Positions 1 to 64,000 of a DNA stretch of 64,000 nucleotides are shown one piece after another (position 1 is the first letter of the stretch; the number at the start of each line of letters is the position of its first letter). The notes under the pieces were generated by a model. That model was not told the origin of the DNA. It made no database searches and was given only the letters and a program-made list of their open reading frames with translations. The position numbers and the translations under genes were made by a program. The DNA is from Myxacorys californica WJT36-NPBG1 (GTDB lineage: Bacteria; Cyanobacteriota; Cyanobacteriia; Leptolyngbyales; Leptolyngbyaceae), in the NCBI GenBank assembly GCA_019359315.1, contig JAHHHO010000011.1:1-64000 (forward strand), written 5' to 3'.

Positions 1-111
1 GCCGGGTTGATAGCGTAAAAGCTCAAGCAGTTTGTCCCAGGGGCGTCGCTTAGAAGCGTTGGCGTTGACATTGCGGTTTAGGTTTAGCGTATTCAGCCCA
101 ACTTCACACAA
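1..111 (-). CDS. Possible 5' part of a truncated gene
   Basis: An open minus-strand frame runs off the window edge. It ends in residues such as KRRPWDKLLELLRYQPG, which read like protein, but the only in-frame start is a TTG just after a stop. It lies downstream of chlM on the same strand, so it could be the next gene. I do not recognise the family and the frame is too short to trust. Confidence 0.25.
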   Translation of the reverse strand, partial: MCEVGLNTLNLNRNVNANASKRRPWDKLLELLRYQPG

Positions 112-133
112 TTATCAACACAACCTAACCTTG

Positions 134-817
134 CTACTCTTTAACTGCTTCTAACATCCGCGAGAAATAGAATCGCGTACTAGTCATAGCCTTGCGCCCA
201 ATCGTGAATCCGCATTCTTCTAGCACGCGAATTACATCAGCTTCGCGGTGCTGATAGGCGCGAGTTGTCTTGCTCGGGCCGGGAAAAAACTCACCAATCT
301 TTTTCAAGATCGTCAGCAGAAACGTCTTTGGCGCGAAACTAAGGACAATCCGGTGCTCTGCCAAACTCGCCAAATGCTTGATCATATCCATTGCTTGTTC
401 TGCCGGGTAATGAATTAACACATCCAAACAGACAACCGTGTGATAGGTTCCGGTTAAGTCTTCTAGGTCGCTGACCGAGAACGTTGGATTATCCCTCAAC
501 CCGATCGCCGTTGCTCTATCCTTTCCTTCACCGACCATCTTCTCGGAAATATCACTCGAAAAGACCTTGGCTCCTTCCTGAGCCAACGGAATGCTGAGGC
601 TACCGACCCCGCATCCTGCATCGCAAATTGTCAATTGGGAAAGATTGCCATCAGCTTTAAGCCAGCCTAACAACGTGTCTACCGTTTGCTGATGCCCAGT
701 GCGGATGTCAAGCTGAACTTTATTAACGTCACCATCTCCATAAATTCGCTGCCAGCGATCGAAGCCCGTCGCGTTGAAATAGTCGCGCACCTCAGTCTTA
801 TCATCCGTCCCGTTCAT
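134..817 (-). CDS. chlM: Magnesium-protoporphyrin IX methyltransferase ChlM
   Basis: Transfers a methyl group from S-adenosylmethionine to the propionate of Mg-protoporphyrin IX in chlorophyll synthesis. The N-terminus DDKTEVRDYFNATGFDRW is the family signature and the SAM-binding motif CDAGCGVGSLSIPLA follows. Length (227 aa) fits cyanobacterial ChlM. I chose the ATG at 817 because it leaves the usual short lead before DDKT; a GTG at 844 would add nine residues, and neither start has a clear ribosome site. It is the strongest single sign that the organism makes chlorophyll. Confidence 0.93.
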   Translation of the reverse strand: MNGTDDKTEVRDYFNATGFDRWQRIYGDGDVNKVQLDIRTGHQQTVDTLLGWLKADGNLSQLTICDAGCGVGSLSIPLAQEGAKVFSSDISEKMVGEGKDRATAIGLRDNPTFSVSDLEDLTGTYHTVVCLDVLIHYPAEQAMDMIKHLASLAEHRIVLSFAPKTFLLTILKKIGEFFPGPSKTTRAYQHREADVIRVLEECGFTIGRKAMTSTRFYFSRMLEAVKE

Positions 818-868
818 AGACTTGTTTATGCTTATTTTCACCAAGCTTTATGGTAGTACTTATGGGAC

Positions 869-911
869 ACGAATAAAAAACGCCCCATACGTGAATTACG
901 GAGCGTTTCTC
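869..911 (-). terminator. Probable rho-independent terminator, minus strand
   Basis: Read on the minus strand, AAACGCTCC pairs with GGGGCGTTT across a loop and is followed by a run of T. It would stop minus-strand transcripts coming from nagA before they enter chlM. Confidence 0.5.
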
Positions 912-929
912 AATTTCATATTTAAAGTA

Positions 930-1175
930 TGAAAGCTGTTTCCTGGATACGGGATAAATCGCCTGCAAACGTGAGGTTCTGATAAACTTTTTGTGTAGCT
1001 TAAGCTACGGCAGCATCTTCTCAGTTATCCTACGGACAGGCAAAACCTGAACAACCTCGCGCAGATGCCTACAATACCACGGTAGTCTGCGGGCGGCTGC
1101 GAAGGAACTTTTGCTTTGACAAGTCAATCTGAGTATCTTGGGGGCACCTGAACCGTGCCCCGTTTTTTTATAAAG
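930..1175 (+). ncRNA. Candidate structured small RNA
   Basis: This gap between chlM and nagA has no ORF but several paired segments: GTAGCTTAAGCTAC is a perfect palindrome, GCAGATGCC can pair toward TAGTCTGC, and CGTGAGGTT with AACCTCGCG. It closes with a strong plus-strand terminator. Both neighbours are on the minus strand, so the terminator must serve a plus-strand transcript of about 200-240 nt. Size and setting (near a pur gene) would suit 6S RNA, but I cannot confirm the family by eye. The 5' end is estimated. Confidence 0.45.
1143..1173 (+). terminator. Rho-independent terminator of the candidate RNA
   Basis: GGGGCAC and GTGCCCC form a seven-pair stem around a seven-base loop, followed by a run of seven T. 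There is no T run on the other strand, so direction is clear. Confidence 0.75.
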
Positions 1176-1324
1176 ATTTATTCAGCTCAATGCTCTAAAG
1201 ACCGTTTGCGTCAGGTCTGGTTAGACGTTATCCCTTGCACCCTGAAGACAGAATGATAGCATCGCAAAATAACAATCGTGCGCGGGGCTAACATAACCTG
1301 AATTCTACGTCTTTGGCTTAAAAA

Positions 1325-2563
1325 CTACGGGTTCGTATCAGACAGAATTTTATCTGGCACACAAGATTTAATTTCTTGAAAGCATTGCGAAGCTACAAGT
1401 TCAGGTGTGATGCGCTGCCAACTTAGGCTATCGGTTTTGTCATCCAGGGCCCAACGAATGAGATGAGCAGGCTGGTGAAGGTAAGTTGAGAGACCAATGG
1501 CACGTCTTGGAGCAGTTGTCGCTAATGCGATCGCGGTTTCGACATCACAAATCTTCCATTGAACCAAGTTCTGCACTCCCTTTAGAAGAGATAACGTCGT
1601 TCCTGCAAGGGTGCCATCTAGCAAGCGTGCCGTTCCTTCAATCACTTCTATTTCTCGCGAATCCCAGGGGTATCGACCATCGGGTAAACCGAGAGGTGCG
1701 AGGGCATCACTGACCAGAAATGCGCCTTCATCGTAGCGGCTGGCTTTCAAGAACACATCCAGCATGATTTTAGAAACATGTTGTCCATCGGCGATGAAAC
1801 CGCATTGTACGGTCGGAGCCGCGATCGCGGCTCCCAGTAATCCGGGTTCTCGGTGATGCAAACTGGGCATTGCGTTAAATGCATGAGTCACCATCGATGC
1901 GCCTCCAGCAAAGGCTTGCTGCGCTTGCTTGGCGCTTGCTTGAGAATGACCCAAGCTAACGATAATGCCAAGCGAACGAAGGTAAGCGATCGCTTCTCCC
2001 GTCGGATCAAGTTCGGGGGCAAGCGTCACGACTTTGACAATAGAGGCATAATCGCCCAGAACTCGCTGAATCTGCTCGACGGTCAACGGCAGTAAATACT
2101 CTTCAGGATGCGCCCCACGTTTCTGCGGATTTAGGAACGGTCCTTCAAGGTGGACGCCAAGGATTTGGGAAGAAGAGGCGTGTCCGAAATCAGATGCACC
2201 CCTTTGAAGCTTTGCAGAGCTAATCGTGGCGAGAGCGCGCTGAATATTGGCAATGGAGGTAGTCACAAGGGTTGGCAGAAATCCGTCAACACCTTGATTC
2301 CAAAGGAATTGACCGATTGCTGCTAATTGATCAACGTTGCTGGAATTGAGATCGGGAAAGGCTAAACCTAACGCTCCGTTGATTTGTAAATCAACTCCAC
2401 CGAGAGAAACCCAATCGCCTGCAACATCGAGAACGGGCAAATCGGGGGCAATTAGTGCGGTTTCTTCAGAAACCGCACTAATTGCCCCGTCTTGAATCCA
2501 AATTTGCTGTACGCCCTGGAAATGCGGCACACGAGCATTGATAATCAAAAAGCTATCGGTCAT
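1325..2563 (-). CDS. nagA: N-acetylglucosamine-6-phosphate deacetylase NagA
   Basis: Amidohydrolase that removes acetate from GlcNAc-6-phosphate in amino-sugar and cell-wall recycling. Family landmarks in order: [12 protein letters not shown] near residue 56, the metal-ligand region [25 protein letters not shown], the VTHAFNAM loop, and the catalytic Asp region [10 protein letters not shown]. Length (412 aa) is slightly above usual. It is transcribed divergently from purE with a very short shared upstream region, so the two promoters probably overlap. Confidence 0.9.
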
Positions 2564-2602
2564 CCGCTTTTAGCGATTGCAACAACGTATGTCTTCAATT
2601 CT

Positions 2603-3121
2603 ATGACTCAACCTTTGATTGGCATCATTATGGGCAGCGATTCAGATTTGCCGACCATGCAAGCTGCGGTCGCGGTCTGCGAGGAGTTTAACATTCCTTA
2701 TGAAGTTGAAATTGTCTCGGCTCACCGCACGCCAGAACGAATGGTGGACTATGCTAAGCAAGCCCATCAGCGAGGACTCAAAGTGATCATTGCAGGGGCA
2801 GGCGGAGCCGCGCATTTACCGGGAATGGTAGCATCACTGACGCCGCTTCCGGTGATTGGAGTTCCGGTGCAGACTCGTCAGCTTGGAGGGATTGATTCGC
2901 TCTATTCTATTGTGCAAATGCCTGCTGGAATTCCGGTGGCAACGGTTGCGATCGGAAATGCAAAAAACGCTGGCCTGTTAGCGGTTCAAATCTTGGGAAG
3001 TCACGATCCCCATCTGTTATTAAAAATTCAAACTTACCGTCAGAGTTTGACAGATATGGTGCGAGAGAAACAGGCAAAGTTGAATGAAATAGGGTATCAA
3101 CAATACCTCAAGGACATGTAA
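2603..3121 (+). CDS. purE: N5-carboxyaminoimidazole ribonucleotide mutase PurE
   Basis: Purine synthesis enzyme converting N5-CAIR to CAIR. The N-terminus [15 protein letters not shown] and the [13 protein letters not shown] and [11 protein letters not shown] motifs are diagnostic. The frame stays open upstream to 2492, but that would overlap nagA; the ATG at 2603 gives 172 aa, the normal length of a stand-alone PurE. Confidence 0.95.
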
Positions 3122-3230
3122 CGTTTCTATAACCGATTAGAAGATTTTTCAAACCTGAATGGGAGACTGGAAAGAATGTTTGACTAGTGTTTTATTTGAC
3201 TAGCGTTTGAGGAAAATAGGAGTAGTGCGA

Positions 3231-4136
3231 ATGACCACGAGGACGATCGAGCCTGTAAATCGAAAACTCTGGTACGCCGCGATTAAGCCACCCATGTACA
3301 GCGTTGCCATCATGCCCATTTGGGTTGGTTCTGCTGTTGCATTTGCTGAAACAAAAGCATTCAATTCTTCAATCTTCTTCACGTTTCTGCTCTCAGCGAT
3401 TCTAATTTTGGCTTGGGAAAACTTTAGCAATGACGTTTTTGACTCTGAAACGGGAGTTGATGTCAATAAAGCCAATTCGCTCGTGAATATGACGGGGAAT
3501 AAATCGCTAATCTTTTGGGTTAGCAATTTTTGTTTAGCGCTGGGACTAGCAGGCATTAGCGCGATCGCACTTCAACAAAAGGATTTCACCGTAATTGGCT
3601 TAATTCTGCTCTGTTGTGGAATTGGTTATGTCTATCAAGGGCCTCCCTTCCGTCTCAGTTACAAGGGACTTGGCGAACCATTATGTTTTGTCGCATTTGG
3701 TCCATTAGCCTTTTCTGCTGCCTATTACAGCCAAACAAAAGCTTGGTCAAATACAAATCTTGCTGCCTCGATCGTGGTAGGTATTGCGACTAGTTTGATT
3801 TTATTTTGTTCGCATTTCAACCAAGTCAAAGATGATGCGGCGATCAACAAAAAATCTCCTGTCGTCAGGCTGGGAAGTAAACGAGCAGCGGCGTTGCTCC
3901 CGTGGATTTGCAGCAGCATTTATGCACTCACGGTTTTGTTTGTGATTCTAAAGGTCTTTCCGTTTTGGGCGTTGTTGTCGATGTTGAGTTTGCCTGTTGC
4001 AAAGCGGCTTTGTCACGTGATTGGAACGCAGTATGACCAACCCCACAAGCTTACATTTTGTCGATTAATTGCCGTTGAACTGCATTTTTGGAGTGGATTG
4101 CTGTTGGGATTAGGCTTCTTTTTACCGTGGGTGTAA
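3231..4136 (+). CDS. menA: 1,4-dihydroxy-2-naphthoate phytyltransferase MenA
   Basis: Membrane prenyltransferase attaching the phytyl chain in phylloquinone (vitamin K1) synthesis; in cyanobacteria the product is the photosystem I quinone. The Asp-rich motif NDVFDSETGVD near residue 68, a second polar loop FNQVKDDAA, and about eight hydrophobic segments fit UbiA-family MenA. Start ATG 3231 is preceded by AGGAG at proper spacing. Its stop overlaps the menC start by one base, showing a menA-menC-menE operon. Confidence 0.92.
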   Translation: MTTRTIEPVNRKLWYAAIKPPMYSVAIMPIWVGSAVAFAETKAFNSSIFFTFLLSAILILAWENFSNDVFDSETGVDVNKANSLVNMTGNKSLIFWVSNFCLALGLAGISAIALQQKDFTVIGLILLCCGIGYVYQGPPFRLSYKGLGEPLCFVAFGPLAFSAAYYSQTKAWSNTNLAASIVVGIATSLILFCSHFNQVKDDAAINKKSPVVRLGSKRAAALLPWICSSIYALTVLFVILKVFPFWALLSMLSLPVAKRLCHVIGTQYDQPHKLTFCRLIAVELHFWSGLLLGLGFFLPWV

Positions 4137-5080
4137 TGCGGTTTGAATTTCGACCCTACTGTCGTACGTTCCGTCCTCCTCTGCTGACTAGTCATGGAGC
4201 TTGGCACGTCCGCAAGGGCATCATTTTGCGGCTGAGCGACGATCAAACCGTTAGGTTTGGAGAAATTGCACCGTTGGAGTGGTTTGGTTCAGAGACGTTT
4301 GAAGCCGCGATCGCATTCTGCCAATCCTTGCCTACAGCGATCAATGACGCGCTCATTCGCGCAATTCCCAATGATTTACCTGCATGTCAGTTTGGGTTTG
4401 AGAGTGCTCAACCTCGATCGACTCGAAGCGTGAAGCATAGTCTGAGCGCGTTGCTACCGACCGGAGAACAAGCTTGTTCCGCTTGGCAAGACCTTTGGCA
4501 GCAGGGCTATTGCACCTTCAAATGGAAGATTGGAGTAAACGCGATCGCAGATGAACTGCAAACGTTAGAACGATTAGTAGAATTAATTCCTGACACTGCT
4601 AAGTTGAGACTCGATGCGAATGCAGGACTCAACCTCATTGAAACGCAACAGTGGTTAGACCGATGCGATTCGTTGAACAAAGCTCTGACAGATCACCACA
4701 TCATCGAGTTTATAGAACAGCCGCTTCCGATTAATCAATTTGAAACAATGTTAGCGCTGAGTCACCACTACACAACTGCGATCGCGCTAGATGAATCAGT
4801 CGCAACATTTGAGCAACTGCAAGCTTGTTATGAAAATGGGTGGCGAGGAATTTTTGTGATTAAAGCCGCGATTGCAGGATTTCCGTCGCGGTTACATCAG
4901 TTTTGTCAACATCACAACATTGATGCTGTGTTTTCCTCGGTGTTTGAAACCGCGATCGCACGTTATGCCAGCTTAAAACTCGCATCAGAATTATCCCATC
5001 GTGCCGCTGGCTATGGTATAACGCACTGGTTTAATGAGTTGATGATGGAAGACTTTGAGGAATTATGGCAACGCCTCTAA
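4136..5080 (+). CDS. menC: o-Succinylbenzoate synthase MenC
   Basis: Enolase-superfamily dehydratase that forms o-succinylbenzoate in the phylloquinone pathway. Visible catalytic pieces: FKWKIG (the KxK base), RLDANAG and EFIEQPL (metal-ligand Asp and Glu), ALDES (third metal ligand) and FVIKAAIAG (second lysine). The start ATG shares its first base with the menA stop. Length 314 aa is normal. Translationally coupled to both neighbours. Confidence 0.92.
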   Translation: MRFEFRPYCRTFRPPLLTSHGAWHVRKGIILRLSDDQTVRFGEIAPLEWFGSETFEAAIAFCQSLPTAINDALIRAIPNDLPACQFGFESAQPRSTRSVKHSLSALLPTGEQACSAWQDLWQQGYCTFKWKIGVNAIADELQTLERLVELIPDTAKLRLDANAGLNLIETQQWLDRCDSLNKALTDHHIIEFIEQPLPINQFETMLALSHHYTTAIALDESVATFEQLQACYENGWRGIFVIKAAIAGFPSRLHQFCQHHNIDAVFSSVFETAIARYASLKLASELSHRAAGYGITHWFNELMMEDFEELWQRL

Positions 5081-6420
5081 CGCTGCTTGAACACTGGGCT
5101 AAACAGTCGTGGCTAATTGGTTACGATGCTGAAGCATTACTACAATTAGCCCAACAACGGTATCAGGAACTGCGTCGCTATTCAACTCCAACAATCTTTC
5201 TAGCTGAATCAGATCCGCTCCACTTTTTAGCAGGATTTGTGGCGGCTTGCTCCGTTCCCTGTCGTGTGTTTCTCTGCAATCCAAATTGGGGCGGCTCTGA
5301 ATGGCAGCAGGTCTTCCAGTTGGCGAAGCCCACTGTAATTTGGGGCAAGGTGACAACAGATTATGCAACTTATGCAACAAATGCCTTCGGAAACGCTTCG
5401 CAAGGAGCAGATGGAGCGGATGGACATTCAACGCTAATTATGATTGCGACGGGTGGAACGTCGGGAAATATTCGGTTTGCTATGCATACTTGGGAAACCT
5501 TAAGCGCTTCGGTGCAAGGATTTCGAGATTATTTTGGCTGTGATGCTGTTAATTCATTTTGTCTATTGCCGCTCTATCATGTGAGCGGATTGATGCAAGT
5601 GATGCGATCGCTGCTCTCGAGCGGCAAGCTGATCATTTTGCCTTGGAAAGCGGTTGAAGCAGGACAGCGGCTTGAGGCTGAAGGCTTTTTTCTCTCGCTT
5701 GTGCCGACCCAACTTCAGCGCCTTTTACCGTCCTCGGCATCTTGGTTATGCCAATTTCGAGCGATTTTATTGGGCGGTGCGCCTGCTTGGGATGCTCTGT
5801 TAAAAGAGGCGCGATCGCTGCGTCTTCCCCTTGCCCCGACCTATGGCATGACCGAAACGGCGTCTCAAATTGCAACGCTCAAGCCAATGGATTTCTTAAA
5901 CGGTCAAGGTGGCTGTGGGCGCGTGCTTCCTCATGCTCAAATCGAAATTCTGAACCATAAAATCTCCATTCAGTCTCAGTCCTTAATGTTGGGCTATTAT
6001 CCAAATTTTGATCGACGTTCCAATTACAAGCCAGATGACTTAGGCTACATCGATGAGCAAGGATTTTTACACATCGTTGGGCGAGCGGGCAACAAGATTA
6101 TTACGGGTGGTGAGAACGTATTTCCATCAGAAGTAGAATCTGCGATTCGATCAACAGAGTTAGTAAAAGATGTAGCGGTTTTGGGAATTGGCGATCGCAG
6201 GTGGGGACAAGCGATCGTAGCTGTCTATGTTCCTCAGTTTGAGATCTCTTCTAGTCAAGTTCAGCAGAGACTAGATGGAAAATTGAGTCGTTATAAATAT
6301 CCAAAGCACTGGATTGCAGTTAAACAACTTCCTAGAAATGCTCAAGGCAAAATGAATCAAGGGCAATTACAGCAAGTGGTGAGGAATGCTCTCAATCATT
6401 CCCAAATTCCCTTGCGATAA
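5065..6420 (+). CDS. menE: o-Succinylbenzoate-CoA ligase MenE
   Basis: Adenylate-forming ligase that activates o-succinylbenzoate with CoA. P-loop-like ATGGTSG near residue 128, the core motif APTYGMTETASQ, GYIDEQGFLHIVGR, and the C-terminal lysine region LPRNAQGKMNQ are all present. 451 aa, usual length. The start overlaps the last 16 bases of menC, so expression is coupled. Confidence 0.93.
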   Translation: MATPLTLLEHWAKQSWLIGYDAEALLQLAQQRYQELRRYSTPTIFLAESDPLHFLAGFVAACSVPCRVFLCNPNWGGSEWQQVFQLAKPTVIWGKVTTDYATYATNAFGNASQGADGADGHSTLIMIATGGTSGNIRFAMHTWETLSASVQGFRDYFGCDAVNSFCLLPLYHVSGLMQVMRSLLSSGKLIILPWKAVEAGQRLEAEGFFLSLVPTQLQRLLPSSASWLCQFRAILLGGAPAWDALLKEARSLRLPLAPTYGMTETASQIATLKPMDFLNGQGGCGRVLPHAQIEILNHKISIQSQSLMLGYYPNFDRRSNYKPDDLGYIDEQGFLHIVGRAGNKIITGGENVFPSEVESAIRSTELVKDVAVLGIGDRRWGQAIVAVYVPQFEISSSQVQQRLDGKLSRYKYPKHWIAVKQLPRNAQGKMNQGQLQQVVRNALNHSQIPLR

Positions 6421-6460
6421 AGGTCGTCTCCGATTCTCACCGCCCTCACGTCGCTTCTAC

Positions 6461-6510
6461 TGTAGTTTGACAAAGATGTAGTTTGACAAAGAACTGTAGT
6501 TTGATAAAGA
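6461..6510. repeat. Three tandem 16-bp repeats
   Basis: TGTAGTTTGACAAAGA occurs twice head to tail and a third time with one change (GATAAAGA) after a two-base spacer. They sit about 85 bp before the next gene, so they may be binding sites for a regulator of that gene; no other role is visible. Confidence 0.6.
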
Positions 6511-6594
6511 ACTTTCAGAAATCGAGTACAGTCTACGAATCGCGTACTACACTTGTATTATATCCTTGTCCATATCTACTTAGGAGACGAAGCA

Positions 6595-6927
6595 ATGCCT
6601 ACCTTAACTCGCACCAGCACCACCGAAATGGAAGTCACCAGCATCCGCTTGGAAAAAGACTTAAAAGAACAACTCAAGACGCTCTCTGGCAATCAAGGAT
6701 ATCAAGCGTTGATTCGAGATATTTTGTGGAAGTACGTGCATCAGCGATCAGGCGACTTTACGCCGCAACTGTCTGCCAATGATATTCGAGCCACGATCTC
6801 AGCGATCGCTCAGCAAGAAGAGCGCTGCGCTATTACAGGAACGCCGATCCAATCCGGCGAAGAAATGCTATTAGGATTCACCATCGAAGGCAATTTGATT
6901 CCGCTCAGTTTGGGCAGCTTGGGTTAG
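6595..6927 (+). CDS. Conserved cyanobacterial small protein, RHH-like N-terminus
   Basis: 110 aa. The N-terminal part TSIRLEKDLKEQLKTLSG followed by a helix resembles a ribbon-helix-helix DNA-binding fold; the C-terminal part holds ERCAITGTPIQSGEEML, with one visible cysteine. I do not know a function. ATG 6595 was chosen over the upstream TTG because a GGAGACG ribosome site lies just before it. Three tandem repeats lie in its upstream region, which would suit self-regulation. Confidence 0.75.
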   Translation: MPTLTRTSTTEMEVTSIRLEKDLKEQLKTLSGNQGYQALIRDILWKYVHQRSGDFTPQLSANDIRATISAIAQQEERCAITGTPIQSGEEMLLGFTIEGNLIPLSLGSLG

Positions 6928-7024
6928 AAGGAGTTGGAATATGGGAATTGGGGCGAACAGAGTTTGCTTTTTTGCCTCAGTTTTGTTCCCAATTTCCCCT
7001 ACCCTGATATGATGGATGTCATGC

Positions 7025-7106
7025 GCGGATGTGGCGGAATTGGTAGACGCGCCAGATTTAGGTTCTGGTTTCGCAAGAAGTGAAGGTTCAAGTCCTTTCA
7101 TCCGCA
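7025..7106 (+). tRNA. tRNA-Leu (anticodon UAG)
   Basis: The acceptor stem GCGGATG pairs perfectly with CATCCGC. The anticodon arm CCAGA-TTTAGGT-TCTGG shows UAG, a long variable arm follows (leucine type), and the T arm contains GGTTCAAGTCC. CCA is not encoded. tRNA-Leu is a known attachment site for cyanobacterial Tn7-like and CAST elements, and the transposon end begins 30 bp downstream. Confidence 0.95.
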
Positions 7107-7135
7107 TACTGAATCAGAGATATTGGATTAGGCAA

Positions 7136-7219
7136 GCTACGACTTTAACCATAAGTTGGACATCCGTTCATCTTATGCTTCAAAAGTCGTCTGTTCATCT
7201 TATGCTTCAAAAAGAACTT
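7136..7219. repeat. Left transposon end with TnsB-type sites
   Basis: The terminal site at 7136-7161 (ACGACTTTAACCATAAGTTG core) is the inverse of the right terminus. Two further sites, 7166-7192 and 7193-7219, share GTTCATCTTATGCTTCAAAA but point the opposite way, so the first two form an imperfect palindrome with arms CGACTTT and AAAAGTCG. The outermost bases are GCT rather than TGT. Confidence 0.7.
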
Positions 7220-7264
7220 AAAGGTTCTTAACTAAGTTTTTTGAAGACACTTTTACATGAGGAG

Positions 7265-8626
7265 TTAAGAATTTTTAAGTCCTAGTTCTTGTCGAGTTGA
7301 CTCTAGTACGGCGACAACAGCAGGTTCACGAAAATATGCTGGCTTGCTTAGGTACCTGGATATGTAGCTGCGTGTAGGATCAATACCTTCACCATAAAGT
7401 TTGAGAGCAATCTGACGTACCTCTTGGCAAGACTCTTGAACTTTTGCAGCACGAACCTGATCTCGGTAATTTAAGTACCGAGCCGAGATAGCAGAACACA
7501 GTTCTGGAAATCGGCGTCGGAGCGATCGGGAATTGTGTCCCAACGTTTGGGCAACAGCCTTCATAGTTGGAGGAGGTTCTTCTATAAGGGCAGATTGCAA
7601 GAATTCTTGTACTTGATCAGTATCAAGCTGTTGTTTAGGTTTTTGAGAAGGGAAGTCTCGCTTTACCAAAATGGCTAACGAATCGCGTGTGTTAGTTAAA
7701 GATTCTGGATTAAACAAGAAATTTAGTAGGTCTATCTCTAAAATTTGACAGATTTTGAGAAGCATTGACAATTGAGGCAAGGCTTTGCCCGACTTCCACT
7801 GCCATACTGCACTTTTGTGTGTTCCTAATTGACGAGCGAACTCAGCAATATTCCCTTCGACGGTGCGCGAGATACAAACAGAGAGCGAACGAGAAATTCG
7901 CTCCCTAGTAGGTGCTTTTAATAAGCTAGGAGCAGTTTCGAGTAATTTCCCTACATTCTCTAAAACCCATCTTTGCCATTTTAGTTCGTCGGGATTTGTT
8001 GTTAAGGTAGCTACTTCCGGAGTAAGAGTTGTACCTAACCATTGGTAGCATCTAGAACAGTATCCAGGTTTAGAATGCCACGCCAATGCGGGTAGTTGGC
8101 GTTGGCATTTTGGGCAACATGAGCGCAGTTGCTGCCGATGTTTTAAGCAGATTGAGACCGTTTCTAGTGCCCATAGGAGTGGCTCATAGATAGGTTTCTG
8201 ATTGTGTTGCCACTCATTGTAGCAACTAGGACACCAAGCACGGATACGTCGTAATAAACCTTTCGGCGGCAAAATGTCAGCCCACGACAAGAGGGTTAGA
8301 TATCTGAGATCGAGACGTAGGGTTTGATACTCCAGTGCTTGAACCAATTCCAATGCCATACGTCCGGTGCTATTTAGACTTTCTGTAGAGCTACTTGTCT
8401 GATGTAAGTAGCTTTTTCCGTGAGATTTGCTAGCCAAAGATTTAAGTTCATTGGCAATTAAATCTCCAGGCGAGACGCAGTGTGCTTCTGCTAGCCGAGC
8501 CATGTATCCAGTCAAGCTCTCAACCCAAGGAGTTCCGACTCCTATCGGTTGCAAACTGTAAAGACGACTGCGAGGTGGACTAGCAGGATATATGAGATCC
8601 CAATGTTCAGCAATGGGTGAAGTCAT
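7265..8626 (-). CDS. tnsD: TnsD-type target-site selector (long TniQ)
   Basis: 453 aa TniQ-family protein. N-terminal TniQ core (LIYPASPPRSRLYSLQP, then GTPWVESLTGYMARLAEAH), zinc-finger cysteines CPSC, CCPKC and CSRC around residues 155-220, then a Cro/C1-like helix-turn-helix (LGTHKSAVWQWKSGKALPQL) and a further DNA-binding-like C-terminal half. The longer form in CASTs binds the attachment site, here probably tRNA-Leu, whose gene lies about 160 bp from its stop. Last gene of the tnsAB-tnsC-tniQ-tnsD operon. Which of the two TniQ proteins does homing is inferred from size. Confidence 0.85.
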   Translation of the reverse strand: MTSPIAEHWDLIYPASPPRSRLYSLQPIGVGTPWVESLTGYMARLAEAHCVSPGDLIANELKSLASKSHGKSYLHQTSSSTESLNSTGRMALELVQALEYQTLRLDLRYLTLLSWADILPPKGLLRRIRAWCPSCYNEWQHNQKPIYEPLLWALETVSICLKHRQQLRSCCPKCQRQLPALAWHSKPGYCSRCYQWLGTTLTPEVATLTTNPDELKWQRWVLENVGKLLETAPSLLKAPTRERISRSLSVCISRTVEGNIAEFARQLGTHKSAVWQWKSGKALPQLSMLLKICQILEIDLLNFLFNPESLTNTRDSLAILVKRDFPSQKPKQQLDTDQVQEFLQSALIEEPPPTMKAVAQTLGHNSRSLRRRFPELCSAISARYLNYRDQVRAAKVQESCQEVRQIALKLYGEGIDPTRSYISRYLSKPAYFREPAVVAVLESTRQELGLKNS

Positions 8627-8650
8627 TGTGAGATTTATAAGTGAGATTTC

Positions 8651-9562
8651 TTAATGAGCCCAATGAGCGAATGTTTCAAGCAGGTTCCATTGAGGGTGTT
8701 GAATTGATTGAGGCGAGATTATTGGGTAGGGTTTCTCTTTGTCACTCAGCACCCCAGCGATCGCTCTCCTTGTTTCTAGCGATGGAATGGTAGGTGTAAC
8801 GCTTAGTACCTCTGCTATTTGCTTTGCAACCCAAAGGTGCCAATCCAACTCTGCCTCAATCAAATGTTCCGCTTCTGAAGTTTGACCTGGACGCACATCA
8901 AGCCAACCTAAACAACCAGAACATTGCCCTACCTGCATTCTTCCTGTAATAGGTCGTTGAGTCTTCTTACAGTTTGGGCAACAGAATTGCAACGGTTGAC
9001 CATGATGAAGACAAACAGTAACAGCAGCAATTGACCAAAGTAGAGGTTCATAAATAGGTTGCTTAGCATTACGCCAAGCTTGAAAACATTCTGGACACCA
9101 AGCTCGGACTTCTCGTGCCAATTCGACTTTGCTTTGCTTTGCTTGAAAAGGTTTATTCATCCAGTCTGGAATCGTAAGGGGTTGCAGGTTCTCTCTTAGA
9201 GTTAAAACCTTGAGTCCCTCAAGATATTGCCAAGCTAAAAGCCCATATTCATTAGGATTTCTCTTATAAACTGGCTTTGCAAAAGAAGAAACTGAAACTA
9301 GACCCCCCTCTTCTCTGACTTCATGAACTGCTCCTAAACCTATGCTGTAGTTTTGTCTGAAGCTAGGCAATATTTCTTGCTTAATTAATATAGCTGGGGA
9401 GACACAATGCGCTTTAGCTAATCGACAAATATAGCTAACTAACCCTTCAATATATGGAGTACCCTCCGCAATTGGTTCTAAGTAGTAGAGCTTACTGCGT
9501 TCTGGAGTAGCTGGTAGAACTAAATCCCATGAATCGTAGGACTTCAATTCATGGATTAGCAT
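8651..9562 (-). CDS. tniQ: Short TniQ, probable Cascade-linked adaptor
   Basis: 303 aa. It shares the TniQ N-terminus with its neighbour (LVLPATPERSKLYYLEP, LVSYICRLAKAHCVSP) and zinc-finger pairs CPEC, CCPNC and CSGC, but lacks the long C-terminal DNA-binding part. In type I CASTs this short form couples Cascade to TnsC. ATG 9562 was chosen over a TTG at 9577 and overlaps the end of tnsC by 14 bases, implying coupled translation. The two TniQ proteins look like a duplication. Confidence 0.85.
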   Translation of the reverse strand: MLIHELKSYDSWDLVLPATPERSKLYYLEPIAEGTPYIEGLVSYICRLAKAHCVSPAILIKQEILPSFRQNYSIGLGAVHEVREEGGLVSVSSFAKPVYKRNPNEYGLLAWQYLEGLKVLTLRENLQPLTIPDWMNKPFQAKQSKVELAREVRAWCPECFQAWRNAKQPIYEPLLWSIAAVTVCLHHGQPLQFCCPNCKKTQRPITGRMQVGQCSGCLGWLDVRPGQTSEAEHLIEAELDWHLWVAKQIAEVLSVTPTIPSLETRRAIAGVLSDKEKPYPIISPQSIQHPQWNLLETFAHWAH

Positions 9563-10670
9563 ATTGGTTTTTCCCAACAGGGCGGCGTTGGGGGAGAGGT
9601 TTGCCTATGTCTTGGGTTTTCTTTGTTCTGGATTTTTTTTGTTCGGTGGGACTTTCCGCTTTAGACGAAGCAAGTAAATCTAATCCTAGGCTGGCACGCA
9701 GTTCGTTCCGAATTTCTGCTCTAGGCGTCAACTTCTGCTCCTCTTCCTTTGCTTCGGATAGCATAATCATGCATTGCTCCATTGACCAAGCATGATGTTC
9801 CAAATCTTCAGCTGTTAAAGTAGCTGCATTTGGATCTTTTTCCAGAACAGCATTTAAGGTGCGTGATAGCCAGTCCTTCAGAATGCCCACACAGCCAATA
9901 CTACGTTCATAACAAAACTCCCATAAACCCAGTAAATCGGGAGTTTCTGGCAGGGGAAGGTAAAACTGGAGGGTTTGCACAATGCCCTGAAACGTTTCCC
10001 GATCCTGAGTAGATTCTGCATAGTAGCGAGGGAGATGAATATCAGTACTACGTCTGCACAATTGAGCACTCAAGTTCCGTAGCATTAAAAGCTCATATGT
10101 GCCACAAAGAACAAACCGGGTTTGAGCAATATTTGCGAGGGATTTGATGCAGTCAGTTTGATCACGTAGCTTGCGTCCGCTCACCACCTTGCCCAAATTT
10201 TGCGCCTCATCGACAAAAAATGCATCAGGCTTTCGATTGCTTAGGGCAGACTCTAATGCCAAACGAAGTTTAAGCTTTGAATTGGTACGATTAATCTTCT
10301 TGTCAATCATCGGCTCATTAAGAGCCATAAGTCCGCGTACATAAAAATCTTTCCAATCAAAATTGCTAAATTCTGGAGCGATCGCTTCGATTCCGGCAAC
10401 TGGAATATACCCCTTATCAATTTCCATCCGAGGTAACGCTGCTTCAATTAGTTCTTTTCTAACCTTCCTTAATAAGGTGGATTTGCCAACCCCTGTTGGT
10501 CCAAAGACAAAGATTAGAGAGGCTCCAGCAGGTTGATGAATTGAGAGCATCAACTGTTGAGCGGCATCTTTAAGCTTAGGATGAGGCATTGTATAGCTCT
10601 GAAAATAGGCAACTCTATCAGCAATGGGTTGATTTAATAACTCTCGCGGAAAGCCTTTTTGGAACTGCAT
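9549..10670 (-). CDS. tnsC: Transposition regulator ATPase TnsC
   Basis: 373 aa AAA+ ATPase linking target selectors to the transposase. Walker A GPTGVGKST at about residues 57-65, Walker B FFVDEAQ at 151-157, and a sensor-1-like stretch RFVLCGTYELL. The ATG lies two bases after the tnsAB stop. The length suits TnsC of Tn7-like elements rather than the shorter form of type V-K CASTs. The last 30 residues are lysine-rich and may contact the partners. Confidence 0.93.
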   Translation of the reverse strand: MQFQKGFPRELLNQPIADRVAYFQSYTMPHPKLKDAAQQLMLSIHQPAGASLIFVFGPTGVGKSTLLRKVRKELIEAALPRMEIDKGYIPVAGIEAIAPEFSNFDWKDFYVRGLMALNEPMIDKKINRTNSKLKLRLALESALSNRKPDAFFVDEAQNLGKVVSGRKLRDQTDCIKSLANIAQTRFVLCGTYELLMLRNLSAQLCRRSTDIHLPRYYAESTQDRETFQGIVQTLQFYLPLPETPDLLGLWEFCYERSIGCVGILKDWLSRTLNAVLEKDPNAATLTAEDLEHHAWSMEQCMIMLSEAKEEEQKLTPRAEIRNELRASLGLDLLASSKAESPTEQKKSRTKKTQDIGKPLPQRRPVGKNQYANP

Positions 10671-10672
10671 AA

Positions 10673-13429
10673 TTACCACTCTCCGTAGAATTCCAAATTG
10701 CTAGAACTACTATCAGAATTAGGCTCATTTGTCTCTAGTCGTTCATCAAGCAGCGGTTCCCTATCTGATAGACCATCTGCAGTAACAGGACTCGAAGGAA
10801 CTACTGAATCAACAGAGCAATCAGTTTCAACAGCTGTAATTGCCTGCACTACTTGCTTGTTCTCAGAAGCTTTTAGGCGTTGTTCCAAAAACTTACCTTC
10901 CTTGGCTTCAACAGAGTTTAAAAACTGCACCAGTTCCTTGTCGGAGGTGATCACATTCCGTCCTTGATCTCGCTTACGTTTTACTAATTCTGCACTGACC
11001 AAACGGATTTCTTTTTCGGAACGTCCCTGAAGATACTGGTAGCAATCAGAAACACACTCCACCCACTGCCCCCGCACCAATGCGTAGGCAATACTGGCAT
11101 CAAAAGGTTCATACCGCACTTCAACCTTTGACTGCTCAATTTCTGGGTCACGGAAAGTATTCGACCAATAGTAAATGTTATTAATTTTGATGCCTCGCCC
11201 CGGTTGTACCTTCCGGTTTCCTCGTTCTGGAGCTGGCAAAGTCAGAATTCGGAAGGTTTTGTCATATTCCACTCGGCGGCAAGTTCGGCTACCGCCAATG
11301 GCTAAACCATCATTGAAGGCTTCACGGGGGCTTTGTCCTAGTGTTGGATGCTGTCGCTTATCGTAGACTTCATATGCCCAGTGGCAGAAAGCTTCATACA
11401 ACTCACCCAGTGTCCAAACTGCCTGGCTCTCAGGTTTGACAGATTTTGTAACTTTGCGGTGCAAACGTTTAATTTGAGTATTACCACGTAACTCATGAAC
11501 AAATTGAGTGTTAGCAGTACCAAACAAACGCTCTACGACAAAGCCATATCTAGCATCTGCTGGAGGACGGTGTTTTTTCGTGCAAGCAAAATATGCTAGT
11601 AGTTGTTCAAAATAGTTGCTGTGGAATTCTGGGCCATTATCTACCACGATTGACTGAGGAAATCGTTTGAAACGTTGAACACAGATACGCAATACGGACA
11701 TGCAGGAACGGTAGCTGGGTTCCTCGTAACTCAAATAGACTGCTAAGAGACGACGGCTATAAGCATCAACCATGAATGTCGCCCAAGGTCTTCCTAAATT
11801 AGGAAGACCTGAATTACCGGAGTTGAAATTGCATTGAGTAAGGGAAGTCAACGAAATAGCCAGTTCAACGTCAATTTCGGTATGGTCAATGTGAATAATT
11901 TCAAAGGGGCGATCGCCATGTCGAGGAGTGGTTAATTCCAACTGCAAATAAGTAGGACGTTCCTGGATAGCTGCCCGTCGCCCTTCCCGTTTTGCCGTTT
12001 GTTCCATGCCGGAGCGGCGCTTGATCTCCTTATAGAAGGTTGTAGAACTAGGAGGAGTAAGTTTAGGTTGATGGGCTTCACAAGCAGCAACTAAAGACTC
12101 GTAGACTCGCCACCTTCTACGATGCTTCAGGGTTTCGTAGTTTTCCTTGATAAATTTAATCATGAATTCTCGAACAGGCTCACCAAGTTTGCTCGTTCGG
12201 TTCCCTTTTGCATAATTAATTGGTAGGAGTCCGACATATCCACTGCCATAGGCTGCCTCTGCTTGACGGTACTGAATTCGCCAACGACGAATGGTGCTAG
12301 AAGGTGTAGGTGGAGCATCTGGGTTGAGATAAGGCTGAATTTGCTCATACCTTCGATTTGCTTCGGCAATGTCCCCAGGCTTAGCACGCCGCAGAATTTC
12401 TTGAATTTTGTCCTGACGAGTTGTGTCTTCAGTTTCGGTTAGGGCAGTAATTTTGCCTTGCTGAATGAGACTTTCAACGGTTCCATTTGGTAGCTCTACG
12501 AACTGGTTATCTGCTCTAAGTAGTCCGGTTGTAGTACTTCCAGTATTAACGACTTCCCAGCACTCGCCATCCCAAACAAGAGAAGCCCCAACTGTTATAG
12601 AAATGATTTGTGAGTGATTTGGAAGGGATAGAGCAACTTCTGTAGCACGCTGATAAGCAAAGGCAGTTGCTTGATCAGAAAAGACTTGGACGCGATCGGG
12701 TTCTGCTAATCGAGCAGCATGGAGATCGACATACAGTGAGTCAGTTGCAATTAAGGTATAGATATCGTCTGGGTTAGCTTGCCGGAGTAATTCTGCTAGC
12801 GTAATGCCCTCTTCATCGGAAACCTGCTTAAGCAGGTTTTGCACAGCTTCTTCACTAAGCTCTGAACTATCTAGGTGAAAATAATCTTCCAGCCAAGCGA
12901 AGTTTTGTTGAAAAATCCAGTTTATTTCGGAATCTGACCGTACTTTAAAAAACAAGCCATATCGTGCTGCGTAGGTTTCAGCGGGAGGACAATGCCATTG
13001 GCTCTGCTCATCTTGTTGATAACGGTTGGGGCTATCCTCTATTAACTTGATAAGCTCTTGCTCAGTCTTGCATTCCTCCCAACCCGCAGAATCTTTTCGG
13101 ATGATGAAAAAATCTGGTGTGTATGGATGCCGGTTACGCCGCCCATTCTTGGATAGGTAGTCAAGCTCAATAGGTATAGGTTGGTCGTAATACTCCAAAA
13201 CGTTGGAATCATGCTCTAGCTCATATATTCGCGCTAACTCGTTGCGGTGTGATTCAAATTGAATGGTAAAGCCCATTTTGTGGCTAGGGTAATTGCCAAC
13301 AACATTTCCCCGACGGCTCTGCACTCGACGTGAAGGAGCAGAGTTGCGAACCCCTTCAATGACGGCACGGGTTGTTTGACTAACACCAAGACTCTGACAC
13401 CAGTTATCAAAACTCTTTGCGTCAAGCAT
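10673..13429 (-). CDS. tnsAB: Fused TnsA-TnsB transposase
   Basis: 918 aa. The first 180 residues are a TnsA endonuclease: Glu64 in HRNEL, Asp106 in YTPDFF and Glu119-x-Lys121 in EECKTE form its active site. The rest is TnsB: helix-turn-helix region near 375-470, then an RNase-H-fold core with Asp515 (IHIDHT), Asp597 (VVDNGPEF) and Glu633 (VVERLF), the last two 35 residues apart as in classic DDE transposases, and an Mu-type C-terminus. With both activities the element should move by cut-and-paste. First gene of the operon; its promoter lies in the 13430-13920 gap. Confidence 0.94.
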   Translation of the reverse strand: MLDAKSFDNWCQSLGVSQTTRAVIEGVRNSAPSRRVQSRRGNVVGNYPSHKMGFTIQFESHRNELARIYELEHDSNVLEYYDQPIPIELDYLSKNGRRNRHPYTPDFFIIRKDSAGWEECKTEQELIKLIEDSPNRYQQDEQSQWHCPPAETYAARYGLFFKVRSDSEINWIFQQNFAWLEDYFHLDSSELSEEAVQNLLKQVSDEEGITLAELLRQANPDDIYTLIATDSLYVDLHAARLAEPDRVQVFSDQATAFAYQRATEVALSLPNHSQIISITVGASLVWDGECWEVVNTGSTTTGLLRADNQFVELPNGTVESLIQQGKITALTETEDTTRQDKIQEILRRAKPGDIAEANRRYEQIQPYLNPDAPPTPSSTIRRWRIQYRQAEAAYGSGYVGLLPINYAKGNRTSKLGEPVREFMIKFIKENYETLKHRRRWRVYESLVAACEAHQPKLTPPSSTTFYKEIKRRSGMEQTAKREGRRAAIQERPTYLQLELTTPRHGDRPFEIIHIDHTEIDVELAISLTSLTQCNFNSGNSGLPNLGRPWATFMVDAYSRRLLAVYLSYEEPSYRSCMSVLRICVQRFKRFPQSIVVDNGPEFHSNYFEQLLAYFACTKKHRPPADARYGFVVERLFGTANTQFVHELRGNTQIKRLHRKVTKSVKPESQAVWTLGELYEAFCHWAYEVYDKRQHPTLGQSPREAFNDGLAIGGSRTCRRVEYDKTFRILTLPAPERGNRKVQPGRGIKINNIYYWSNTFRDPEIEQSKVEVRYEPFDASIAYALVRGQWVECVSDCYQYLQGRSEKEIRLVSAELVKRKRDQGRNVITSDKELVQFLNSVEAKEGKFLEQRLKASENKQVVQAITAVETDCSVDSVVPSSPVTADGLSDREPLLDERLETNEPNSDSSSSNLEFYGEW

Positions 13430-13922
13430 ACTTTGAGTCCTACTGCTCAGGAGTACGCGAAATTGGAGTACAGATGTACAGTTTTGACAATGATATCAGA
13501 TTTTCTTCTGGATGGAACTATCGAAGTTTACTGTCTTTGCTTAACGAACGTAGCTGTTTTGGAAGTGGCTTAGACAAGGGCGAGCAGCGCCTTGTCGTTA
13601 TCTCGCAGACTACCAGTTTTGCAGCAATCTATTGCGGATGGAAAGACATCCAATCGTCCCACGATGATGGCGATATTAAAATTTATCGCTCATCTGGCGT
13701 TACCGTCTCTGAAAACGCTCAATACCTATTTTGAATGTTGAGACCAATATGTTCATAAGTTCAAGGGCATTTCTAATCGTAAGTGATACGAATGTCATTT
13801 TCAGCACGATGAGATAGGTCTTGAACGAGCTTGAGTTCTAGGGTCAATCCATTTAATGCTCTAAACCAGTGGGTTGTACAAATATTGAATGCGGCGTTTC
13901 CAGCCGCAGATGTGAGTGAGAG
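13430..13922. other. Gap between tnsAB and csx18-like gene
   Basis: Contains the probable promoter of the tns operon (minus strand). An ORF at 13417-13734 is open but has no recognisable features. One weak match to the TnsB site, TTCATAAGTTCAAG at 13752, may be chance. No other gene is seen. Confidence 0.5.
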
Positions 13923-14156
13923 ATGAACAGGCTGCAGCAATTCGACTGGCATAGTGTGTATTTACAATTTGTTGATTTACTTTTTCTACATGTTTTTATG
14001 TATTCTTCCTCATCTGCCGCTTACGTGTGCCTCTTGTTTGTTGATGTTATCAATAGTTTGATCGCTCCAGTGCCGCTAGCTATTCTAATGAATTTGGCTG
14101 GAGTCATTAGCATTACGTTATTGGTAGCAGTTGATTACCTGTACGATCGCAAGTGA
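13923..14156 (+). CDS. Small membrane protein, divergent Csx18-like
   Basis: 77 aa with two hydrophobic segments. The stretch SLIAPVPLAILMNLAGV resembles LLIAPLGLAAVIINTLL in the Csx18 protein encoded before the second cas1 (30320-30601), and it holds the same place upstream of cas1 here. Csx18 is a small membrane protein of unknown function found in cyanobacterial type III loci. Either a diverged or a decaying copy. Confidence 0.5.
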   Translation: MNRLQQFDWHSVYLQFVDLLFLHVFMYSSSSAAYVCLLFVDVINSLIAPVPLAILMNLAGVISITLLVAVDYLYDRK

Positions 14157-14312
14157 ATTGCAACACTGATCGCGCAATTAACAAAACTAGAACATTTGCA
14201 CGAGCAAGAGAATTTACAGAATAATTTTGTACTAAGCTCAAAAAGTTCCGCAAATGCCGCTCCTGAAATGATTCCGCTTCTCTTGTGGATCGGAGTAGCA
14301 CAGGAGGATTTT

Positions 14313-15308
14313 ATGAAATCGCTGTATGTTTCGCAGCAAGGTTGCTATGTGTCACTGCGACAGGATTGTGTAGTAGTAAAGCAGGGCAAGACTGTTCTGC
14401 AAGAGGCGCAGTTACCCATGCTGGAACAGATTCTTGTTTTTGGTCAGTCGCAGTTAACGACCCAGTTGATCCGGGCGTGCTTGTTTCGCAGTATTCCGAT
14501 CGTCTACCTGTCACGCATGGGACGCTGCTATGGACGGGTGCTACCCGTGACGAGCGGCTATCGATCGCTGGCACGACAGCAATATGCCTTATCGGAAGAG
14601 ATTCGATTGGCGATCGCGCGACAAATTGTAGTGGCAAAACTGAAGAATAGTCGAGTAATTTTGCAACGGCAGCAGCGGCGGCAGGGAAATGCGGAATTAT
14701 TGGGAGCAATCACACAGTTGGCACAATTGGCGCAACAGATAGCACAAGCAACGTCGATCGAGCAGTTAATGGGGTATGAGGGGGCGGGGGCAGCAAGTTA
14801 TTTTGGGGTGTTTGGCATATGCATTAATCATCCAGATTTCGTCTGGACAGGGCGATCAAAACGTCCACCAGGAGATCCGGTGAATGCTATGTTGAGTTTT
14901 GGCTATCAGGTGGTGTGGAATCATTTACTGAGTTTGATTGAGTTGCAGGGGTTAGACCCCTATGAGGCGTGCTTGCATCAGGGAAGTGAGCGTCATCCAG
15001 CGTTGGCTTCAGATTTGATTGAGGTGTTTCGAGCACCGATCGTGGATTCGCTCGTGCTGTATTTAGTGAATCGACGGATGGTGGACGCAACGGATGATTT
15101 TGACTTTCCAGCGAACGGAGGGTGCTATTTGAATGAGCTGGGGCGCAAGAAACTTTTGATGGCGTTGATTGGGCGGATGGAAGAGCAGGTGCAGACCGCG
15201 ACCGGAGGAATGGCTCCGCGATGGGATGTGTTAAATCGGCAGGTAAAAATGTTCCGGCAGTTTATTACTCAGGTGTCGCTGAGATATGAGCCGTATCGGA
15301 TTCGATAG
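14313..15308 (+). CDS. cas1: CRISPR integrase Cas1, copy 1
   Basis: 331 aa. Catalytic Glu in YEGAGAASYF, His in CLHQGSERHPAL and the acidic DLIEVFRAPIVDSLV motif are all intact, so spacer integration should work. ATG 14313 follows AGGAGG at good spacing; the frame runs open upstream to 14196 without protein-like sequence. Followed eight bases later by cas2 and then array 1. It is about three-quarters identical by eye to copy 2 at 30667. Confidence 0.93.
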   Translation: MKSLYVSQQGCYVSLRQDCVVVKQGKTVLQEAQLPMLEQILVFGQSQLTTQLIRACLFRSIPIVYLSRMGRCYGRVLPVTSGYRSLARQQYALSEEIRLAIARQIVVAKLKNSRVILQRQQRRQGNAELLGAITQLAQLAQQIAQATSIEQLMGYEGAGAASYFGVFGICINHPDFVWTGRSKRPPGDPVNAMLSFGYQVVWNHLLSLIELQGLDPYEACLHQGSERHPALASDLIEVFRAPIVDSLVLYLVNRRMVDATDDFDFPANGGCYLNELGRKKLLMALIGRMEEQVQTATGGMAPRWDVLNRQVKMFRQFITQVSLRYEPYRIR

Positions 15309-15316
15309 GAGGCAGG

Positions 15317-15595
15317 ATGTTGCTATATGTGGTGGCGTATGATATTCCTTGCCAGAAGCGTCGGACAAAGGCAGCAAATGTGCTGTCTGCTTATGGGCAA
15401 CGGGTGCAATACAGTGTGTTTGAGTGCGTGTTGTCTCTACAACAGTTTCGTGAGTTGCGAGTGCGGTTGCAGCAGGTGGTGAAGTTGCCAGAGGATAGTG
15501 TGCGGATGTATCCGCTGTCGGGACACACGCTGGGGCAGGTTGAGATTTGGGGCGGGGTGCCGTTGACAAAGCGGCAGGGATCGATCGTGGTTTAG
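15317..15595 (+). CDS. cas2: CRISPR adaptation protein Cas2, copy 1
   Basis: 92 aa ferredoxin-fold protein that forms the integration complex with Cas1. Begins LLYVVAYDIPCQKRR with the conserved Asp after the first strand, and ends with the C-terminal strand typical of the family. An AGGAGG site precedes it. Directly followed by the leader of array 1. Confidence 0.92.
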   Translation: MLLYVVAYDIPCQKRRTKAANVLSAYGQRVQYSVFECVLSLQQFRELRVRLQQVVKLPEDSVRMYPLSGHTLGQVEIWGGVPLTKRQGSIVV

Positions 15596-15778
15596 GGGTG
15601 CGAGGCTGAGGACAATCTTGCGGATGTGCGATTCCTTGGTTCTGAGCCTCGATGCGTTGTGCTGTGGTGCTTTCGCTGTTTTGACAAGGAGGAATTTGAC
15701 GGTTATGGCTTTGATTGTGGCTGAGGTTCGCAGATGTAGGCTGGACGCCTCATGGGATTTAGCTTTAAAGTATGGGGA
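15596..15778 (+). promoter_or_regulatory. Leader of CRISPR array 1
   Basis: 183 bp between cas2 and the first repeat, with no ORF. The opposite end of the array has a degenerate repeat, so this side is the leader. It is not obviously similar to the leader of array 2. Confidence 0.65.
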
Positions 15779-17683
15779 GTCCCCACTCGCTGGGGAAATC
15801 AGTTGAATGGAAACAAATAGACATAATATTCCATATATTTTCAATACTGTTAGGTCCCCACTCGCTGGGGAAATCAGTTGAATGGAAACTCGCGAAAACG
15901 TAAATTTTTGGAAAAGTTCAATGTTTCGTCCCCACTCGCTGGGGAAATCAGTTGAATGGAAACTGCATACTGCATTGGGAGGTGAGGTAGATCGCGTAGC
16001 TTTGCGCTGGTCCCCACTCGCTGGGGAAATCAGTTGAATGGAAACCTGCACGGAATAATTGATCGAATCGACATTGTATCCCCAGTCCCCACTCGCTGGG
16101 GAAATCAGTTGAATGGAAACGCAACCGTCTACTATGCACGAGTCCAATCTCAATCAACTAGTCCCCACTCGCTGGGGAAATCAGTTGAATGGAAACCAGA
16201 GACCCAGCTAACAGACCTAAAGAAAACATTGGTCCCCACTCGCTGGGGAAATCAGTTGAATGGAAACTGGATGGAAGCAGTATGCCAGACGATCTGAAGC
16301 AGCGTCCCCACTCGCTGGGGAAATCAGTTGAATGGAAACTCGAACATGCATGAGCATCTAGCTTTATCTAAAAAAGTCCCCACTCGCTGGGGAAATCAGT
16401 TGAATGGAAACCTTTGTTTTATTGAGTTTCATAGAAATAGAGAGAGTCGGGGGTCCCCACTCGCTGGGGAAATCAGTTGAATGGAAACTGTGATCACCAC
16501 TCACACTGAAGCAAAAATCAGAAGTCCCCACTCGCTGGGGAAATCAGTTGAATGGAAACTTCTCAAGGAGATCCGCAATCATGTTTGTGATTAGTTGTCC
16601 CCACTCGCTGGGGAAATCAGTTGAATGGAAACCACGAACATCAAAGATGTAATCGTCGTAAGTCTCAAGTCCCCACTCGCTGGGGAAATCAGTTGAATGG
16701 AAACAGGAGGCGTTGCAGAGGTACGCCACAACCATGTATATCGAGTCCCCACTCGCTGGGGAAATCAGTTGAATGGAAACGGATGTGCGATCGCGTCTCA
16801 ACTAAGGCGTGAGCAGTCCAAAGGGGGTCCCCACTCGCTGGGGAAATCAGTTGAATGGAAACCCAAGGGCTTACGCGATGATTTCTGCATCGATCGCTTG
16901 TCCCCACTCGCTGGGGAAATCAGTTGAATGGAAACTTTCGTCCAGGCGAGTGATCTTGACTTCATAAGCGAAGACTTCGGCGTGTCCCCACTCGCTGGGG
17001 AAATCAGTTGAATGGAAACACAAAGAGTACCACTCTTTCATTGACTACATCCTTGCGTCCCCACTCGCTGGGGAAATCAGTTGAATGGAAACCTATGTGG
17101 TTTTTGTGTTTTTAACGGTTGATTGGATCGGTCCCCACTCGCTGGGGAAATCAGTTGAATGGAAACAGCAATAGCCCGCGCCGTTGCTAAGTCGTTCTGA
17201 GTCGTCCCCACTCGCTGGGGAAATCAGTTGAATGGAAACCCACGAGGATTCGCCCCTTCGATCGCATCGTCATCACCGCGTCCCCACTCGCTGGGGAAAT
17301 CAGTTGAATGGAAACAAGGCAAAGCGTTTTCGGCAAGGTTAGCGTCACCACCGGTCCCCACTCGCTGGGGAAATCAGTTGAATGGAAACATAGGGGCAGC
17401 TCTCCAGGTTGACCGGAGCGAGGGAAAGTCCCCACTCGCTGGGGAAATCAGTTGAATGGAAACCTTACCACCGCATCGCCACGCCCATTAAGAACCCAAT
17501 CGAAGTCCCCACTCGCTGGGGAAATCAGTTGAATGGAAACCACTCCGCTTAAATGGCTTGATCGAATCCTTAGCACGTCCCCACTCGCTGGGGAAATCAG
17601 TTGAATGGAAACTGATATTTCCAGTAGTTGAGTTGTATTGAAACATTGTCCCCACTCGTTGGGGAAATCAATTGAATGGAAAC
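15779..17683 (+). CRISPR. CRISPR array 1: 26 repeats, 25 spacers
   Basis: 36-bp repeat starting GTCCCCACTCGCTGGGG, then AAATCAG, ending TTGAATGGAAAC; the CCCC and GGGG blocks form a hairpin. Spacers are 35-48 bp. Repeats are identical except the last (17648-17683), which has two changes, placing the leader at the cas2 side. The final spacer-like stretch is cut by the IS630 element at 17723. It belongs to the type III-B module. Confidence 0.97.
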
Positions 17684-18244
17684 CAAAGGGGATCGCGAGA
17701 ACGTCAGCGACAATCAAGGCTAGTCAGGTTAGAACTTTGAGAAAATTAAAGGTTTTACACTGAATTCAAGCTTGAGTACAGGTGATACACAATATCAAAC
17801 CTAGTGGATGTTGAAGGATTTGCTGCGTTTGTAGTTTCACTGTTTGAAGTAAGTAGGTTGCCATAGAAAGATATAAAATAGCTGGAGTATTAATCATCCT
17901 TGCTATCAAGATGCCTGCTCCATTACGAGTTGAGTTAACCATTGAAGAAGACACCACCTTACGAGAACTGAGTTTAGCCACAGAAGTACCCCGTCGAACT
18001 CGCCAACGAGCAATGGCCGTGCGCCTCAACAGTACCGGATGGAGTGTAGGACAAATTGCCCAACACTTACAAATGCACGAGCATAGCGTACGACGTGCGA
18101 TTCGACAGTGGCAGACGGTCGGGCTCTATGGACTGTGGGAGAAGCGGCGACCAGGACGGCAACGCCACTGGCAACAGGAGGATGTTAAAGCCGTTGAGCA
18201 ATGGTTGCAGGAAGAGCGCAGTTACACCAGTTTGCAACTGTGTC

Positions 18245-19512
18245 CTCAAGGGGTGACAGCGAAGCTAGAAGTTAGACAGAATGCCGGATGAGGGATGTGA
18301 AAAGCAGAAAAAAAGGGTAAATCTCGGATTCACCCTCGCATTTAATCATATGTTGCCTCAATTTTACCAAGCCTGTGTGCAAGCGCAGCTTTCTCAAGCT
18401 CAATTTATCACTCTCCAAATGCTGGTCGAACTGTTGCAGAGAGAACGATGCATCACGCTCGAACGTTTAGCGATGCTGTTTGCCCAACCAATTCAGTTTG
18501 AGAGCCGCCGTCGCAACTTGCAGCGATTCCTTAGTTTGCCACCACTGCAACCCAAGGCGATGTGGTTTCCTATCGTGAAGCATTGGGTCAAGCAACAATA
18601 CGGACGGGGTAAACAGCTTTGCTTAGCGATTGACCGGACCCAATGGCAAGACCATAACCTGCTGATGGTCAGTTTGATTCACGGCAAACGGGCCATTCCG
18701 TTGTACTGGCGCTTGCTCGATAAGCAGGGGCAGAGTAATCTTGACGAGCAGAAATCGGTCATCGCTCCGGTCTTGCGACTGTTGCACGGCTACCGACTGG
18801 TGTTACTCGGAGACCGTGAATTTCATTCAATTGCGCTGGCGGCTTGGTGCGTGCGTCAACGCATTGGCTTTGTCTTTCGCTTACCGAAAAGCACAACCGT
18901 CAAAACAGCCGAGAACAGTGACTTCGAGCGATTGGATGCCTTGCCCCAGTCTCCTGGCACAACGCAATTCCATGTTCAGCTCCAAGTTACGCAGAAAACC
19001 GGCTTTGGCAAACATAACCTTGCCCTGCGGTGGAAACGTCAACATCGCTCTGACAAAGCAAATGAAGTTTGGTACTTGCTCACCAACCTCGAAACCGCTG
19101 AAGCGGCCCTCAAACGCTATGCTTTACGCTTCCGCATTGAGGGGATGTTCAAAGACTTCAAATCCGGTGGCTACGACATGGAACACTGCCACGTCAATCA
19201 CGAACGCTTTTTAGCCCTGCTAGGGTTGATCGCTATCGCCTATACGATCTCGACTGAGCGAGGCACTCGCATTCGTCGTCAACACGTCCAACAGTATGTC
19301 GCTCGCGTCAACTCAAATCGCCGCATTCGGCAACACAGTAATTTTTGGATAGGCTTGTACGGAACGCTGTGGATTGACGCGATGGATGCGTGGTCAGTCT
19401 GGGCAGAGCGGTTGATGCGACTTAAACCGCAAAAGCGCTCTTTTTTCCTGCGAGGATTACGGGCGCTTTCCCTCATCCAGTCCGCTTTCTAGCCGCGCTG
19501 TCACCCCTTGAG
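18245..19512 (+). mobile_element. IS4-family insertion sequence with 9-bp duplication
   Basis: 1268 bp with inverted ends CTCAAGGGGTGACAGCG. The 9-bp target duplication AACTGTGTC is present at 18236-18244 and 19513-19521, so the insertion is complete and unrearranged and looks recent. Confidence 0.9.
18281..19492 (+). CDS. IS4-family DDE transposase
   Basis: Up to 403 aa, nearly filling its element. Catalytic pieces: AIDRTQW, LLGDREFHS, and the family signature Y(2)R(3)E(6)K in YALRFRIEGMFKDFK. The true start may be the ATG near 18350 since the first 20 residues overlap the inverted-repeat region. Intact, so probably active. Confidence 0.88.
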   Translation: MPDEGCEKQKKRVNLGFTLAFNHMLPQFYQACVQAQLSQAQFITLQMLVELLQRERCITLERLAMLFAQPIQFESRRRNLQRFLSLPPLQPKAMWFPIVKHWVKQQYGRGKQLCLAIDRTQWQDHNLLMVSLIHGKRAIPLYWRLLDKQGQSNLDEQKSVIAPVLRLLHGYRLVLLGDREFHSIALAAWCVRQRIGFVFRLPKSTTVKTAENSDFERLDALPQSPGTTQFHVQLQVTQKTGFGKHNLALRWKRQHRSDKANEVWYLLTNLETAEAALKRYALRFRIEGMFKDFKSGGYDMEHCHVNHERFLALLGLIAIAYTISTERGTRIRRQHVQQYVARVNSNRRIRQHSNFWIGLYGTLWIDAMDAWSVWAERLMRLKPQKRSFFLRGLRALSLIQSAF

Positions 19513-20289
19513 AACTGTGTCACAAGTTAGCCAATGAACGCCATGTTCACTTGAGCCAGCGCACCATGAGCCGCTTGCTGCAAAAAAGGGGTTCCGTTGG
19601 AAACGATTACGCTACAGCCCTCCACAGCCCGAACAGCCAGAGTATGTGAAGTCCAAACGGGCGGACTGGGAGATGCTCAAGCAATGGGAAGCTGAAGGAC
19701 TAGTGCGACTGGTGTATCTGGATGAAAGTGGGTTTGAAAAGAGCAGCCCCTTGACATACAGCTATGTCCGGCAAGGACAACAGCACCGGATTGTTAAACC
19801 GCATGGTCGAGGTCGCCGCATCAGCCTACTTGGGTTTTGGCAACCGGGACAGCAGTTTGACTACGGCATGGTCGTGGGTGGGTTCAACAGCGAACGCTAC
19901 TTGACTTTGATGCACTGGCAAGCCGAACGAGCCAAAGCTCACTGGCAAGCGACCGGACAAATCACAGTGATTGTCCAAGATGGCGCCTCGTTTCACCGCT
20001 CAAAGGTGGTGCAAGCCTATTGGCAACAATGGCAGGAGATGGGCTTATTCATCTTTTTCTTACCGCCGTATTCACCCCAGATGAATCGAATTGAAGATGA
20101 ATGGTTGCATCTCAAGCGGCATGAACTGTGTTCTCAGTTGTTTGAGCATGAGTATGATTTGGCAATCACGCTGATGGAACTCATTGAGCAACGAGGTCAA
20201 AGGCGTGGGTATCCCGTTGAACGTTTTATATTTAATTCTGGCTAGCTACTTATCAGACAGTAACTCTTCCTGCGAAAGTCATAGCTCTT

Positions 20290-21480
20290 TCAGCAACGCT
20301 CATTCAGATTTTCCTGTAAAGTGTACCGGGTCACTAACTTAGCAATCGCTTGCTGATGCTTCTCAACTAAGGTTGGCGGTGACAGCACCTGTGCGTTCTC
20401 CATGTGCCGAAACACCCAAAAGCTGAACTCGTTCAGCGATCGCTCTGGTAACTTCACCACATAGTCCACATAAGCAGGCTCACCTGTTTTCTCATCATTG
20501 GGTCCAGGCAGAATCTTTTGCTTGATATGTCGGCGCTCTCCCTCTTGAATGAATCGAGAAGTAGGAGCAAAGAAGCGGACCTTCACTGGGAGCAGAGGCA
20601 GCGTCCCTTGTCGTTCCATTTGTTGTTCATCAGGATTTCCCAAATTTAATCCCCAGCCGTTTCTCAGAAGCTGATGAGTAACTTGTAAGCTTCGGTGCTG
20701 TGCTTCCAATCCACGTCCAGTAGCATCCAGAATTCTTAGATATTGTGTGAACCGATCCAGCCGAGAAATAGCTAGATGTCCGTTGGAAACATCTTCCATG
20801 ACGAGATACCAGGCAACGTCATAGTAAAGCAATTGCAGTGGATAGACTTGGCGGTAGCTAACTTTTCCAGCGTAAAGGTTGCGGGACAGGTAAATCTCAA
20901 TTGGTAAGCCCTGGACGATCGCCCGTTCCAGCGTCTCCAGATCGTGAAAGAGTGTGTTCCGGTTCTCCTGCTTACGCAGCATTTCATCCGGGTCTGTATG
21001 GACGATCGCTCGGTTGAAATGCGCCCGCACAGGATAAAACAACTGTCCTTGACTTTCCAGATTGAGCCGCTTGAACCGTTGGCTGAGGGTCTGGTATAGC
21101 CGCCTTACCTGGGCGTCACCCTGATAGGTGGCTTGAGATGCAAGTGCATTGAGCACCAACGGTAAGTCTTCCTGTGCCATCGCCCCCGTACCTAGGTAAT
21201 AGCCCCAGTCATAGCGGTTGCGATCAAGAACACCGTAGTGCCGTAGGGTTGCCAGGTCCTTGCGTAGCGTCGGCAAGGCACAGGCAGAGAAAGGAATGCC
21301 CACGGCTTGGGCAGTGCTCTGCATGTGTTGATGCAAGTCTTCCAGGGCATCCTGATGGGGAGCTTGTTTGGCATCCCGACTGCTTACTCCTGGGTGCTTG
21401 ATCAGGGTAGTGAGCAATACCATCAGGCGATCGAAGGCTGCTTGGTCAGAATAAGGATGAATAACAGGCTTTTTTGCCAT
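20290..21480 (-). CDS. WYL-domain transcriptional regulator
   Basis: 396 aa. N-terminal helix-turn-helix-like region, WYL core around VYPLQLLYYDVAWYLVMED and a C-terminal extension (WCX-like, ending LVTRYTLQENL). WYL proteins commonly control CRISPR-Cas operons and sense ligands or nucleic acid. Transcribed divergently from cmr2 across a 182-bp region with an inverted repeat, so it probably controls the cmr operon and itself. ATG 21480 was chosen over a TTG at 21492. Confidence 0.82.
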   Translation of the reverse strand: MAKKPVIHPYSDQAAFDRLMVLLTTLIKHPGVSSRDAKQAPHQDALEDLHQHMQSTAQAVGIPFSACALPTLRKDLATLRHYGVLDRNRYDWGYYLGTGAMAQEDLPLVLNALASQATYQGDAQVRRLYQTLSQRFKRLNLESQGQLFYPVRAHFNRAIVHTDPDEMLRKQENRNTLFHDLETLERAIVQGLPIEIYLSRNLYAGKVSYRQVYPLQLLYYDVAWYLVMEDVSNGHLAISRLDRFTQYLRILDATGRGLEAQHRSLQVTHQLLRNGWGLNLGNPDEQQMERQGTLPLLPVKVRFFAPTSRFIQEGERRHIKQKILPGPNDEKTGEPAYVDYVVKLPERSLNEFSFWVFRHMENAQVLSPPTLVEKHQQAIAKLVTRYTLQENLNERC

Positions 21481-21517
21481 AAGAATTGTCAAGCAAAATA
21501 AAATATTGATCTTTTAT

Positions 21518-21548
21518 TTATCTAGTCTTCGTGATGTCATGTAGATAA
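21518..21548. promoter_or_regulatory. Candidate operator between the WYL gene and cmr2
   Basis: TTATCTA and TAGATAA form a 7-bp inverted repeat with a 17-bp spacer in the A+T-rich divergent promoter region. It is a plausible binding site for the WYL regulator; assignment is inferred from position. Confidence 0.4.
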
Positions 21549-21662
21549 AGTTCCCAGCTTTTTTAATAAAGGAGCAATGAATATTTGTTTTCTTTAGGAT
21601 TTGGCTGGGAACCCTCGCTATAGTCGTACTGCAATGGTGTCGCCGCTAAGGAGTGTTCGCCT

Positions 21663-23378
21663 GTGTCTGCTGAGTCTGCTTCTCAATACACTGTTATCAG
21701 CTTTGCCCCAGTTCAAGGCTTCATCGAAAAGTCGCGTAAACTCCGAGATTTGTTCGGTGCCTCGCTAATTCTGTCCTACTTGAGTTTCAAATTGGTTGAA
21801 GAAGCTGAACAGGTGCTAGGAAAAGGAAGTGTTATTTCTCCTGGTCTGATTCGTGTTCAAGAAGGGATGCCTAACCGAATTCTGGTGAAAGGACACCTCA
21901 CCCGGGAAATTGTGCAAAATACGCTGTTAAGAGAATGGCAAGAAATTTTGAGAATTTGTCGCGAGTGGGTCGAAGACAACATCGGTATCCCAAAAAACCA
22001 GTATTTTTGGTCGCAGACGGACGATCAAATCGGCAAGCAAAAAGGTGAGTGGGAACGCTGGGGCAGCCATGCTTGGGAAGTATTTGTGGGATGGGGCAAA
22101 AACAATCCTGATGATTCTACTGAAAGCACGATTAAAGCGGCGATGGAGGACTTAGAAACTCGCAAGTTGAAGCGCGATTGGACAGGGATTAACTGGATTG
22201 GCGAAAGTTCTAGTTTAAGTGGAACGGACGCGATCGCCTGGCATTGTCTTGGTAGAGAACACCTAACTCCGGGGCGAGCACTCACACCAGATGAAAAAGA
22301 GGAGATGGAACTCTTTTATTACCGTCTTGCCTGGAGATTAGATAACCCAGATAGGCTAGTTAAACCGCCGTTTCCAGACCTTAAAAAGTTAAAAGAAATT
22401 GAAAACTCTAATCAAGACAATTTTGGTAAATATGTTGCACCTAACGAAAGACTGAGTGTTCCAGAGTTGGTAAAGCGATTAGTGACCTATGAAGCGATCG
22501 CTGATGCAATTGGAATACTCTCCTTGGAAAAAGGATTTACTGAGATCGCACGAATGCCTGAAATAGGTATGGAAAAAGGGCGATGGACCGGATGGTTCAT
22601 GGGTGATGGTGACGAAGTTGGTAAGAAGCTTAAAAAACTCACTGGCGACCAGGGAGATGAACACCTTCAGCAGTTTAGTTTGGCGATGCGTGAGTGGGGG
22701 GGGACGTTTAAGCAGAAATTTTCTCAGGACCTAGGACGAGTCATCTATGCGGGTGGGGATGACTTCTTAGGAGTGCTGTATCGAAGTAAACGCGATCAAC
22801 CCATTGAACCGTTAGAGGCATTCCAATGGTTACGGGAACTGCCTGATGAATGGAAAAATCTTCAAGCTGACTTACAAGAAGCTTTGCATCTCAAAATGAC
22901 ATTCAGTGTTGGATTTGTCTGGGCCGGGCATAGCGTCCCCCAGCGAGACATTTTGCAGCACTGCCGAGAAGCTGAGAAACACGCTAAGAGTTTAGGGCGC
23001 GATCGCGTCACGATTCGAGTTGTTTTCAATAGTGGTCAGTATGTGCAATGGACCTGTCCTTGGGCACATTTGCAAATCATTGAGCGCTACAGCGATCGCA
23101 TTGGTGGTAAAAACTGGGCACATCTTTACAACGATTGGGCACATCTCAAATCACGTCGCGCAATTCAGTTCCGCGAGATCAATAACAACTCAATTGATCG
23201 AGATTTGGCACTAGCAATGCTTGATCTCTACTTTGGTGACCTGGGACAAGAAATCCAGACAGCCAAAGAGAAGGAAAACCAGTGGAAAGCGATCGCAGGT
23301 GATAACAGTGATGCTGCTGTTGTGCAGTGGATCAATGATTTAGTACAGGTGGGATGGCAGTTATGTTCAAATACTTAG
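21663..23378 (+). CDS. cmr2: Type III-B Cas10 (Cmr2), HD-less
   Basis: 571 aa, well short of the roughly 850-1000 aa of full Cas10. It starts straight into the first Palm domain (VISFAPVQGFIEKSRKLRDL) and has no HD nuclease domain. The first Palm keeps GDGDEVGKKL near residue 314 and the cyclase motif GGDD at 364-367 (YAGGDDFLGVLY). So it should make cyclic oligoadenylate but not cut DNA. GTG start with AAGGAG upstream. First gene of cmr2-cmr3-cmr4-cmr5-cmr6/1; the two CARF-HEPN genes downstream fit as its effectors. Confidence 0.9.
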   Translation: MSAESASQYTVISFAPVQGFIEKSRKLRDLFGASLILSYLSFKLVEEAEQVLGKGSVISPGLIRVQEGMPNRILVKGHLTREIVQNTLLREWQEILRICREWVEDNIGIPKNQYFWSQTDDQIGKQKGEWERWGSHAWEVFVGWGKNNPDDSTESTIKAAMEDLETRKLKRDWTGINWIGESSSLSGTDAIAWHCLGREHLTPGRALTPDEKEEMELFYYRLAWRLDNPDRLVKPPFPDLKKLKEIENSNQDNFGKYVAPNERLSVPELVKRLVTYEAIADAIGILSLEKGFTEIARMPEIGMEKGRWTGWFMGDGDEVGKKLKKLTGDQGDEHLQQFSLAMREWGGTFKQKFSQDLGRVIYAGGDDFLGVLYRSKRDQPIEPLEAFQWLRELPDEWKNLQADLQEALHLKMTFSVGFVWAGHSVPQRDILQHCREAEKHAKSLGRDRVTIRVVFNSGQYVQWTCPWAHLQIIERYSDRIGGKNWAHLYNDWAHLKSRRAIQFREINNNSIDRDLALAMLDLYFGDLGQEIQTAKEKENQWKAIAGDNSDAAVVQWINDLVQVGWQLCSNT

Positions 23379-24376
23379 TCATTGTTTCGCCCTTAGGTTT
23401 TCTCTACGGCAGTGCTGGGGCATTTTTGTCTCCTGAAAACTTGGTTGGGCGATCAGGAGCGAAATTTCCTCCAGATGCTGCAACCTTGGCAGGGCTTTTT
23501 TTCAGTGAAAATAAACATAATGAAATTGCTGCCCATGACAAGCTCAAGCATGAGCTGTTCATCTCAGGACCTTTTTGGGCAAAGCAAGATGACCCAGAAG
23601 CCTTCTATGTGCCGACCCCACGCCATCGAATTATTGGAGAAGGTAAAGACGATGAGTGGAAACTAACTGCTCAACGGCAATGGGAGCGAGATCCAAAAAA
23701 ACAAGATATTGAAGGGGAATATCGCTGGCAAAGCATTGATGCATGGCGGCGCAAGACCTCAGATATTCGGAAGAATCATGAAATGAGCCATGCACCGTGG
23801 GAATATGTATCGTTTCTACATCCACAGATGAAGTCTGATGAGCGACATGTTTTGCCAAAGCATGGTCTATTTCTAGAAAACGCTGTGCAGATGGATGAAG
23901 GCTTTTGCTTAGTTTATCTATCAACCTATGCACTGCCGGATGGTTGGTATCGCTTTGGCGGAGAAGGGCACATGGTAGAAATTTGCTGCCAGGAAATCTC
24001 CTCAGAGAGCACGGTTCATCAATTGCTCACTACCAAAATTCAGAAAGCCTGTGCTCTGATTTCACCTGGAGTTTGGGGGTCCAACCATTTGTCCCATCGT
24101 TATCCCAAGCATTCTGAATTTCCGAATCAGGGGATGAAGATGCTGACAGATAAGCCTATTCCATATCGTTACCGTATTGGTCAGCGCTCAACCGAGCGAG
24201 GCAGATTAGGGCGTGGGCGCTATGCCGTACCACCGGGAACAGTCTACGTGTTCAAGAAACCACTAGACAAAACCTGGTGGGAATTCCCAGAAGACTGGTT
24301 TCCAAGAGAAGGCTTACCGCTCAAGCATTTGGGTTGTGGGCTATGCCTTCCTGTTGAAATTGATGGTGTTGCATAA
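23354..24376 (+). CDS. cmr3: Type III-B Cmr3 (Cas5 family)
   Basis: 340 aa. Begins FKYLVIVSPLGFLYGSAGAFL, the Cmr3 N-terminal strand-loop that grips the crRNA 5' tag, followed by GRSGAKFPPDAATLAGLFF. Overlaps cmr2 by 25 bases, so it is translationally coupled. In the Cmr complex it sits at the crRNA 5' end next to Cas10. Assignment rests on the N-terminus and operon position. Confidence 0.85.
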   Translation: MAVMFKYLVIVSPLGFLYGSAGAFLSPENLVGRSGAKFPPDAATLAGLFFSENKHNEIAAHDKLKHELFISGPFWAKQDDPEAFYVPTPRHRIIGEGKDDEWKLTAQRQWERDPKKQDIEGEYRWQSIDAWRRKTSDIRKNHEMSHAPWEYVSFLHPQMKSDERHVLPKHGLFLENAVQMDEGFCLVYLSTYALPDGWYRFGGEGHMVEICCQEISSESTVHQLLTTKIQKACALISPGVWGSNHLSHRYPKHSEFPNQGMKMLTDKPIPYRYRIGQRSTERGRLGRGRYAVPPGTVYVFKKPLDKTWWEFPEDWFPREGLPLKHLGCGLCLPVEIDGVA

Positions 24377-24387
24377 GGAGAATAGCT

Positions 24388-25212
24388 ATGTACAAGCGAG
24401 CCTACGGAATTATTGAAGCTCTCGCGCCACTGCATGTGGGGGCGACAGCAGGGGAAGAAAGCGGCAACCTCAATCTGATTTTTCGAGATCAATTTACGCA
24501 AACGGGCATTATTCCCGGTAGCTCCATTCGAGGTCGGTTTCGCTCAGAAATGCGGCGTGGCAAAGGCGGCGAGAGCTTCTGGTACGGTGCTCCGGCAGAA
24601 ACGGGTGAATCAGATTCAACAACGGAATCGGTGGTGAAGTTTGAGTACGCATCGCTGCTATGGTTGCCCGTATTTTGTCCGGGGCAGCCCGTCGTATGGG
24701 TCAGTTGCCCAAAACTGCTGAAACGTTATCAGCGTATTGTGGGCGGTGAACTTAAAAACACCAGGATACCTGAGAAGTACACCGGGTCATCAACCCTCAA
24801 ACCACTCAACGTAGAAGGTAAAAAGAAGCTCTTTTTCAACTTTGGATTTCTGGAGTTGAAGGAAACAAAGGATTTAAAAGCCTGGTTTCCCAATGGTGAA
24901 GAACTATCTGCTGTGGTAGTTGGCGACGACGAAATCGGCATGATTCACGACATGGCGCTGTATCGTCAAAGTCGAGTGCGGCTGAAGGACGACGAAAAGC
25001 GGGTGGATGGCGGCGGATTCTTTAATACCGAAGCTTTACCCGAAGGAACAATTATGGTCTTCCCGATCGCCGTTCGAGACACTGAAGCGAAAGATTCCTG
25101 GAAGCCCTTTGGAGACGGAAATCAGAGTGGCGAAATTTACCTGGGTGGATTGGAGTCGATTGGGTTTGGCAATTGTCAAATTACGCTCAAGGGCGAAGGA
25201 GTAGCCGCATGA
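24388..25212 (+). CDS. cmr4: Type III-B backbone protein Cmr4 (Cas7 family)
   Basis: 274 aa. RAMP start RAYGIIEALAPLHVGAT and the loop TGIIPGSSIRGRFR are typical. The position that holds the target-cutting Asp in Cmr4 (VDxPI context) appears as Asn29 in GNLNLIFRD here, so target RNA cleavage may be lost; the nearby Asp34 is an alternative. Several copies would line the crRNA. Overlaps cmr5 by four bases (ATGA). Confidence 0.85.
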   Translation: MYKRAYGIIEALAPLHVGATAGEESGNLNLIFRDQFTQTGIIPGSSIRGRFRSEMRRGKGGESFWYGAPAETGESDSTTESVVKFEYASLLWLPVFCPGQPVVWVSCPKLLKRYQRIVGGELKNTRIPEKYTGSSTLKPLNVEGKKKLFFNFGFLELKETKDLKAWFPNGEELSAVVVGDDEIGMIHDMALYRQSRVRLKDDEKRVDGGGFFNTEALPEGTIMVFPIAVRDTEAKDSWKPFGDGNQSGEIYLGGLESIGFGNCQITLKGEGVAA

Positions 25213-25610
25213 CTTGGAAGCTATACGAAATCGATCGGGTTGCCCAGGAATTAACACTGAAGTTTCGAGATCAAGATGTTTTAGGCGAGAGCCACAAGAT
25301 GCGAGCTACCACTGCTTACGGTCTAGAGCGTTTCTGGGGGGAACATTTACGCTTGTCTCAGAAAGAAAAAGACAAATCAGATTTCTGGAAAGCAACATGG
25401 GATGCACTATGCAAAATCATGAAGCAAGCTGGGGTTAGCATTCCTAATGACAAAGTGACTGGTGATACGCGCTCCATTCAAGCTATGTCAGAGAAGCTAT
25501 GGGCATTTGATATTGAACAGCGTAAAATTGCCCTGGCAATTCTCATCGAGCTTTGTGACAGCTTGGTTTGGTGGACGCAACGCTACAAGAAGCCTAACAA
25601 CGGGAGATAA
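25209..25610 (+). CDS. cmr5: Type III-B small subunit Cmr5
   Basis: 133 aa, largely helical. DRVAQELTLKFRDQDV at the start and LPNDKVTGD-like middle with KIALAILIELCDSLVWW at the end match the small-subunit pattern of Cmr complexes. ATG 25209 overlaps the cmr4 stop as ATGA; an upstream frame start at 25173 is not needed. Assignment is mostly from size, helical content and position between cmr4 and cmr6. Confidence 0.75.
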   Translation: MTWKLYEIDRVAQELTLKFRDQDVLGESHKMRATTAYGLERFWGEHLRLSQKEKDKSDFWKATWDALCKIMKQAGVSIPNDKVTGDTRSIQAMSEKLWAFDIEQRKIALAILIELCDSLVWWTQRYKKPNNGR

Positions 25611-25616
25611 TTCACC

Positions 25617-27287
25617 ATGCCAGATCATGATTACGTGCCATTGATGTTTCAGGCACAGGTGGGTGGACGATCGCAAATTCAGCGATTGATTCCCAGTCAA
25701 AAAGCCGATCAGCAAGCCTACGACTGGGCGCAGCAATGGCAAGAAGCCTGTGACCAGAAAACCATTCCACAGTTTGAATCGCATATTCAAACTCGTAGAT
25801 ATCAATTCACCTGGCGCATGGTGACCAACAGTGGTCAGGATGCTGGAGTGATCCGTCCAGTCATTGGAGAACGGGGCTGGGCTTACTTTCCTGGTTCCAG
25901 TATGAAAGGTGCGTTTCTAAGAGCCTGTAAGCACCTTTGCCCTGCTGACGAGGCGCTGTATTTCTGTGGCGGAAAGGGTAAAGATGGAGAACTGCATCCT
26001 GGTATACTGCGCTTTCATGGGGGATACCCCAACGATGCTGAATGGTTGACTGACACACTTGTAGATGTGGTGCATCCCCAAGAAGATTGGCAAGGCAAAA
26101 ATCAAGGAAATCACAGCGCATTCATCCAAATTTCTCTGCATCAACCAACCTTTGTGTTTGGAATTTCCAGTACAAAAGTGTTAACCAATGATCAATGGGA
26201 AATGGTCTGGAAAGTATGGCAAACTGCGCTAGAGCAAGGGATCGGTTCACGAGTCAGTGCCGGCTATGGTCAGATTGCAACCCACAGTGGCAACAAGCTA
26301 GTGAGCTTTGGACTGTCGGGTGAAGGGCAGGCATCCAAACTGATCAATGGGCAGGGTGAATTCCGTCCTAATATCTTCAAAGCGGCTCTGCGCGGGCATA
26401 CCCGACGCTTATTTAACGGCATCACCGATGAAAGGACGGCTGACAAGATAACCAAGGTGTTATGGGGCGGTATTGGTAAGGGTGAAGATGCCACTGTCGG
26501 ACTGCTAGGAATTTCATTTAGCGCGCCGGATCTAGAGTTAGAGGAATGGCGATCGCCCATTAATCGCAACAATGTGGCACCCATCTATGAAACAGGGGAT
26601 GCCATTCTGGATGTGCTATTGATGAAATCTGATCTTGGACAAGAGCAACGAGACGAATTAAAACAGTTCACGATTCGACTCATGAAATTTGCCTTGTTGT
26701 TGGGAGGCTTTGGCAAATCCTGGCGACGGGCTTATCATCCCCGTTTCTTTTCTGACTATGAGCGGCAGATGATTGGTTGCCATTGGCAATTCACAAGGCG
26801 TTCCTTTCCTCTTTACATTCCGTTTAGAGAGGATTTGGCATCAATCACTAAATTCCTAGAGTCTTTCCATGACAAGGCTAGAGAATTTTCTTGGTTGCAA
26901 AAAACTGCAAATCTAGGGAAGCCAACGCCTGAAATTCGGGAAGCTTGGCATCAAGACAATGTGCAAGTGTGGGGACGACTAGCAGAAGATGAAGAAGATA
27001 GTCTTGCGATTGATTGGCTGCACCAGCCCTACAAGCAAGGACTTTCAATTAAACAGTCTGAACTCACAGGGAAAATGGGTCAGATTGGTCGGCTGTGGCA
27101 TCGGATGTATCCCAAATTCCGTAAAACTCAGAACCAAGAGGGTAAAGATGTTTGGAAGAACACCGGACAATATGCTGAACTACTAACGATTTTCCCCAAT
27201 GTTACGGGAAATGAGAAGGAACAAGAAACGGCAAGAAGTTTCCTTCGATTCCTGGATCAAGAAACCGAATTTAAGCGACTGTGGTAA
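25617..27287 (+). CDS. Two-domain RAMP protein, Cmr6-Cmr1-like fusion
   Basis: 556 aa, about twice the length of Cmr6. First half: Cmr6-like (VTNSGQDAGVIRPVIGE, then YFPGSSMKGAFLRACK, glycine-rich SRVSAGYGQ). Second half starts a new RAMP: GEFRPNIFKAALRGHTRR and LWGGIGKGEDATVGLLGI resemble Cmr1/Cas7, with its own glycine-rich loop LLGGFGKSWRR. No separate cmr1 exists in the locus, so the fusion probably supplies both 3'-end subunits. Domain identities are by eye. Confidence 0.75.
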   Translation: MPDHDYVPLMFQAQVGGRSQIQRLIPSQKADQQAYDWAQQWQEACDQKTIPQFESHIQTRRYQFTWRMVTNSGQDAGVIRPVIGERGWAYFPGSSMKGAFLRACKHLCPADEALYFCGGKGKDGELHPGILRFHGGYPNDAEWLTDTLVDVVHPQEDWQGKNQGNHSAFIQISLHQPTFVFGISSTKVLTNDQWEMVWKVWQTALEQGIGSRVSAGYGQIATHSGNKLVSFGLSGEGQASKLINGQGEFRPNIFKAALRGHTRRLFNGITDERTADKITKVLWGGIGKGEDATVGLLGISFSAPDLELEEWRSPINRNNVAPIYETGDAILDVLLMKSDLGQEQRDELKQFTIRLMKFALLLGGFGKSWRRAYHPRFFSDYERQMIGCHWQFTRRSFPLYIPFREDLASITKFLESFHDKAREFSWLQKTANLGKPTPEIREAWHQDNVQVWGRLAEDEEDSLAIDWLHQPYKQGLSIKQSELTGKMGQIGRLWHRMYPKFRKTQNQEGKDVWKNTGQYAELLTIFPNVTGNEKEQETARSFLRFLDQETEFKRLW

Positions 27288-27297
27288 AGGATCAATC

Positions 27298-28866
27298 ATG
27301 GATGTTTGGTTAGTGACAACTGGAAGTAGTGATGTTCAGTTGATCAACGATGAAGATTGGAGTGATTGGTATCAGGCAATCAAGAAATCACTTCTTAGAG
27401 TGCCATTTAAACCAACGAGAGCAATCAACGATAGTGGAGAACCCTATCGGTTGCCTGCACGAGTACTTGGTATTGCTTACGATCTCTTGCCGGATGAAGT
27501 ACAGCCGATATTGATGCTTCCACTCTTGCAAGACTTTACGCAGGAATTGAAAGCTCGGGAGGTTGTGATCGACCAGATTATTGTTCTCATGAGCGATCAA
27601 GAGAATATTTTCACCGAAGCCGATCGCGAAACAAAACGGTGTCCCTATTGGCAAGATACCTGTCAGCTTTATCCAATTTTAGAGGGTTATTTCCATCAGC
27701 AGTTTCCGGATGCGATTGTTACACCACTTATACTCAAACCACAGCTTTCTGAGCGGGGTTTAGATGATTGGGATGCCGTTTTGGGTTTAGTGCAGCAAGA
27801 AATCAGAAGCTTAGAATTTAAGACTGAACCGCAGGCTATCTATGTAAGCCATCAGGCAGGTACTCCAGCTATTTCTTCGGCTGTGCAGTTTTCAAGTTTG
27901 GCGAGGTTTGGCGATCGCACCCGATTTTTGGTGAGCAGTGAGCAAAGTATCAGACCTTCAGAAATTTTGCCAAGTTCATCTTATCTCAAGGGAATTCGCT
28001 TGCAAGAAGCAAGAACCCTACTTAATCGTCATGATTATACAGGTGTGCAAGCACTGATTGAACCCTACCTGAAAGACGATCACACGCGAATTCTACTAAA
28101 GGCGGCAATTCAGTGGAATTTTGCCAAATTTGATGAGTTTGTAAATGAGTTGCAGAAGTTGTCAGATCAAGAACTTGCTCAGGAGCTAAAGGAGCGATCG
28201 CAGCCTTGGTGGTGGACTGCCTATGAAGCGGCTTATTTGGCTTGGATACGTTTAGAGCAAGGCAACACTGTTGAGGCATTTTTCCATAGTTTTCGATCTA
28301 TTGAAGGAGCATTTTCAAATTGGGGCAAGAAAGTATTTTATGAGTACATTGAAATTGAAAATGATAGAGCCTTTCTACAGCCTTCGATCCTTGAATCTCC
28401 TAATGACTATTTTAAAGACGCAAAATTCAAACAGGACGGTACTACGCCTAAAAATAGCCTTGCTAAGCTAAAGCAAAAGCTTTTAACTTTAGCGGAGAAA
28501 CTTAAAAATATTGGAGAAAAGGATCAAAAGCCAAAAGGCATACTTCTTTTCGGTGAAGACTTATATATTTTATTCAGATCTCAAAAGCTTGATTATGAAT
28601 TATCAGGTTTGAATCGATTTTGGAACTCAGAAGATGGAATTGGAGAAAAGCGCAATAAGAATTTTCATCAATTGCAAGGCTTGTCACAAGCTGAACTACT
28701 AAAAGACTGGGAAGTGGATGATCCAATTGGTTGGGAAAAGCGAATTCTGACGTATCTCAATTTCATTGCAAAGGCAGATCTCCCTAAAGAGTTTGAATCT
28801 TTAGAAGAAGCCAGTTTGATGGCGATCGTGCATCAAAAATTGAAAGATGCAATCACCGAACTCTAG
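27298..28866 (+). CDS. CARF-HEPN ribonuclease (Csm6/Csx1-like), copy 1
   Basis: 522 aa. N-terminal CARF fold starting MDVWLVTTGSSDVQL, with IYVSHQAGTPAISSAVQF as the second ligand loop; C-terminal HEPN site RNKNFH (Arg452, His457). Such proteins are switched on by cyclic oligoadenylate made by Cas10 and then degrade RNA without sequence specificity. ATG 27298 was chosen because the upstream 33 codons overlap cmr6/1 and do not look like protein. Confidence 0.85.
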   Translation: MDVWLVTTGSSDVQLINDEDWSDWYQAIKKSLLRVPFKPTRAINDSGEPYRLPARVLGIAYDLLPDEVQPILMLPLLQDFTQELKAREVVIDQIIVLMSDQENIFTEADRETKRCPYWQDTCQLYPILEGYFHQQFPDAIVTPLILKPQLSERGLDDWDAVLGLVQQEIRSLEFKTEPQAIYVSHQAGTPAISSAVQFSSLARFGDRTRFLVSSEQSIRPSEILPSSSYLKGIRLQEARTLLNRHDYTGVQALIEPYLKDDHTRILLKAAIQWNFAKFDEFVNELQKLSDQELAQELKERSQPWWWTAYEAAYLAWIRLEQGNTVEAFFHSFRSIEGAFSNWGKKVFYEYIEIENDRAFLQPSILESPNDYFKDAKFKQDGTTPKNSLAKLKQKLLTLAEKLKNIGEKDQKPKGILLFGEDLYILFRSQKLDYELSGLNRFWNSEDGIGEKRNKNFHQLQGLSQAELLKDWEVDDPIGWEKRILTYLNFIAKADLPKEFESLEEASLMAIVHQKLKDAITEL

Positions 28867-28956
28867 TCTTCTAGGCGATCGCGCCTCCTGAATTACCTAG
28901 CTGTAACTGGGTTTGACAAAAGCTTCAAACCCAAAAAATCAATGACCTGCATGGCT

Positions 28957-30234
28957 ATGGCAAGCATCATTCTTTCGTTTGTGGGGAATCAAGATCCATT
29001 TTCTGACAACACTGAGCAGGAAGGATCGATCGTTTCTCTAGTCAATCATCTACTGGCTGAGCAACACACCATTAGTCGAGTCATTTTGCTCCATACTGCG
29101 ACAACAGAGCAACGAGCGAGCGATACCAAAACATGGTTGACTGCTACACCTGCGAATTTACTCGCATCCTCGATCGCGATTCTTCCAGTCGATGAGTCTC
29201 TTTCTGAAGATCCGGTTAATTTGCTGCTGGCAGTTCAAGCAGCCCGACAAGGAATCGAATTAGCGCTGCCGTATCTCGGTCTACAAGACACATTGGAGTT
29301 TAACGCCTCCTCAGGGACGCCCGTGATGAAGTCGGCTTGGAGTACGTTGCAAGCGGCGGGTTATGCTCCGCAAAGCCATGTTTGGCAAGTGCGGAACCCC
29401 AAGGAGATGCGAGCCGGTCAGCCGAGAGTGTTCAAAACGGATGTGAATACGTTGAAGAACGAGTTTGACCTAAAGGTGATTCAGCGCCAAATCCAGGACT
29501 ATAACTACAGTGGTGCTTTGATCACCCTGAATGCTAGTCAGCTTGCTACAGAGGTCATTACTGCTTTGTTGCAGTATGGGTACTACCGCATTTCGTTCGA
29601 CTTTGATCAAGCCCATTCTTGTTTAGGTGCGGTTGCAGATCGGGTTGATTGCCGATGGCTGCAAGAAATTGCTCTCCTACGGCAGAAGGATACTAAAGCA
29701 TTACTGCAAGAAGTCTATTTCAATGCGCTAATTCGGCTGAAAGGGCAGAAATACTCGGATTTCTTGATCAGCGTGTTCAGATTACAAGAGCAGGTTTTGT
29801 ACTTTTTGGTACAGGACAAACTAGGGTTGCAGGTGTCAGGCAAGCGATCGCAGCAGATGCAGTCTTGGCAAGCCATTAAACAGATAGATCAAGGGAACCT
29901 CTATCAGCATTTGCAGAAGTATACGTTGCCTAGAGGAGATAGGCTGAACGTTGATCAGTCGGTTAATCGCTATACGCTGTTAGCAATTTTGGAGTATTAC
30001 CCACAGTTTGCGTCGTTGATTCCCTTGATTCAAGGGTTGAATCAGTATTGTGATCTTCGCAACGACTCGGTGCATGGATTTGTAGGCGTCTCATACCTTG
30101 AAGACGAAGCAACGGTGTTAACGACTTTGAGCAAGTTAATGAAACAGGTAACAGGGGTTTCTAAGAGCAATCCCCTCGATCTCCTAAACGAACACATTTG
30201 CAATCTCCTTGATCTCACTTTTCAGCCCTACTAA
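28957..30234 (+). CDS. CARF-HEPN ribonuclease (Csm6/Csx1-like), copy 2
   Basis: 425 aa. CARF region MASIILSFVGNQDPF with FNASSGTPVMKSAW as the ligand loop, and HEPN site RNDSVH (Arg368, His373). It differs clearly from the first CARF-HEPN protein, so the two may answer to different ring sizes of cyclic oligoadenylate (inference). Two upstream ATGs at 28942 and 28951 are possible; 28957 starts at the conserved strand. Confidence 0.82.
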   Translation: MASIILSFVGNQDPFSDNTEQEGSIVSLVNHLLAEQHTISRVILLHTATTEQRASDTKTWLTATPANLLASSIAILPVDESLSEDPVNLLLAVQAARQGIELALPYLGLQDTLEFNASSGTPVMKSAWSTLQAAGYAPQSHVWQVRNPKEMRAGQPRVFKTDVNTLKNEFDLKVIQRQIQDYNYSGALITLNASQLATEVITALLQYGYYRISFDFDQAHSCLGAVADRVDCRWLQEIALLRQKDTKALLQEVYFNALIRLKGQKYSDFLISVFRLQEQVLYFLVQDKLGLQVSGKRSQQMQSWQAIKQIDQGNLYQHLQKYTLPRGDRLNVDQSVNRYTLLAILEYYPQFASLIPLIQGLNQYCDLRNDSVHGFVGVSYLEDEATVLTTLSKLMKQVTGVSKSNPLDLLNEHICNLLDLTFQPY

Positions 30235-30319
30235 CTTCTCAGCTCCTCCACCTGCCGATCGGAAACGGTGAACATCAGAGTGTATTCTGCGTTGCCCCCT
30301 TAATACCTGGAGACCATTA

Positions 30320-30601
30320 ATGTACCTTACTCCTCGCTCTGCCCAAGTGCGGAACCTTTCTACTGCCGCCGTCAACGGAACAATCACGCTGATTATTTTG
30401 CTGATTGCGCCGCTTGGGCTAGCAGCGGTAATCATTAACACGCTGCTCGTTACGATCGCGTCCTACGTTACCGCAACAGCTGCTGATCGCATTGTTCGGT
30501 ATCTGATGACTGACTCGCAGCAAATCGAGTTGCTAAGAACTACTCGTTCCCAGCTTCAGCGTCGAACAGAGTTCGACAGAAATGATATTGATCGCCGTTA
30601 A
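30320..30601 (+). CDS. csx18: CRISPR-associated small membrane protein Csx18
   Basis: 93 aa. A central hydrophobic hairpin (TLIILLIAPLGLAAVIINTL followed by a second segment) with charged ends fits Csx18, known from cyanobacterial type III-B loci but without assigned function. CTGGAG precedes the ATG. Sits directly before cas1 copy 2, the same arrangement as the divergent copy at 13923. Confidence 0.72.
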   Translation: MYLTPRSAQVRNLSTAAVNGTITLIILLIAPLGLAAVIINTLLVTIASYVTATAADRIVRYLMTDSQQIELLRTTRSQLQRRTEFDRNDIDRR

Positions 30602-30666
30602 TGGATCGGTGATCGCTCACCAAAACAGACTACTCGATTGAAACCTTCTTCCTGGCTCATCCTCCT

Positions 30667-31650
30667 GTGCGAACTCTCTACGTTTCTCAACAAGGCTGTT
30701 ATTTGTCGCTCAAACAAGAACAGGTCATTATCAAGCAGGGGCAAGCAATCCTGGATCAGGTGCAGCTTCCCCTACTAGAACAGATTCTGATTTTTGGTCA
30801 ATCCCAAGTGACGACTCAGGTAATCCGGGCGTGCTTGCAACAGGATGTCCCGATCGCTTACTTGTCGCGTATGGGGTACTGTTATGGCAAAATCTTGCCT
30901 GTCGAGCGGGGCTACCGCCATCCGTCGCGCGAGCAACAACAATTGCTAGCAGCAGAGCGGCTTGGGGTGGCGCGAACGATTGTCCAAGCAAAGCTAAAAA
31001 ACTGTCGGGTGCTGCTACTGCGGCAACAGCGCCGTAAAGGGTCAGCCGCAATAACTCTCGCTATTCAAAGTCTAGAATATTTGATTCAGCAGGCAGGTCA
31101 GGCCGATAGGATAGAGCGACTGATGGGGCTGGAGGGAGCAGGGGCGGCTAGCTATTTCTCTGCGTTTGGAGATTGTTTAAGCGGAGATGGGTTTGTGTTT
31201 ACAGCTCGTTCTCGTCGTCCTCCTGGCAATCTAGTAAATGCCATGCTCAGTTTTGGCTATCAACTGCTCTGGAACCATCTGCTGAGTTTGATTGAGCTGT
31301 GGGGGCTTGATCCGTACCATGCCTGTTTGCACCAAGGATCTGAGCGTCATGCGGCGCTGGCTTCTGATTTGATTGAGGAGGCACCGATCGTGGATTCGCT
31401 GGTGTTGTATTTGGTGAATCGAGGCGTTGTGAACGTTGAGCAGGATTTTGACTATCACGATGGGGGTTGTTATCTCAATGACGGTGGGCGTAGGAAGTAC
31501 CTGCGGGCATTTTTGCAACGGATGGAGGAACACCTCAAAATCGATGATCAAGAACAGCCTCGATGGGATTTACTCACTCAGCAGGTGAAGGCATACAAGC
31601 AGTTTGTCTATGACCCGACTAGAGCCTATTCTCCCTATCTCATCCGTTAA
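30667..31650 (+). CDS. cas1: CRISPR integrase Cas1, copy 2
   Basis: 327 aa, GTG start at 30667. Catalytic Glu in LEGAGAASYF and His in CLHQGSERHAAL are intact. The third motif reads DLIEEAPIVDSLV, two residues shorter than DLIEVFRAPIVDSLV in copy 1, a clean in-frame loss next to the active site that may weaken or abolish integration. Followed by its own cas2 and array 2. Confidence 0.9.
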   Translation: MRTLYVSQQGCYLSLKQEQVIIKQGQAILDQVQLPLLEQILIFGQSQVTTQVIRACLQQDVPIAYLSRMGYCYGKILPVERGYRHPSREQQQLLAAERLGVARTIVQAKLKNCRVLLLRQQRRKGSAAITLAIQSLEYLIQQAGQADRIERLMGLEGAGAASYFSAFGDCLSGDGFVFTARSRRPPGNLVNAMLSFGYQLLWNHLLSLIELWGLDPYHACLHQGSERHAALASDLIEEAPIVDSLVLYLVNRGVVNVEQDFDYHDGGCYLNDGGRRKYLRAFLQRMEEHLKIDDQEQPRWDLLTQQVKAYKQFVYDPTRAYSPYLIR

Positions 31651-31675
31651 TCTTTAATGCTCGCTATCTATACTC

Positions 31676-31954
31676 ATGCTGCTTTATGTCGTCACGTATG
31701 ATATTCCCTGCGATAAGCGTCGCAAGAAGGTTGCTGATCTGTTGGAAGGCTATGGGCGACGAGTGCAGTACAGTGTGTTTGAATGTGTTCTTACGCCCGA
31801 AAAATATGGCGAACTACGCCGTCGCTTGAAGAAACGGGTGAAGGATGAGGAAGATAGCCTCAGGTTTTACCCGCTGTCGCGCCACACGCTAGCTCAGGTG
31901 GAGGTTTGGGGTGGTTTGCCAGTGGTGCAAGTGCCGGGATCGGTAATCATTTAG
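31676..31954 (+). CDS. cas2: CRISPR adaptation protein Cas2, copy 2
   Basis: 92 aa, collinear with copy 1 and opening LLYVVTYDIPCDKRRKK. The conserved Asp after strand one and the C-terminal strand (LAQVEVWGGLPV) are kept. It partners cas1 copy 2, 25 bases upstream, and leads into array 2. Confidence 0.92.
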   Translation: MLLYVVTYDIPCDKRRKKVADLLEGYGRRVQYSVFECVLTPEKYGELRRRLKKRVKDEEDSLRFYPLSRHTLAQVEVWGGLPVVQVPGSVII

Positions 31955-32153
31955 GTGATCATTTAATTGATAGGTGCGAGGGATAAGGAAAATGGCGGAA
32001 GTGCTTGATCGAGGGTTGCAACCCTCGATGTTTTTCTGGGTAAGGGTTTTATGAAATTGGATGAGCTACAAGTTGCAAACTTGCCGTGTTCAGAATGAAT
32101 CCCTCGCAAACTGCTTCTGGACAACGCTTGGGGTGTGGGTTTCAATAGAGGCA
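31955..32153 (+). promoter_or_regulatory. Leader of CRISPR array 2
   Basis: 199 bp between cas2 and the first repeat. It contains a perfect palindrome CGAGGGTTGCAACCCTCG near 32017-32034, which could be a protein site or a terminator stem. No ORF. Confidence 0.6.
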
Positions 32154-35100
32154 GTCCCCACTCGCTGGGGAAACCACTTGAATGGAAACGCATATTTAAG
32201 CGGAGAGTGCAAGCGTAAATCTGGGGTCCCCACTCGCTGGGGAAACCACTTGAATGGAAACACTATTACGCTTTGTGGGGACTAATACTGATATAAGTCC
32301 CCACTCGCTGGGGAAACCACTTGAATGGAAACTATATGAGAGGCTCTGGGTTGATTGCAACCCATTTACGTCCCCACTCGCTGGGGAAACCACTTGAATG
32401 GAAACTATTGGATTCCTGATAGAAAAGGAGAAGGAGTTTACTTTTTAGGTCCCCACTCGCTGGGGAAACCACTTGAATGGAAACCCATCCGTGTGTATGA
32501 CCCACTCTGCGCCTAGCTCAGGCTTAGCGGGCTTGGTCCCCACTCGCTGGGGAAACCACTTGAATGGAAACTCCAAAAGTCTCGTAAACCTTCCATTGAC
32601 CGTTCTCTAGGTATTGAAGTCCCCACTCGCTGGGGAAACCACTTGAATGGAAACCCTCAACCTTCTCAACCCAAGCAGCAAGAGACTTCTCCTGTTCCAG
32701 TCCCCACTCGCTGGGGAAACCACTTGAATGGAAACTCGTGCAACCTGACTTTGCAGAATGATTCGACACCGTGTTTTAGTCCCCACTCGCTGGGGAAACC
32801 ACTTGAATGGAAACAACAAATGCCCGCATCGTCAAGATTGCAGGGAATGTTCTGTCCCCATTCGCTGGGGAAACCACTTGAATGGAAACAAAACCAGTGC
32901 GTGCCACAGCGTATACCAGGCTCGATTGTCCCCACTCGCTGGGGAAACCACTTGAATGGAAACCTGAGGAGAGCGATAGCGCCAATGCGAAGGGCGAGCA
33001 AGGAGTCCCCACTCGCTGGGGAAACCACTTGAATGGAAACTTGATGCCGTCTACGGTTTCAACTCCTAGAACGGATTTCGCAAGTCCCCACTCGCTGGGG
33101 AAACCACTTGAATGGAAACAGGGAGTTTAGCTTCGGCGCAAAGTATTCAATTAGGTCCCCACTCGCTGGGGAAACCACTTGAATGGAAACTTTTTAACTC
33201 ACTGATAGCAGACTTAAACAATTCTGGTCCCCACTCGCTGGGGAAACCACTTGAATGGAAACAGCGAAGACGAAGCTCTAGAAACATTCATGTACTCAAG
33301 TCCCCACTCGTTGGGGAAACCACTTGAATGGAAACTTCTTCTGGCGACAGCGATCGCGTCGGCGTTTTGATTTGTCCCCACTCGCTGGGGAAACCACTTG
33401 AATGGAAACTTGTGAACCGCAATACATAGGGCAAGGATGATCGAGTCCCCACTCGCTGGGGAAACCACTTGAATGGAAACTTTGTGTGATTTATCGAAAG
33501 TTGTTTGTACCCCAAGTCCTCACTCGCTGGGGAAACCACTTGAATGGAAACCGCCGGTAGAATGCACAACCTAACCGCATTGACAGGGTCCCCACTCGCT
33601 GGGGAAACCACTTGAATGGAAACAATCATCTGAGTATCCTTGTGTAATATTTACATTTTGATCCCCACTCGCTGGGGAAACCGCTTGAATGGAAACAAAT
33701 TACTGTAAGCCGGAAGCAGGGCGAAATCCAGAGGAGTCCCCACTCGCTGAGGAAACCACTTGAATGGAAACATCTTCACCAATGTCTTCAAGATGCATGT
33801 CGCATAGTGTCCCCACTCGCTGGGGAAACCACTTGAATGGAAACATCCGTTGTATTCCGCAAGCTTTGATCGTATCCCGGAGTCGTCCCCACTCGCTGGG
33901 GAAACCACTTGAATGGAAACCGATTCCGTCAATCGCGAGATTCTGAGTTGTGGGTCCCCACTCGCTGGGGAAACCACTTGAATGGAAACATCCTGAACAA
34001 ATAATAAAAAGTGAGATTTAACAAGTCCCCACTCGCTGGGGAAACCACTTGAATGGAAACTCAAGAGAGTGGATGTTTGACTGGTAGTGTCCGGCTTTAG
34101 TCCCCACTCGCTGGGGAAACCACTTGAATGGAAACCCAGCAATCGAGAAGCATGTGTTACCTGTAGCCTCAACCCCGTCCCCACTCGCTGGGGAAACCAC
34201 TTGAATGGAAACAGTCAAATTGGAGTTAATCATCTGAGTATCCTTTTGTGTGTGTCCCCACTCGCTGGGGAAACCACTTGAATGGAAACGTGAAGCTGAA
34301 GGCGCTCCTGCTGAAGGAGCAGCGCCGTCCCCACTCGCTGGGGAAACCACTTGAATGGAAACTCGCTCAAAGGCGCTTTTCTTTGCAGCCGCGATCGCCG
34401 TTTCGGGTCCCCACTCGCTGGGGAAACCACTTGAATGGAAACCTAGCTTGGCTAGCGGTACGCCAACCGATTGAGCGATGAGGTCCCCACTCGCTGGGGA
34501 AACCACTTGAATGGAAACAAAGTACCATCATCATTAACCCATACTGACTGTGAAGTCCCCACTCGCTGGGGAAACCACTTGAATGGAAACCAAAGACAAC
34601 AATGTTGCCGTACATCTTCTTGATTGGGTCCCCACTCGCTGGGGAAACCACTTGAATGGAAACTCGATAAAGGACGGCGCGGGCGGCGCAAATAAAGGCG
34701 TCCCCACTCGCTGGGGAAACCACTTGAATGGAAACAAGTTCTTCAACGTCACGCAGTCAAGTGACGTAATCTCACACGCGTCCCCACTCGCTGGGGAAAC
34801 CACTTGAATGGAAACTTGATGGCTCCTACGGCGTTCTGAACCTCGACTGATTGTTTAGCCAGTACGTCCCCACTCGTTGGGGAAACCACTTGAATGGAAA
34901 CCAGCAAAAGCGAATTGAGTTCTAGCACATCCCCTCGGTAGGTCCTCACTCGCTGGGGAAACCACTTGAATGGAAACAACTTTCCGTTTAGCCATTCAAT
35001 TATCATGGTTCGGGTCCCCACTCGCTGGGGAAACCACTTGAATGGAAACTGTAGCAGACTGTTGAGCGCTCGCTTTCAACGCCGTGTCCCCACTCGCTGG

Positions 35101-35277
35101 GGAAACCGCTTTAATGGAAACTTCTGCAATTAGAGCAAATGCAGGCATAGAGAAACCTAGGTCCCCACTCGTTGGGGAAACCGATTGAATGGAAACTTGA
35201 AGATGACAACTTGACCCTCAAACTGAGTCGTGATGATGTTGGTTCCCACTCGTTGGGGAAACCACTTGAATGGAAAC
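32154..35277 (+). CRISPR. CRISPR array 2: 42 repeats, 41 spacers
   Basis: 36-bp repeat that opens like array 1 (GTCCCCACTCGCTGGGG) but has AACCACTTGAATGGAAAC in its second half. Changes accumulate toward the far end (for example repeats at 33661, 33736, 34866, 34942, 35086, 35161, 35242), so the leader is on the cas2 side. Spacers at 33624 and 34213 share an 18-bp core. No cas6 lies beside either array. Confidence 0.97.
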
Positions 35278-35693
35278 TCGAAGTCGCTGTTGTCTAATAA
35301 ACGAGGTTTTTTACCTTAATGGCATATTTGATTGGTGTAGAAGCCTTTCCTCAGAGAGCACCCTAATTTCCTGTAAAGAAGGATTGCAAATCATCTGAGT
35401 ATCGTCTGCTGCTTTCCCAAAGGAACTGCTAGCCGCTAGGCATACATGAAGATAAGTAATGTTTAGAAATGGTGAGAGTCGTTATAAAGAACCTGATATT
35501 ACCGCTTCTAAAACTAAAACTACCGAATCTAGAACCCTACTGGAGCGATTTACGCCTGTTCCGCATCCACCCGCTTTAGATACTTACTTAGATATCAACT
35601 GTTGCTGAAAGTCAGCGTAGTTGAGGTGCGATACTCATTTCTATCCTCACTATATACTCCAAGATACTCCAAGATTTTTCGCCTTTTGTCTCC
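35278..35693. other. Gap after array 2
   Basis: No convincing gene. At 35389-35403 it holds AATCATCTGAGTATC, the same core found in two spacers of array 2, which could be a trace of a decayed array tail or a chance match. Confidence 0.4.
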
Positions 35694-35864
35694 TCATCCC
35701 TGCCCTTCATCACTCGTGGGTAGCCCCTTTTTCACCAACCAGTCCCGGATCGCCTCTTCTAAGGCAGCTGCTTGTGTAATCTCCATCCTGACACAAGCCA
35801 CCTCGAAGGCAATCTTCAAATCCTTGGGAATTCGTCCCCGAACCTCTCGACTTTCCTGTGCCAT
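35694..35864 (-). CDS. Small ribbon-helix-helix (CopG/Arc-like) protein
   Basis: 56 aa read on the minus strand, starting MAQESREVRGRIPKDL and continuing with the amphipathic helix EVACVRMEITQAAALEEAIR and DWLVKKGL. The short strand followed by two helices is the RHH pattern of CopG-like repressors from plasmids and toxin-antitoxin units. No partner toxin is obvious; it faces away from the hypothetical pair at 36014-36624 and may control that divergent promoter. Confidence 0.65.
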   Translation of the reverse strand: MAQESREVRGRIPKDLKIAFEVACVRMEITQAAALEEAIRDWLVKKGLPTSDEGQG

Positions 35865-36013
35865 CTGACCTTACTGCTTGAATAGTGCGGTCAATTGTCA
35901 CATAGCTTTTGGCTGAAAACTCAATCTTCCATTATGACGCTTGCGCTATTGCGCTATAGCGGCGTAGGATGGATGTCACTTGGCTCTCCTTACTGCTGCA
36001 TTCACCTGCCGTC

Positions 36014-36319
36014 ATGTCTTTCCTCCCCCTCAACGCTCTACCAACAGGCTTTCCTGAGCATCTCCCAACCCCAAACTTCCAAATTGGAGAGCGGGTGCAA
36101 TGGCGGCCCCAACCTACCCTCGACTTCGGCACTATCACAGGTATCCAATACGCCCCGGCTCCCCACCTACAGACCTGGGCTTGGAAGTACACCATTTGGT
36201 TGGATTGCCACAGTCCCTCTTGCCGTTGGGTCAGGACTGACACGGCTTGGGAAGCTGACTTGGAACCTCTGACGACTGGCACTCATCCTCAAGTCACTCT
36301 GGAGAATCAGCAGCGATGA
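36014..36319 (+). CDS. Conserved cyanobacterial hypothetical protein
   Basis: 101 aa from the ATG at 36014. The core FQIGERVQWRPQPTLDFGTI and WAWKYTIWLDCHSPSCRWV belongs to a small family I recognise only as common on cyanobacterial plasmids and accessory regions. It often occurs next to a helix-turn-helix partner, as here: its stop overlaps the next start by four bases. No function known. Confidence 0.65.
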   Translation: MSFLPLNALPTGFPEHLPTPNFQIGERVQWRPQPTLDFGTITGIQYAPAPHLQTWAWKYTIWLDCHSPSCRWVRTDTAWEADLEPLTTGTHPQVTLENQQR

Positions 36320-36624
36320 GCTTGAGACATCTAGGACGCAGAGAATATATCTTGTTGAACTTATACAGTCATTGCCAACTAGGCATCACCCCAACTGACT
36401 TCTATGCCAAGTGGAACGTGACTCATGCTCAAATGGCTCAAATCTGTAGCTGTTCCGAATCCACAGTGGATCGCTGGTTTCAACAGGGTCGAAGCAAGCA
36501 ACTCCCAGAGCCGATCTACCTCAGACGCTTAGCCGAAATCGATTTCCTGTGGGAGCATTACGAGCAAATTCCAGCTGATCTGCGCCAGCAGTTGTGTAGA
36601 AGGGATCGCGATTCAAGCATGTGA
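36316..36624 (+). CDS. Helix-turn-helix protein of accessory regions
   Basis: 102 aa. MAQICSCSESTVDRWFQQG is a clear helix-turn-helix, preceded by a helical lead (DFYAKWNVTHAQ). The start overlaps the stop of its small partner, so the two are co-translated. It may regulate the cluster or initiate on DNA; no further clue. Confidence 0.68.
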   Translation: MSLRHLGRREYILLNLYSHCQLGITPTDFYAKWNVTHAQMAQICSCSESTVDRWFQQGRSKQLPEPIYLRRLAEIDFLWEHYEQIPADLRQQLCRRDRDSSM

Positions 36625-36732
36625 GTCTTTGTAAATTCCTCGCACCGTGCGGGTGGAGAGTTGCCCTACCCACCGACGGCATCTTTAATAGAAGGCTAGG
36701 TAGTACGCCTGCTCAACTCACTTGGTCAACAC

Positions 36733-37371
36733 ATGAGCGAACTGACTCTCCAGCCCCCTCTAGCTAAGATTGGCAATCAACTGCATGCGCACGTTCTCAT
36801 TCAAGGCACTCGCCCGCTCCTCTGGAACCACCTGCATCCTTCTGAATCTTTTGGTCAGCGCCGAGAACGAGGTGGAACTGCCGGGAATGATCCAACCGAG
36901 TGGCAGCGCAATGTCCTCATCACTCACGAACGGCAACTCTATCTGTTACCCACCCATATCTTCGGCTGTTTTCGAGATGCGGCTAAATACACCAAACGGG
37001 GCAGAAGTAGCCTCCTGAGCCAAATGGCTTCCACCTTGCAAGTGCCAGAACGACGGATTCTAGTGAATCGCTATCTTCCACAAGAACCGCTCAAAGCCAC
37101 TGAGGACATTGATCAGGAAGTCTATATCTTTATGAGCGTCGTCAAAAACGTGGCGACACGGGGGCACAACATTCGCTATCGAGTGGCTGCTGCCCTAGGT
37201 TGGCAATGCTCATTTACGTTGTGGTGGGACAAGACCATTATTTCCAGGCAGGAAATGGAAGCTGTTGCAATCGATGCAGGAAAACTGGTTGGACTCGCAG
37301 ACGGACGCTCGATTGGCTACGGGCGGTTTGAGGTTATTCAGTTTCACGTCCATTCTGCTAGCGAGGTCTAA
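36733..37371 (+). CDS. Phage-like protein of unknown function
   Basis: 212 aa. The N-terminal motif HVLIQGTRPLLWN and the C-terminal AGKLVGLADGRSIGYGRFEV resemble a protein family seen in phages and mobile elements, whose function I do not know. The middle (FGCFRDAAKYTKRGR) is basic. A similarity to RAMP/Cas7 folds crossed my mind because of the strand-rich ends, but I see no proof. Upstream of the HNH nuclease gene with a 100-bp gap. Confidence 0.6.
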   Translation: MSELTLQPPLAKIGNQLHAHVLIQGTRPLLWNHLHPSESFGQRRERGGTAGNDPTEWQRNVLITHERQLYLLPTHIFGCFRDAAKYTKRGRSSLLSQMASTLQVPERRILVNRYLPQEPLKATEDIDQEVYIFMSVVKNVATRGHNIRYRVAAALGWQCSFTLWWDKTIISRQEMEAVAIDAGKLVGLADGRSIGYGRFEVIQFHVHSASEV

Positions 37372-37471
37372 CTCAACGGAATGGCGCTAGTTCGGCTTGA
37401 CTTGGTATGCCTCGGCAAGGCTAGGCGTAGGTTCGGCAAGGCACGGTTTTTGCAGGGATCAGGAGTGAAAA

Positions 37472-37786
37472 ATGGCTTCGTCTAAACGACAGCTGTCCAG
37501 CGGATGGCAAACAACACGGACCCGAATCTGGCACAGAGATAACGGACGCTGCCAGGGTCCCTACTGCCAACATCGGCTTTTCTATTCTCTACCTCTGAAC
37601 GAGGCTCAGATCGATCACATCTTGGAGCGGTCAAAGGGCGGTACAGATGCAGATGGAAATTTGCGTACCCTGTGTCGCCGCTGCCATTGTCTTCGAGCCA
37701 GCATTGCCCATCAGGGGATGATCGCTGCCGCGCTGCGAGATGGATTGATTCCGTCTGATTGGCGATCGCTCGTATGGGAGGACTAG
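37472..37786 (+). CDS. HNH endonuclease
   Basis: 104 aa. Motif order WHRDNGRCQGPYCQ, AQIDHILERSKGGTD, NLRTLCRRCHCLRA gives the His-Asn-His metal finger with two CxxC pairs. A compact single-domain nuclease that nicks or cuts DNA. Its neighbours (phage-like protein, small wHTH-like protein) suggest an accessory or defence unit carried as cargo. Confidence 0.82.
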   Translation: MASSKRQLSSGWQTTRTRIWHRDNGRCQGPYCQHRLFYSLPLNEAQIDHILERSKGGTDADGNLRTLCRRCHCLRASIAHQGMIAAALRDGLIPSDWRSLVWED

Positions 37787-37850
37787 AGCCGCAATATTCC
37801 AGATTCCAGCCCAGTTTGGTTTTCTGCCGATTTTCATCTCAGGTTATTTT

Positions 37851-38126
37851 ATGACGCATTCAACTCACCCCAGTTACCCCCTTGATCGAGACGAACTCTT
37901 CCGCATCCGCCAGATGAAATTGCTGACGAGCGATCGTGATTACCTCTTCTTCGCTCTGCAAATCGACTATCCAGGCAAACTTAATCCCACCATTGAAGTT
38001 GATTCCTTCTGTAATCGATGGGAACTGGGGGATGGAGACTTCTATAAAGCTCTAGGAGAACTCCGCAAAAAAGGAATTGTGATCTCGATCGCCAATCGCC
38101 TCGATTTGCAATTTCAGTCCTCCTAA
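37851..38126 (+). CDS. Small protein, winged-helix-like
   Basis: 91 aa. FCNRWELGDGDFYKALGELRKKG reads like the recognition part of a winged helix, as in plasmid replication or regulatory proteins of cyanobacteria. It closes the HNH cluster, 65 bases after the nuclease gene. Function unknown. Confidence 0.6.
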   Translation: MTHSTHPSYPLDRDELFRIRQMKLLTSDRDYLFFALQIDYPGKLNPTIEVDSFCNRWELGDGDFYKALGELRKKGIVISIANRLDLQFQSS

Positions 38127-38592
38127 CTTTTCCCCTAATGCCTAGAAATTAGACTCAGCACCTTAGCATCGTCACATCGAGAGAATTGACCTGAAGCACG
38201 ATCGCAACCGCCTAACTCTGTTTAATCCAATGTGAAGATCGTTCGGTTTCACTCCTCGGTGTCCTGCCTCTAGAACAGGATCAATCACCAGATGCACTCG
38301 CACACCTGAATGAAGGTATCCAGCTTGACAATCGTTGGTCAGCAGGCTGTTTTGGGTATAAAAGGCGAGAGTAATCCGCGCATCTGAAGGGCTCTAACTT
38401 GGCTTGTTCATATATGCCCTACAAAACGATTTCCGCCTCACTCCCTGGTTAACCGGCTTTTCTCATTAGGTGAGCCGCAATACTGTTCCTAATAACAATT
38501 AGAACAAAATATTACTCTTTTAGTTTCTCCCAATATTTACCAGTAATAATATTTAGGAATTAGTCGTGTCTTAACCTAGGACTGGGTTCACC
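38127..38592 (+). promoter_or_regulatory. Upstream region of the type I-D cas operon
   Basis: 466 bp without a gene. An A+T-rich inverted repeat, AAAATATTACT at 38506 and AGTAATAATATTT at 38542, lies 40-90 bp before cas10d and is a candidate operator or promoter. No dedicated regulator gene is seen beside it. Confidence 0.45.
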
Positions 38593-41442
38593 ATGAAGCC
38601 CTTACTCCAGACTCTTCTACTTCAAACTCTACCGTCTGACATTGATCCAGTATTGCTGGCTTATGTTGAGACTGTATTACCTGCTGTAGAACAGGAGTTC
38701 GGTCTGATTCCAGTTTCTAACGATGTTAGTCAAACTGAGCAAAGCTTGCTGGTTCACATTCTCAATAGTTTGCTGACTGCCTGGAACTTGTTCCCGTTCC
38801 TATCCTCAAAATTGGCGCTATCAGACAACGAGAAACGATTGCTTTGCTTGAGTCTTATCTTTCAAAATGACAACAGTAAGTGCCAGAGCCGAGAGAATAA
38901 TTCGCCTCCTACGCTTGGTGTTAATGAAACCCTAAAACAGTACCGAGCATTTGGAGACAAACTAAATCTGGCGGCGTTCTGGACTGAGTGGCGTGAGTAT
39001 TTGACAGATATAGTTTATTTAACCCAAAGCACCCAACCGCATGCTTTGTCAATCAAGAAGACTGCTCTCAAAATTCCTGCTAATCGCCTAGAGTTGCCTC
39101 TACGTCCATTGCTTCTGTTTGGGGCGATCGCTGCCCAGCTTACTGATCCCGCTGATATTGTCATCAAACCGGAAGGCAATGTCTTAAAAGAATGCTTGAA
39201 ACGTCTGGGTGTTCAGCATCAACTCACTTATCATCGAGTACGCGCCTGCACAGGACTCTTAACTGAGGGCATCCACAATGCCATTATGCGTTTTGTACAA
39301 CCTCTCGACTGGCAATCCATTCTGTTCTTTGCCCAAGGGATCGTTTATTTGGTTCCCTCTGACAGCAAACTGCTTGATTGCTCAAAACTACAAACCTTTA
39401 TCTGGGAGCAGATTAGTGAGCAGTTAGCAATCAGTATGCTTCGAGGAAAAGTTGGTTTCAAGCGAGATGGCAAAGGGATGAAAGCTGCGCCTCAAACGCT
39501 GGAGCTATTCTCACCAGCTCAATTCATTCGGAATCTACCCACTGTCATTAATGCCTGTGTCAAGAATGAGACGGAACCTGCAACACCTAAACGACTGGCA
39601 AATCTTGACCTTGATCCAACAGATCGAGAATTTTTAGCTTGTGGGGCGGATCTAAGAAGCGATCGCATTGCAGAATTTATCCTTTTCTTGCAGAAGAAGT
39701 TTTTTGGGACTAATCCTGAATTTATCGATCGAGTTCTCGACCAACTGGGCATTCAATCTGCCATCACTCCAGAACAGACTCAAATCTTCTCAAGCGGGGT
39801 AAATAGGGGATGGTATCACGCAGCCGCTTATTACGTCGCCAGTAACCCTCACTTAGACTCAGATGATGTAACGATCAAGCTTCAGGAGATCGCCAATCAA
39901 CTAGTGGACTGGGCTGAAGAGAAAGAACTTTTTCCACCTCAAATCAGTCCGACTCGTGAGGTTTTCAATCAATACTTAGCTCAGTACTTGGAATTCCCAA
40001 GGTGGAATAATTCAGCGCCATCCTTTCAACATGAATTGGCAACGTATGTAGCGGCAAAAACAAAAGCCGCTAAACAACCAATTTGCTCCCTCAGTTCCAG
40101 TGAATTTGACTCAGAAGACCAGCTAGATTCTGTTGTGCTATTCAAGCCTCAGCAGTATAGCAACAAGAATCCCCTCGGAGGGTGGCAACTGAAGCGAGGA
40201 ATTTCTAAACTCTGGTCATTAGAGATGCTTCTGCGGCAGTCTTTCTGGTCAGTTTCCGCAGGCAAGCTGGAAGAGCGACAACCTGTCTTTCTGTACTTTT
40301 TTCCCAGTTTGGTTCATTCCCCTCAGGTCGCAAAAGCGATTCGTATCCTAGTCAATCAACTTAAACGAGTCAATTTGTGGAAAGTTTGTCGATTCTGGCA
40401 GGTACACGGGATGAATGCTAATACCCTGCGCTTCTACTCTTGGCTGAAGTCTGATCCCAGACCAGACGATAATGGTAAACGTGATCTCCCTTTCCTAGCA
40501 ATCACTTACACCACCACAGCTGGTAAAACGACGACACAGGCTTGGATTGAACCTGCTTTTTTGGTATTGGCGCTCTCACTTGTGCTGGGCATTAAAGTAG
40601 TCGCTACGGCAAGTCCAGTACCACTTTATAACAGGAGTAGCGAGTTCCCCGAAACAGTGAAGATAGACGGACCTGCGAGCTTCTGGAGCCTGTTGGGTTT
40701 GCCAACCAGCATTCGGCTGGAAGAGAAGATCCAGGGACGGGTCAAACACCTGAATGATTGGCTCGATCGCCTACTAATTGCTTACAGTATTCACCTTGAC
40801 TGTCAAGCGAATCCCCCTGACTCTCGTTGGCAATTGTTTCCCGGTACAGTGCAGGCTATAACAACTGATGTCTCAGCGATTTTTAGCCTTGCTCATTCGC
40901 ATTTTCAAAGTCTTTCGGATGACAGAGTTCAACGATACTGGCACTTTGCTCAAGTATGGGCAGCAGGAGATTCAAACATGGAACAGCAATTGGAGCTAAC
41001 TCAGCGACTGGTCCAGGAATATCGCGCGTTCTACCAAGTTCATGTAGCGAAAGCAACCCACGCGATCGTGCTCCCGCTGCTAAAGGTTTTAGAGGAGATT
41101 CTTTCAACTCCTAGTGATCTGCCAATTGAAACTCTGATATTACAGACATCGGGACGGTTACATGACGCTTTGAAGCGACAGGAACCCTACAAACGCCCCC
41201 TGATTATGGATCAGTCTTTATCAATTGAGATTCGTGTCAATAACGAGATTCAGGCAATTCAACGATTTGTCACCACTTGCATCAATGATTTATTTTTAGC
41301 TCAGTACAAAGGCGATCGCGCCCTACTGCAAGAACACCGTAACCGAATTAAATCGGGTGCAGAGTTTGCGTATCGTTTACTAGCTATGCAGGAGCCAAAA
41401 CCAAAAACGAAAAAGCAAGAAATTGAAGGAGCACAGATATGA
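38593..41442 (+). CDS. cas10d: Type I-D large subunit Cas10d, HD nuclease degraded
   Basis: 949 aa Csc3/Cas10d. The N-terminal HD region keeps HILNSLLTAWNLF (His55), but where the family has a His-Asp pair it reads IFQNDNSK (residues 89-96), so the metal site is broken. No cas3' gene is present. Loss of cutting is what an RNA-guided transposon needs: Cascade binds the target without destroying it. The rest (Palm-like and helical C-terminus) seems complete. Its stop overlaps csc2 as ATGA. Confidence 0.85.
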   Translation: MKPLLQTLLLQTLPSDIDPVLLAYVETVLPAVEQEFGLIPVSNDVSQTEQSLLVHILNSLLTAWNLFPFLSSKLALSDNEKRLLCLSLIFQNDNSKCQSRENNSPPTLGVNETLKQYRAFGDKLNLAAFWTEWREYLTDIVYLTQSTQPHALSIKKTALKIPANRLELPLRPLLLFGAIAAQLTDPADIVIKPEGNVLKECLKRLGVQHQLTYHRVRACTGLLTEGIHNAIMRFVQPLDWQSILFFAQGIVYLVPSDSKLLDCSKLQTFIWEQISEQLAISMLRGKVGFKRDGKGMKAAPQTLELFSPAQFIRNLPTVINACVKNETEPATPKRLANLDLDPTDREFLACGADLRSDRIAEFILFLQKKFFGTNPEFIDRVLDQLGIQSAITPEQTQIFSSGVNRGWYHAAAYYVASNPHLDSDDVTIKLQEIANQLVDWAEEKELFPPQISPTREVFNQYLAQYLEFPRWNNSAPSFQHELATYVAAKTKAAKQPICSLSSSEFDSEDQLDSVVLFKPQQYSNKNPLGGWQLKRGISKLWSLEMLLRQSFWSVSAGKLEERQPVFLYFFPSLVHSPQVAKAIRILVNQLKRVNLWKVCRFWQVHGMNANTLRFYSWLKSDPRPDDNGKRDLPFLAITYTTTAGKTTTQAWIEPAFLVLALSLVLGIKVVATASPVPLYNRSSEFPETVKIDGPASFWSLLGLPTSIRLEEKIQGRVKHLNDWLDRLLIAYSIHLDCQANPPDSRWQLFPGTVQAITTDVSAIFSLAHSHFQSLSDDRVQRYWHFAQVWAAGDSNMEQQLELTQRLVQEYRAFYQVHVAKATHAIVLPLLKVLEEILSTPSDLPIETLILQTSGRLHDALKRQEPYKRPLIMDQSLSIEIRVNNEIQAIQRFVTTCINDLFLAQYKGDRALLQEHRNRIKSGAEFAYRLLAMQEPKPKTKKQEIEGAQI

Positions 41443-42476
41443 GTGTGTTAGAAGAATTGAAACCTCAATTCCATTCGGCTTTTCCCCGTCTGGCATCCGG
41501 GAAGTATGTTCATGTCTTCCTGGTACGTCACAGTCAATCCTTTCCCGTGTTTCAAACAGATGGTGTCCTCAATACGGCTCGAACTCAAGCTGGCTTGGAT
41601 TCCAAAGATGATAAATCTAGGCAATCGATCAACCGATTGGTCATGTTCAAGCGCAAGCAAGTAACACCCGAACGACTGGTTGGACGACAACTGCTACGAT
41701 CGCTAGGACTAACCAGTGCTGTAGAAGGCGAAGTCAACTTTTGCGAATACAACAGTCAGAAATCGTGCAAGAAATGCCCAGACTGTATTATCTACGGATT
41801 CGGGGTTGGAGACAAAGGTGCAGAACGCTCGAAAGTCTACTCAGACTCAGCGTTCTCGCTCAGTCCTTATGAAACTTCCCACCGCAGTTTCACCTTCAAT
41901 GCGCCGTCAGAAAATGGCACGATGAGTGAAAAGGGAGAACTGCGAAGTTCGATCAACGATCTAGACCATGTCCTGCCGGAAGTGATGTTTCCTAGTGTTG
42001 AAACGCTGCGTGATCCCACATTTGAGGGGTTTATTTATGTGCTGGGCAACCTGATTCGCACGCGCCGCTATGGAGGTCAAGAATCCCGAACCGGGACGAT
42101 GATGAATCACATTGTTGGTATTGCCTTTTGCGATGGTGAAGTTTTCAGCAACTTGTATTTCACACAAGCGCTATATGATGCCTTGAATGCAAAGGGGGAT
42201 ATTTGCGTGACGATCGAGGACTTTCGACATGAGGCAGCAAGGGTGGCAAAAAACTGTCTGAAACAGGAGCCAGTTCGCAGCATCACAATTTTTGGGGCTG
42301 AACTCGATGCCTTGCTCGAAGAAGTGACGGGCATCTATCAGGATGAAGTTAAACAGCGCCTTATTATGACCACGCTTTACCAACAGACCCAGATCTACAG
42401 TGAAAGCTACGGAGCAATTTTTCCTGAGAAGAAGAAAGAGGAAAAGAAAAAAGCACAGCAAGGCTCTTCGATCTGA
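41439..42476 (+). CDS. csc2: Type I-D backbone Csc2 (Cas7d)
   Basis: 345 aa. The start SVLEELKPQFHSAFPR and HVFLVRHSQSFPVFQTDG are typical of Csc2, and a cysteine cluster CEYNSQKSCKKCPDC near residue 105 binds zinc in the family. Forms the crRNA-coating filament. Overlaps cas10d by four bases. The C-terminus is lysine-rich. Confidence 0.9.
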   Translation: MSVLEELKPQFHSAFPRLASGKYVHVFLVRHSQSFPVFQTDGVLNTARTQAGLDSKDDKSRQSINRLVMFKRKQVTPERLVGRQLLRSLGLTSAVEGEVNFCEYNSQKSCKKCPDCIIYGFGVGDKGAERSKVYSDSAFSLSPYETSHRSFTFNAPSENGTMSEKGELRSSINDLDHVLPEVMFPSVETLRDPTFEGFIYVLGNLIRTRRYGGQESRTGTMMNHIVGIAFCDGEVFSNLYFTQALYDALNAKGDICVTIEDFRHEAARVAKNCLKQEPVRSITIFGAELDALLEEVTGIYQDEVKQRLIMTTLYQQTQIYSESYGAIFPEKKKEEKKKAQQGSSI

Positions 42477-42490
42477 GGGATGGTGGAATA

Positions 42491-43276
42491 ATGGTTTTCT
42501 ATTTTTGCCATTTAACCTTGCATGACAATGTTTTCTTTGCCTCACGGGAGATGGGAACTCTCTATGAGACAGAAAAATACCTGCACAATTGGGCACTTAG
42601 CTATGCGCTATTTGAAAGCGCCTACATTCCTAGACCTTATCGATTGGAAGGGGCAGTCGCCCAGCGTCCTACGTATCTAGAGATTGATAGTGAGCAAAAC
42701 CTGTTACATCTGAATCAGCAAGGAATTTATGTTTTTCCCGCCCTGCCGCTTCAGTGGACATATCAGGTCAATACATTCAATGTGTCTCAAGCCTTCTACC
42801 ATCAAAAATCAAGACGGTTGGGCTCGGGAGGACATATTCTCAATTACCCAATCAGCTATGGACGGGCAAAGGAACTCGCAGTTGGCAGCAAGTACAGAAC
42901 CTTCATCATTGCTCCTGCCAAAACGAGAATCCCCCGCTGGATAAGACTAGGCAAATGGTCAGCGAAAATTCGAGTCGAGATCATCCCCATTCCTAAAAGT
43001 GGAATTCAAAGGGCAGCAGGCGAGTATGTTTCTGAGCATCCCCTCAATCCTGTAGATCTCTCTAAAACGACCCGATTATTGCTGTATAACCGGATTGTCA
43101 TGCCACCTTCTAGTCTGGTGAGCCAGGCAAAATTGTTGGGTGACTATTGGGAGATCTCAAAACCAGCTCAGTGGGCTAAATTGTCTGAGTGGTCAAGCTT
43201 AGAGAATTTGCCTGAAACGATTTGTTTGCCAAGAGGAGTTGCTTATGGAGCTAACACTCTCGTTACCACACCTTGA
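42491..43276 (+). CDS. csc1: Type I-D Csc1 (Cas5d)
   Basis: 261 aa. HLTLHDNVFFASREMGTLYE and ALSYALFESAYIPRPYRL are Csc1 landmarks. It caps the crRNA 5' end and helps PAM reading in type I-D Cascade. The start is 14 bases after csc2, and the stop lies 32 bases inside cas6. Confidence 0.88.
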   Translation: MVFYFCHLTLHDNVFFASREMGTLYETEKYLHNWALSYALFESAYIPRPYRLEGAVAQRPTYLEIDSEQNLLHLNQQGIYVFPALPLQWTYQVNTFNVSQAFYHQKSRRLGSGGHILNYPISYGRAKELAVGSKYRTFIIAPAKTRIPRWIRLGKWSAKIRVEIIPIPKSGIQRAAGEYVSEHPLNPVDLSKTTRLLLYNRIVMPPSSLVSQAKLLGDYWEISKPAQWAKLSEWSSLENLPETICLPRGVAYGANTLVTTP

Positions 43277-44069
43277 AGCGACAGCATTGCAGACATTGGT
43301 GATTAAACTCGGGGCTGCGGGCAATGGAGATTTTTCCTTATCCTGTAGCCGAGCACTTCATGCTCAAGTTCTGAAATGGTTTCAGTTAGGACAACCACAA
43401 ATTTCTCAAGCAATTCATGATAGTCAGGAGTCTCCCATCAGCCTCTCAGGACTAATGGGCAAGCGCTTTGGAAGAGTTGTGCAGGAGGGAGATGAATTCT
43501 ACTTTCGGGTTGGGTTACTGAATGGAAATCTGCTTGAACCGTTGTTGAAAGGGCTAGAGCAGTGGGAAAGTCAAGTAGTGCTCCTTTCTAAATTTCCTTT
43601 TGTTATCAAAGATATCAATATGTTGCCAGGTAGCCACTTTCTGGTCGGCTCTTCAGACTACACTCTGCTTGCCCAAATGCCTTCAGACGCAAAAGCGCTA
43701 ACACTAAGGTTCCTCTCTCCGACTAGCTTTAAGCTCGCTCAAAATCGGTACATTCAACCAGTTCCATTGCCCGATTCAGTTTTTGGAAGTTTACAGCGTC
43801 GCTGGAATACCTTTGCTCCCAAAGAGTTACGGTTTCCCAAAACTCAATGGGCGGGATTGATTTGTGACTTTGAAATTAAATCCCAGCGGCTAAATCTGGA
43901 CAGGACAGTTGAGCTGGGTTCCGTTGGATGGGTTAGATACCAGTTTCCCGATTTGCAACAAGCTAGAATTGCAAACGTTTTGGCTCACTTTGCCTTCTTC
44001 TCAGGAGTAGGACGCAAAACGGCAATGGGCATGGGATTGACTCTACTTAAAGGAACAACTCCAAGTTGA
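43245..44069 (+). CDS. cas6: CRISPR RNA endonuclease Cas6
   Basis: 274 aa, two ferredoxin-like domains, with the glycine-rich loop FFSGVGRKTAMGMGLT at the end. ATG 43245 follows AAGAGGAG; a TTG at 43239 is in frame but unlikely. The only cas6 in the window. It should cut the mini-array repeat 230 bases downstream. Whether it also cuts the very different repeats of arrays 1 and 2 is unclear. Confidence 0.88.
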   Translation: MELTLSLPHLEATALQTLVIKLGAAGNGDFSLSCSRALHAQVLKWFQLGQPQISQAIHDSQESPISLSGLMGKRFGRVVQEGDEFYFRVGLLNGNLLEPLLKGLEQWESQVVLLSKFPFVIKDINMLPGSHFLVGSSDYTLLAQMPSDAKALTLRFLSPTSFKLAQNRYIQPVPLPDSVFGSLQRRWNTFAPKELRFPKTQWAGLICDFEIKSQRLNLDRTVELGSVGWVRYQFPDLQQARIANVLAHFAFFSGVGRKTAMGMGLTLLKGTTPS

Positions 44070-44302
44070 GTGTGACCAAAACTAGGGCATAGACTTGTGG
44101 CAGACTGCAGCAAGTTCCAAATCTTCAGAAGGTTTGCTAAAACTATTAAAATGCTTAAGACTCAAGGCTCTACTCATTTCTCATGATATAAATAAGTTCA
44201 ATAATTCCTGGCTTTAAGGGCTGAATCTTAACTTTCCTAGAATCAGCTTTGCCAAAGACATGGTTAAGATTTTGTCACGGTTGGCTCTGAGTATGCTAAA
44301 GG

Positions 44303-44409
44303 CTCACGAAACATCCCCCGGTTTGCGGGACTGAAAGTTCAAGCAACAATACCGCTGGTGTTGCGGCTGTATAACTCGTGAAGCATCTCCCGATTTGCGG
44401 GATTGTAAA
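44303..44409 (+). CRISPR. Two-repeat mini-array of the type I-D system
   Basis: Repeats at 44303-44337 and 44375-44409 (35 bp) flank one 37-bp spacer at 44338-44374. Both keep CCCG-(G/A)TTTG-CGGG as a small hairpin and an end like GGGACTGAAAG or GGGATTGTAAA (probable 5' tag). They differ at several positions, unlike the uniform big arrays, and the second is directly followed by an internal transposon terminus. Position after cas6 ties it to the I-D effector. Confidence 0.72.
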
Positions 44410-44411
44410 AT

Positions 44412-44437
44412 TATACGACTTCACCCATAGGTTGAAC
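44412..44437. repeat. Internal copy of the transposon terminus
   Basis: TATACGACTTCACCCATAGG followed by TTGAAC matches the inverted right terminus at 22 of 26 positions, oriented like a left end. It starts two bases after the second mini-array repeat. The palindromic arms ACGACTT and AAGTCGT recur, as in the left end. Confidence 0.65.
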
Positions 44438-44463
44438 TTTAAGTCGTGATCAGAACACAACAC

Positions 44464-44708
44464 GCGAGAAGAACCAGAATGGCAAGTATTACTGCGATCG
44501 CTTAGTGGAGTGGATTCTAGGACAGAGATTGCCGTTTGATTCACTGTACTACTATGGGAGCGATCGACCGATTCACATCAGCTACGGGTCACTGCACAGG
44601 CGGAGCATTTGGACGTTTACCAGCAACAGAGTACCCACAAAGAAAGGCATTGAAAATTGGATACTGGAAGCGATTGAACATAAGTTTTTAATATTCAATT
44701 GCCCCTAA
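44464..44708 (+). pseudogene. C-terminal gene remnant
   Basis: An open frame encodes CDRLVEWILGQRLPFDSLY, YYGSDRPIHISYGSLHRR and ENWILEAIEHK, which looks like the tail of a real protein, but the upstream part is missing and replaced by the transposon terminus. Family not recognised. It runs convergent with the STAND gene and overlaps its last 21 bases. Confidence 0.45.
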
Positions 44709-47700
44709 TGCCTTTAGTATGGCTTGCTCGACTTCGGTCAACCCCTTCACACCTGTAATGTTCATACCTTCGTAGGGACGATCTCGAACTATCTTTAGAC
44801 ATTCTCCCGTCTCAACATCCCAAAATCGGATAGCATCATCCCGTCCACCCGTTGCTAAAGTTTGACCGTCTATGCTAAAGGCAACGGATAATGCAGGATT
44901 TAAGTGCCCTCTCAAAATACGTAAGCATTGCCCACTACTAACATCCCACAGGCGTACAGTGTGATCAGTACAACCACTGGCAAGAATTTTGCCAGATGGG
45001 CTAAAAGTAACAGAATCAATCCAATCAGTGTGCCCTTGCAAAATATGCAAACATCGCCCTGTATGAATATCCCATAGACGAATTGTGCCATCAGAACAAC
45101 AGCTAGCAATCAAATTTCCCGATGGATCAATTGCTACACCGCGCACCCATTCATCATGTCTCTCAAAGGTGCAAAGACACTCACCGCTATATTTGTCCCA
45201 AAGCTTGAGTAGATGATCACTACCACCACTGACAAGAAAATTGCCTGTTGGATGGAAGGTAATAGACAGTACCCGGTCATCATGTCCTTGCCACAACTTA
45301 TAACATTCGCTATTGTGAATGTTCCAAAGCCGAATTGATCCATCCTCACCACCGCTGGCTAAAGTTTCTTCTGACGGGCTAAAGGCGACTGAGCGCACTG
45401 GTTGAGTATGTCCTTCCATTGTTCTTGTCAGCTCACCAGTTTGAACTTCCCAAAGCTTAATTGTGTGGTCAGAGCTTCCACTAGCCAAGTGTTTTCCATT
45501 GGAGGTAAACGCAATAGAGTTCACCCATTTGTTGTGGCCCTGAAGTGTCTTTAAGTGCTGTCCAGTCTTAGCATTCCACAATCTTATTGTGTGATCAGAA
45601 CTACAGCTAGCTAGCATTGATTCTAATGGGTGAAATGCGACAGCATTAATATTGTTGGTATATCCCTGCAAAATATTTGTACATTCTGTGGTATTCAAGT
45701 CCCAAATTCTAATAGTTTGATCTGAGCCTCCGCTAGCAAGAATGTCTCTTACTGGATTAAAGGCAAGACCAGAAATCCAGCCTGTATGACCTCGTAAAAC
45801 TTTGATGCATTGATAATTGTTTGCATCCCAAATTCTAATTAGCCTGTCGCTGCACGAGCTAGCAATATATTTACCTGATGAGCTAGAAGCAACTGACCAA
45901 ACTAATTCAGTATGACCTTCTAGCGTTTTCAGACATTGACCATCGTGTACTTGCCAAATCTTAACAGTGCAGTCATCGCTACCACTGATCAAAAGAGAAC
46001 CACAAGGGCTGAATTTTACTGAATTAACCGGACCTCCATGTTCTGTTAATGTATATAAACATTGTCCACTTCTGATGTTCCACAGTCGTATTGTACGGTC
46101 GCGGCAAGCACTAGCAACAAACTCTGCTGAAGGGCTAATTGTTAAAGCACGAACCCAGTCTGTGTGCCCCTCAAGGATATGCAAGCATTCTCCAGTCTCA
46201 ACGCTCCAGACTCTTAATGTTTTGTCAGCACTTGAACTAACGATAACTTGCCTATCAGGACTAAAAGCTACAGAGGTCACTTGACCAGTGTGCCCTTGAA
46301 GAGTTTTCAAGCATTGCCCTGTTTGAATATCCCAAAGCCGAATTGTTTTATCAGCACTGCAACTTACTAGCAAATCATTCGTAGTGCTAAAAGCAACACC
46401 ACGCACCCAATTAGTATGCCCTGCAAAAGTCTTTAGCCTTTTTCCACTTTCAGTATTCCACAAAGTAACTAATCCATCCCCACCACCTGTTGCAAGAACT
46501 TCTCCGTCTGAGCTCCACACGACCGAGTAGTTTTCACTAAGAGCGTTGGTGAAAGTAGATTCGATCAGGGTCGCATCAGTAAAATTAGTATGGCGTAAGC
46601 TGGATTTTGAAAAATTAGCACCAATTACTATTACTTGATTGAGATCATGCCCCTCAAGCGCGTAATTGTTTAATTCCACTGCCAATGTCGCTGAATTTCC
46701 ACCAACATATCGGACTTGCTCAGGGGTTCTACCTTGGGTTCTTCTTAGAATCTGTATGAGGGGATCTGTAGAGACTAGCATTGGAACTAATAAGTCTATT
46801 ACAGCTTTTACTAATGGAGCTTTTCCAAAGCTTGATTGTAGTTCCTCAAGTTTTTCACTGATAAAGCTATTCAAAGGTGCGATCGCTTTACTTAGTCCTT
46901 TTTCATCTAATTCACGGCGAAAGTAAGCAGACCAATTATAATCCTGTGGTTCTGCACCTGTATCTAAACAAGACTGTGCTTGTGCTAATTCTATAAAATC
47001 AGGAGCTAATGCTCCCAACTGCGCTGCAAATTTATAGGCAACAAAAAACTCCAACAACGATCGATGCGCTGGCATATAGTCACCATCCGCATTCCGAATC
47101 AGCATCGTCTGCCCCATCATGTCGTAATGCCAGTGATCCAGGTCTTTTTCCTCTTGAACAACCGACCCAAACAGGCGACGAATGCGATCAGGAAACTCTC
47201 GATAGTTGAGACTCATGCGATCACTACTCAACATCTCCCAAGACAACTCACACAGAAAATAGAGCTTTTCTGCCAATGACGTGAACGTGCGCTCCTCCTT
47301 GATATCCCGCTCCATCTTGCGCCGCACTGCATACAAATACACCCGTGACATATCCACAGGTTTGCCTGCCTCAATATCGGGCAACGCTTCTATAATCAAC
47401 TCCGTCATTACTGGACGACGTGCTAAATCTAGAAGCTGCGGATTGTTCATTACCTGTTCCACAGTGTCAGATTCCGCTTGCAGCGACATCACCTGTCGGA
47501 TTTGCTCATCGTCAAATTTTTCTAGTTCTAGCACCTCAAACTGAGGCATTTCTCCAGTTAAATTCGAGACGGATGCCTGTAACTGAGCGTTCAAGAGTGC
47601 CCGTCCTTCTCTCGCTTCTGGAAAATGTTCTGTTCGACAGGTAAGAATAACTTTCGCTCCTGGCACAACGATCTTCGCGAGTTCCCAGAAGTTATTGATC

Positions 47701-49166
47701 ATTTCTTGACGATCGACTCGCGCTGCCATTTCATCAAATCCGTCAAAAATCAGCAGCAGTTTGCCCATGCGATTGAGTTGTTCAAACGCAGAATAAGTCA
47801 GCGATCTCACCTCATGCTTCCGGAAGAAGAACTCTGAGAACAGCGACTCTACGCTCACCGCCTTAGCATAATCTCGTAATGGAATTACCAACGGTAATCG
47901 AGGGCGCTCGACTCCACGCTGTTGAGCTTCTCGATACCGTTTGAGAGCTTGACTCGCATAGTGAAATGCAAACCAGGTTTTGCCTGTGCCAAACTCTCCT
48001 AACACCGAAATATGTTCTTTTGCTGGGTCATCTAGCCATAAATCAATATAGCCATCAATCCAACCATCACGATCGTCATAGCGACTCACGCCGATGCGCT
48101 GCTTCGTGTCGGGATCAACCTCTTCTTTGATGCAAGCCAGTGGAATGTACTTTTGCTCAATGCCCCGTCGCTGAATTTCTGATTCTAGCCAGTCTAGATA
48201 GCCACCAAAGTCTGCATCTTGATCAAGCAGTTCATCGAATGTGTAACAACCCAGGTCGTGATTCTCTTCTTTCTCAACTTCCTCCCGTGCTGCTCGACTA
48301 ATGCGCCGTGTTGTTACCAACCAGCCTTCATCGGCTCGTTGTGCTTCAACCGATTGTCGCACTGCCCTGATATCTCCTAATCCTGCTTCACCATCAATGC
48401 CGCGCACCAAGATGCGATCGTACCGCCCGCGCCGCACCGGAATATCGATAATCCATTCAAAATAATCGTCTTGCCATTCCTCATGCAACTCAAATCGGTA
48501 TCCCAAGGTTTCAAACCAGCCTTTCATCTGCTGGGCAAGCGCGAAGGCTCGGCACTGGCTTTCCTGAAACTGTCTTGCTTGAATCGATGCAGGAGTTTTC
48601 ATGGTTCCAGTTCCAGGCAACGCCGGATAGTTCTGAGCCGCTAATCGCGCCATCTCCGTCCGCAGGGCTTCGAGTGTCGGCAGCCGATGCAATCGCTCCT
48701 GGATACTGCCAATTTGTCGGTGCAAGGACTCAAGCTTGTGATTTGCTAAGACTTCAGCCGGAGTGCGGGTGCGTTTGGCAACTTCGATAAATACTGCCGC
48801 AAACTGGTAAAACTCCTGTCTCGCGTCAATCCCTAGCTCTCGAATTTGATCGCCTAACGTGTTTCCAGAGAGAAACGTCTCGCCTTCTTTGAGCAACAGA
48901 CTTGGGTTATTCTGATCCAGTGCTTTGCGAAAAATGGCTTGAATTTCAGCGTGTCGGAACATCTCCAAGACTACCCTTGGCTTGCCGAGACCATATTCCA
49001 CCAGCGTGTATTGGTAAACGGCTGTAAAATCAGCGGGCGGATGATCTGGCTCGAGGTTCAGTTGCTTCAACAGCTTAATCACAAGCTCACTGCGCTGGAG
49101 CTTATCTTGTACGACTGGAGTTGCGAACCCGACAATCATGTCAATCAACTTAGCCAACTCAAACAC
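44688..49166 (-). CDS. STAND NTPase: REase-like, NACHT, pentapeptide, WD40
   Basis: 1492 aa. Helical N-terminus (1-190); a restriction-endonuclease-like domain about 205-330 (FEWIIDIPVRRGRYDRILVR; catalytic residues not certain); NACHT ATPase with Walker A GEFGTGKT (390-397) and Walker B LLIFDGFDEM (471-480); a short pentapeptide stretch (NFSKSSLRHTNFTDATL); then 14 WD40 repeats, enough for two seven-bladed propellers. This build matches anti-phage STAND sensors, in which the C-terminal repeats detect and the N-terminal nuclease acts. GTG start with AGGAG. It is probable defence cargo; a signalling role as in other cyanobacterial WD40-NACHT proteins is possible. Confidence 0.85.
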   Translation of the reverse strand: MFELAKLIDMIVGFATPVVQDKLQRSELVIKLLKQLNLEPDHPPADFTAVYQYTLVEYGLGKPRVVLEMFRHAEIQAIFRKALDQNNPSLLLKEGETFLSGNTLGDQIRELGIDARQEFYQFAAVFIEVAKRTRTPAEVLANHKLESLHRQIGSIQERLHRLPTLEALRTEMARLAAQNYPALPGTGTMKTPASIQARQFQESQCRAFALAQQMKGWFETLGYRFELHEEWQDDYFEWIIDIPVRRGRYDRILVRGIDGEAGLGDIRAVRQSVEAQRADEGWLVTTRRISRAAREEVEKEENHDLGCYTFDELLDQDADFGGYLDWLESEIQRRGIEQKYIPLACIKEEVDPDTKQRIGVSRYDDRDGWIDGYIDLWLDDPAKEHISVLGEFGTGKTWFAFHYASQALKRYREAQQRGVERPRLPLVIPLRDYAKAVSVESLFSEFFFRKHEVRSLTYSAFEQLNRMGKLLLIFDGFDEMAARVDRQEMINNFWELAKIVVPGAKVILTCRTEHFPEAREGRALLNAQLQASVSNLTGEMPQFEVLELEKFDDEQIRQVMSLQAESDTVEQVMNNPQLLDLARRPVMTELIIEALPDIEAGKPVDMSRVYLYAVRRKMERDIKEERTFTSLAEKLYFLCELSWEMLSSDRMSLNYREFPDRIRRLFGSVVQEEKDLDHWHYDMMGQTMLIRNADGDYMPAHRSLLEFFVAYKFAAQLGALAPDFIELAQAQSCLDTGAEPQDYNWSAYFRRELDEKGLSKAIAPLNSFISEKLEELQSSFGKAPLVKAVIDLLVPMLVSTDPLIQILRRTQGRTPEQVRYVGGNSATLAVELNNYALEGHDLNQVIVIGANFSKSSLRHTNFTDATLIESTFTNALSENYSVVWSSDGEVLATGGGDGLVTLWNTESGKRLKTFAGHTNWVRGVAFSTTNDLLVSCSADKTIRLWDIQTGQCLKTLQGHTGQVTSVAFSPDRQVIVSSSADKTLRVWSVETGECLHILEGHTDWVRALTISPSAEFVASACRDRTIRLWNIRSGQCLYTLTEHGGPVNSVKFSPCGSLLISGSDDCTVKIWQVHDGQCLKTLEGHTELVWSVASSSSGKYIASSCSDRLIRIWDANNYQCIKVLRGHTGWISGLAFNPVRDILASGGSDQTIRIWDLNTTECTNILQGYTNNINAVAFHPLESMLASCSSDHTIRLWNAKTGQHLKTLQGHNKWVNSIAFTSNGKHLASGSSDHTIKLWEVQTGELTRTMEGHTQPVRSVAFSPSEETLASGGEDGSIRLWNIHNSECYKLWQGHDDRVLSITFHPTGNFLVSGGSDHLLKLWDKYSGECLCTFERHDEWVRGVAIDPSGNLIASCCSDGTIRLWDIHTGRCLHILQGHTDWIDSVTFSPSGKILASGCTDHTVRLWDVSSGQCLRILRGHLNPALSVAFSIDGQTLATGGRDDAIRFWDVETGECLKIVRDRPYEGMNITGVKGLTEVEQAILKALGAIEY

Positions 49167-49289
49167 AAGCGTTCTCCTACTTTCGCTCCGCTGGACACTT
49201 AATCGTTAATTATCCAAACTCTTCAGAGAAAATGGTAAATTACGTAGATTTGTTTAACTTGGCTGCTGCTCCAGCTAAATCCAGCCTCT

Positions 49290-49568
49290 TCAATCCCTAG
49301 CTTTTCGTTCTCCCTGTCTTGTCCGCATCATAGAACGCGCTAGCTTTATGCAATATGGGTCAGCATCCTTCTGCCAAACTACTCGATGCCCCTTTAATTC
49401 TGCATAGTGTTCTTCCAAGTACTTCTGCCAACCTCGCCGATCGCGAATCTTTCTCAAATCATCCAATAACCACACGTCTGTCGCACATTGTCTCCCTGCT
49501 GCATGGATAATCTCGGGGGTACGATCTCGAACTAGCTTGTTATAAACTTTCTTATTTGATTGCTGCAA
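49290..49568 (-). CDS. Small protein with MazG-like start
   Basis: 92 aa. KVYNKLVRDRTPEIIHAAG closely resembles the beginning of MazG-like house-cleaning NTP pyrophosphatases, but the metal-binding helices expected next are absent and the rest is basic (LARSMMRTRQGERKARD). It may be a truncated relative. It lies upstream of the STAND gene on the same strand. Confidence 0.5.
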   Translation of the reverse strand: MQQSNKKVYNKLVRDRTPEIIHAAGRQCATDVWLLDDLRKIRDRRGWQKYLEEHYAELKGHRVVWQKDADPYCIKLARSMMRTRQGERKARD

Positions 49569-49657
49569 TAGGTATAACTGAAGGTATCAGTTGGGACTAC
49601 CTTAATGTTCAATATCCGTCTGTTCTAAACAGCTTCGTTACTTTTACTGATGATCTT

Positions 49658-49933
49658 CTAAATTAGCTCCTCTGAAACCCACGTTTTCTGAAACTTTTTT
49701 AGCTTCCCCAAAGGGGTAAAACATCTGTGGCATAAGCTCTCACTCCACAAGGATGGGATCTTGAACCGTGCTTTGCACATAGGGCATTCTGACGAAAGCA
49801 TCATTTTATGGCGATCGCCGCCCTGCGTTTCCTTGAACTGCCATCTAATTTGATGACAAGGTACTTCTACATAGCAAGCAGCACACAGGCGAATTGGCTC
49901 AAGTTTCATGACAACACTATCAGAAGGAAGCAT
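49658..49933 (-). CDS. Small zinc-ribbon-like protein
   Basis: 91 aa with three cysteine pairs, CAACYVEVPC, CPMCKARF and CHRCF, enough for two zinc sites. An in-frame Met nine residues in may be the real start. Function unknown; same strand as the STAND gene and the MazG-like gene. Confidence 0.5.
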   Translation of the reverse strand: MLPSDSVVMKLEPIRLCAACYVEVPCHQIRWQFKETQGGDRHKMMLSSECPMCKARFKIPSLWSESLCHRCFTPLGKLKKFQKTWVSEELI

Positions 49934-49969
49934 TTTCCGCAGACATCCTACCGTTCATAGGGAGGGGTT

Positions 49970-50004
49970 GCAGAGAGCCTATTCCGGTTTACGGGACTGT
50001 AAAG
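49970..50004 (+). repeat. Stray copy of the mini-array repeat
   Basis: TTCCGGTTTACGGGACTGTA and the following AAG match the hairpin and tag of the mini-array repeats 5.6 kb away (CCCCGGTTTGCGGGACTG). The stem base changes are partly compensated. It stands alone about 510 bp from the right end and is followed by ATTGCGGATCACTGCTGCTC, which could be a guide. Isolated repeats near an end are known in other CASTs as home-site guides. Confidence 0.6.
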
Positions 50005-50114
50005 ATTGCGGATCACTGCTGCTCTTTGCCGCACAACAGTCGGGCGACCAAGAAAGCGTCAGTGCATAATAGTCGAATTGTCCAGAGACATTTTGGGTTC
50101 GTGAGGTGGATTAT

Positions 50115-50170
50115 GGATGCAGAACTGGGCGACGTGCCTCTGAGATCGTGGCAAAGGTGAAGATTCCAGT
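50115..50170 (+). pseudogene. Decayed tRNA-Leu-like sequence
   Basis: AGAACTGGGCGACGTGCC resembles the D arm of the tRNA-Leu at 7025 (GGAATTGGTAGACGCGCC), and GCAAAGGTGAAGATTCCAGT its variable and T arm (GCAAGAAGTGAAGGTTCAAG), in the same order, with the anticodon region shortened by about seven bases. No acceptor stem forms, so it is not a working tRNA. Confidence 0.4.
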
Positions 50171-50173
50171 TAA

Positions 50174-50201
50174 CAAAAGGGCAAAGAGAATTGCCCTTTT
50201 G
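50174..50201. terminator. Perfect inverted repeat, terminator-like
   Basis: CAAAAGGGCAA and TTGCCCTTTTG form an 11-bp stem with a six-base loop; a T run follows about ten bases later on the plus strand. It may end transcription across the right end. Confidence 0.55.
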
Positions 50202-50362
50202 AATGCTGCTTTTTTGAACACGAAGAAACTAGAGCTAACTGAAGTTTTACGCTTGGACAACCTAGGGTTGCAGTTACATCTTTACCAGCACCATGATCTT
50301 TATAATTCTTAATGGTGAAGAATAAGAATCGACCAATCATAAAGTTTTGTTTACAAAATTTT

Positions 50363-50518
50363 GTTCAGTTTATGCCTCTATCTTTGTACTGTCGTTCAAC
50401 TTATGATTAAAAACTTGGAAGACCTAAGGTTAAGACAGCATGGTGGGATCAGCTTTTTCTCCCATCTTTGCTCAACTTATGGTTCAAACAATGTTCAACT
50501 TATGGTTAAAGTCGTACA
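50363..50518. repeat. Right transposon end with four TnsB-type sites
   Basis: Direct copies at 50363 (GTTCAGTTTATGCCTCTA), 50394 (GTTCAACTTATGATTAAAAA), 50470 (CTCAACTTATGGTTCAAA) and 50493 (GTTCAACTTATGGTTAAAG), the last running into GTCGTACA at 50511-50518. The ACA end is canonical for Tn7-like elements, and multiple sites in one direction are the usual TnsB binding layout. Confidence 0.8.
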
Positions 50519-50553
50519 AGCCTAAGCTGTCCAACCCGGACAACTTAGGCTTG
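50517..50553. repeat. Palindrome across the right boundary
   Basis: CAAGCCTAAG and CTTAGGCTTG pair over ten bases, with a second stem GTCC-GGAC inside. It straddles the element's last bases and the tail of the fossil tnsD, so it could be a terminator of that old gene or a scar of rearrangement. Confidence 0.55.
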
Positions 50554-50760
50554 CAGCTTCCTCGAAGAGTACTCTAAGCCCAGTTCTTGCTGTACAGCGT
50601 ACAGTGCAGCAGTAACCGTTGGATCTCGAAAGTAAGCCTCTTTGCAAAGCGTTGCCCGAGGCGTGTCTACTTTGACGATTTTCTGAACCGAATTTATCGC
50701 TGGTTGTACTGAATACTTAGACAAAGTGAATCTAAGTGATTCAGTTGCCCGTACTACTGG
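50545..50760 (-). pseudogene. Fossil C-terminus of a second TnsD/TniQ
   Basis: A minus-strand frame encodes LCKEAYFRDPTVTAALYAVQ then QELGLEYSS and a stop. This aligns with the end of the resident TnsD (LSKPAYFREPAVVAVLESTR then QELGLKNS). About 71 codons stay open; the rest of the gene is gone. It lies just outside the right end, in the same orientation as the resident tnsD, so it is a remnant of another Tn7-like element. Confidence 0.7.
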
Positions 50761-50788
50761 CTAGGCCAATGCACTCAAACCAAAAGCC

Positions 50789-51454
50789 ATGAAAAAAAAT
50801 AAACGGGTTCTAGTCAATTTCCTTTTTGCTCTGGTTACTTGTGTCGCTATCATCGGTCTCTCATCTCCGTCGTTTAGTTCTCAAATTGCACAATCTCCTG
50901 ATTGGCTCAATCAACAATTGCTATCGAATCTACAGCAAGCAGAATCTGTCATAACTGCTCAGATGACACCAGCTCAAGACATGCCGGCTCAAGACAGGCC
51001 AGCTCAAATGATGCCAGCTCAAATGATGCCGACCCAGACAATGACACGGTATGTGGCAGTCCTCACGAAAGATGCCGTTGTGCCAACCAAACCCTCGAAT
51101 GCTGCTTTTGGGGCAGCCGGAGCGGTGTTAGTCGGCGATCGCTTAGTGATGCGGGGAGATTTCAGTAACCTATCGAGTCCTCTTCGCGACTATGCAACCG
51201 ATCCGGTCAGTCCTGCTAATCCCAACATCACGTCTGCCGTACACATCCACCGAGGCGAATCAACAAAAAATGGTCCGTTTCAATATGCGTTAACCGTCAA
51301 CCCCAATGAAAGTGGCATGGGTGGTAGATTTGCTGGTGAATACACGTTAACCAGTGAGCAACAGCAAGCGCTATCTAACGGTATGCTCTATGTCGATATC
51401 CACACCAAGAAGAATCGTGCTGGAGAACTACGCGGTATCCTTCGTTCCTATTAA
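50789..51454 (+). CDS. Secreted CHRD-domain protein
   Basis: 221 aa. An N-terminal signal peptide (KRVLVNFLFALVTCVAIIGL) and a CHRD domain (AAGAVLVGDRLVMRGDF to HIHRGESTKNGPF and ending RAGELRGILRSY). Between them is a short repeat of Met-Pro-Ala-Gln units (residues about 58-85). CHRD proteins are extracellular and of uncertain function. First chromosomal gene outside the element. Confidence 0.8.
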   Translation: MKKNKRVLVNFLFALVTCVAIIGLSSPSFSSQIAQSPDWLNQQLLSNLQQAESVITAQMTPAQDMPAQDRPAQMMPAQMMPTQTMTRYVAVLTKDAVVPTKPSNAAFGAAGAVLVGDRLVMRGDFSNLSSPLRDYATDPVSPANPNITSAVHIHRGESTKNGPFQYALTVNPNESGMGGRFAGEYTLTSEQQQALSNGMLYVDIHTKKNRAGELRGILRSY

Positions 51455-51617
51455 TTAATGCAGATTAAAGGTGTTCACTGAGCCAACTTAATGAACACCT
51501 CTGCTTGAAGGTGCTGGAGACGATCGTCTATGAGTATCTACCTTTTGCAACAGTTTGGTTGCAACAAAACCAATGATTTGACTGCGATAGGATAGAAGCG
51601 ACCCATCAACTATTGGC

Positions 51618-52481
51618 ATGTCTCGCAGTTTCGTTCCCAGTACTGTTTCTCCTCAAGAGTCGCGATCGGCCTGCTGGTTCGCCTATCTAAACAATCAGCT
51701 ACTGGTAGAGGAATTAGAGACAGAAATCCAGTTGCCTCACGCTCACAGCCTTGCTGAGATTGGATTAGAGCCTATCCGCACGCAGTTTTTAGGCATGTTG
51801 GATGATCAACCTTGCTACTCCGCCGAATTAGCGCCAGAGACAACGGCACCCGTGGGAATGCGCTTTGAAGGACTGCGCGAGGTGTATGGACAGTTAGACG
51901 ATGATCTGTTTGCGATCGCGGGTCGCGCCATTCAAATTATGGAGTGGGATCGCACTCACCAATTCTGTGGGCATTGTGCAACTCCGACTACGCAATCACC
52001 TCACGAGCGATCGAAACGGTGTCCAAACTGCGGTCTCGTTAGCTATCCCCGGTTATCACCTGCGGTGATTGTGCTTATTCATCGCGGTGAAGAAATTTTG
52101 TTAGCACGCGCTCCCCGATTTTCCGCTGAAATGTATAGCGTTTTAGCGGGATTTGTCGAACCTGGAGAATCGTTAGAAGAAACGATCGTGCGAGAAGTGT
52201 ACGAAGAGGCAGGCATTACCGTTCGAGATATCCGCTACTTTGGGTCGCAGCCTTGGCCATTTCCCAATTCCCTCATGATTGGATTTACGGCGGCGTATGC
52301 AGGGGGTGAACTAAGGCTTGATCCCCAAGAGTTAGAAGCGGCGGCGTGGTTTCACAAATCAGCCCTGCCCAAGATTCCACCGAAGCTGAGCATTGCGCGT
52401 AAGCTGATTGATTGGTTTTGCGACGTCGATCCTGCGGAGCTTCCTAAGGTGAATCGCACCGACACTAAGCGCTTCCTCTAA
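51618..52481 (+). CDS. nudC: NADH pyrophosphatase NudC (Nudix)
   Basis: 287 aa. A zinc ribbon FCGHCATP then RCPNCGLVSYPR, and the Nudix box GFVEPGESLEETIVRE continuing VYEEAG. The SQPWPFPNSLMIGF motif marks the NADH/deNAD branch. It cleaves NADH or removes NAD caps from RNA. ATG start; the next gene ilvA follows in 76 bases on the same strand. Confidence 0.92.
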   Translation: MSRSFVPSTVSPQESRSACWFAYLNNQLLVEELETEIQLPHAHSLAEIGLEPIRTQFLGMLDDQPCYSAELAPETTAPVGMRFEGLREVYGQLDDDLFAIAGRAIQIMEWDRTHQFCGHCATPTTQSPHERSKRCPNCGLVSYPRLSPAVIVLIHRGEEILLARAPRFSAEMYSVLAGFVEPGESLEETIVREVYEEAGITVRDIRYFGSQPWPFPNSLMIGFTAAYAGGELRLDPQELEAAAWFHKSALPKIPPKLSIARKLIDWFCDVDPAELPKVNRTDTKRFL

Positions 52482-52557
52482 GAAGCCAAGCGAGTGGAGC
52501 CAAGCGAGTCAGGTAAAATAGGGTCTTCTCCTGGGTTTACTCCACCTTATTGACGCC

Positions 52558-54069
52558 ATGCACTCCGACTATCTCGAACGAATTCTGACTGCCCGTGTGT
52601 ACGATGTCGCTCAAGAAACGGCGTTAGACTATGCACCCAATTTGTCCACGCGGCTTAACAACAAGCTGCTGCTCAAGCGAGAAGATATGCAGTCTGTCTT
52701 TTCGTTTAAGTTGCGGGGTGCCTACAACAAAATGGCGCAGCTTCCATCGGATATTCTGAAGCAAGGCGTAATTGCGGCGTCGGCGGGCAATCATGCTCAA
52801 GGCGTGGCGTTGGGGGCAAAGCGGTTAAAAACCACGGCAATTATTGTCATGCCACTCACCACGCCGCAAGTGAAGATTGATGCGGTGAGAGCCCGTGGCG
52901 GAGAAGTTGTCTTACACGGCGACACGTATGATGATGCATACGCTTATGCTCGTCAGCTAGAAGCAGAAAAAGGACTGACGTTTATTCATCCCTTTGATGA
53001 CCCCGATGTGATTGCCGGACAAGGAACCATTGGCATGGAACTGTTGCGACAGTGCCAACAACCAATCCATGCAATTTTCGTTGCCATTGGTGGAGGCGGA
53101 TTGATTTCTGGAATTGCGGCTTATGTCAAGCGCTTGCGTCCTGAAATCAAAATCATTGGCGTTGAGCCAGTTGATGCAGATGCGATGTATCAATCGTTGC
53201 AAGCAGGACACCGCATTAGATTGCCGCAAGTCGGTTTGTTTGCGGATGGAGTCGCGGTGCGAGAAGTCGGCGTCGAAACGTTCCGCCTCTGCCAGCAGTA
53301 TGTGGATGAAGTGATGCTGATCGACACAGATGGAATTTGTGCTGCCATTAAAGATGTGTTTGAAGACACGCGATCGATATTAGAACCAGCAGGCGCGCTT
53401 GCGATCGCGGCTGCAAAATCCTACGTGGAACGAGAGCAAATTCAGAATCAAACCTTGATCGCCATCGCGTGCGGTGCAAACATGAACTTTGATCGACTCC
53501 GGTTTGTAGCAGAACGCGCTGAACTCGGAGAACGTCGAGAAGCCATTTTTGCTGTCACTATTCCCGAAGAACGAGGCAGCTTACGCAAGTTTTGCGATTG
53601 CATTGGCAGACGTGGTTTAACCGAGTTTAACTATCGCATTGCAGACGAGCGTGATGCGCATATCTTTGTCGGTGTGCAAATTCAAGACCGCGCCGATGCG
53701 ACTCACATTGCCACAACGTTTGAAGCTCATGGATTTAAAACCATTGACTTAACCGATGATGAGTTAGCGAAATTGCATTTAAGACATATGGTAGGTGGGC
53801 GATCGCCGCTGGCTCATAATGAATTGCTGTATCGGTTTGAATTTCCTGAGCGTCCTGGTGCGCTAATTAAATTCCTCAATTGTATGAGTCCTGATTGGAA
53901 TATCAGTTTATTTCACTATCGCAATCACGGCGCAGACTACGGACGAATTGTGATTGGAACTCAAGTTCCGCCTCATGAAATGGAAGAGTGGCAAGCCTTT
54001 CTAGATACGTTAGGATATCGCTATTGGAATGAAAGTCAAAATCCAGCTTATAAATTGTTTCTGAGTTGA
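52558..54069 (+). CDS. ilvA: Threonine ammonia-lyase, biosynthetic
   Basis: 503 aa. PLP lysine in SFKLRGAYNKM, phosphate loop region SAGNHAQGVALGA, and IGGGGLISG, followed by two ACT-like regulatory domains (AIFAVTIPEERGSLRKF and RFEFPERPGALIKFL) that bind isoleucine and valine. First committed step of isoleucine synthesis. The length fits the two-domain allosteric form. Confidence 0.94.
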   Translation: MHSDYLERILTARVYDVAQETALDYAPNLSTRLNNKLLLKREDMQSVFSFKLRGAYNKMAQLPSDILKQGVIAASAGNHAQGVALGAKRLKTTAIIVMPLTTPQVKIDAVRARGGEVVLHGDTYDDAYAYARQLEAEKGLTFIHPFDDPDVIAGQGTIGMELLRQCQQPIHAIFVAIGGGGLISGIAAYVKRLRPEIKIIGVEPVDADAMYQSLQAGHRIRLPQVGLFADGVAVREVGVETFRLCQQYVDEVMLIDTDGICAAIKDVFEDTRSILEPAGALAIAAAKSYVEREQIQNQTLIAIACGANMNFDRLRFVAERAELGERREAIFAVTIPEERGSLRKFCDCIGRRGLTEFNYRIADERDAHIFVGVQIQDRADATHIATTFEAHGFKTIDLTDDELAKLHLRHMVGGRSPLAHNELLYRFEFPERPGALIKFLNCMSPDWNISLFHYRNHGADYGRIVIGTQVPPHEMEEWQAFLDTLGYRYWNESQNPAYKLFLS

Positions 54070-54218
54070 TTGTGGTCTTTTTAACAGATGGGTAGCCATT
54101 AAGTAGCGTCCTAGACAGTTTCGAGGGAGTAACGGCTCCAAAGAAATGTTACGACTAAAGACAGTGTGCTTACTTACCAATTTCTATACACTGATGTCTG
54201 TAAAACCAAGGAATCTAC

Positions 54219-55136
54219 GTGAAGAAAATTCTTATGCGGCTTTCATTTTTAGCTGTTGCTTTGACAGGACTGATGGCGTCGTGTCAGACCACCCAATCTC
54301 AAACTTCTCAGCCTAAGGTAATGCAAGTCACTTCTCCTAGCAATTCCCAGATCAATCAGCTTTATGTTTTTGGGGATAGTCTTTCTGATTCGGGAAATGT
54401 GTTTCGTGTAACCGAGGGCACATATCCACCCACGCCACCCTACTTTCAGGGACGCTACTCGAATGGTCGAGTTTGGGTTGAACAATTGGCGGCTAAGTTG
54501 GGATTGAGCGCTGAGCAGACTAACAATTTTGCTTATGGTGGTGCAACAACAGCAAATGCTCGTGAAAATGGAATACCTGGCGTTTTAGTTCAAATTCAAA
54601 ATTTTGTCAAAACTAACCCCCAGGGTGATCCAAAAGCGCTGTATGTGATTTGGGGCGGTGCGAACGATTATTTAGGAGGTGATGCAACGAATCCGACACG
54701 TGTTGTTGACAACATAACAACAGCAATCGAATCACTATCTAAAACGGGTGCAAAACGATTTTTAGTAGCGAATTTGCCAGATTTAGGAATTCTTCCAGCT
54801 ACACGCAACACGTCTTCCGCAAAATCCTTGAGTAGTTTGTCACAGTCACATAATGCAACGCTGTCGCGATCTCTCGAAGCGCTCAATCAGAAATTAGGCA
54901 ACGGGACTCAAATTTTTGCGTTGGATGTGAGTCGTTTGTATCAAACTGCGATCGCAACTCCCAGCAAATTTGGCCTAAAAAATGTGACGAATTCCTGTCT
55001 CAACAACACAGCCTGCAAACCGAGTGAATTTCTATTTTGGGATGGCATTCATCCGACGACAAAGACTCACCAACTTTTAGCAGAGATGGCCTTTTCAACG
55101 CTGCAAAAGCCTGCTCAAGTGAGTGCTAATCCCTGA
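54219..55136 (+). CDS. GDSL-family (SGNH) hydrolase, lipoprotein-like
   Basis: 305 aa. Signal sequence with lipobox-like LTGLMASC (Cys22), then block I FGDSLSDSGN with the catalytic Ser, IWGGANDYLGG (block III Asn) and DGIHPTTKTH (catalytic Asp and His). A secreted or membrane-anchored esterase or lipase acting outside the cytoplasmic membrane. GTG start. Confidence 0.88.
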   Translation: MKKILMRLSFLAVALTGLMASCQTTQSQTSQPKVMQVTSPSNSQINQLYVFGDSLSDSGNVFRVTEGTYPPTPPYFQGRYSNGRVWVEQLAAKLGLSAEQTNNFAYGGATTANARENGIPGVLVQIQNFVKTNPQGDPKALYVIWGGANDYLGGDATNPTRVVDNITTAIESLSKTGAKRFLVANLPDLGILPATRNTSSAKSLSSLSQSHNATLSRSLEALNQKLGNGTQIFALDVSRLYQTAIATPSKFGLKNVTNSCLNNTACKPSEFLFWDGIHPTTKTHQLLAEMAFSTLQKPAQVSANP

Positions 55137-55154
55137 GCGTAAATCCCTACACGA

Positions 55155-56267
55155 TCAATCACGAGGTCGCGGAACCCAAAGGCGGGAGGAGCGCGATCGC
55201 GTCATTACGTCTTGCCAGAGCCGTTCATAGCGTTGAGTCATGGCCTCAACAGTGAAGTTAGCCAATGCCATGTCTCGTGCCGCTTGACCAAGCTGAATTC
55301 TAAGCGCCGGGTTGTCTCTGAGGCGTTGCAGAGCGATCGCTAATCCGTCAACGTCATTTTTCTCGATCAGCAGTCCGGTCTTACCGTCGAGAATCGCTTC
55401 TGGTATACTGCCAACGCGGGTAGCCACAACGGGACGGGCAGCTAACATCGCTTCCACCATCGCTAAGGGAAAGCCTTCTGAGCGCGATGGCAGTGCGACG
55501 ACATCGAAGGTGGATAAATATGACTGAGGATGCTCGACCCAGCCGGGGAGATGGACGCGATCGCGAATGCTCAACTTGTCTGCTAATGCTTCTAAATAGT
55601 GTCGTTCGTCTCCTTCTCCCAGGATTACGACTTTTGTCTGTTCGACCTGTGCGATCGCCTTCAGTAAAATTTCATGGGCTTTCATCGCGTCTAATCTGCC
55701 AACGCTACCTACGATGATTGATTTGTTTGTGATTGATTGATCTGTAGAATGTTCCTTCACTTCTCCACAGTCAGGAACGCCATTTGGAATCGAGATGACC
55801 GAGTTTCGACCCAAAGCGTAGAAGTCTTCCATACGACGACAACTCGCCTCTCCCACCGCGACATGAGCATCGACTCTGAGGGATAAAAAACGGGTTTTCC
55901 AAAGCGCGATCGCATCGGTTGTTCTAAGCGGAAGTTGATCGACTCGAATCACGCGAGTATAGGGTAATCCTAACGCAGCGGCTAATGCAGCATGACACGC
56001 CCAGGGAGTACAAAGATTAATATGAATAATATCGGGTTGTAATGAATAGAAAGTAGCTAGATGAGAGAAAGGATTATCAGATAGAACAACTCTTCTAGCA
56101 CTAGAACGGCGACTTGCAATTGCATCGACAACAACTGAAGAAACACCAGTGATCGTAAATTGGATATCCTCTGAGGCTGTGGCCACTAAATGGCCCAGAC
56201 TAATTTCCGCTCCGCCAATGCCAGCAGAATCAGTATAGACAACAACATGAAGAGGATGTTTATCCAT
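55155..56267 (-). CDS. Glycosyltransferase family 4
   Basis: 370 aa GT-B enzyme. GGAEISLGHLV near the N-terminus, GSVGRLDAMKAHEILLKA and the donor-binding stretch PSRSEGFPLAMVEAML with the EX7E pattern. Probably adds a sugar to a surface polysaccharide or lipid. ATG 56267 overlaps the end of the upstream GT4 gene by eight bases; a GTG at 56285 is also in frame. Confidence 0.86.
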   Translation of the reverse strand: MDKHPLHVVVYTDSAGIGGAEISLGHLVATASEDIQFTITGVSSVVVDAIASRRSSARRVVLSDNPFSHLATFYSLQPDIIHINLCTPWACHAALAAALGLPYTRVIRVDQLPLRTTDAIALWKTRFLSLRVDAHVAVGEASCRRMEDFYALGRNSVISIPNGVPDCGEVKEHSTDQSITNKSIIVGSVGRLDAMKAHEILLKAIAQVEQTKVVILGEGDERHYLEALADKLSIRDRVHLPGWVEHPQSYLSTFDVVALPSRSEGFPLAMVEAMLAARPVVATRVGSIPEAILDGKTGLLIEKNDVDGLAIALQRLRDNPALRIQLGQAARDMALANFTVEAMTQRYERLWQDVMTRSRSSRLWVPRPRD

Positions 56268-57531
56268 AAATAGCAATCTCTTCACGCATGTTGGTTGAAA
56301 TAGCAGGAGAAACCGATCGATAAATCTCTAAGTGTGCATCGGCAATGCTGTCCCAAGTGAAGTTGTGGCTGAAGTGACGTCCTTGCTGAGCTAGGTCATT
56401 TGCTCTTGTGGGATTTGCGATGAGTTGAGTGAGCGCGATCGCAAGGTCATCCACCTGGCGCGGCGCGACTTGCTCAACCAAGGTTGACAACTCAGAATCA
56501 TTTGAGTGGGTGGCAACGATAGGTAATCCATGCGCCATCAATGCTAACAGCGATCCGCTTTTGAGCGTGACGCCATGATGAAACGGCAGTACGCCGATGT
56601 CTGAACCTGTGAGATAGTGAGATGCAGTTCTGCTATCGAGATACCCCGTCATGTGAACATAAGATGTCAGATTGAGCGATGCAATTTCAGCTTCCAACTT
56701 TTGCCAATACTGTTGTGCTTCCTCGCCTCTCAACGCCAAACTCTCAACCCCGCCGATTAAAATCAGTCGAGCTTGAGGCTGTTTTTGAACCACGGCTTTA
56801 AACGCTTGAAGCAACGTTTCTAACCCTTTTACAGGATGCAAAAAGCCAAAGAACGCAAGCACAACCGAATCCTGTGACCAACCACAAGTTTGAAGTAGCA
56901 TTTTTCTGGCCACACCGCGATTAGCGCCAGGCGCAACTCCGGAGGAACCGCTAGAAGCAACCTCAATGTTTGCACCAATCGGAATTTGATGAACCTTGTG
57001 CATTAGCAATGGGAGACGCCGATCAATAGTTTGCGTTGCTTGCTCATTTGTTGTGATTATGGCGTTGCTTCTAGTGAGCAAAAATCCGTCTTCTCGATCC
57101 CACCAGTACCGTTGCTGTCCCCAATCCTTTATCCGTTCTAACAATGGCTGCGATATCCACTTTGGCTGCCATTCCCACCAACCGTATTCGTGAATCGTGG
57201 TCACAATCGGACGATTCCAGCCCGTTTGTTTTAGGAGCAATGGCAATAGAAAAATCGAGCGATCAAAACCGTAGGTTCCAGCCGCGTGTTGAATGTGTAG
57301 AATATCTGCTTTTGTCCGATGAATCGCTTGAGTCAGGGAGATTAAGTTGCTTACATTCCAGTCTTCAACAGCCCCTAAAATCGTTGGCTCATTGCCTGCG
57401 ACTGCGTGAGTGGTCAATACAAAGGTTTCAATGCCTCGCTGAGCTAACACAGTTCTAAGGTGAGCCGTGTAGTGAGCAACTCCACAGCGATCGGGAGCAT
57501 AGGTTCCTGCAATAAGTGCGATTCGAGCCAT
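56260..57531 (-). CDS. Glycosyltransferase family 4
   Basis: 423 aa. CGVAHYTAHLRTVL at the N-terminus, FFGFLHPVKGLETLLQAFKA and LPFHHGVTLKSGSLLALMAH at the donor site. Co-translated with the second GT4 gene downstream and in line with the heptosyltransferase-like gene upstream, so the three form a surface-glycan cluster. Confidence 0.86.
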   Translation of the reverse strand: MARIALIAGTYAPDRCGVAHYTAHLRTVLAQRGIETFVLTTHAVAGNEPTILGAVEDWNVSNLISLTQAIHRTKADILHIQHAAGTYGFDRSIFLLPLLLKQTGWNRPIVTTIHEYGWWEWQPKWISQPLLERIKDWGQQRYWWDREDGFLLTRSNAIITTNEQATQTIDRRLPLLMHKVHQIPIGANIEVASSGSSGVAPGANRGVARKMLLQTCGWSQDSVVLAFFGFLHPVKGLETLLQAFKAVVQKQPQARLILIGGVESLALRGEEAQQYWQKLEAEIASLNLTSYVHMTGYLDSRTASHYLTGSDIGVLPFHHGVTLKSGSLLALMAHGLPIVATHSNDSELSTLVEQVAPRQVDDLAIALTQLIANPTRANDLAQQGRHFSHNFTWDSIADAHLEIYRSVSPAISTNMREEIAIYG

Positions 57532-57588
57532 GCCTTACGTACTCATTTATGATTTGTTTATCATGCTGAAATTGTTTAAGTTTCTAAT

Positions 57589-58689
57589 CTACTTTACGAT
57601 AGAGAATCTGTTGTTAATTAAATCCAATCCCGCACTAACAACTCTTTCTGGCTCAATGTCCAAGCACTCTAAGTTGTAAGGACAGGTAAACGCATAGCAT
57701 GGGCTACAGCCTGTAGGCTGACGCAACAAATGAGACTGGCAACTGCGAGGTTGCCACTGGCATTCAAGCTCGGTTCCGGCAAATAGAATGACGCTTGGAG
57801 TCCGAGTTGCATCCGCAATGTGCATGGTAGACGTGTTGTTACTGAGCAACAATCGAGCGTGGGCGATCAAGGCGGCGAGTTCTGATAAATCGGTTTTGCC
57901 AATCAAATCAACGCCCCACTCTCCTAGAATGTCTGTGACACCGCCGCTATGTTCTCTGTCTTTCTCAACTCCAGTGATCAAGATTTTCCAGCCTGTGGTT
58001 TTAGCGAGTTGACGGGCTGCGAGCGCAAACCGTTCGGCATCATAATTGCGAGACTGACAGCTTGTCCAAGGATTCAGCACCATAAATGGTGTATCAAGAG
58101 TGAGTTCGTTGTTGATCAGGAGCTGAGCAGTAGACTGGTTTGCAGCGTCAGGAATTTGAATCGTGAGGGTGCGATCGCGCACCTCTAACCCAACCGACTC
58201 GATCAACCGTAAATTCCGTTCAACTTGATGAATGTCATCCGGTGCAGACGGGATTTCATGAGTGAGCACCCCGCCTTTTTCTTTCGATTCTCCCACTCGA
58301 ATCGGAATGTCAGCGAGAGCGCAAAGCAACGCAGGCGGATGGGGCGATTGATTGAAACTTGTAAAAATAATGGCAGCATCAAATTGACCCGCTTTCAAGC
58401 TGGAAACTAAGTCCCACTCTCGCGCCGGGTCAAACGCCAATCGCCCCAGATCCTGCCACAGAACACGAGCTGTCAAGACCTGATCAACCCACGGCAATAA
58501 CGGTGCTGCCAAAGATCCTCCAGGACTTGCCATCAACGTCAGTTGGGCGTGAGGCAGATGTTCTTTGATTGCCTGCAATGCTGGACTGGTCATAATCACA
58601 TCGCCGATATTGTCTAAGCGCATGACTAGAACATTCTTGACCTTCGACCAATCCTGACTGATGTCGCTTTCTACAGAATCTGATAACAC
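57589..58689 (-). CDS. Glycosyltransferase family 9 (heptosyltransferase-like)
   Basis: 366 aa. VLVMRLDNIGDVIMTSPALQ is the typical GT9 start; LSNNTSTMHIADATRTPSVI and a late cysteine-rich part (CSPCYAFTCPYNLEC) follow. It transfers ADP-heptose or a related sugar to lipopolysaccharide or another glycan. Minus strand, divergent from mutS. Confidence 0.87.
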   Translation of the reverse strand: MLSDSVESDISQDWSKVKNVLVMRLDNIGDVIMTSPALQAIKEHLPHAQLTLMASPGGSLAAPLLPWVDQVLTARVLWQDLGRLAFDPAREWDLVSSLKAGQFDAAIIFTSFNQSPHPPALLCALADIPIRVGESKEKGGVLTHEIPSAPDDIHQVERNLRLIESVGLEVRDRTLTIQIPDAANQSTAQLLINNELTLDTPFMVLNPWTSCQSRNYDAERFALAARQLAKTTGWKILITGVEKDREHSGGVTDILGEWGVDLIGKTDLSELAALIAHARLLLSNNTSTMHIADATRTPSVILFAGTELECQWQPRSCQSHLLRQPTGCSPCYAFTCPYNLECLDIEPERVVSAGLDLINNRFSIVK

Positions 58690-58901
58690 TTGAGTTGCAG
58701 ACTAGTAACCAATCAACCCCCTCATCATGTAGAAATTTTCCTCGTTTTTCTATCACTCAATGGATAGAATTTGGAAATTAACGTGAAATACATTCTCATC
58801 ATTACAACGCAGATGTGAGAGGATAAACGAGTGAGTTGGACGCTCCCAACTGCCCATCTCCATGCGCTACAGTCTAGTAGACCCGTACTGATTGATTCGG
58901 C

Positions 58902-61580
58902 ATGACCGTCTCTCCTCCAGAACCAGACTCGACCCACGGCGTTCCCGATCGCCTCGTCAAACATGCGGTGCGCTATGCCGATCATCGAGCCGTCAACCGA
59001 GACGCTCTCACCCCGATGATGCGTCACTACGCAGATATCAAAGACCAATATCCCCATGCGCTCTTGCTCTATCGAGTGGGCGACTTTTACGAAACCTTTT
59101 TTCAAGATGCGATCGTCATTTCACGCGAGTTAGAGATTGTTCTCACCTCCAAAGATGGCGGCAAAGATGTGGGGCGTGTTCCCTTATCGGGCATTCCCCA
59201 TCACGCGCTCGATCGCTATTCCGCGCAGTTGGTTGAGAAAGGCTACGCGATCGCGGTGTGCGATCAGGTCGAAGATCCCGCCGAAGCGCAGGGATTAGTG
59301 CGGCGGGAAATTACTCGTGTGATTACGCCCGGAACGATTCTCGAAGAAGGAATGCTAAATGCGCGGCGCAATAATTTTTTAGCGGCTGTGGTGATTGCGG
59401 GTCATCACTGGGGGCTTGCCTACGCTGACATTTCCACCGGAGAATTTCTCACCACCCAATCCACGGGGCTCGATCAGCTCAATCACGAAATTACACGTCT
59501 CCAGCCCGCAGAAGTTCTTTTCCCAACCAATGCACCCGATCTAGGTGGACTGCTGCGACCGGGGGAGAAGTCAAGCCAGTTGCCCGATTGTTTGCCGACT
59601 CAATTTTGCTATACGTTGCGATCGCAGTCTCCCTTTTCTCAAGTTGAAGCGCGGCAACGACTGCTACAACGGTTTCGAGTGCGATCGCTAGAAGGAATGG
59701 GCTGTGAACATCTTCCTCTAGCGGTTCGTGCAGCAGGTGGATTGTTAGAGTATCTAGAAAGCACATCAGAGCGCGCAATCTCAAGTCAGAAGAAACAGTT
59801 TGTCACTCAACAAGTCCCGCTTCAGCCCATTTGCACATATACGCTAACAGAATATTTAACGCTAGATAATCAATCTCGACGTAACTTAGAAATCATGCAG
59901 ACAGTGCGAGATGGAACATTTCATGGATCGCTGTTATGGGCGTTAGATAAAACAATAACGCCAATGGGAAGTCGAGCGTTGCGGCGATGGTTGCTACAAC
60001 CGTTATTAGATATTTCCGAAATTCAAGCTAGGCAAAGCACAATTAAAGAACTCATTGAAGATGGGATCCTGCGAGAAGATCTGCAACAATTACTGAGGCA
60101 GATCTATGACCTTGAACGGTTAGCAGGTCGTGCTGGATCGGGAACCGCAAATCCTCGTGATTTGGTGGCTTTAGCAGATTCGATCAGTAAACTTCCTCAG
60201 TTGAGTCGGCTGGTTAAAGAGGCGCGATCGCCGTACTTGAAAGCGCTACAAAACGTTCCACCCCTTCTAGAAACCCTCGGAAATCGCCTCCACGCTCATC
60301 TGGTCGAGCGTCCACCTTTGGCGATAAAAGAAGGCGGTTTAATTCGTTTAGGCGTTGTGCCTCAGTTGGATGACATGCGCCATCAAGCCACGGCAGATGA
60401 AAAATGGCTTGCCGATCTCGAAGTTTTAGAGCGCGATCGCACAGGCATTCCAACTCTAAAAGTGGGATATAGCAAAACCTTTGGCTATTTCATCAGCATT
60501 TCTCGTGCCAAAGCCGATCAGGTTCCGCCCGAATACGAGCGCAAGCAAACCTTGACCAACGAAGAACGCTTTATCACCGCAGAACTGAAAGAACGCGAAA
60601 GCCGCATTCTGAATGCCCGCAAAGAACTAGGCGAATTAGAGTACGACGTTTTTGTGGGATTGCGAACTGAAGTCGGAGAACAGGCAGAACTGATTCGGTC
60701 GGTCGCTCATGCGGTAGCGGCGGTAGATGCGCTGGCAGGTCTAGCTGAGGTTGCCGTCTACCGGGGCTACTGCTGTCCGAAAATTCTCGCAGGTCGAGAA
60801 ATTGCGATCGCAGAAGGTCGCCATCCCGTCGTCGAGCAATCCTTACCCGCTGGATTTTTTGTGCCAAACTCGGCTGAGTTGGGCAGCAATGCCATCGCTC
60901 CCCATCCCGATCTGATCGTCCTCACCGGACCCAATGCCAGCGGCAAAAGCTGTTATTTGCGTCAAATTGGACTGATTCAACTGATGGCACAGGTTGGCAG
61001 CTTCGTTCCAGCTCACTCTGCGAAGTTAGGCATTTGCGATCGCATCTTCACCCGCGTCGGAGCCGTCGATGACCTCGCTACCGGACAATCGACGTTTATG
61101 GTCGAGATGAACGAAACCGCGAATATTCTAAATCACGCCACGCCGCGATCGCTGGTGTTGCTCGATGAGATCGGTCGCGGAACCGCCACGTTTGATGGGC
61201 TCTCGATCGCGTGGGCCGTCGCCGAGCACTTGGCGACTGAAATCCGCGCCCGCACGATTTTCGCCACTCACTATCACGAACTGAACGAACTCGCCTCAAT
61301 CCTGCCCAACGTGGCAAACTTTCAGGTGACCGTGAAAGAGATGCCCGACCAAATTATCTTTCTGCATAAAGTCCAGCCTGGAGGAGCCGATCGCTCTTAC
61401 GGCATCGAAGCAGGACGCCTCGCTGGGTTGCCGTCCTCCGTGATCGATCGCGCCCGTCAGGTCATGAATCAAATCGAGAAGCACAGCAAGATTGCGCTCG
61501 GGCTGCGGAAAGGGAAACGAAGTGAGCCAACTCGCCACCACGACAATAACCCAACACAGCAACTAGATATTTTCAGGTAA
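58902..61580 (+). CDS. mutS: DNA mismatch repair protein MutS
   Basis: 892 aa. Mismatch-contact motif in [16 protein letters not shown] (Phe-x-Glu variant FYE), a central lever/clamp region, and the ATPase with Walker [15 protein letters not shown] near residue 675, [14 protein letters not shown] and FATHYHEL. Complete. Its 3' end overlaps the convergent GGDEF-EAL gene by 18 bases. Confidence 0.96.
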
Positions 61581-63782
61581 ACGCCCGGTCGTAGGCAGGA
61601 CTTGTGCAAGCTGAAAGAAGGGATTTGGTTTTGCAATCAGCGCTGCCGCCTCTGTTTTGGGCAATGGCTTCGAGAAGAGAAACCCCTGAGCATATTCACA
61701 CTTGAGGGCTTTTAGTTGCGCGAGTTGCTTAGTTGTTTCTACGCCTTCCGCCACAACATCCATCCCCAAGTTCCATGCCAAGGTGATAATGGTGCGGACG
61801 AGCTCTAATTTTTCTCCATCCGCATCCACTCGGCTAATGAACGATTGATCGATCTTCAAAAGATCCATTGGAAATCGGTACAGATAGCCCAGCGAGGAGT
61901 AGCCCGTTCCAAAGTCATCGACCGATAGCTGAATGCCCATGGCTTTGAGTTGAAGTAGCATGTCCATTGCCGATTCAGGGTTCTCCATGATGGCGCTTTC
62001 TGTAATTTCTAGCTTCAAACTATGGGCGTTTAGCCCTGTGTCCAGTAACGTTTGCTTAATTTGACTAATCAAATTTGGCTGCGAAAATTGGCGACCGGAG
62101 AGGTTAACACTGACAGTTAAAGCATCGTGGGGGAATACATCTTGCCATTCTTTAAGCTGACGGCAGGCTTCGCGCAACACCCATTGTCCGAGGGGGACGA
62201 TTAGCCCAGTTTCTTCTGCGATCGGTACAAACTTAGCGGGTGAAATTAGACCCTGTTCCGTATGCTGCCACCGGACTAACGCCTCAAAGCCCATAATCTT
62301 TCCAGTGGCCAACGCCACGATCGGCTGATAGTACAACTCAAAGTCCTGATGCTCGATCGCTTTTCGCAAATCATTTTCCAACTGCATTAGCGCCACCACA
62401 TGCGTGTGCATATCGGTGTCAAAGACTTCATGGCAGGCTTTGCCCTGAGCTTTTGCCCGATACATCGCAATGTCTGAGCCGCGCAGCAGATCTTCTGGAC
62501 GCTCAAAATTGGTTGTGCTGAGGGTAATGCCAATGCTGGCAGAGGTAAAGACTTCATGCCCGCTCAGCGCAAAGGGATGGGAGAGGGCTTGCTGGACGCG
62601 CTCAGCAACTTTGATCGCGTCCCTTTCATTCCGAATGTTTTCGAGCAGAATTGTAAATTCGTCGCCGCCGAGCCGTGCAACGGTATCTTGGGCAGACACA
62701 CAAGCTTCTAGACGACGCGCGATCGCAACTAAAAGCTGATCGCCGATCATATGCCCCAAACTGTCATTAATGACTTTGAAGCGATCGAGATCCAAAAACA
62801 GCACCGCGAACTGGTAGTTGCTATCTTGCTTTGCCCGGTTAATGGTTTGCGTTAGCCGCTCCATAAACAAGAGTCGATTGGGCAATCCGGTGAGGGGGTC
62901 ATGAAACGCATTGCGACGAAGTTGTTCTTCCGCCAACTTGCGTTCTGTGACTTCTCGCATCACAGAGACAAAGTGCGTCACTTGCCCTTGCTCGTTGCGA
63001 ATCGGAACCATGTTGACGTCCACCCAAAAATGCGAGCCATTTCGACGGTAGAGAATCACTTCTGCCCTGACTGCTTCATGATTGAGTAAGGATGTACGAA
63101 TCAGCTCAAGTTCGGAGGCTCCTGTGTCCTCTCCGAGCAGAATTTGAGCAGATTTACCGATGATTTCGCCAGAACTGTGACCCGTGGCGCGAGAAAACGC
63201 ATCGTTGACATAAACAATTCTGAGACTAAGCGGATCGTTGGTTGGTTCTGCCTGAGAAATCATCACGATTTCGTTGGCATTCACCACCACTGATTCTAAA
63301 AGTCGAAGATACTCCTCTAACCACTTTCGTTCGGTAATATCTTTCACGGCAATCAGCGTTCCAACTGGTTCACCGTTGCTATTACACAACAGCGTCGAAT
63401 TGACTTCAGCCCAAAACTTCCTGCCGTCTTTTCGCTTGAGTTGTCCTTCCTTCCACCCATAAAACTGTCGCGATTTGTTAGGGTCATCTCCCTGAAAATC
63501 TAGCCACCCTTCGATCGCTGAAAAAAACTGTTCTGCGGGTTTTCCCACCATTTCAGCCGTCGAACACCCGACTAGCTTCGCCATCCGAGAATTAACAAAC
63601 TGCACACGCTCTTGCACGTCCGTGATCACTACCCCATCGTTCAAATTCTCAACCACCGTTTGCAAGAGCCAGTTTGATTCTCTAGCGGTTGGATCAAACT
63701 GGCTCTCACTAGTGTAGGGTTCGGTCGCCACACTTGGCTCTTTGGGACTCTCTGCTTCCAAGTGTTGAAGGATGTTTGCCAT
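61563..63782 (-). CDS. PAS-PAS-GGDEF-EAL cyclic-di-GMP protein
   Basis: 739 aa without membrane segments. Two PAS/PAC sensor modules (about 35-155 and 160-285), a GGDEF domain with intact [11 protein letters not shown] and an EAL domain with [10 protein letters not shown] and the [13 protein letters not shown] loop. Both synthesis and breakdown motifs for cyclic-di-GMP look intact. Probably a cytoplasmic redox, light or ligand sensor controlling motility or biofilm. Confidence 0.92.
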
Positions 63783-64000
63783 GCCGCTTATGAGGTGAGG
63801 ATTGGAGCAGGTAGAGCATTTATTGAAGGTGCAACCTTGAAGATTGCCTAAACCTGCCTCTATTTAGGGATGGGCTTATCAATCTGAGAACTTAAACTCA
63901 GGAAAAAGAATTTATTCAAATTTGATACTGAAATCCTCTCACTGAACCGGAACTTTATAAAGAAGCTAACGCTTTGCGGCCATCAGTAAGCGCTTTTTCT

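Follow-up and report, generated by a model that had tools for sequence, protein, structure and literature searches.

Two type I-D CRISPR-associated transposons (CASTs) offer the nearest described points of comparison for the element reported here. McCAST (Tn7575), from Myxacorys californica WJT36-NPBG1, is described in a review as combining a TnsA-TnsB fusion, a TnsD acting at a tRNA gene and an I-D Cascade whose Cas10 nuclease is inactivated (PMC11406308). CyCAST (Tn7745), from Cyanothece sp. PCC 7425, comprises TnsAB, TnsC, TniQ, TnsD and Cas10d-Csc2-Cas5-Cas6, and its homing has been measured at 30-33 nt downstream of tRNA-Leu (PMC10293859, in excerpt). Activity has been reported for some I-D CASTs (PMC12669027, in excerpt), and in a survey of 6,549 Tn7-like transposons carried CRISPR systems with adaptation genes were infrequent (PMC8649781, in excerpt). 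The window, by which we mean the whole stretch of 64,000 nucleotides analysed, contains an element that is, by its genes, a type I-D CAST. We read it, with a probability of roughly 0.9, as a Tn7-like transposon of the I-D CRISPR-associated type that is interference-dead, is targeted by two routes and carries a type III-B CRISPR system and a STAND gene as cargo. The first-pass annotation had likewise named an I-D CAST homed at tRNA-Leu; at the level of sequence this is borne out by gene content, ends, target duplication, distance from the tRNA, the lost HD motif, lack of a Cas3d match and the kinship of TnsAB and Cas10d to those of a second I-D CAST (locus G005).

The element is 43,379 bp long (positions 7138-50516) and was inserted 31 bp downstream of its attachment site, a tRNA-Leu(UAG) gene at 7025..7106 (+) recognised by ARAGORN and Rfam. 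This distance compares with the 30-33 nt of CyCAST (PMC10293859, in excerpt). Boundaries of 7136-50518 had previously been proposed; the element does lie there, with its ends shifted by 2 bp and a 5-bp target-site duplication, CAAGC, on both sides (left copy 7133..7137, right copy 50517..50521). The left, tRNA-proximal end (7138..7212) holds the terminal repeat and two more 23-nt repeats (7163-7185 and 7190-7212), which are presumed TnsB sites, and the right end (50395..50516) holds three TnsB-like repeats starting at 50395, 50471 and 50494. When the right end (25 bases) served as query, the inverted left end was identical at 24/25 positions. Among 100 simulated 64-kb sequences with matched first-order composition, none gave a best match above 18/25. 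The matching inverted termini beside tRNA-Leu(UAG), already pointed out in the first-pass annotation, are real.

Every transposition and Cascade gene listed previously for the element (TnsAB fusion, TnsC, two TniQ proteins, cas10d, csc2, csc1 and cas6) was recovered. Four of these are on the minus strand: a 453-aa TnsD-like TniQ with an HTH (7265..8626; Pfam TniQ and HTH_3), 57% identical to its homologue in the G005 element and presumed to select tRNA-Leu; a small TniQ of 308 aa (8651..9577), the presumed Cascade partner; the AAA+ ATPase TnsC with its Walker A motif (9549..10679); and a 918-aa TnsAB fusion transposase (10673..13429) with TnsA N-terminal, weak TnsA C-terminal, rve and Mu-transpos_C domains. 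The Cascade genes are an I-D rather than an I-B set and are encoded on the plus strand: cas10d (38593..41442), csc2 (Cas7d, 41439..42476), csc1 (Cas5d, 42491..43276) and cas6 (43239..44069). Among 19 distinct aligned Cas10d sequences, 17 have the HD motif LHDY[N/D]K, and the window's copy reads FQNDNS at this place. The reported absence of cas3 also held, as a search of the window's genome with a 707-aa I-D Cas3' from a relative (TIGR03158) returned nothing at E 0.001. In these respects the element differs from CyCAST, which has a predicted active HD domain, Cas3' and I-D cas1/2/4 (PMC10293859, in excerpt). It resembles McCAST, as likened by description only, in its TnsAB fusion, tRNA attachment, I-D Cascade and dead Cas10 nuclease (PMC11406308, in excerpt).

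The I-D array (44301..44409, +) consists of a 37-nt repeat, a single 35-nt spacer and a second, degenerate repeat in which a CCCG/CGGG stem is preserved, whereas that of the G005 element has 5 repeats. The I-D repeats of the two elements have the core CCCGGTTTRCGGGACTGAAAG in common. Apart from its own locus, the spacer had no match in the genome at up to 3 mismatches and none among phages; its only plasmid match, of 27 bases, was at chance level, and its first 24 bases had no exact match in viral contigs. The G005 I-D array had no match to plasmids.

By analogy with characterised CASTs, the TnsD-like TniQ would bind tRNA-Leu(UAG) and, via TnsC, bring in TnsAB, whose insertion about 31 bp downstream would leave the tRNA unbroken; the present insertion probably arose in this way. 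On the second route the small TniQ is predicted to couple TnsC to a crRNA-loaded Cas10d-Csc2-Csc1(-Cas6) Cascade. This complex would bind DNA but be unable to cut it, so that the element could be steered to other sites, presumably in other mobile DNA. In either case TnsAB would cut and paste the whole 43 kb, generating the 5-bp duplication. The proposed cargo, between and beside these two modules, would then be the separate III-B system, comprising adaptation genes, two effectors of CARF-HEPN type and arrays with 66 spacers in all, and the STAND immune receptor. The division of labour between the TniQ proteins, like RNA-guided transposition itself and a defensive role of the cargo, is suggested by the characterised systems.

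We sought relatives of the element and found the closest to be an I-D element of the same family, G005 (C1:2540648-2605474), which also lies at a tRNA-Leu(UAG) gene and spans approximately 64.8 kb; its host is probably Kovacikia minuta CCNUW1. Identities between the two are 70% for TnsAB, 72% for TnsC, 73% for Cas10d, 85% for Csc2 and 82% for Csc1. In phylogenies, the check that had been proposed for the locus, the window's protein pairs with that of the G005 I-D CAST both for TnsAB (support 100/99) and for Cas10d (support 100/100), in trees that were built without the McCAST and CyCAST sequences. G005 shares with the window element the lost HD motif, a STAND gene at the same position and a pair of small genes. 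It differs in its cargo, in which NACHT and other conflict-type domains abound and the window's III-B genes have no match. No matching target duplication was found at G005. There is some chance, which we rate as rather low, that the window element is McCAST itself or a near-identical copy and hence already described: McCAST is the same kind of element, with tRNA attachment and an inactivated Cas10 nuclease (PMC11406308, in excerpt), and the probable host of G005, whose element is of the window's family, belongs with Myxacorys to the Leptolyngbyaceae (NCBI).

Linkage of tns genes and cas10d was seen in 2 of 39 TnsAB stretches, many of them short, namely the window element and one relative. The outcomes named beforehand as refuting the I-D CAST reading, TnsAB or Cas10d outside the I-D CAST clades, or tns and cas10d never linked in relatives, did not occur in this sample of one linked relative and trees lacking McCAST and CyCAST. 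The remaining 37 stretches had no I-D genes in the fetched part (some of which were short), and a 5.2-kb element with no matches to the window's cas genes lies in locus L006. This distribution would favour a generic Tn7-like element whose cas10d-csc2-csc1-cas6 genes are mere cargo without a role in targeting. We nevertheless consider this very improbable, given that the HD motif is missing from both tns-linked Cas10d copies and from 0 of the 17 others, that cas3d was not found, that the same gene set is linked in a second genus (G005), and that TnsD is accompanied by a small TniQ, an arrangement known from tested I-D CASTs (PMC10293859, in excerpt). Further Tn7-like elements with a TnsAB fusion, 54-55% identical, were found in Nostocaceae at tRNA-Val or tRNA-Ala (L008, L010, L011, L014, L015, L020). 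These form a separate TnsAB clade and use tRNAs other than the tRNA-Leu of the window, and they contained no I-D Cascade match within the fetched stretches. I-B2 CASTs have been placed in the same subfamily as these elements (PMC11406308, in excerpt).

A search for an empty site, also suggested previously, gave support on the left side. The order menE followed by tRNA-Leu is kept in three relatives, whose fetched stretches (19-20 kb) contained no transposon end above 18/25, no tns or cas protein match and one weak HNH match. However, the right flank of the element is not syntenic in these relatives, so that an empty site is not demonstrated across both flanks. Around homologues of the right-flank CHRD gene, no tRNA lay within approximately 1.5 kb at 6 of 7 relatives' loci, the seventh (L060) having been left out.

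The second CRISPR system that had been noted inside the element is a III-B (Cmr-type) locus that is apparently complete by its gene content. It begins with cas1a and cas2a (14196..15595, +) and array 1 (15779..17683, +; 26 repeats, 25 spacers), and continues with a WYL or CARF-WYL-type regulator (20290..21492, -), the effector genes cas10/cmr2, cmr3, cmr4, cmr5 and cmr6 (21663..27287, +), two CARF-HEPN (Csx1/Csm6-type) proteins with RxxxxH motifs (27199..30234, +), csx18, cas1b and cas2b (30320..31954, +) and array 2 (32154..35277, +; 42 repeats, 41 spacers). Cas10/Cmr2 has GGDD at residue 364, and the Cmr6-family protein is long (556 aa). The two cas1-cas2 pairs are 62% alike and both adjoin III-B type arrays. 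Cas10/Cmr2 is 52% identical to that of Leptolyngbya boryana plasmids, and Cmr3-6 and Csx1-type proteins are also features shared with cyanobacterial III-B loci. The window copy differs from those loci in sitting inside a CAST and in that none of the proteins submitted to Pfam, NCBIfam or PADLOC was recognised as Cmr1.

Spacers of array 2 had no match to phages. For array 1 the phage matches were limited to three Escherichia records (E 0.05), which we judged to be chance. Plasmid records were matched by both arrays (10 for array 1, 11 for array 2) and were, as a group, provisionally taken for repeats from other cyanobacterial arrays, because no annotated genes lay under the listed matches. Three of the 66 III-B spacers were compared with viral contigs as patterns of 28-30 bases and gave no match.

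The block delimited by cas1a and array 2 (14196-35277, 21 kb) makes up about half of the element. It had been proposed that this copy is unusually large because it carries a whole second CRISPR system and a STAND gene. The share of the III-B block agrees with part of this proposal, but "unusually large" is unsupported for 43 kb, since the one element available for comparison, G005, is the larger and has no III-B gene matches. Nor is the STAND gene a private extra that enlarges this copy, because both elements carry it at the same place. The window copy combines clean ends and a target duplication with two separate CRISPR systems, which suggests that one and the same transposon can rely on a disarmed Cascade for its targeting and bring along adaptive immunity with its own adaptation genes.

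The STAND gene noted previously lies inside the element at 44688..49166 (-) and encodes 1492 aa with NNH5, NA-iREase1 and WD40 domains. Residues 1-750 are 86-95% identical to the G005 copy in each bin of 150 residues and the WD40 half 43-48%; over the first 600 residues identity between the two CASTs is 90%, against 70% for TnsAB. A recent exchange of the gene between the two was considered and rejected, as its identity at four-fold third bases (45%) is similar to that of other genes (TnsAB 41%, Cas10d 47%, TnsC 38%, csc2 59%, csc1 69%). This similarity points to an old divergence of STAND under strong constraint, at sites that are near saturation. The gene has probably been kept in the lineage since before its split from the G005 element. 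Our tentative suggestion, which we put at clearly less than even odds, is that one I-D CAST lineage retains STAND as a fixed accessory, which pairs a conserved effector and NTPase half with a fast-changing WD40 sensor and guards either the element or the host. In its boldest form STAND would cooperate with the disarmed neighbouring Cascade, by analogy with Streptomyces, in which a derived I-E Cascade without Cas3 and without an array lies beside a STAND NTPase gene and cooperation between them has been predicted (PMC8730458, in excerpt). The Streptomyces case is set apart from Tn7-like ones, whereas the window's Cascade is accompanied by tns genes and an array within a transposon. With the STAND gene common to both elements, the idea that an immune receptor travels with a CAST can be put to the test; were it a fixed accessory, STAND would share one mobile unit with RNA-guided integration and with a III-B system that has adaptation genes of its own. 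We found no literature on NACHT cargo of CASTs or Tn7-like elements, type III cargo of I-D CASTs or WD40 proteins of cyanobacterial Tn7-like elements, in a search that mostly left out subscription papers and thus leaves absence unproven.

An end-like sequence also occurs inside the element, at 44414..44438 (+). It matches the transposon end at 21/25 in left-end orientation, above the simulation maximum, and is a feature for which our preferred model offers no account. It could be the left end of an older element if two elements have fused here, the CAST having lost its right end and taken over that of an older neighbour at the same tRNA site, thereby capturing STAND. The outer CAAGC duplication is compatible with such a fusion because both insertions, made at one site, would leave CAAGC. 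We think it unlikely. At the internal copy the additional TnsB-like repeats of the true ends are absent, and no target duplication flanks it. Moreover, the STAND gene of G005 occupies the corresponding place and that element has no internal end-like site above 17/25, so that STAND was probably present before.

The element also encodes an HNH endonuclease-like protein at 37472..37786 (+). Two overlapping small genes (35969..36624, +) encode a 116-aa protein, with no match in Pfam, NCBIfam, PHROGs, PADLOC or a PDB search, and a 102-aa HTH-like protein, with weak HTH-type and similar matches in Pfam, NCBIfam and PHROGs and none in PADLOC. A toxin-antitoxin assignment for this pair was dropped for want of family support. 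Three further Tn7-like elements have homologues of the pair within them or close by. Lastly, insertion-sequence genes for an HTH protein, a DDE_Tnp_1 transposase and a DDE_3 protein (17911..20245, +) may represent an IS630-like element split by a second IS.

The element is a well-delimited type I-D CRISPR-associated transposon (CAST), and all genes listed by the first-pass annotation were located at, or close to, the positions it gave. Genes for a 453-aa TniQ/TnsD protein (the presumed tRNA-Leu selector), a 308-aa TniQ (the presumed Cascade partner), TnsC and TnsAB lie on the minus strand adjoining the attachment-side tRNA-Leu(UAG) (7025-7106), with cas10d, csc2, csc1 and cas6 on the opposite side of the element. 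The element is bounded by inverted copies of TACGACTTTAACCATAAGTTGRACA, the left end being identical to the right end, used as query, at 24 of 25 positions; the best match in each of 100 simulated windows was at most 18/25. CAAGC immediately flanks both termini. The inverted termini, with this sequence directly outside each, therefore place the element at 7138-50516 (43,379 bp). It may be the published Myxacorys californica I-D CAST itself (McCAST, Tn7575) or a close copy of it.

The element starts 31 bp from tRNA-Leu(UAG), and homing insertions of CyCAST, the I-D CAST of Cyanothece sp. PCC 7425, are described in experiments at ~30-33 nt downstream of tRNA-Leu (PMC10293859). When the element is removed, the rejoined flanks form a strong hairpin directly 3′ of the tRNA, with the insertion point at its foot. 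Relatives were examined for an empty tRNA-Leu site, suggested earlier as a means of fixing the boundaries. The order menE-6553-tRNA-Leu is conserved in three genomes (G001, G004, G008), and the surrounding 19-20 kb contained no tns match and no transposon end above 18/25. The sequence to the right of the window's element was not found in these three relatives, and the boundaries thus rest on the ends and the duplication.

TnsAB was matched at E 1e-150 or better in 5 of 42 genomes of the order. Across an evenly sampled set of 386 genomes from the phylum, TnsAB was present in 18 and a close Cas10d (E 1e-100) in 15. Four genomes contained both (the window's, G177, G193 and G384), and the listed sites were near each other only in the window's genome; G177 is a draft assembly in which they lie on separate contigs. 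Among 39 TnsAB stretches inspected, many of them short, cas10d was present in two, those of the window and of G005. G005 belongs to the same family and another genus, and is probably Kovacikia minuta. The G005 element (~64.8 kb) also adjoins tRNA-Leu(UAG); no target duplication was seen there. The two elements pair in the TnsAB tree (24 rows, support 100/99) and their Cas10d copies pair likewise (19 rows, 100/100), grouped with copies from G005 contig C2 and G037 that each adjoin an I-D cas3′. A neighbouring TnsAB clade contains elements at tRNA-Val, tRNA-Ala or tRNA-Leu(UAA). Next to the TnsAB pair (98/98) is Iningainema tapete, whose TnsAB, close to that of I-D CASTs, belongs to a minimal Tn7-like element of ~5.2 kb (L006:9598-14812; tnsAB, tnsC and one tniQ) in which none of the window's cas genes was matched. 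ACACA flanks this element on both sides, which supports our choice of terminal base. A small Tn7-like element with a broken TnsAB reading frame was also observed in a same-genus genome (G001:C8, L051:5682-10787).

At the HD position, Cas10d reads LHDYDK in the solved structure 7sba, whereas the window has FQNDNS. LHDY[N/D]K is kept in 17 of 19 distinct aligned genomic Cas10d, the motif being lost in the window copy and the G005 CAST copy (FQGYGH). A second conserved stretch, RLRD in most rows, is changed to RVRA in the window copy and to RLRN in the G005 CAST copy. RLRN is found too in the G005 C2 Cas10d, which adjoins a cas3d, and so HD alone is diagnostic. In that C2 locus with cas3′ (L063:6761-13870), cas10d is shortened to ~651 aa and followed by an opposed 992-aa ORF. 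The window Cas10d retains the start of the Cas11-like part (M796). A 707-aa I-D Cas3′ query from G005 C2 (TIGR03158) had no match in the window's genome, which yielded one Cas10d match and four to Cas1, two inside the element and two partial elsewhere. On these grounds, no sign was seen in this genome of a canonical I-D system able to renew the I-D array.

The STAND gene (44688-49166, minus strand) encodes 1492 aa with NNH5, NA-iREase1 and WD40 regions among the best 25 of 63 families. A full-length homologue follows cas6 in the G005 element in the same orientation, with a small-gene pair between. In 150-residue bins the two proteins are 86-95% identical over residues 1-750 and 43-48% over residues 751-1500. 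The first 600 residues were matched at E 1e-60 in 21 of the 386 phylum genomes, including the window's, and in a tree of 19 first halves (window, G005 and 17 others) the copies from the two CASTs group together as a pair (100/100). Judging from the shared place, bin identities and tree pairing in two elements of one family, the receptor was probably retained by the element as its sensor diverged; silent sites are near saturation and give no date for this history. A precedent for this arrangement is the derived I-E locus of Streptomyces, where a Cascade lacking Cas3 adjoins a STAND NTPase gene and the two are predicted to act in joint defence (PMC8730458).

In the window the small-gene pair (35969-36624) comprises two overlapping genes, encoding 116 aa without known family and 102 aa that are HTH-like. 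Homologues lie inside or close to three further Tn7-like elements (G005, L013, L113), and the pair could be a regulator.

The I-D array ends in a degenerate repeat, and the sequence just beyond it, 44414-44438, resembles a transposon end in left-end orientation (21/25, against a simulated maximum of 18/25). Such an internal end could be accounted for if two adjacent elements had fused, but the STAND position common to the window and G005 argues against this. Neither further TnsB-like repeats nor a duplication were found at 44414, and no end-like site above 17/25 occurs inside the G005 element.

The III-B cargo of the element is uncommon. This Cmr-type system, between tnsAB and cas10d, comprises Cas10 with GGDD, Cmr3-6, two CARF-HEPN proteins, Csx18, a WYL regulator, two cas1-cas2 pairs (62% alike) and two arrays of related repeats (25 and 41 spacers); no Cmr1 was recognised in it. 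Relatives of its Cas10 occur on cyanobacterial plasmids (nine records, best 52%). A survey of Tn7-like transposons describes two with type III systems, in Proteobacteria, and complete adaptive systems as infrequent (PMC8649781), and the CyCAST paper treats some cas genes near tnsC as cargo (PMC10293859); CRISPR cargo is thus known but uncommon. Array 1 is separated from the cmr genes by insertion-sequence transposase genes (17911-20245; HTH, DDE_Tnp_1, DDE_3), a possible route of cargo entry. The cargo of the G005 CAST includes a cluster of proteins with NACHT, nSTAND, TIR, FHA and VWA domains (ten proteins scanned; L061, L062).
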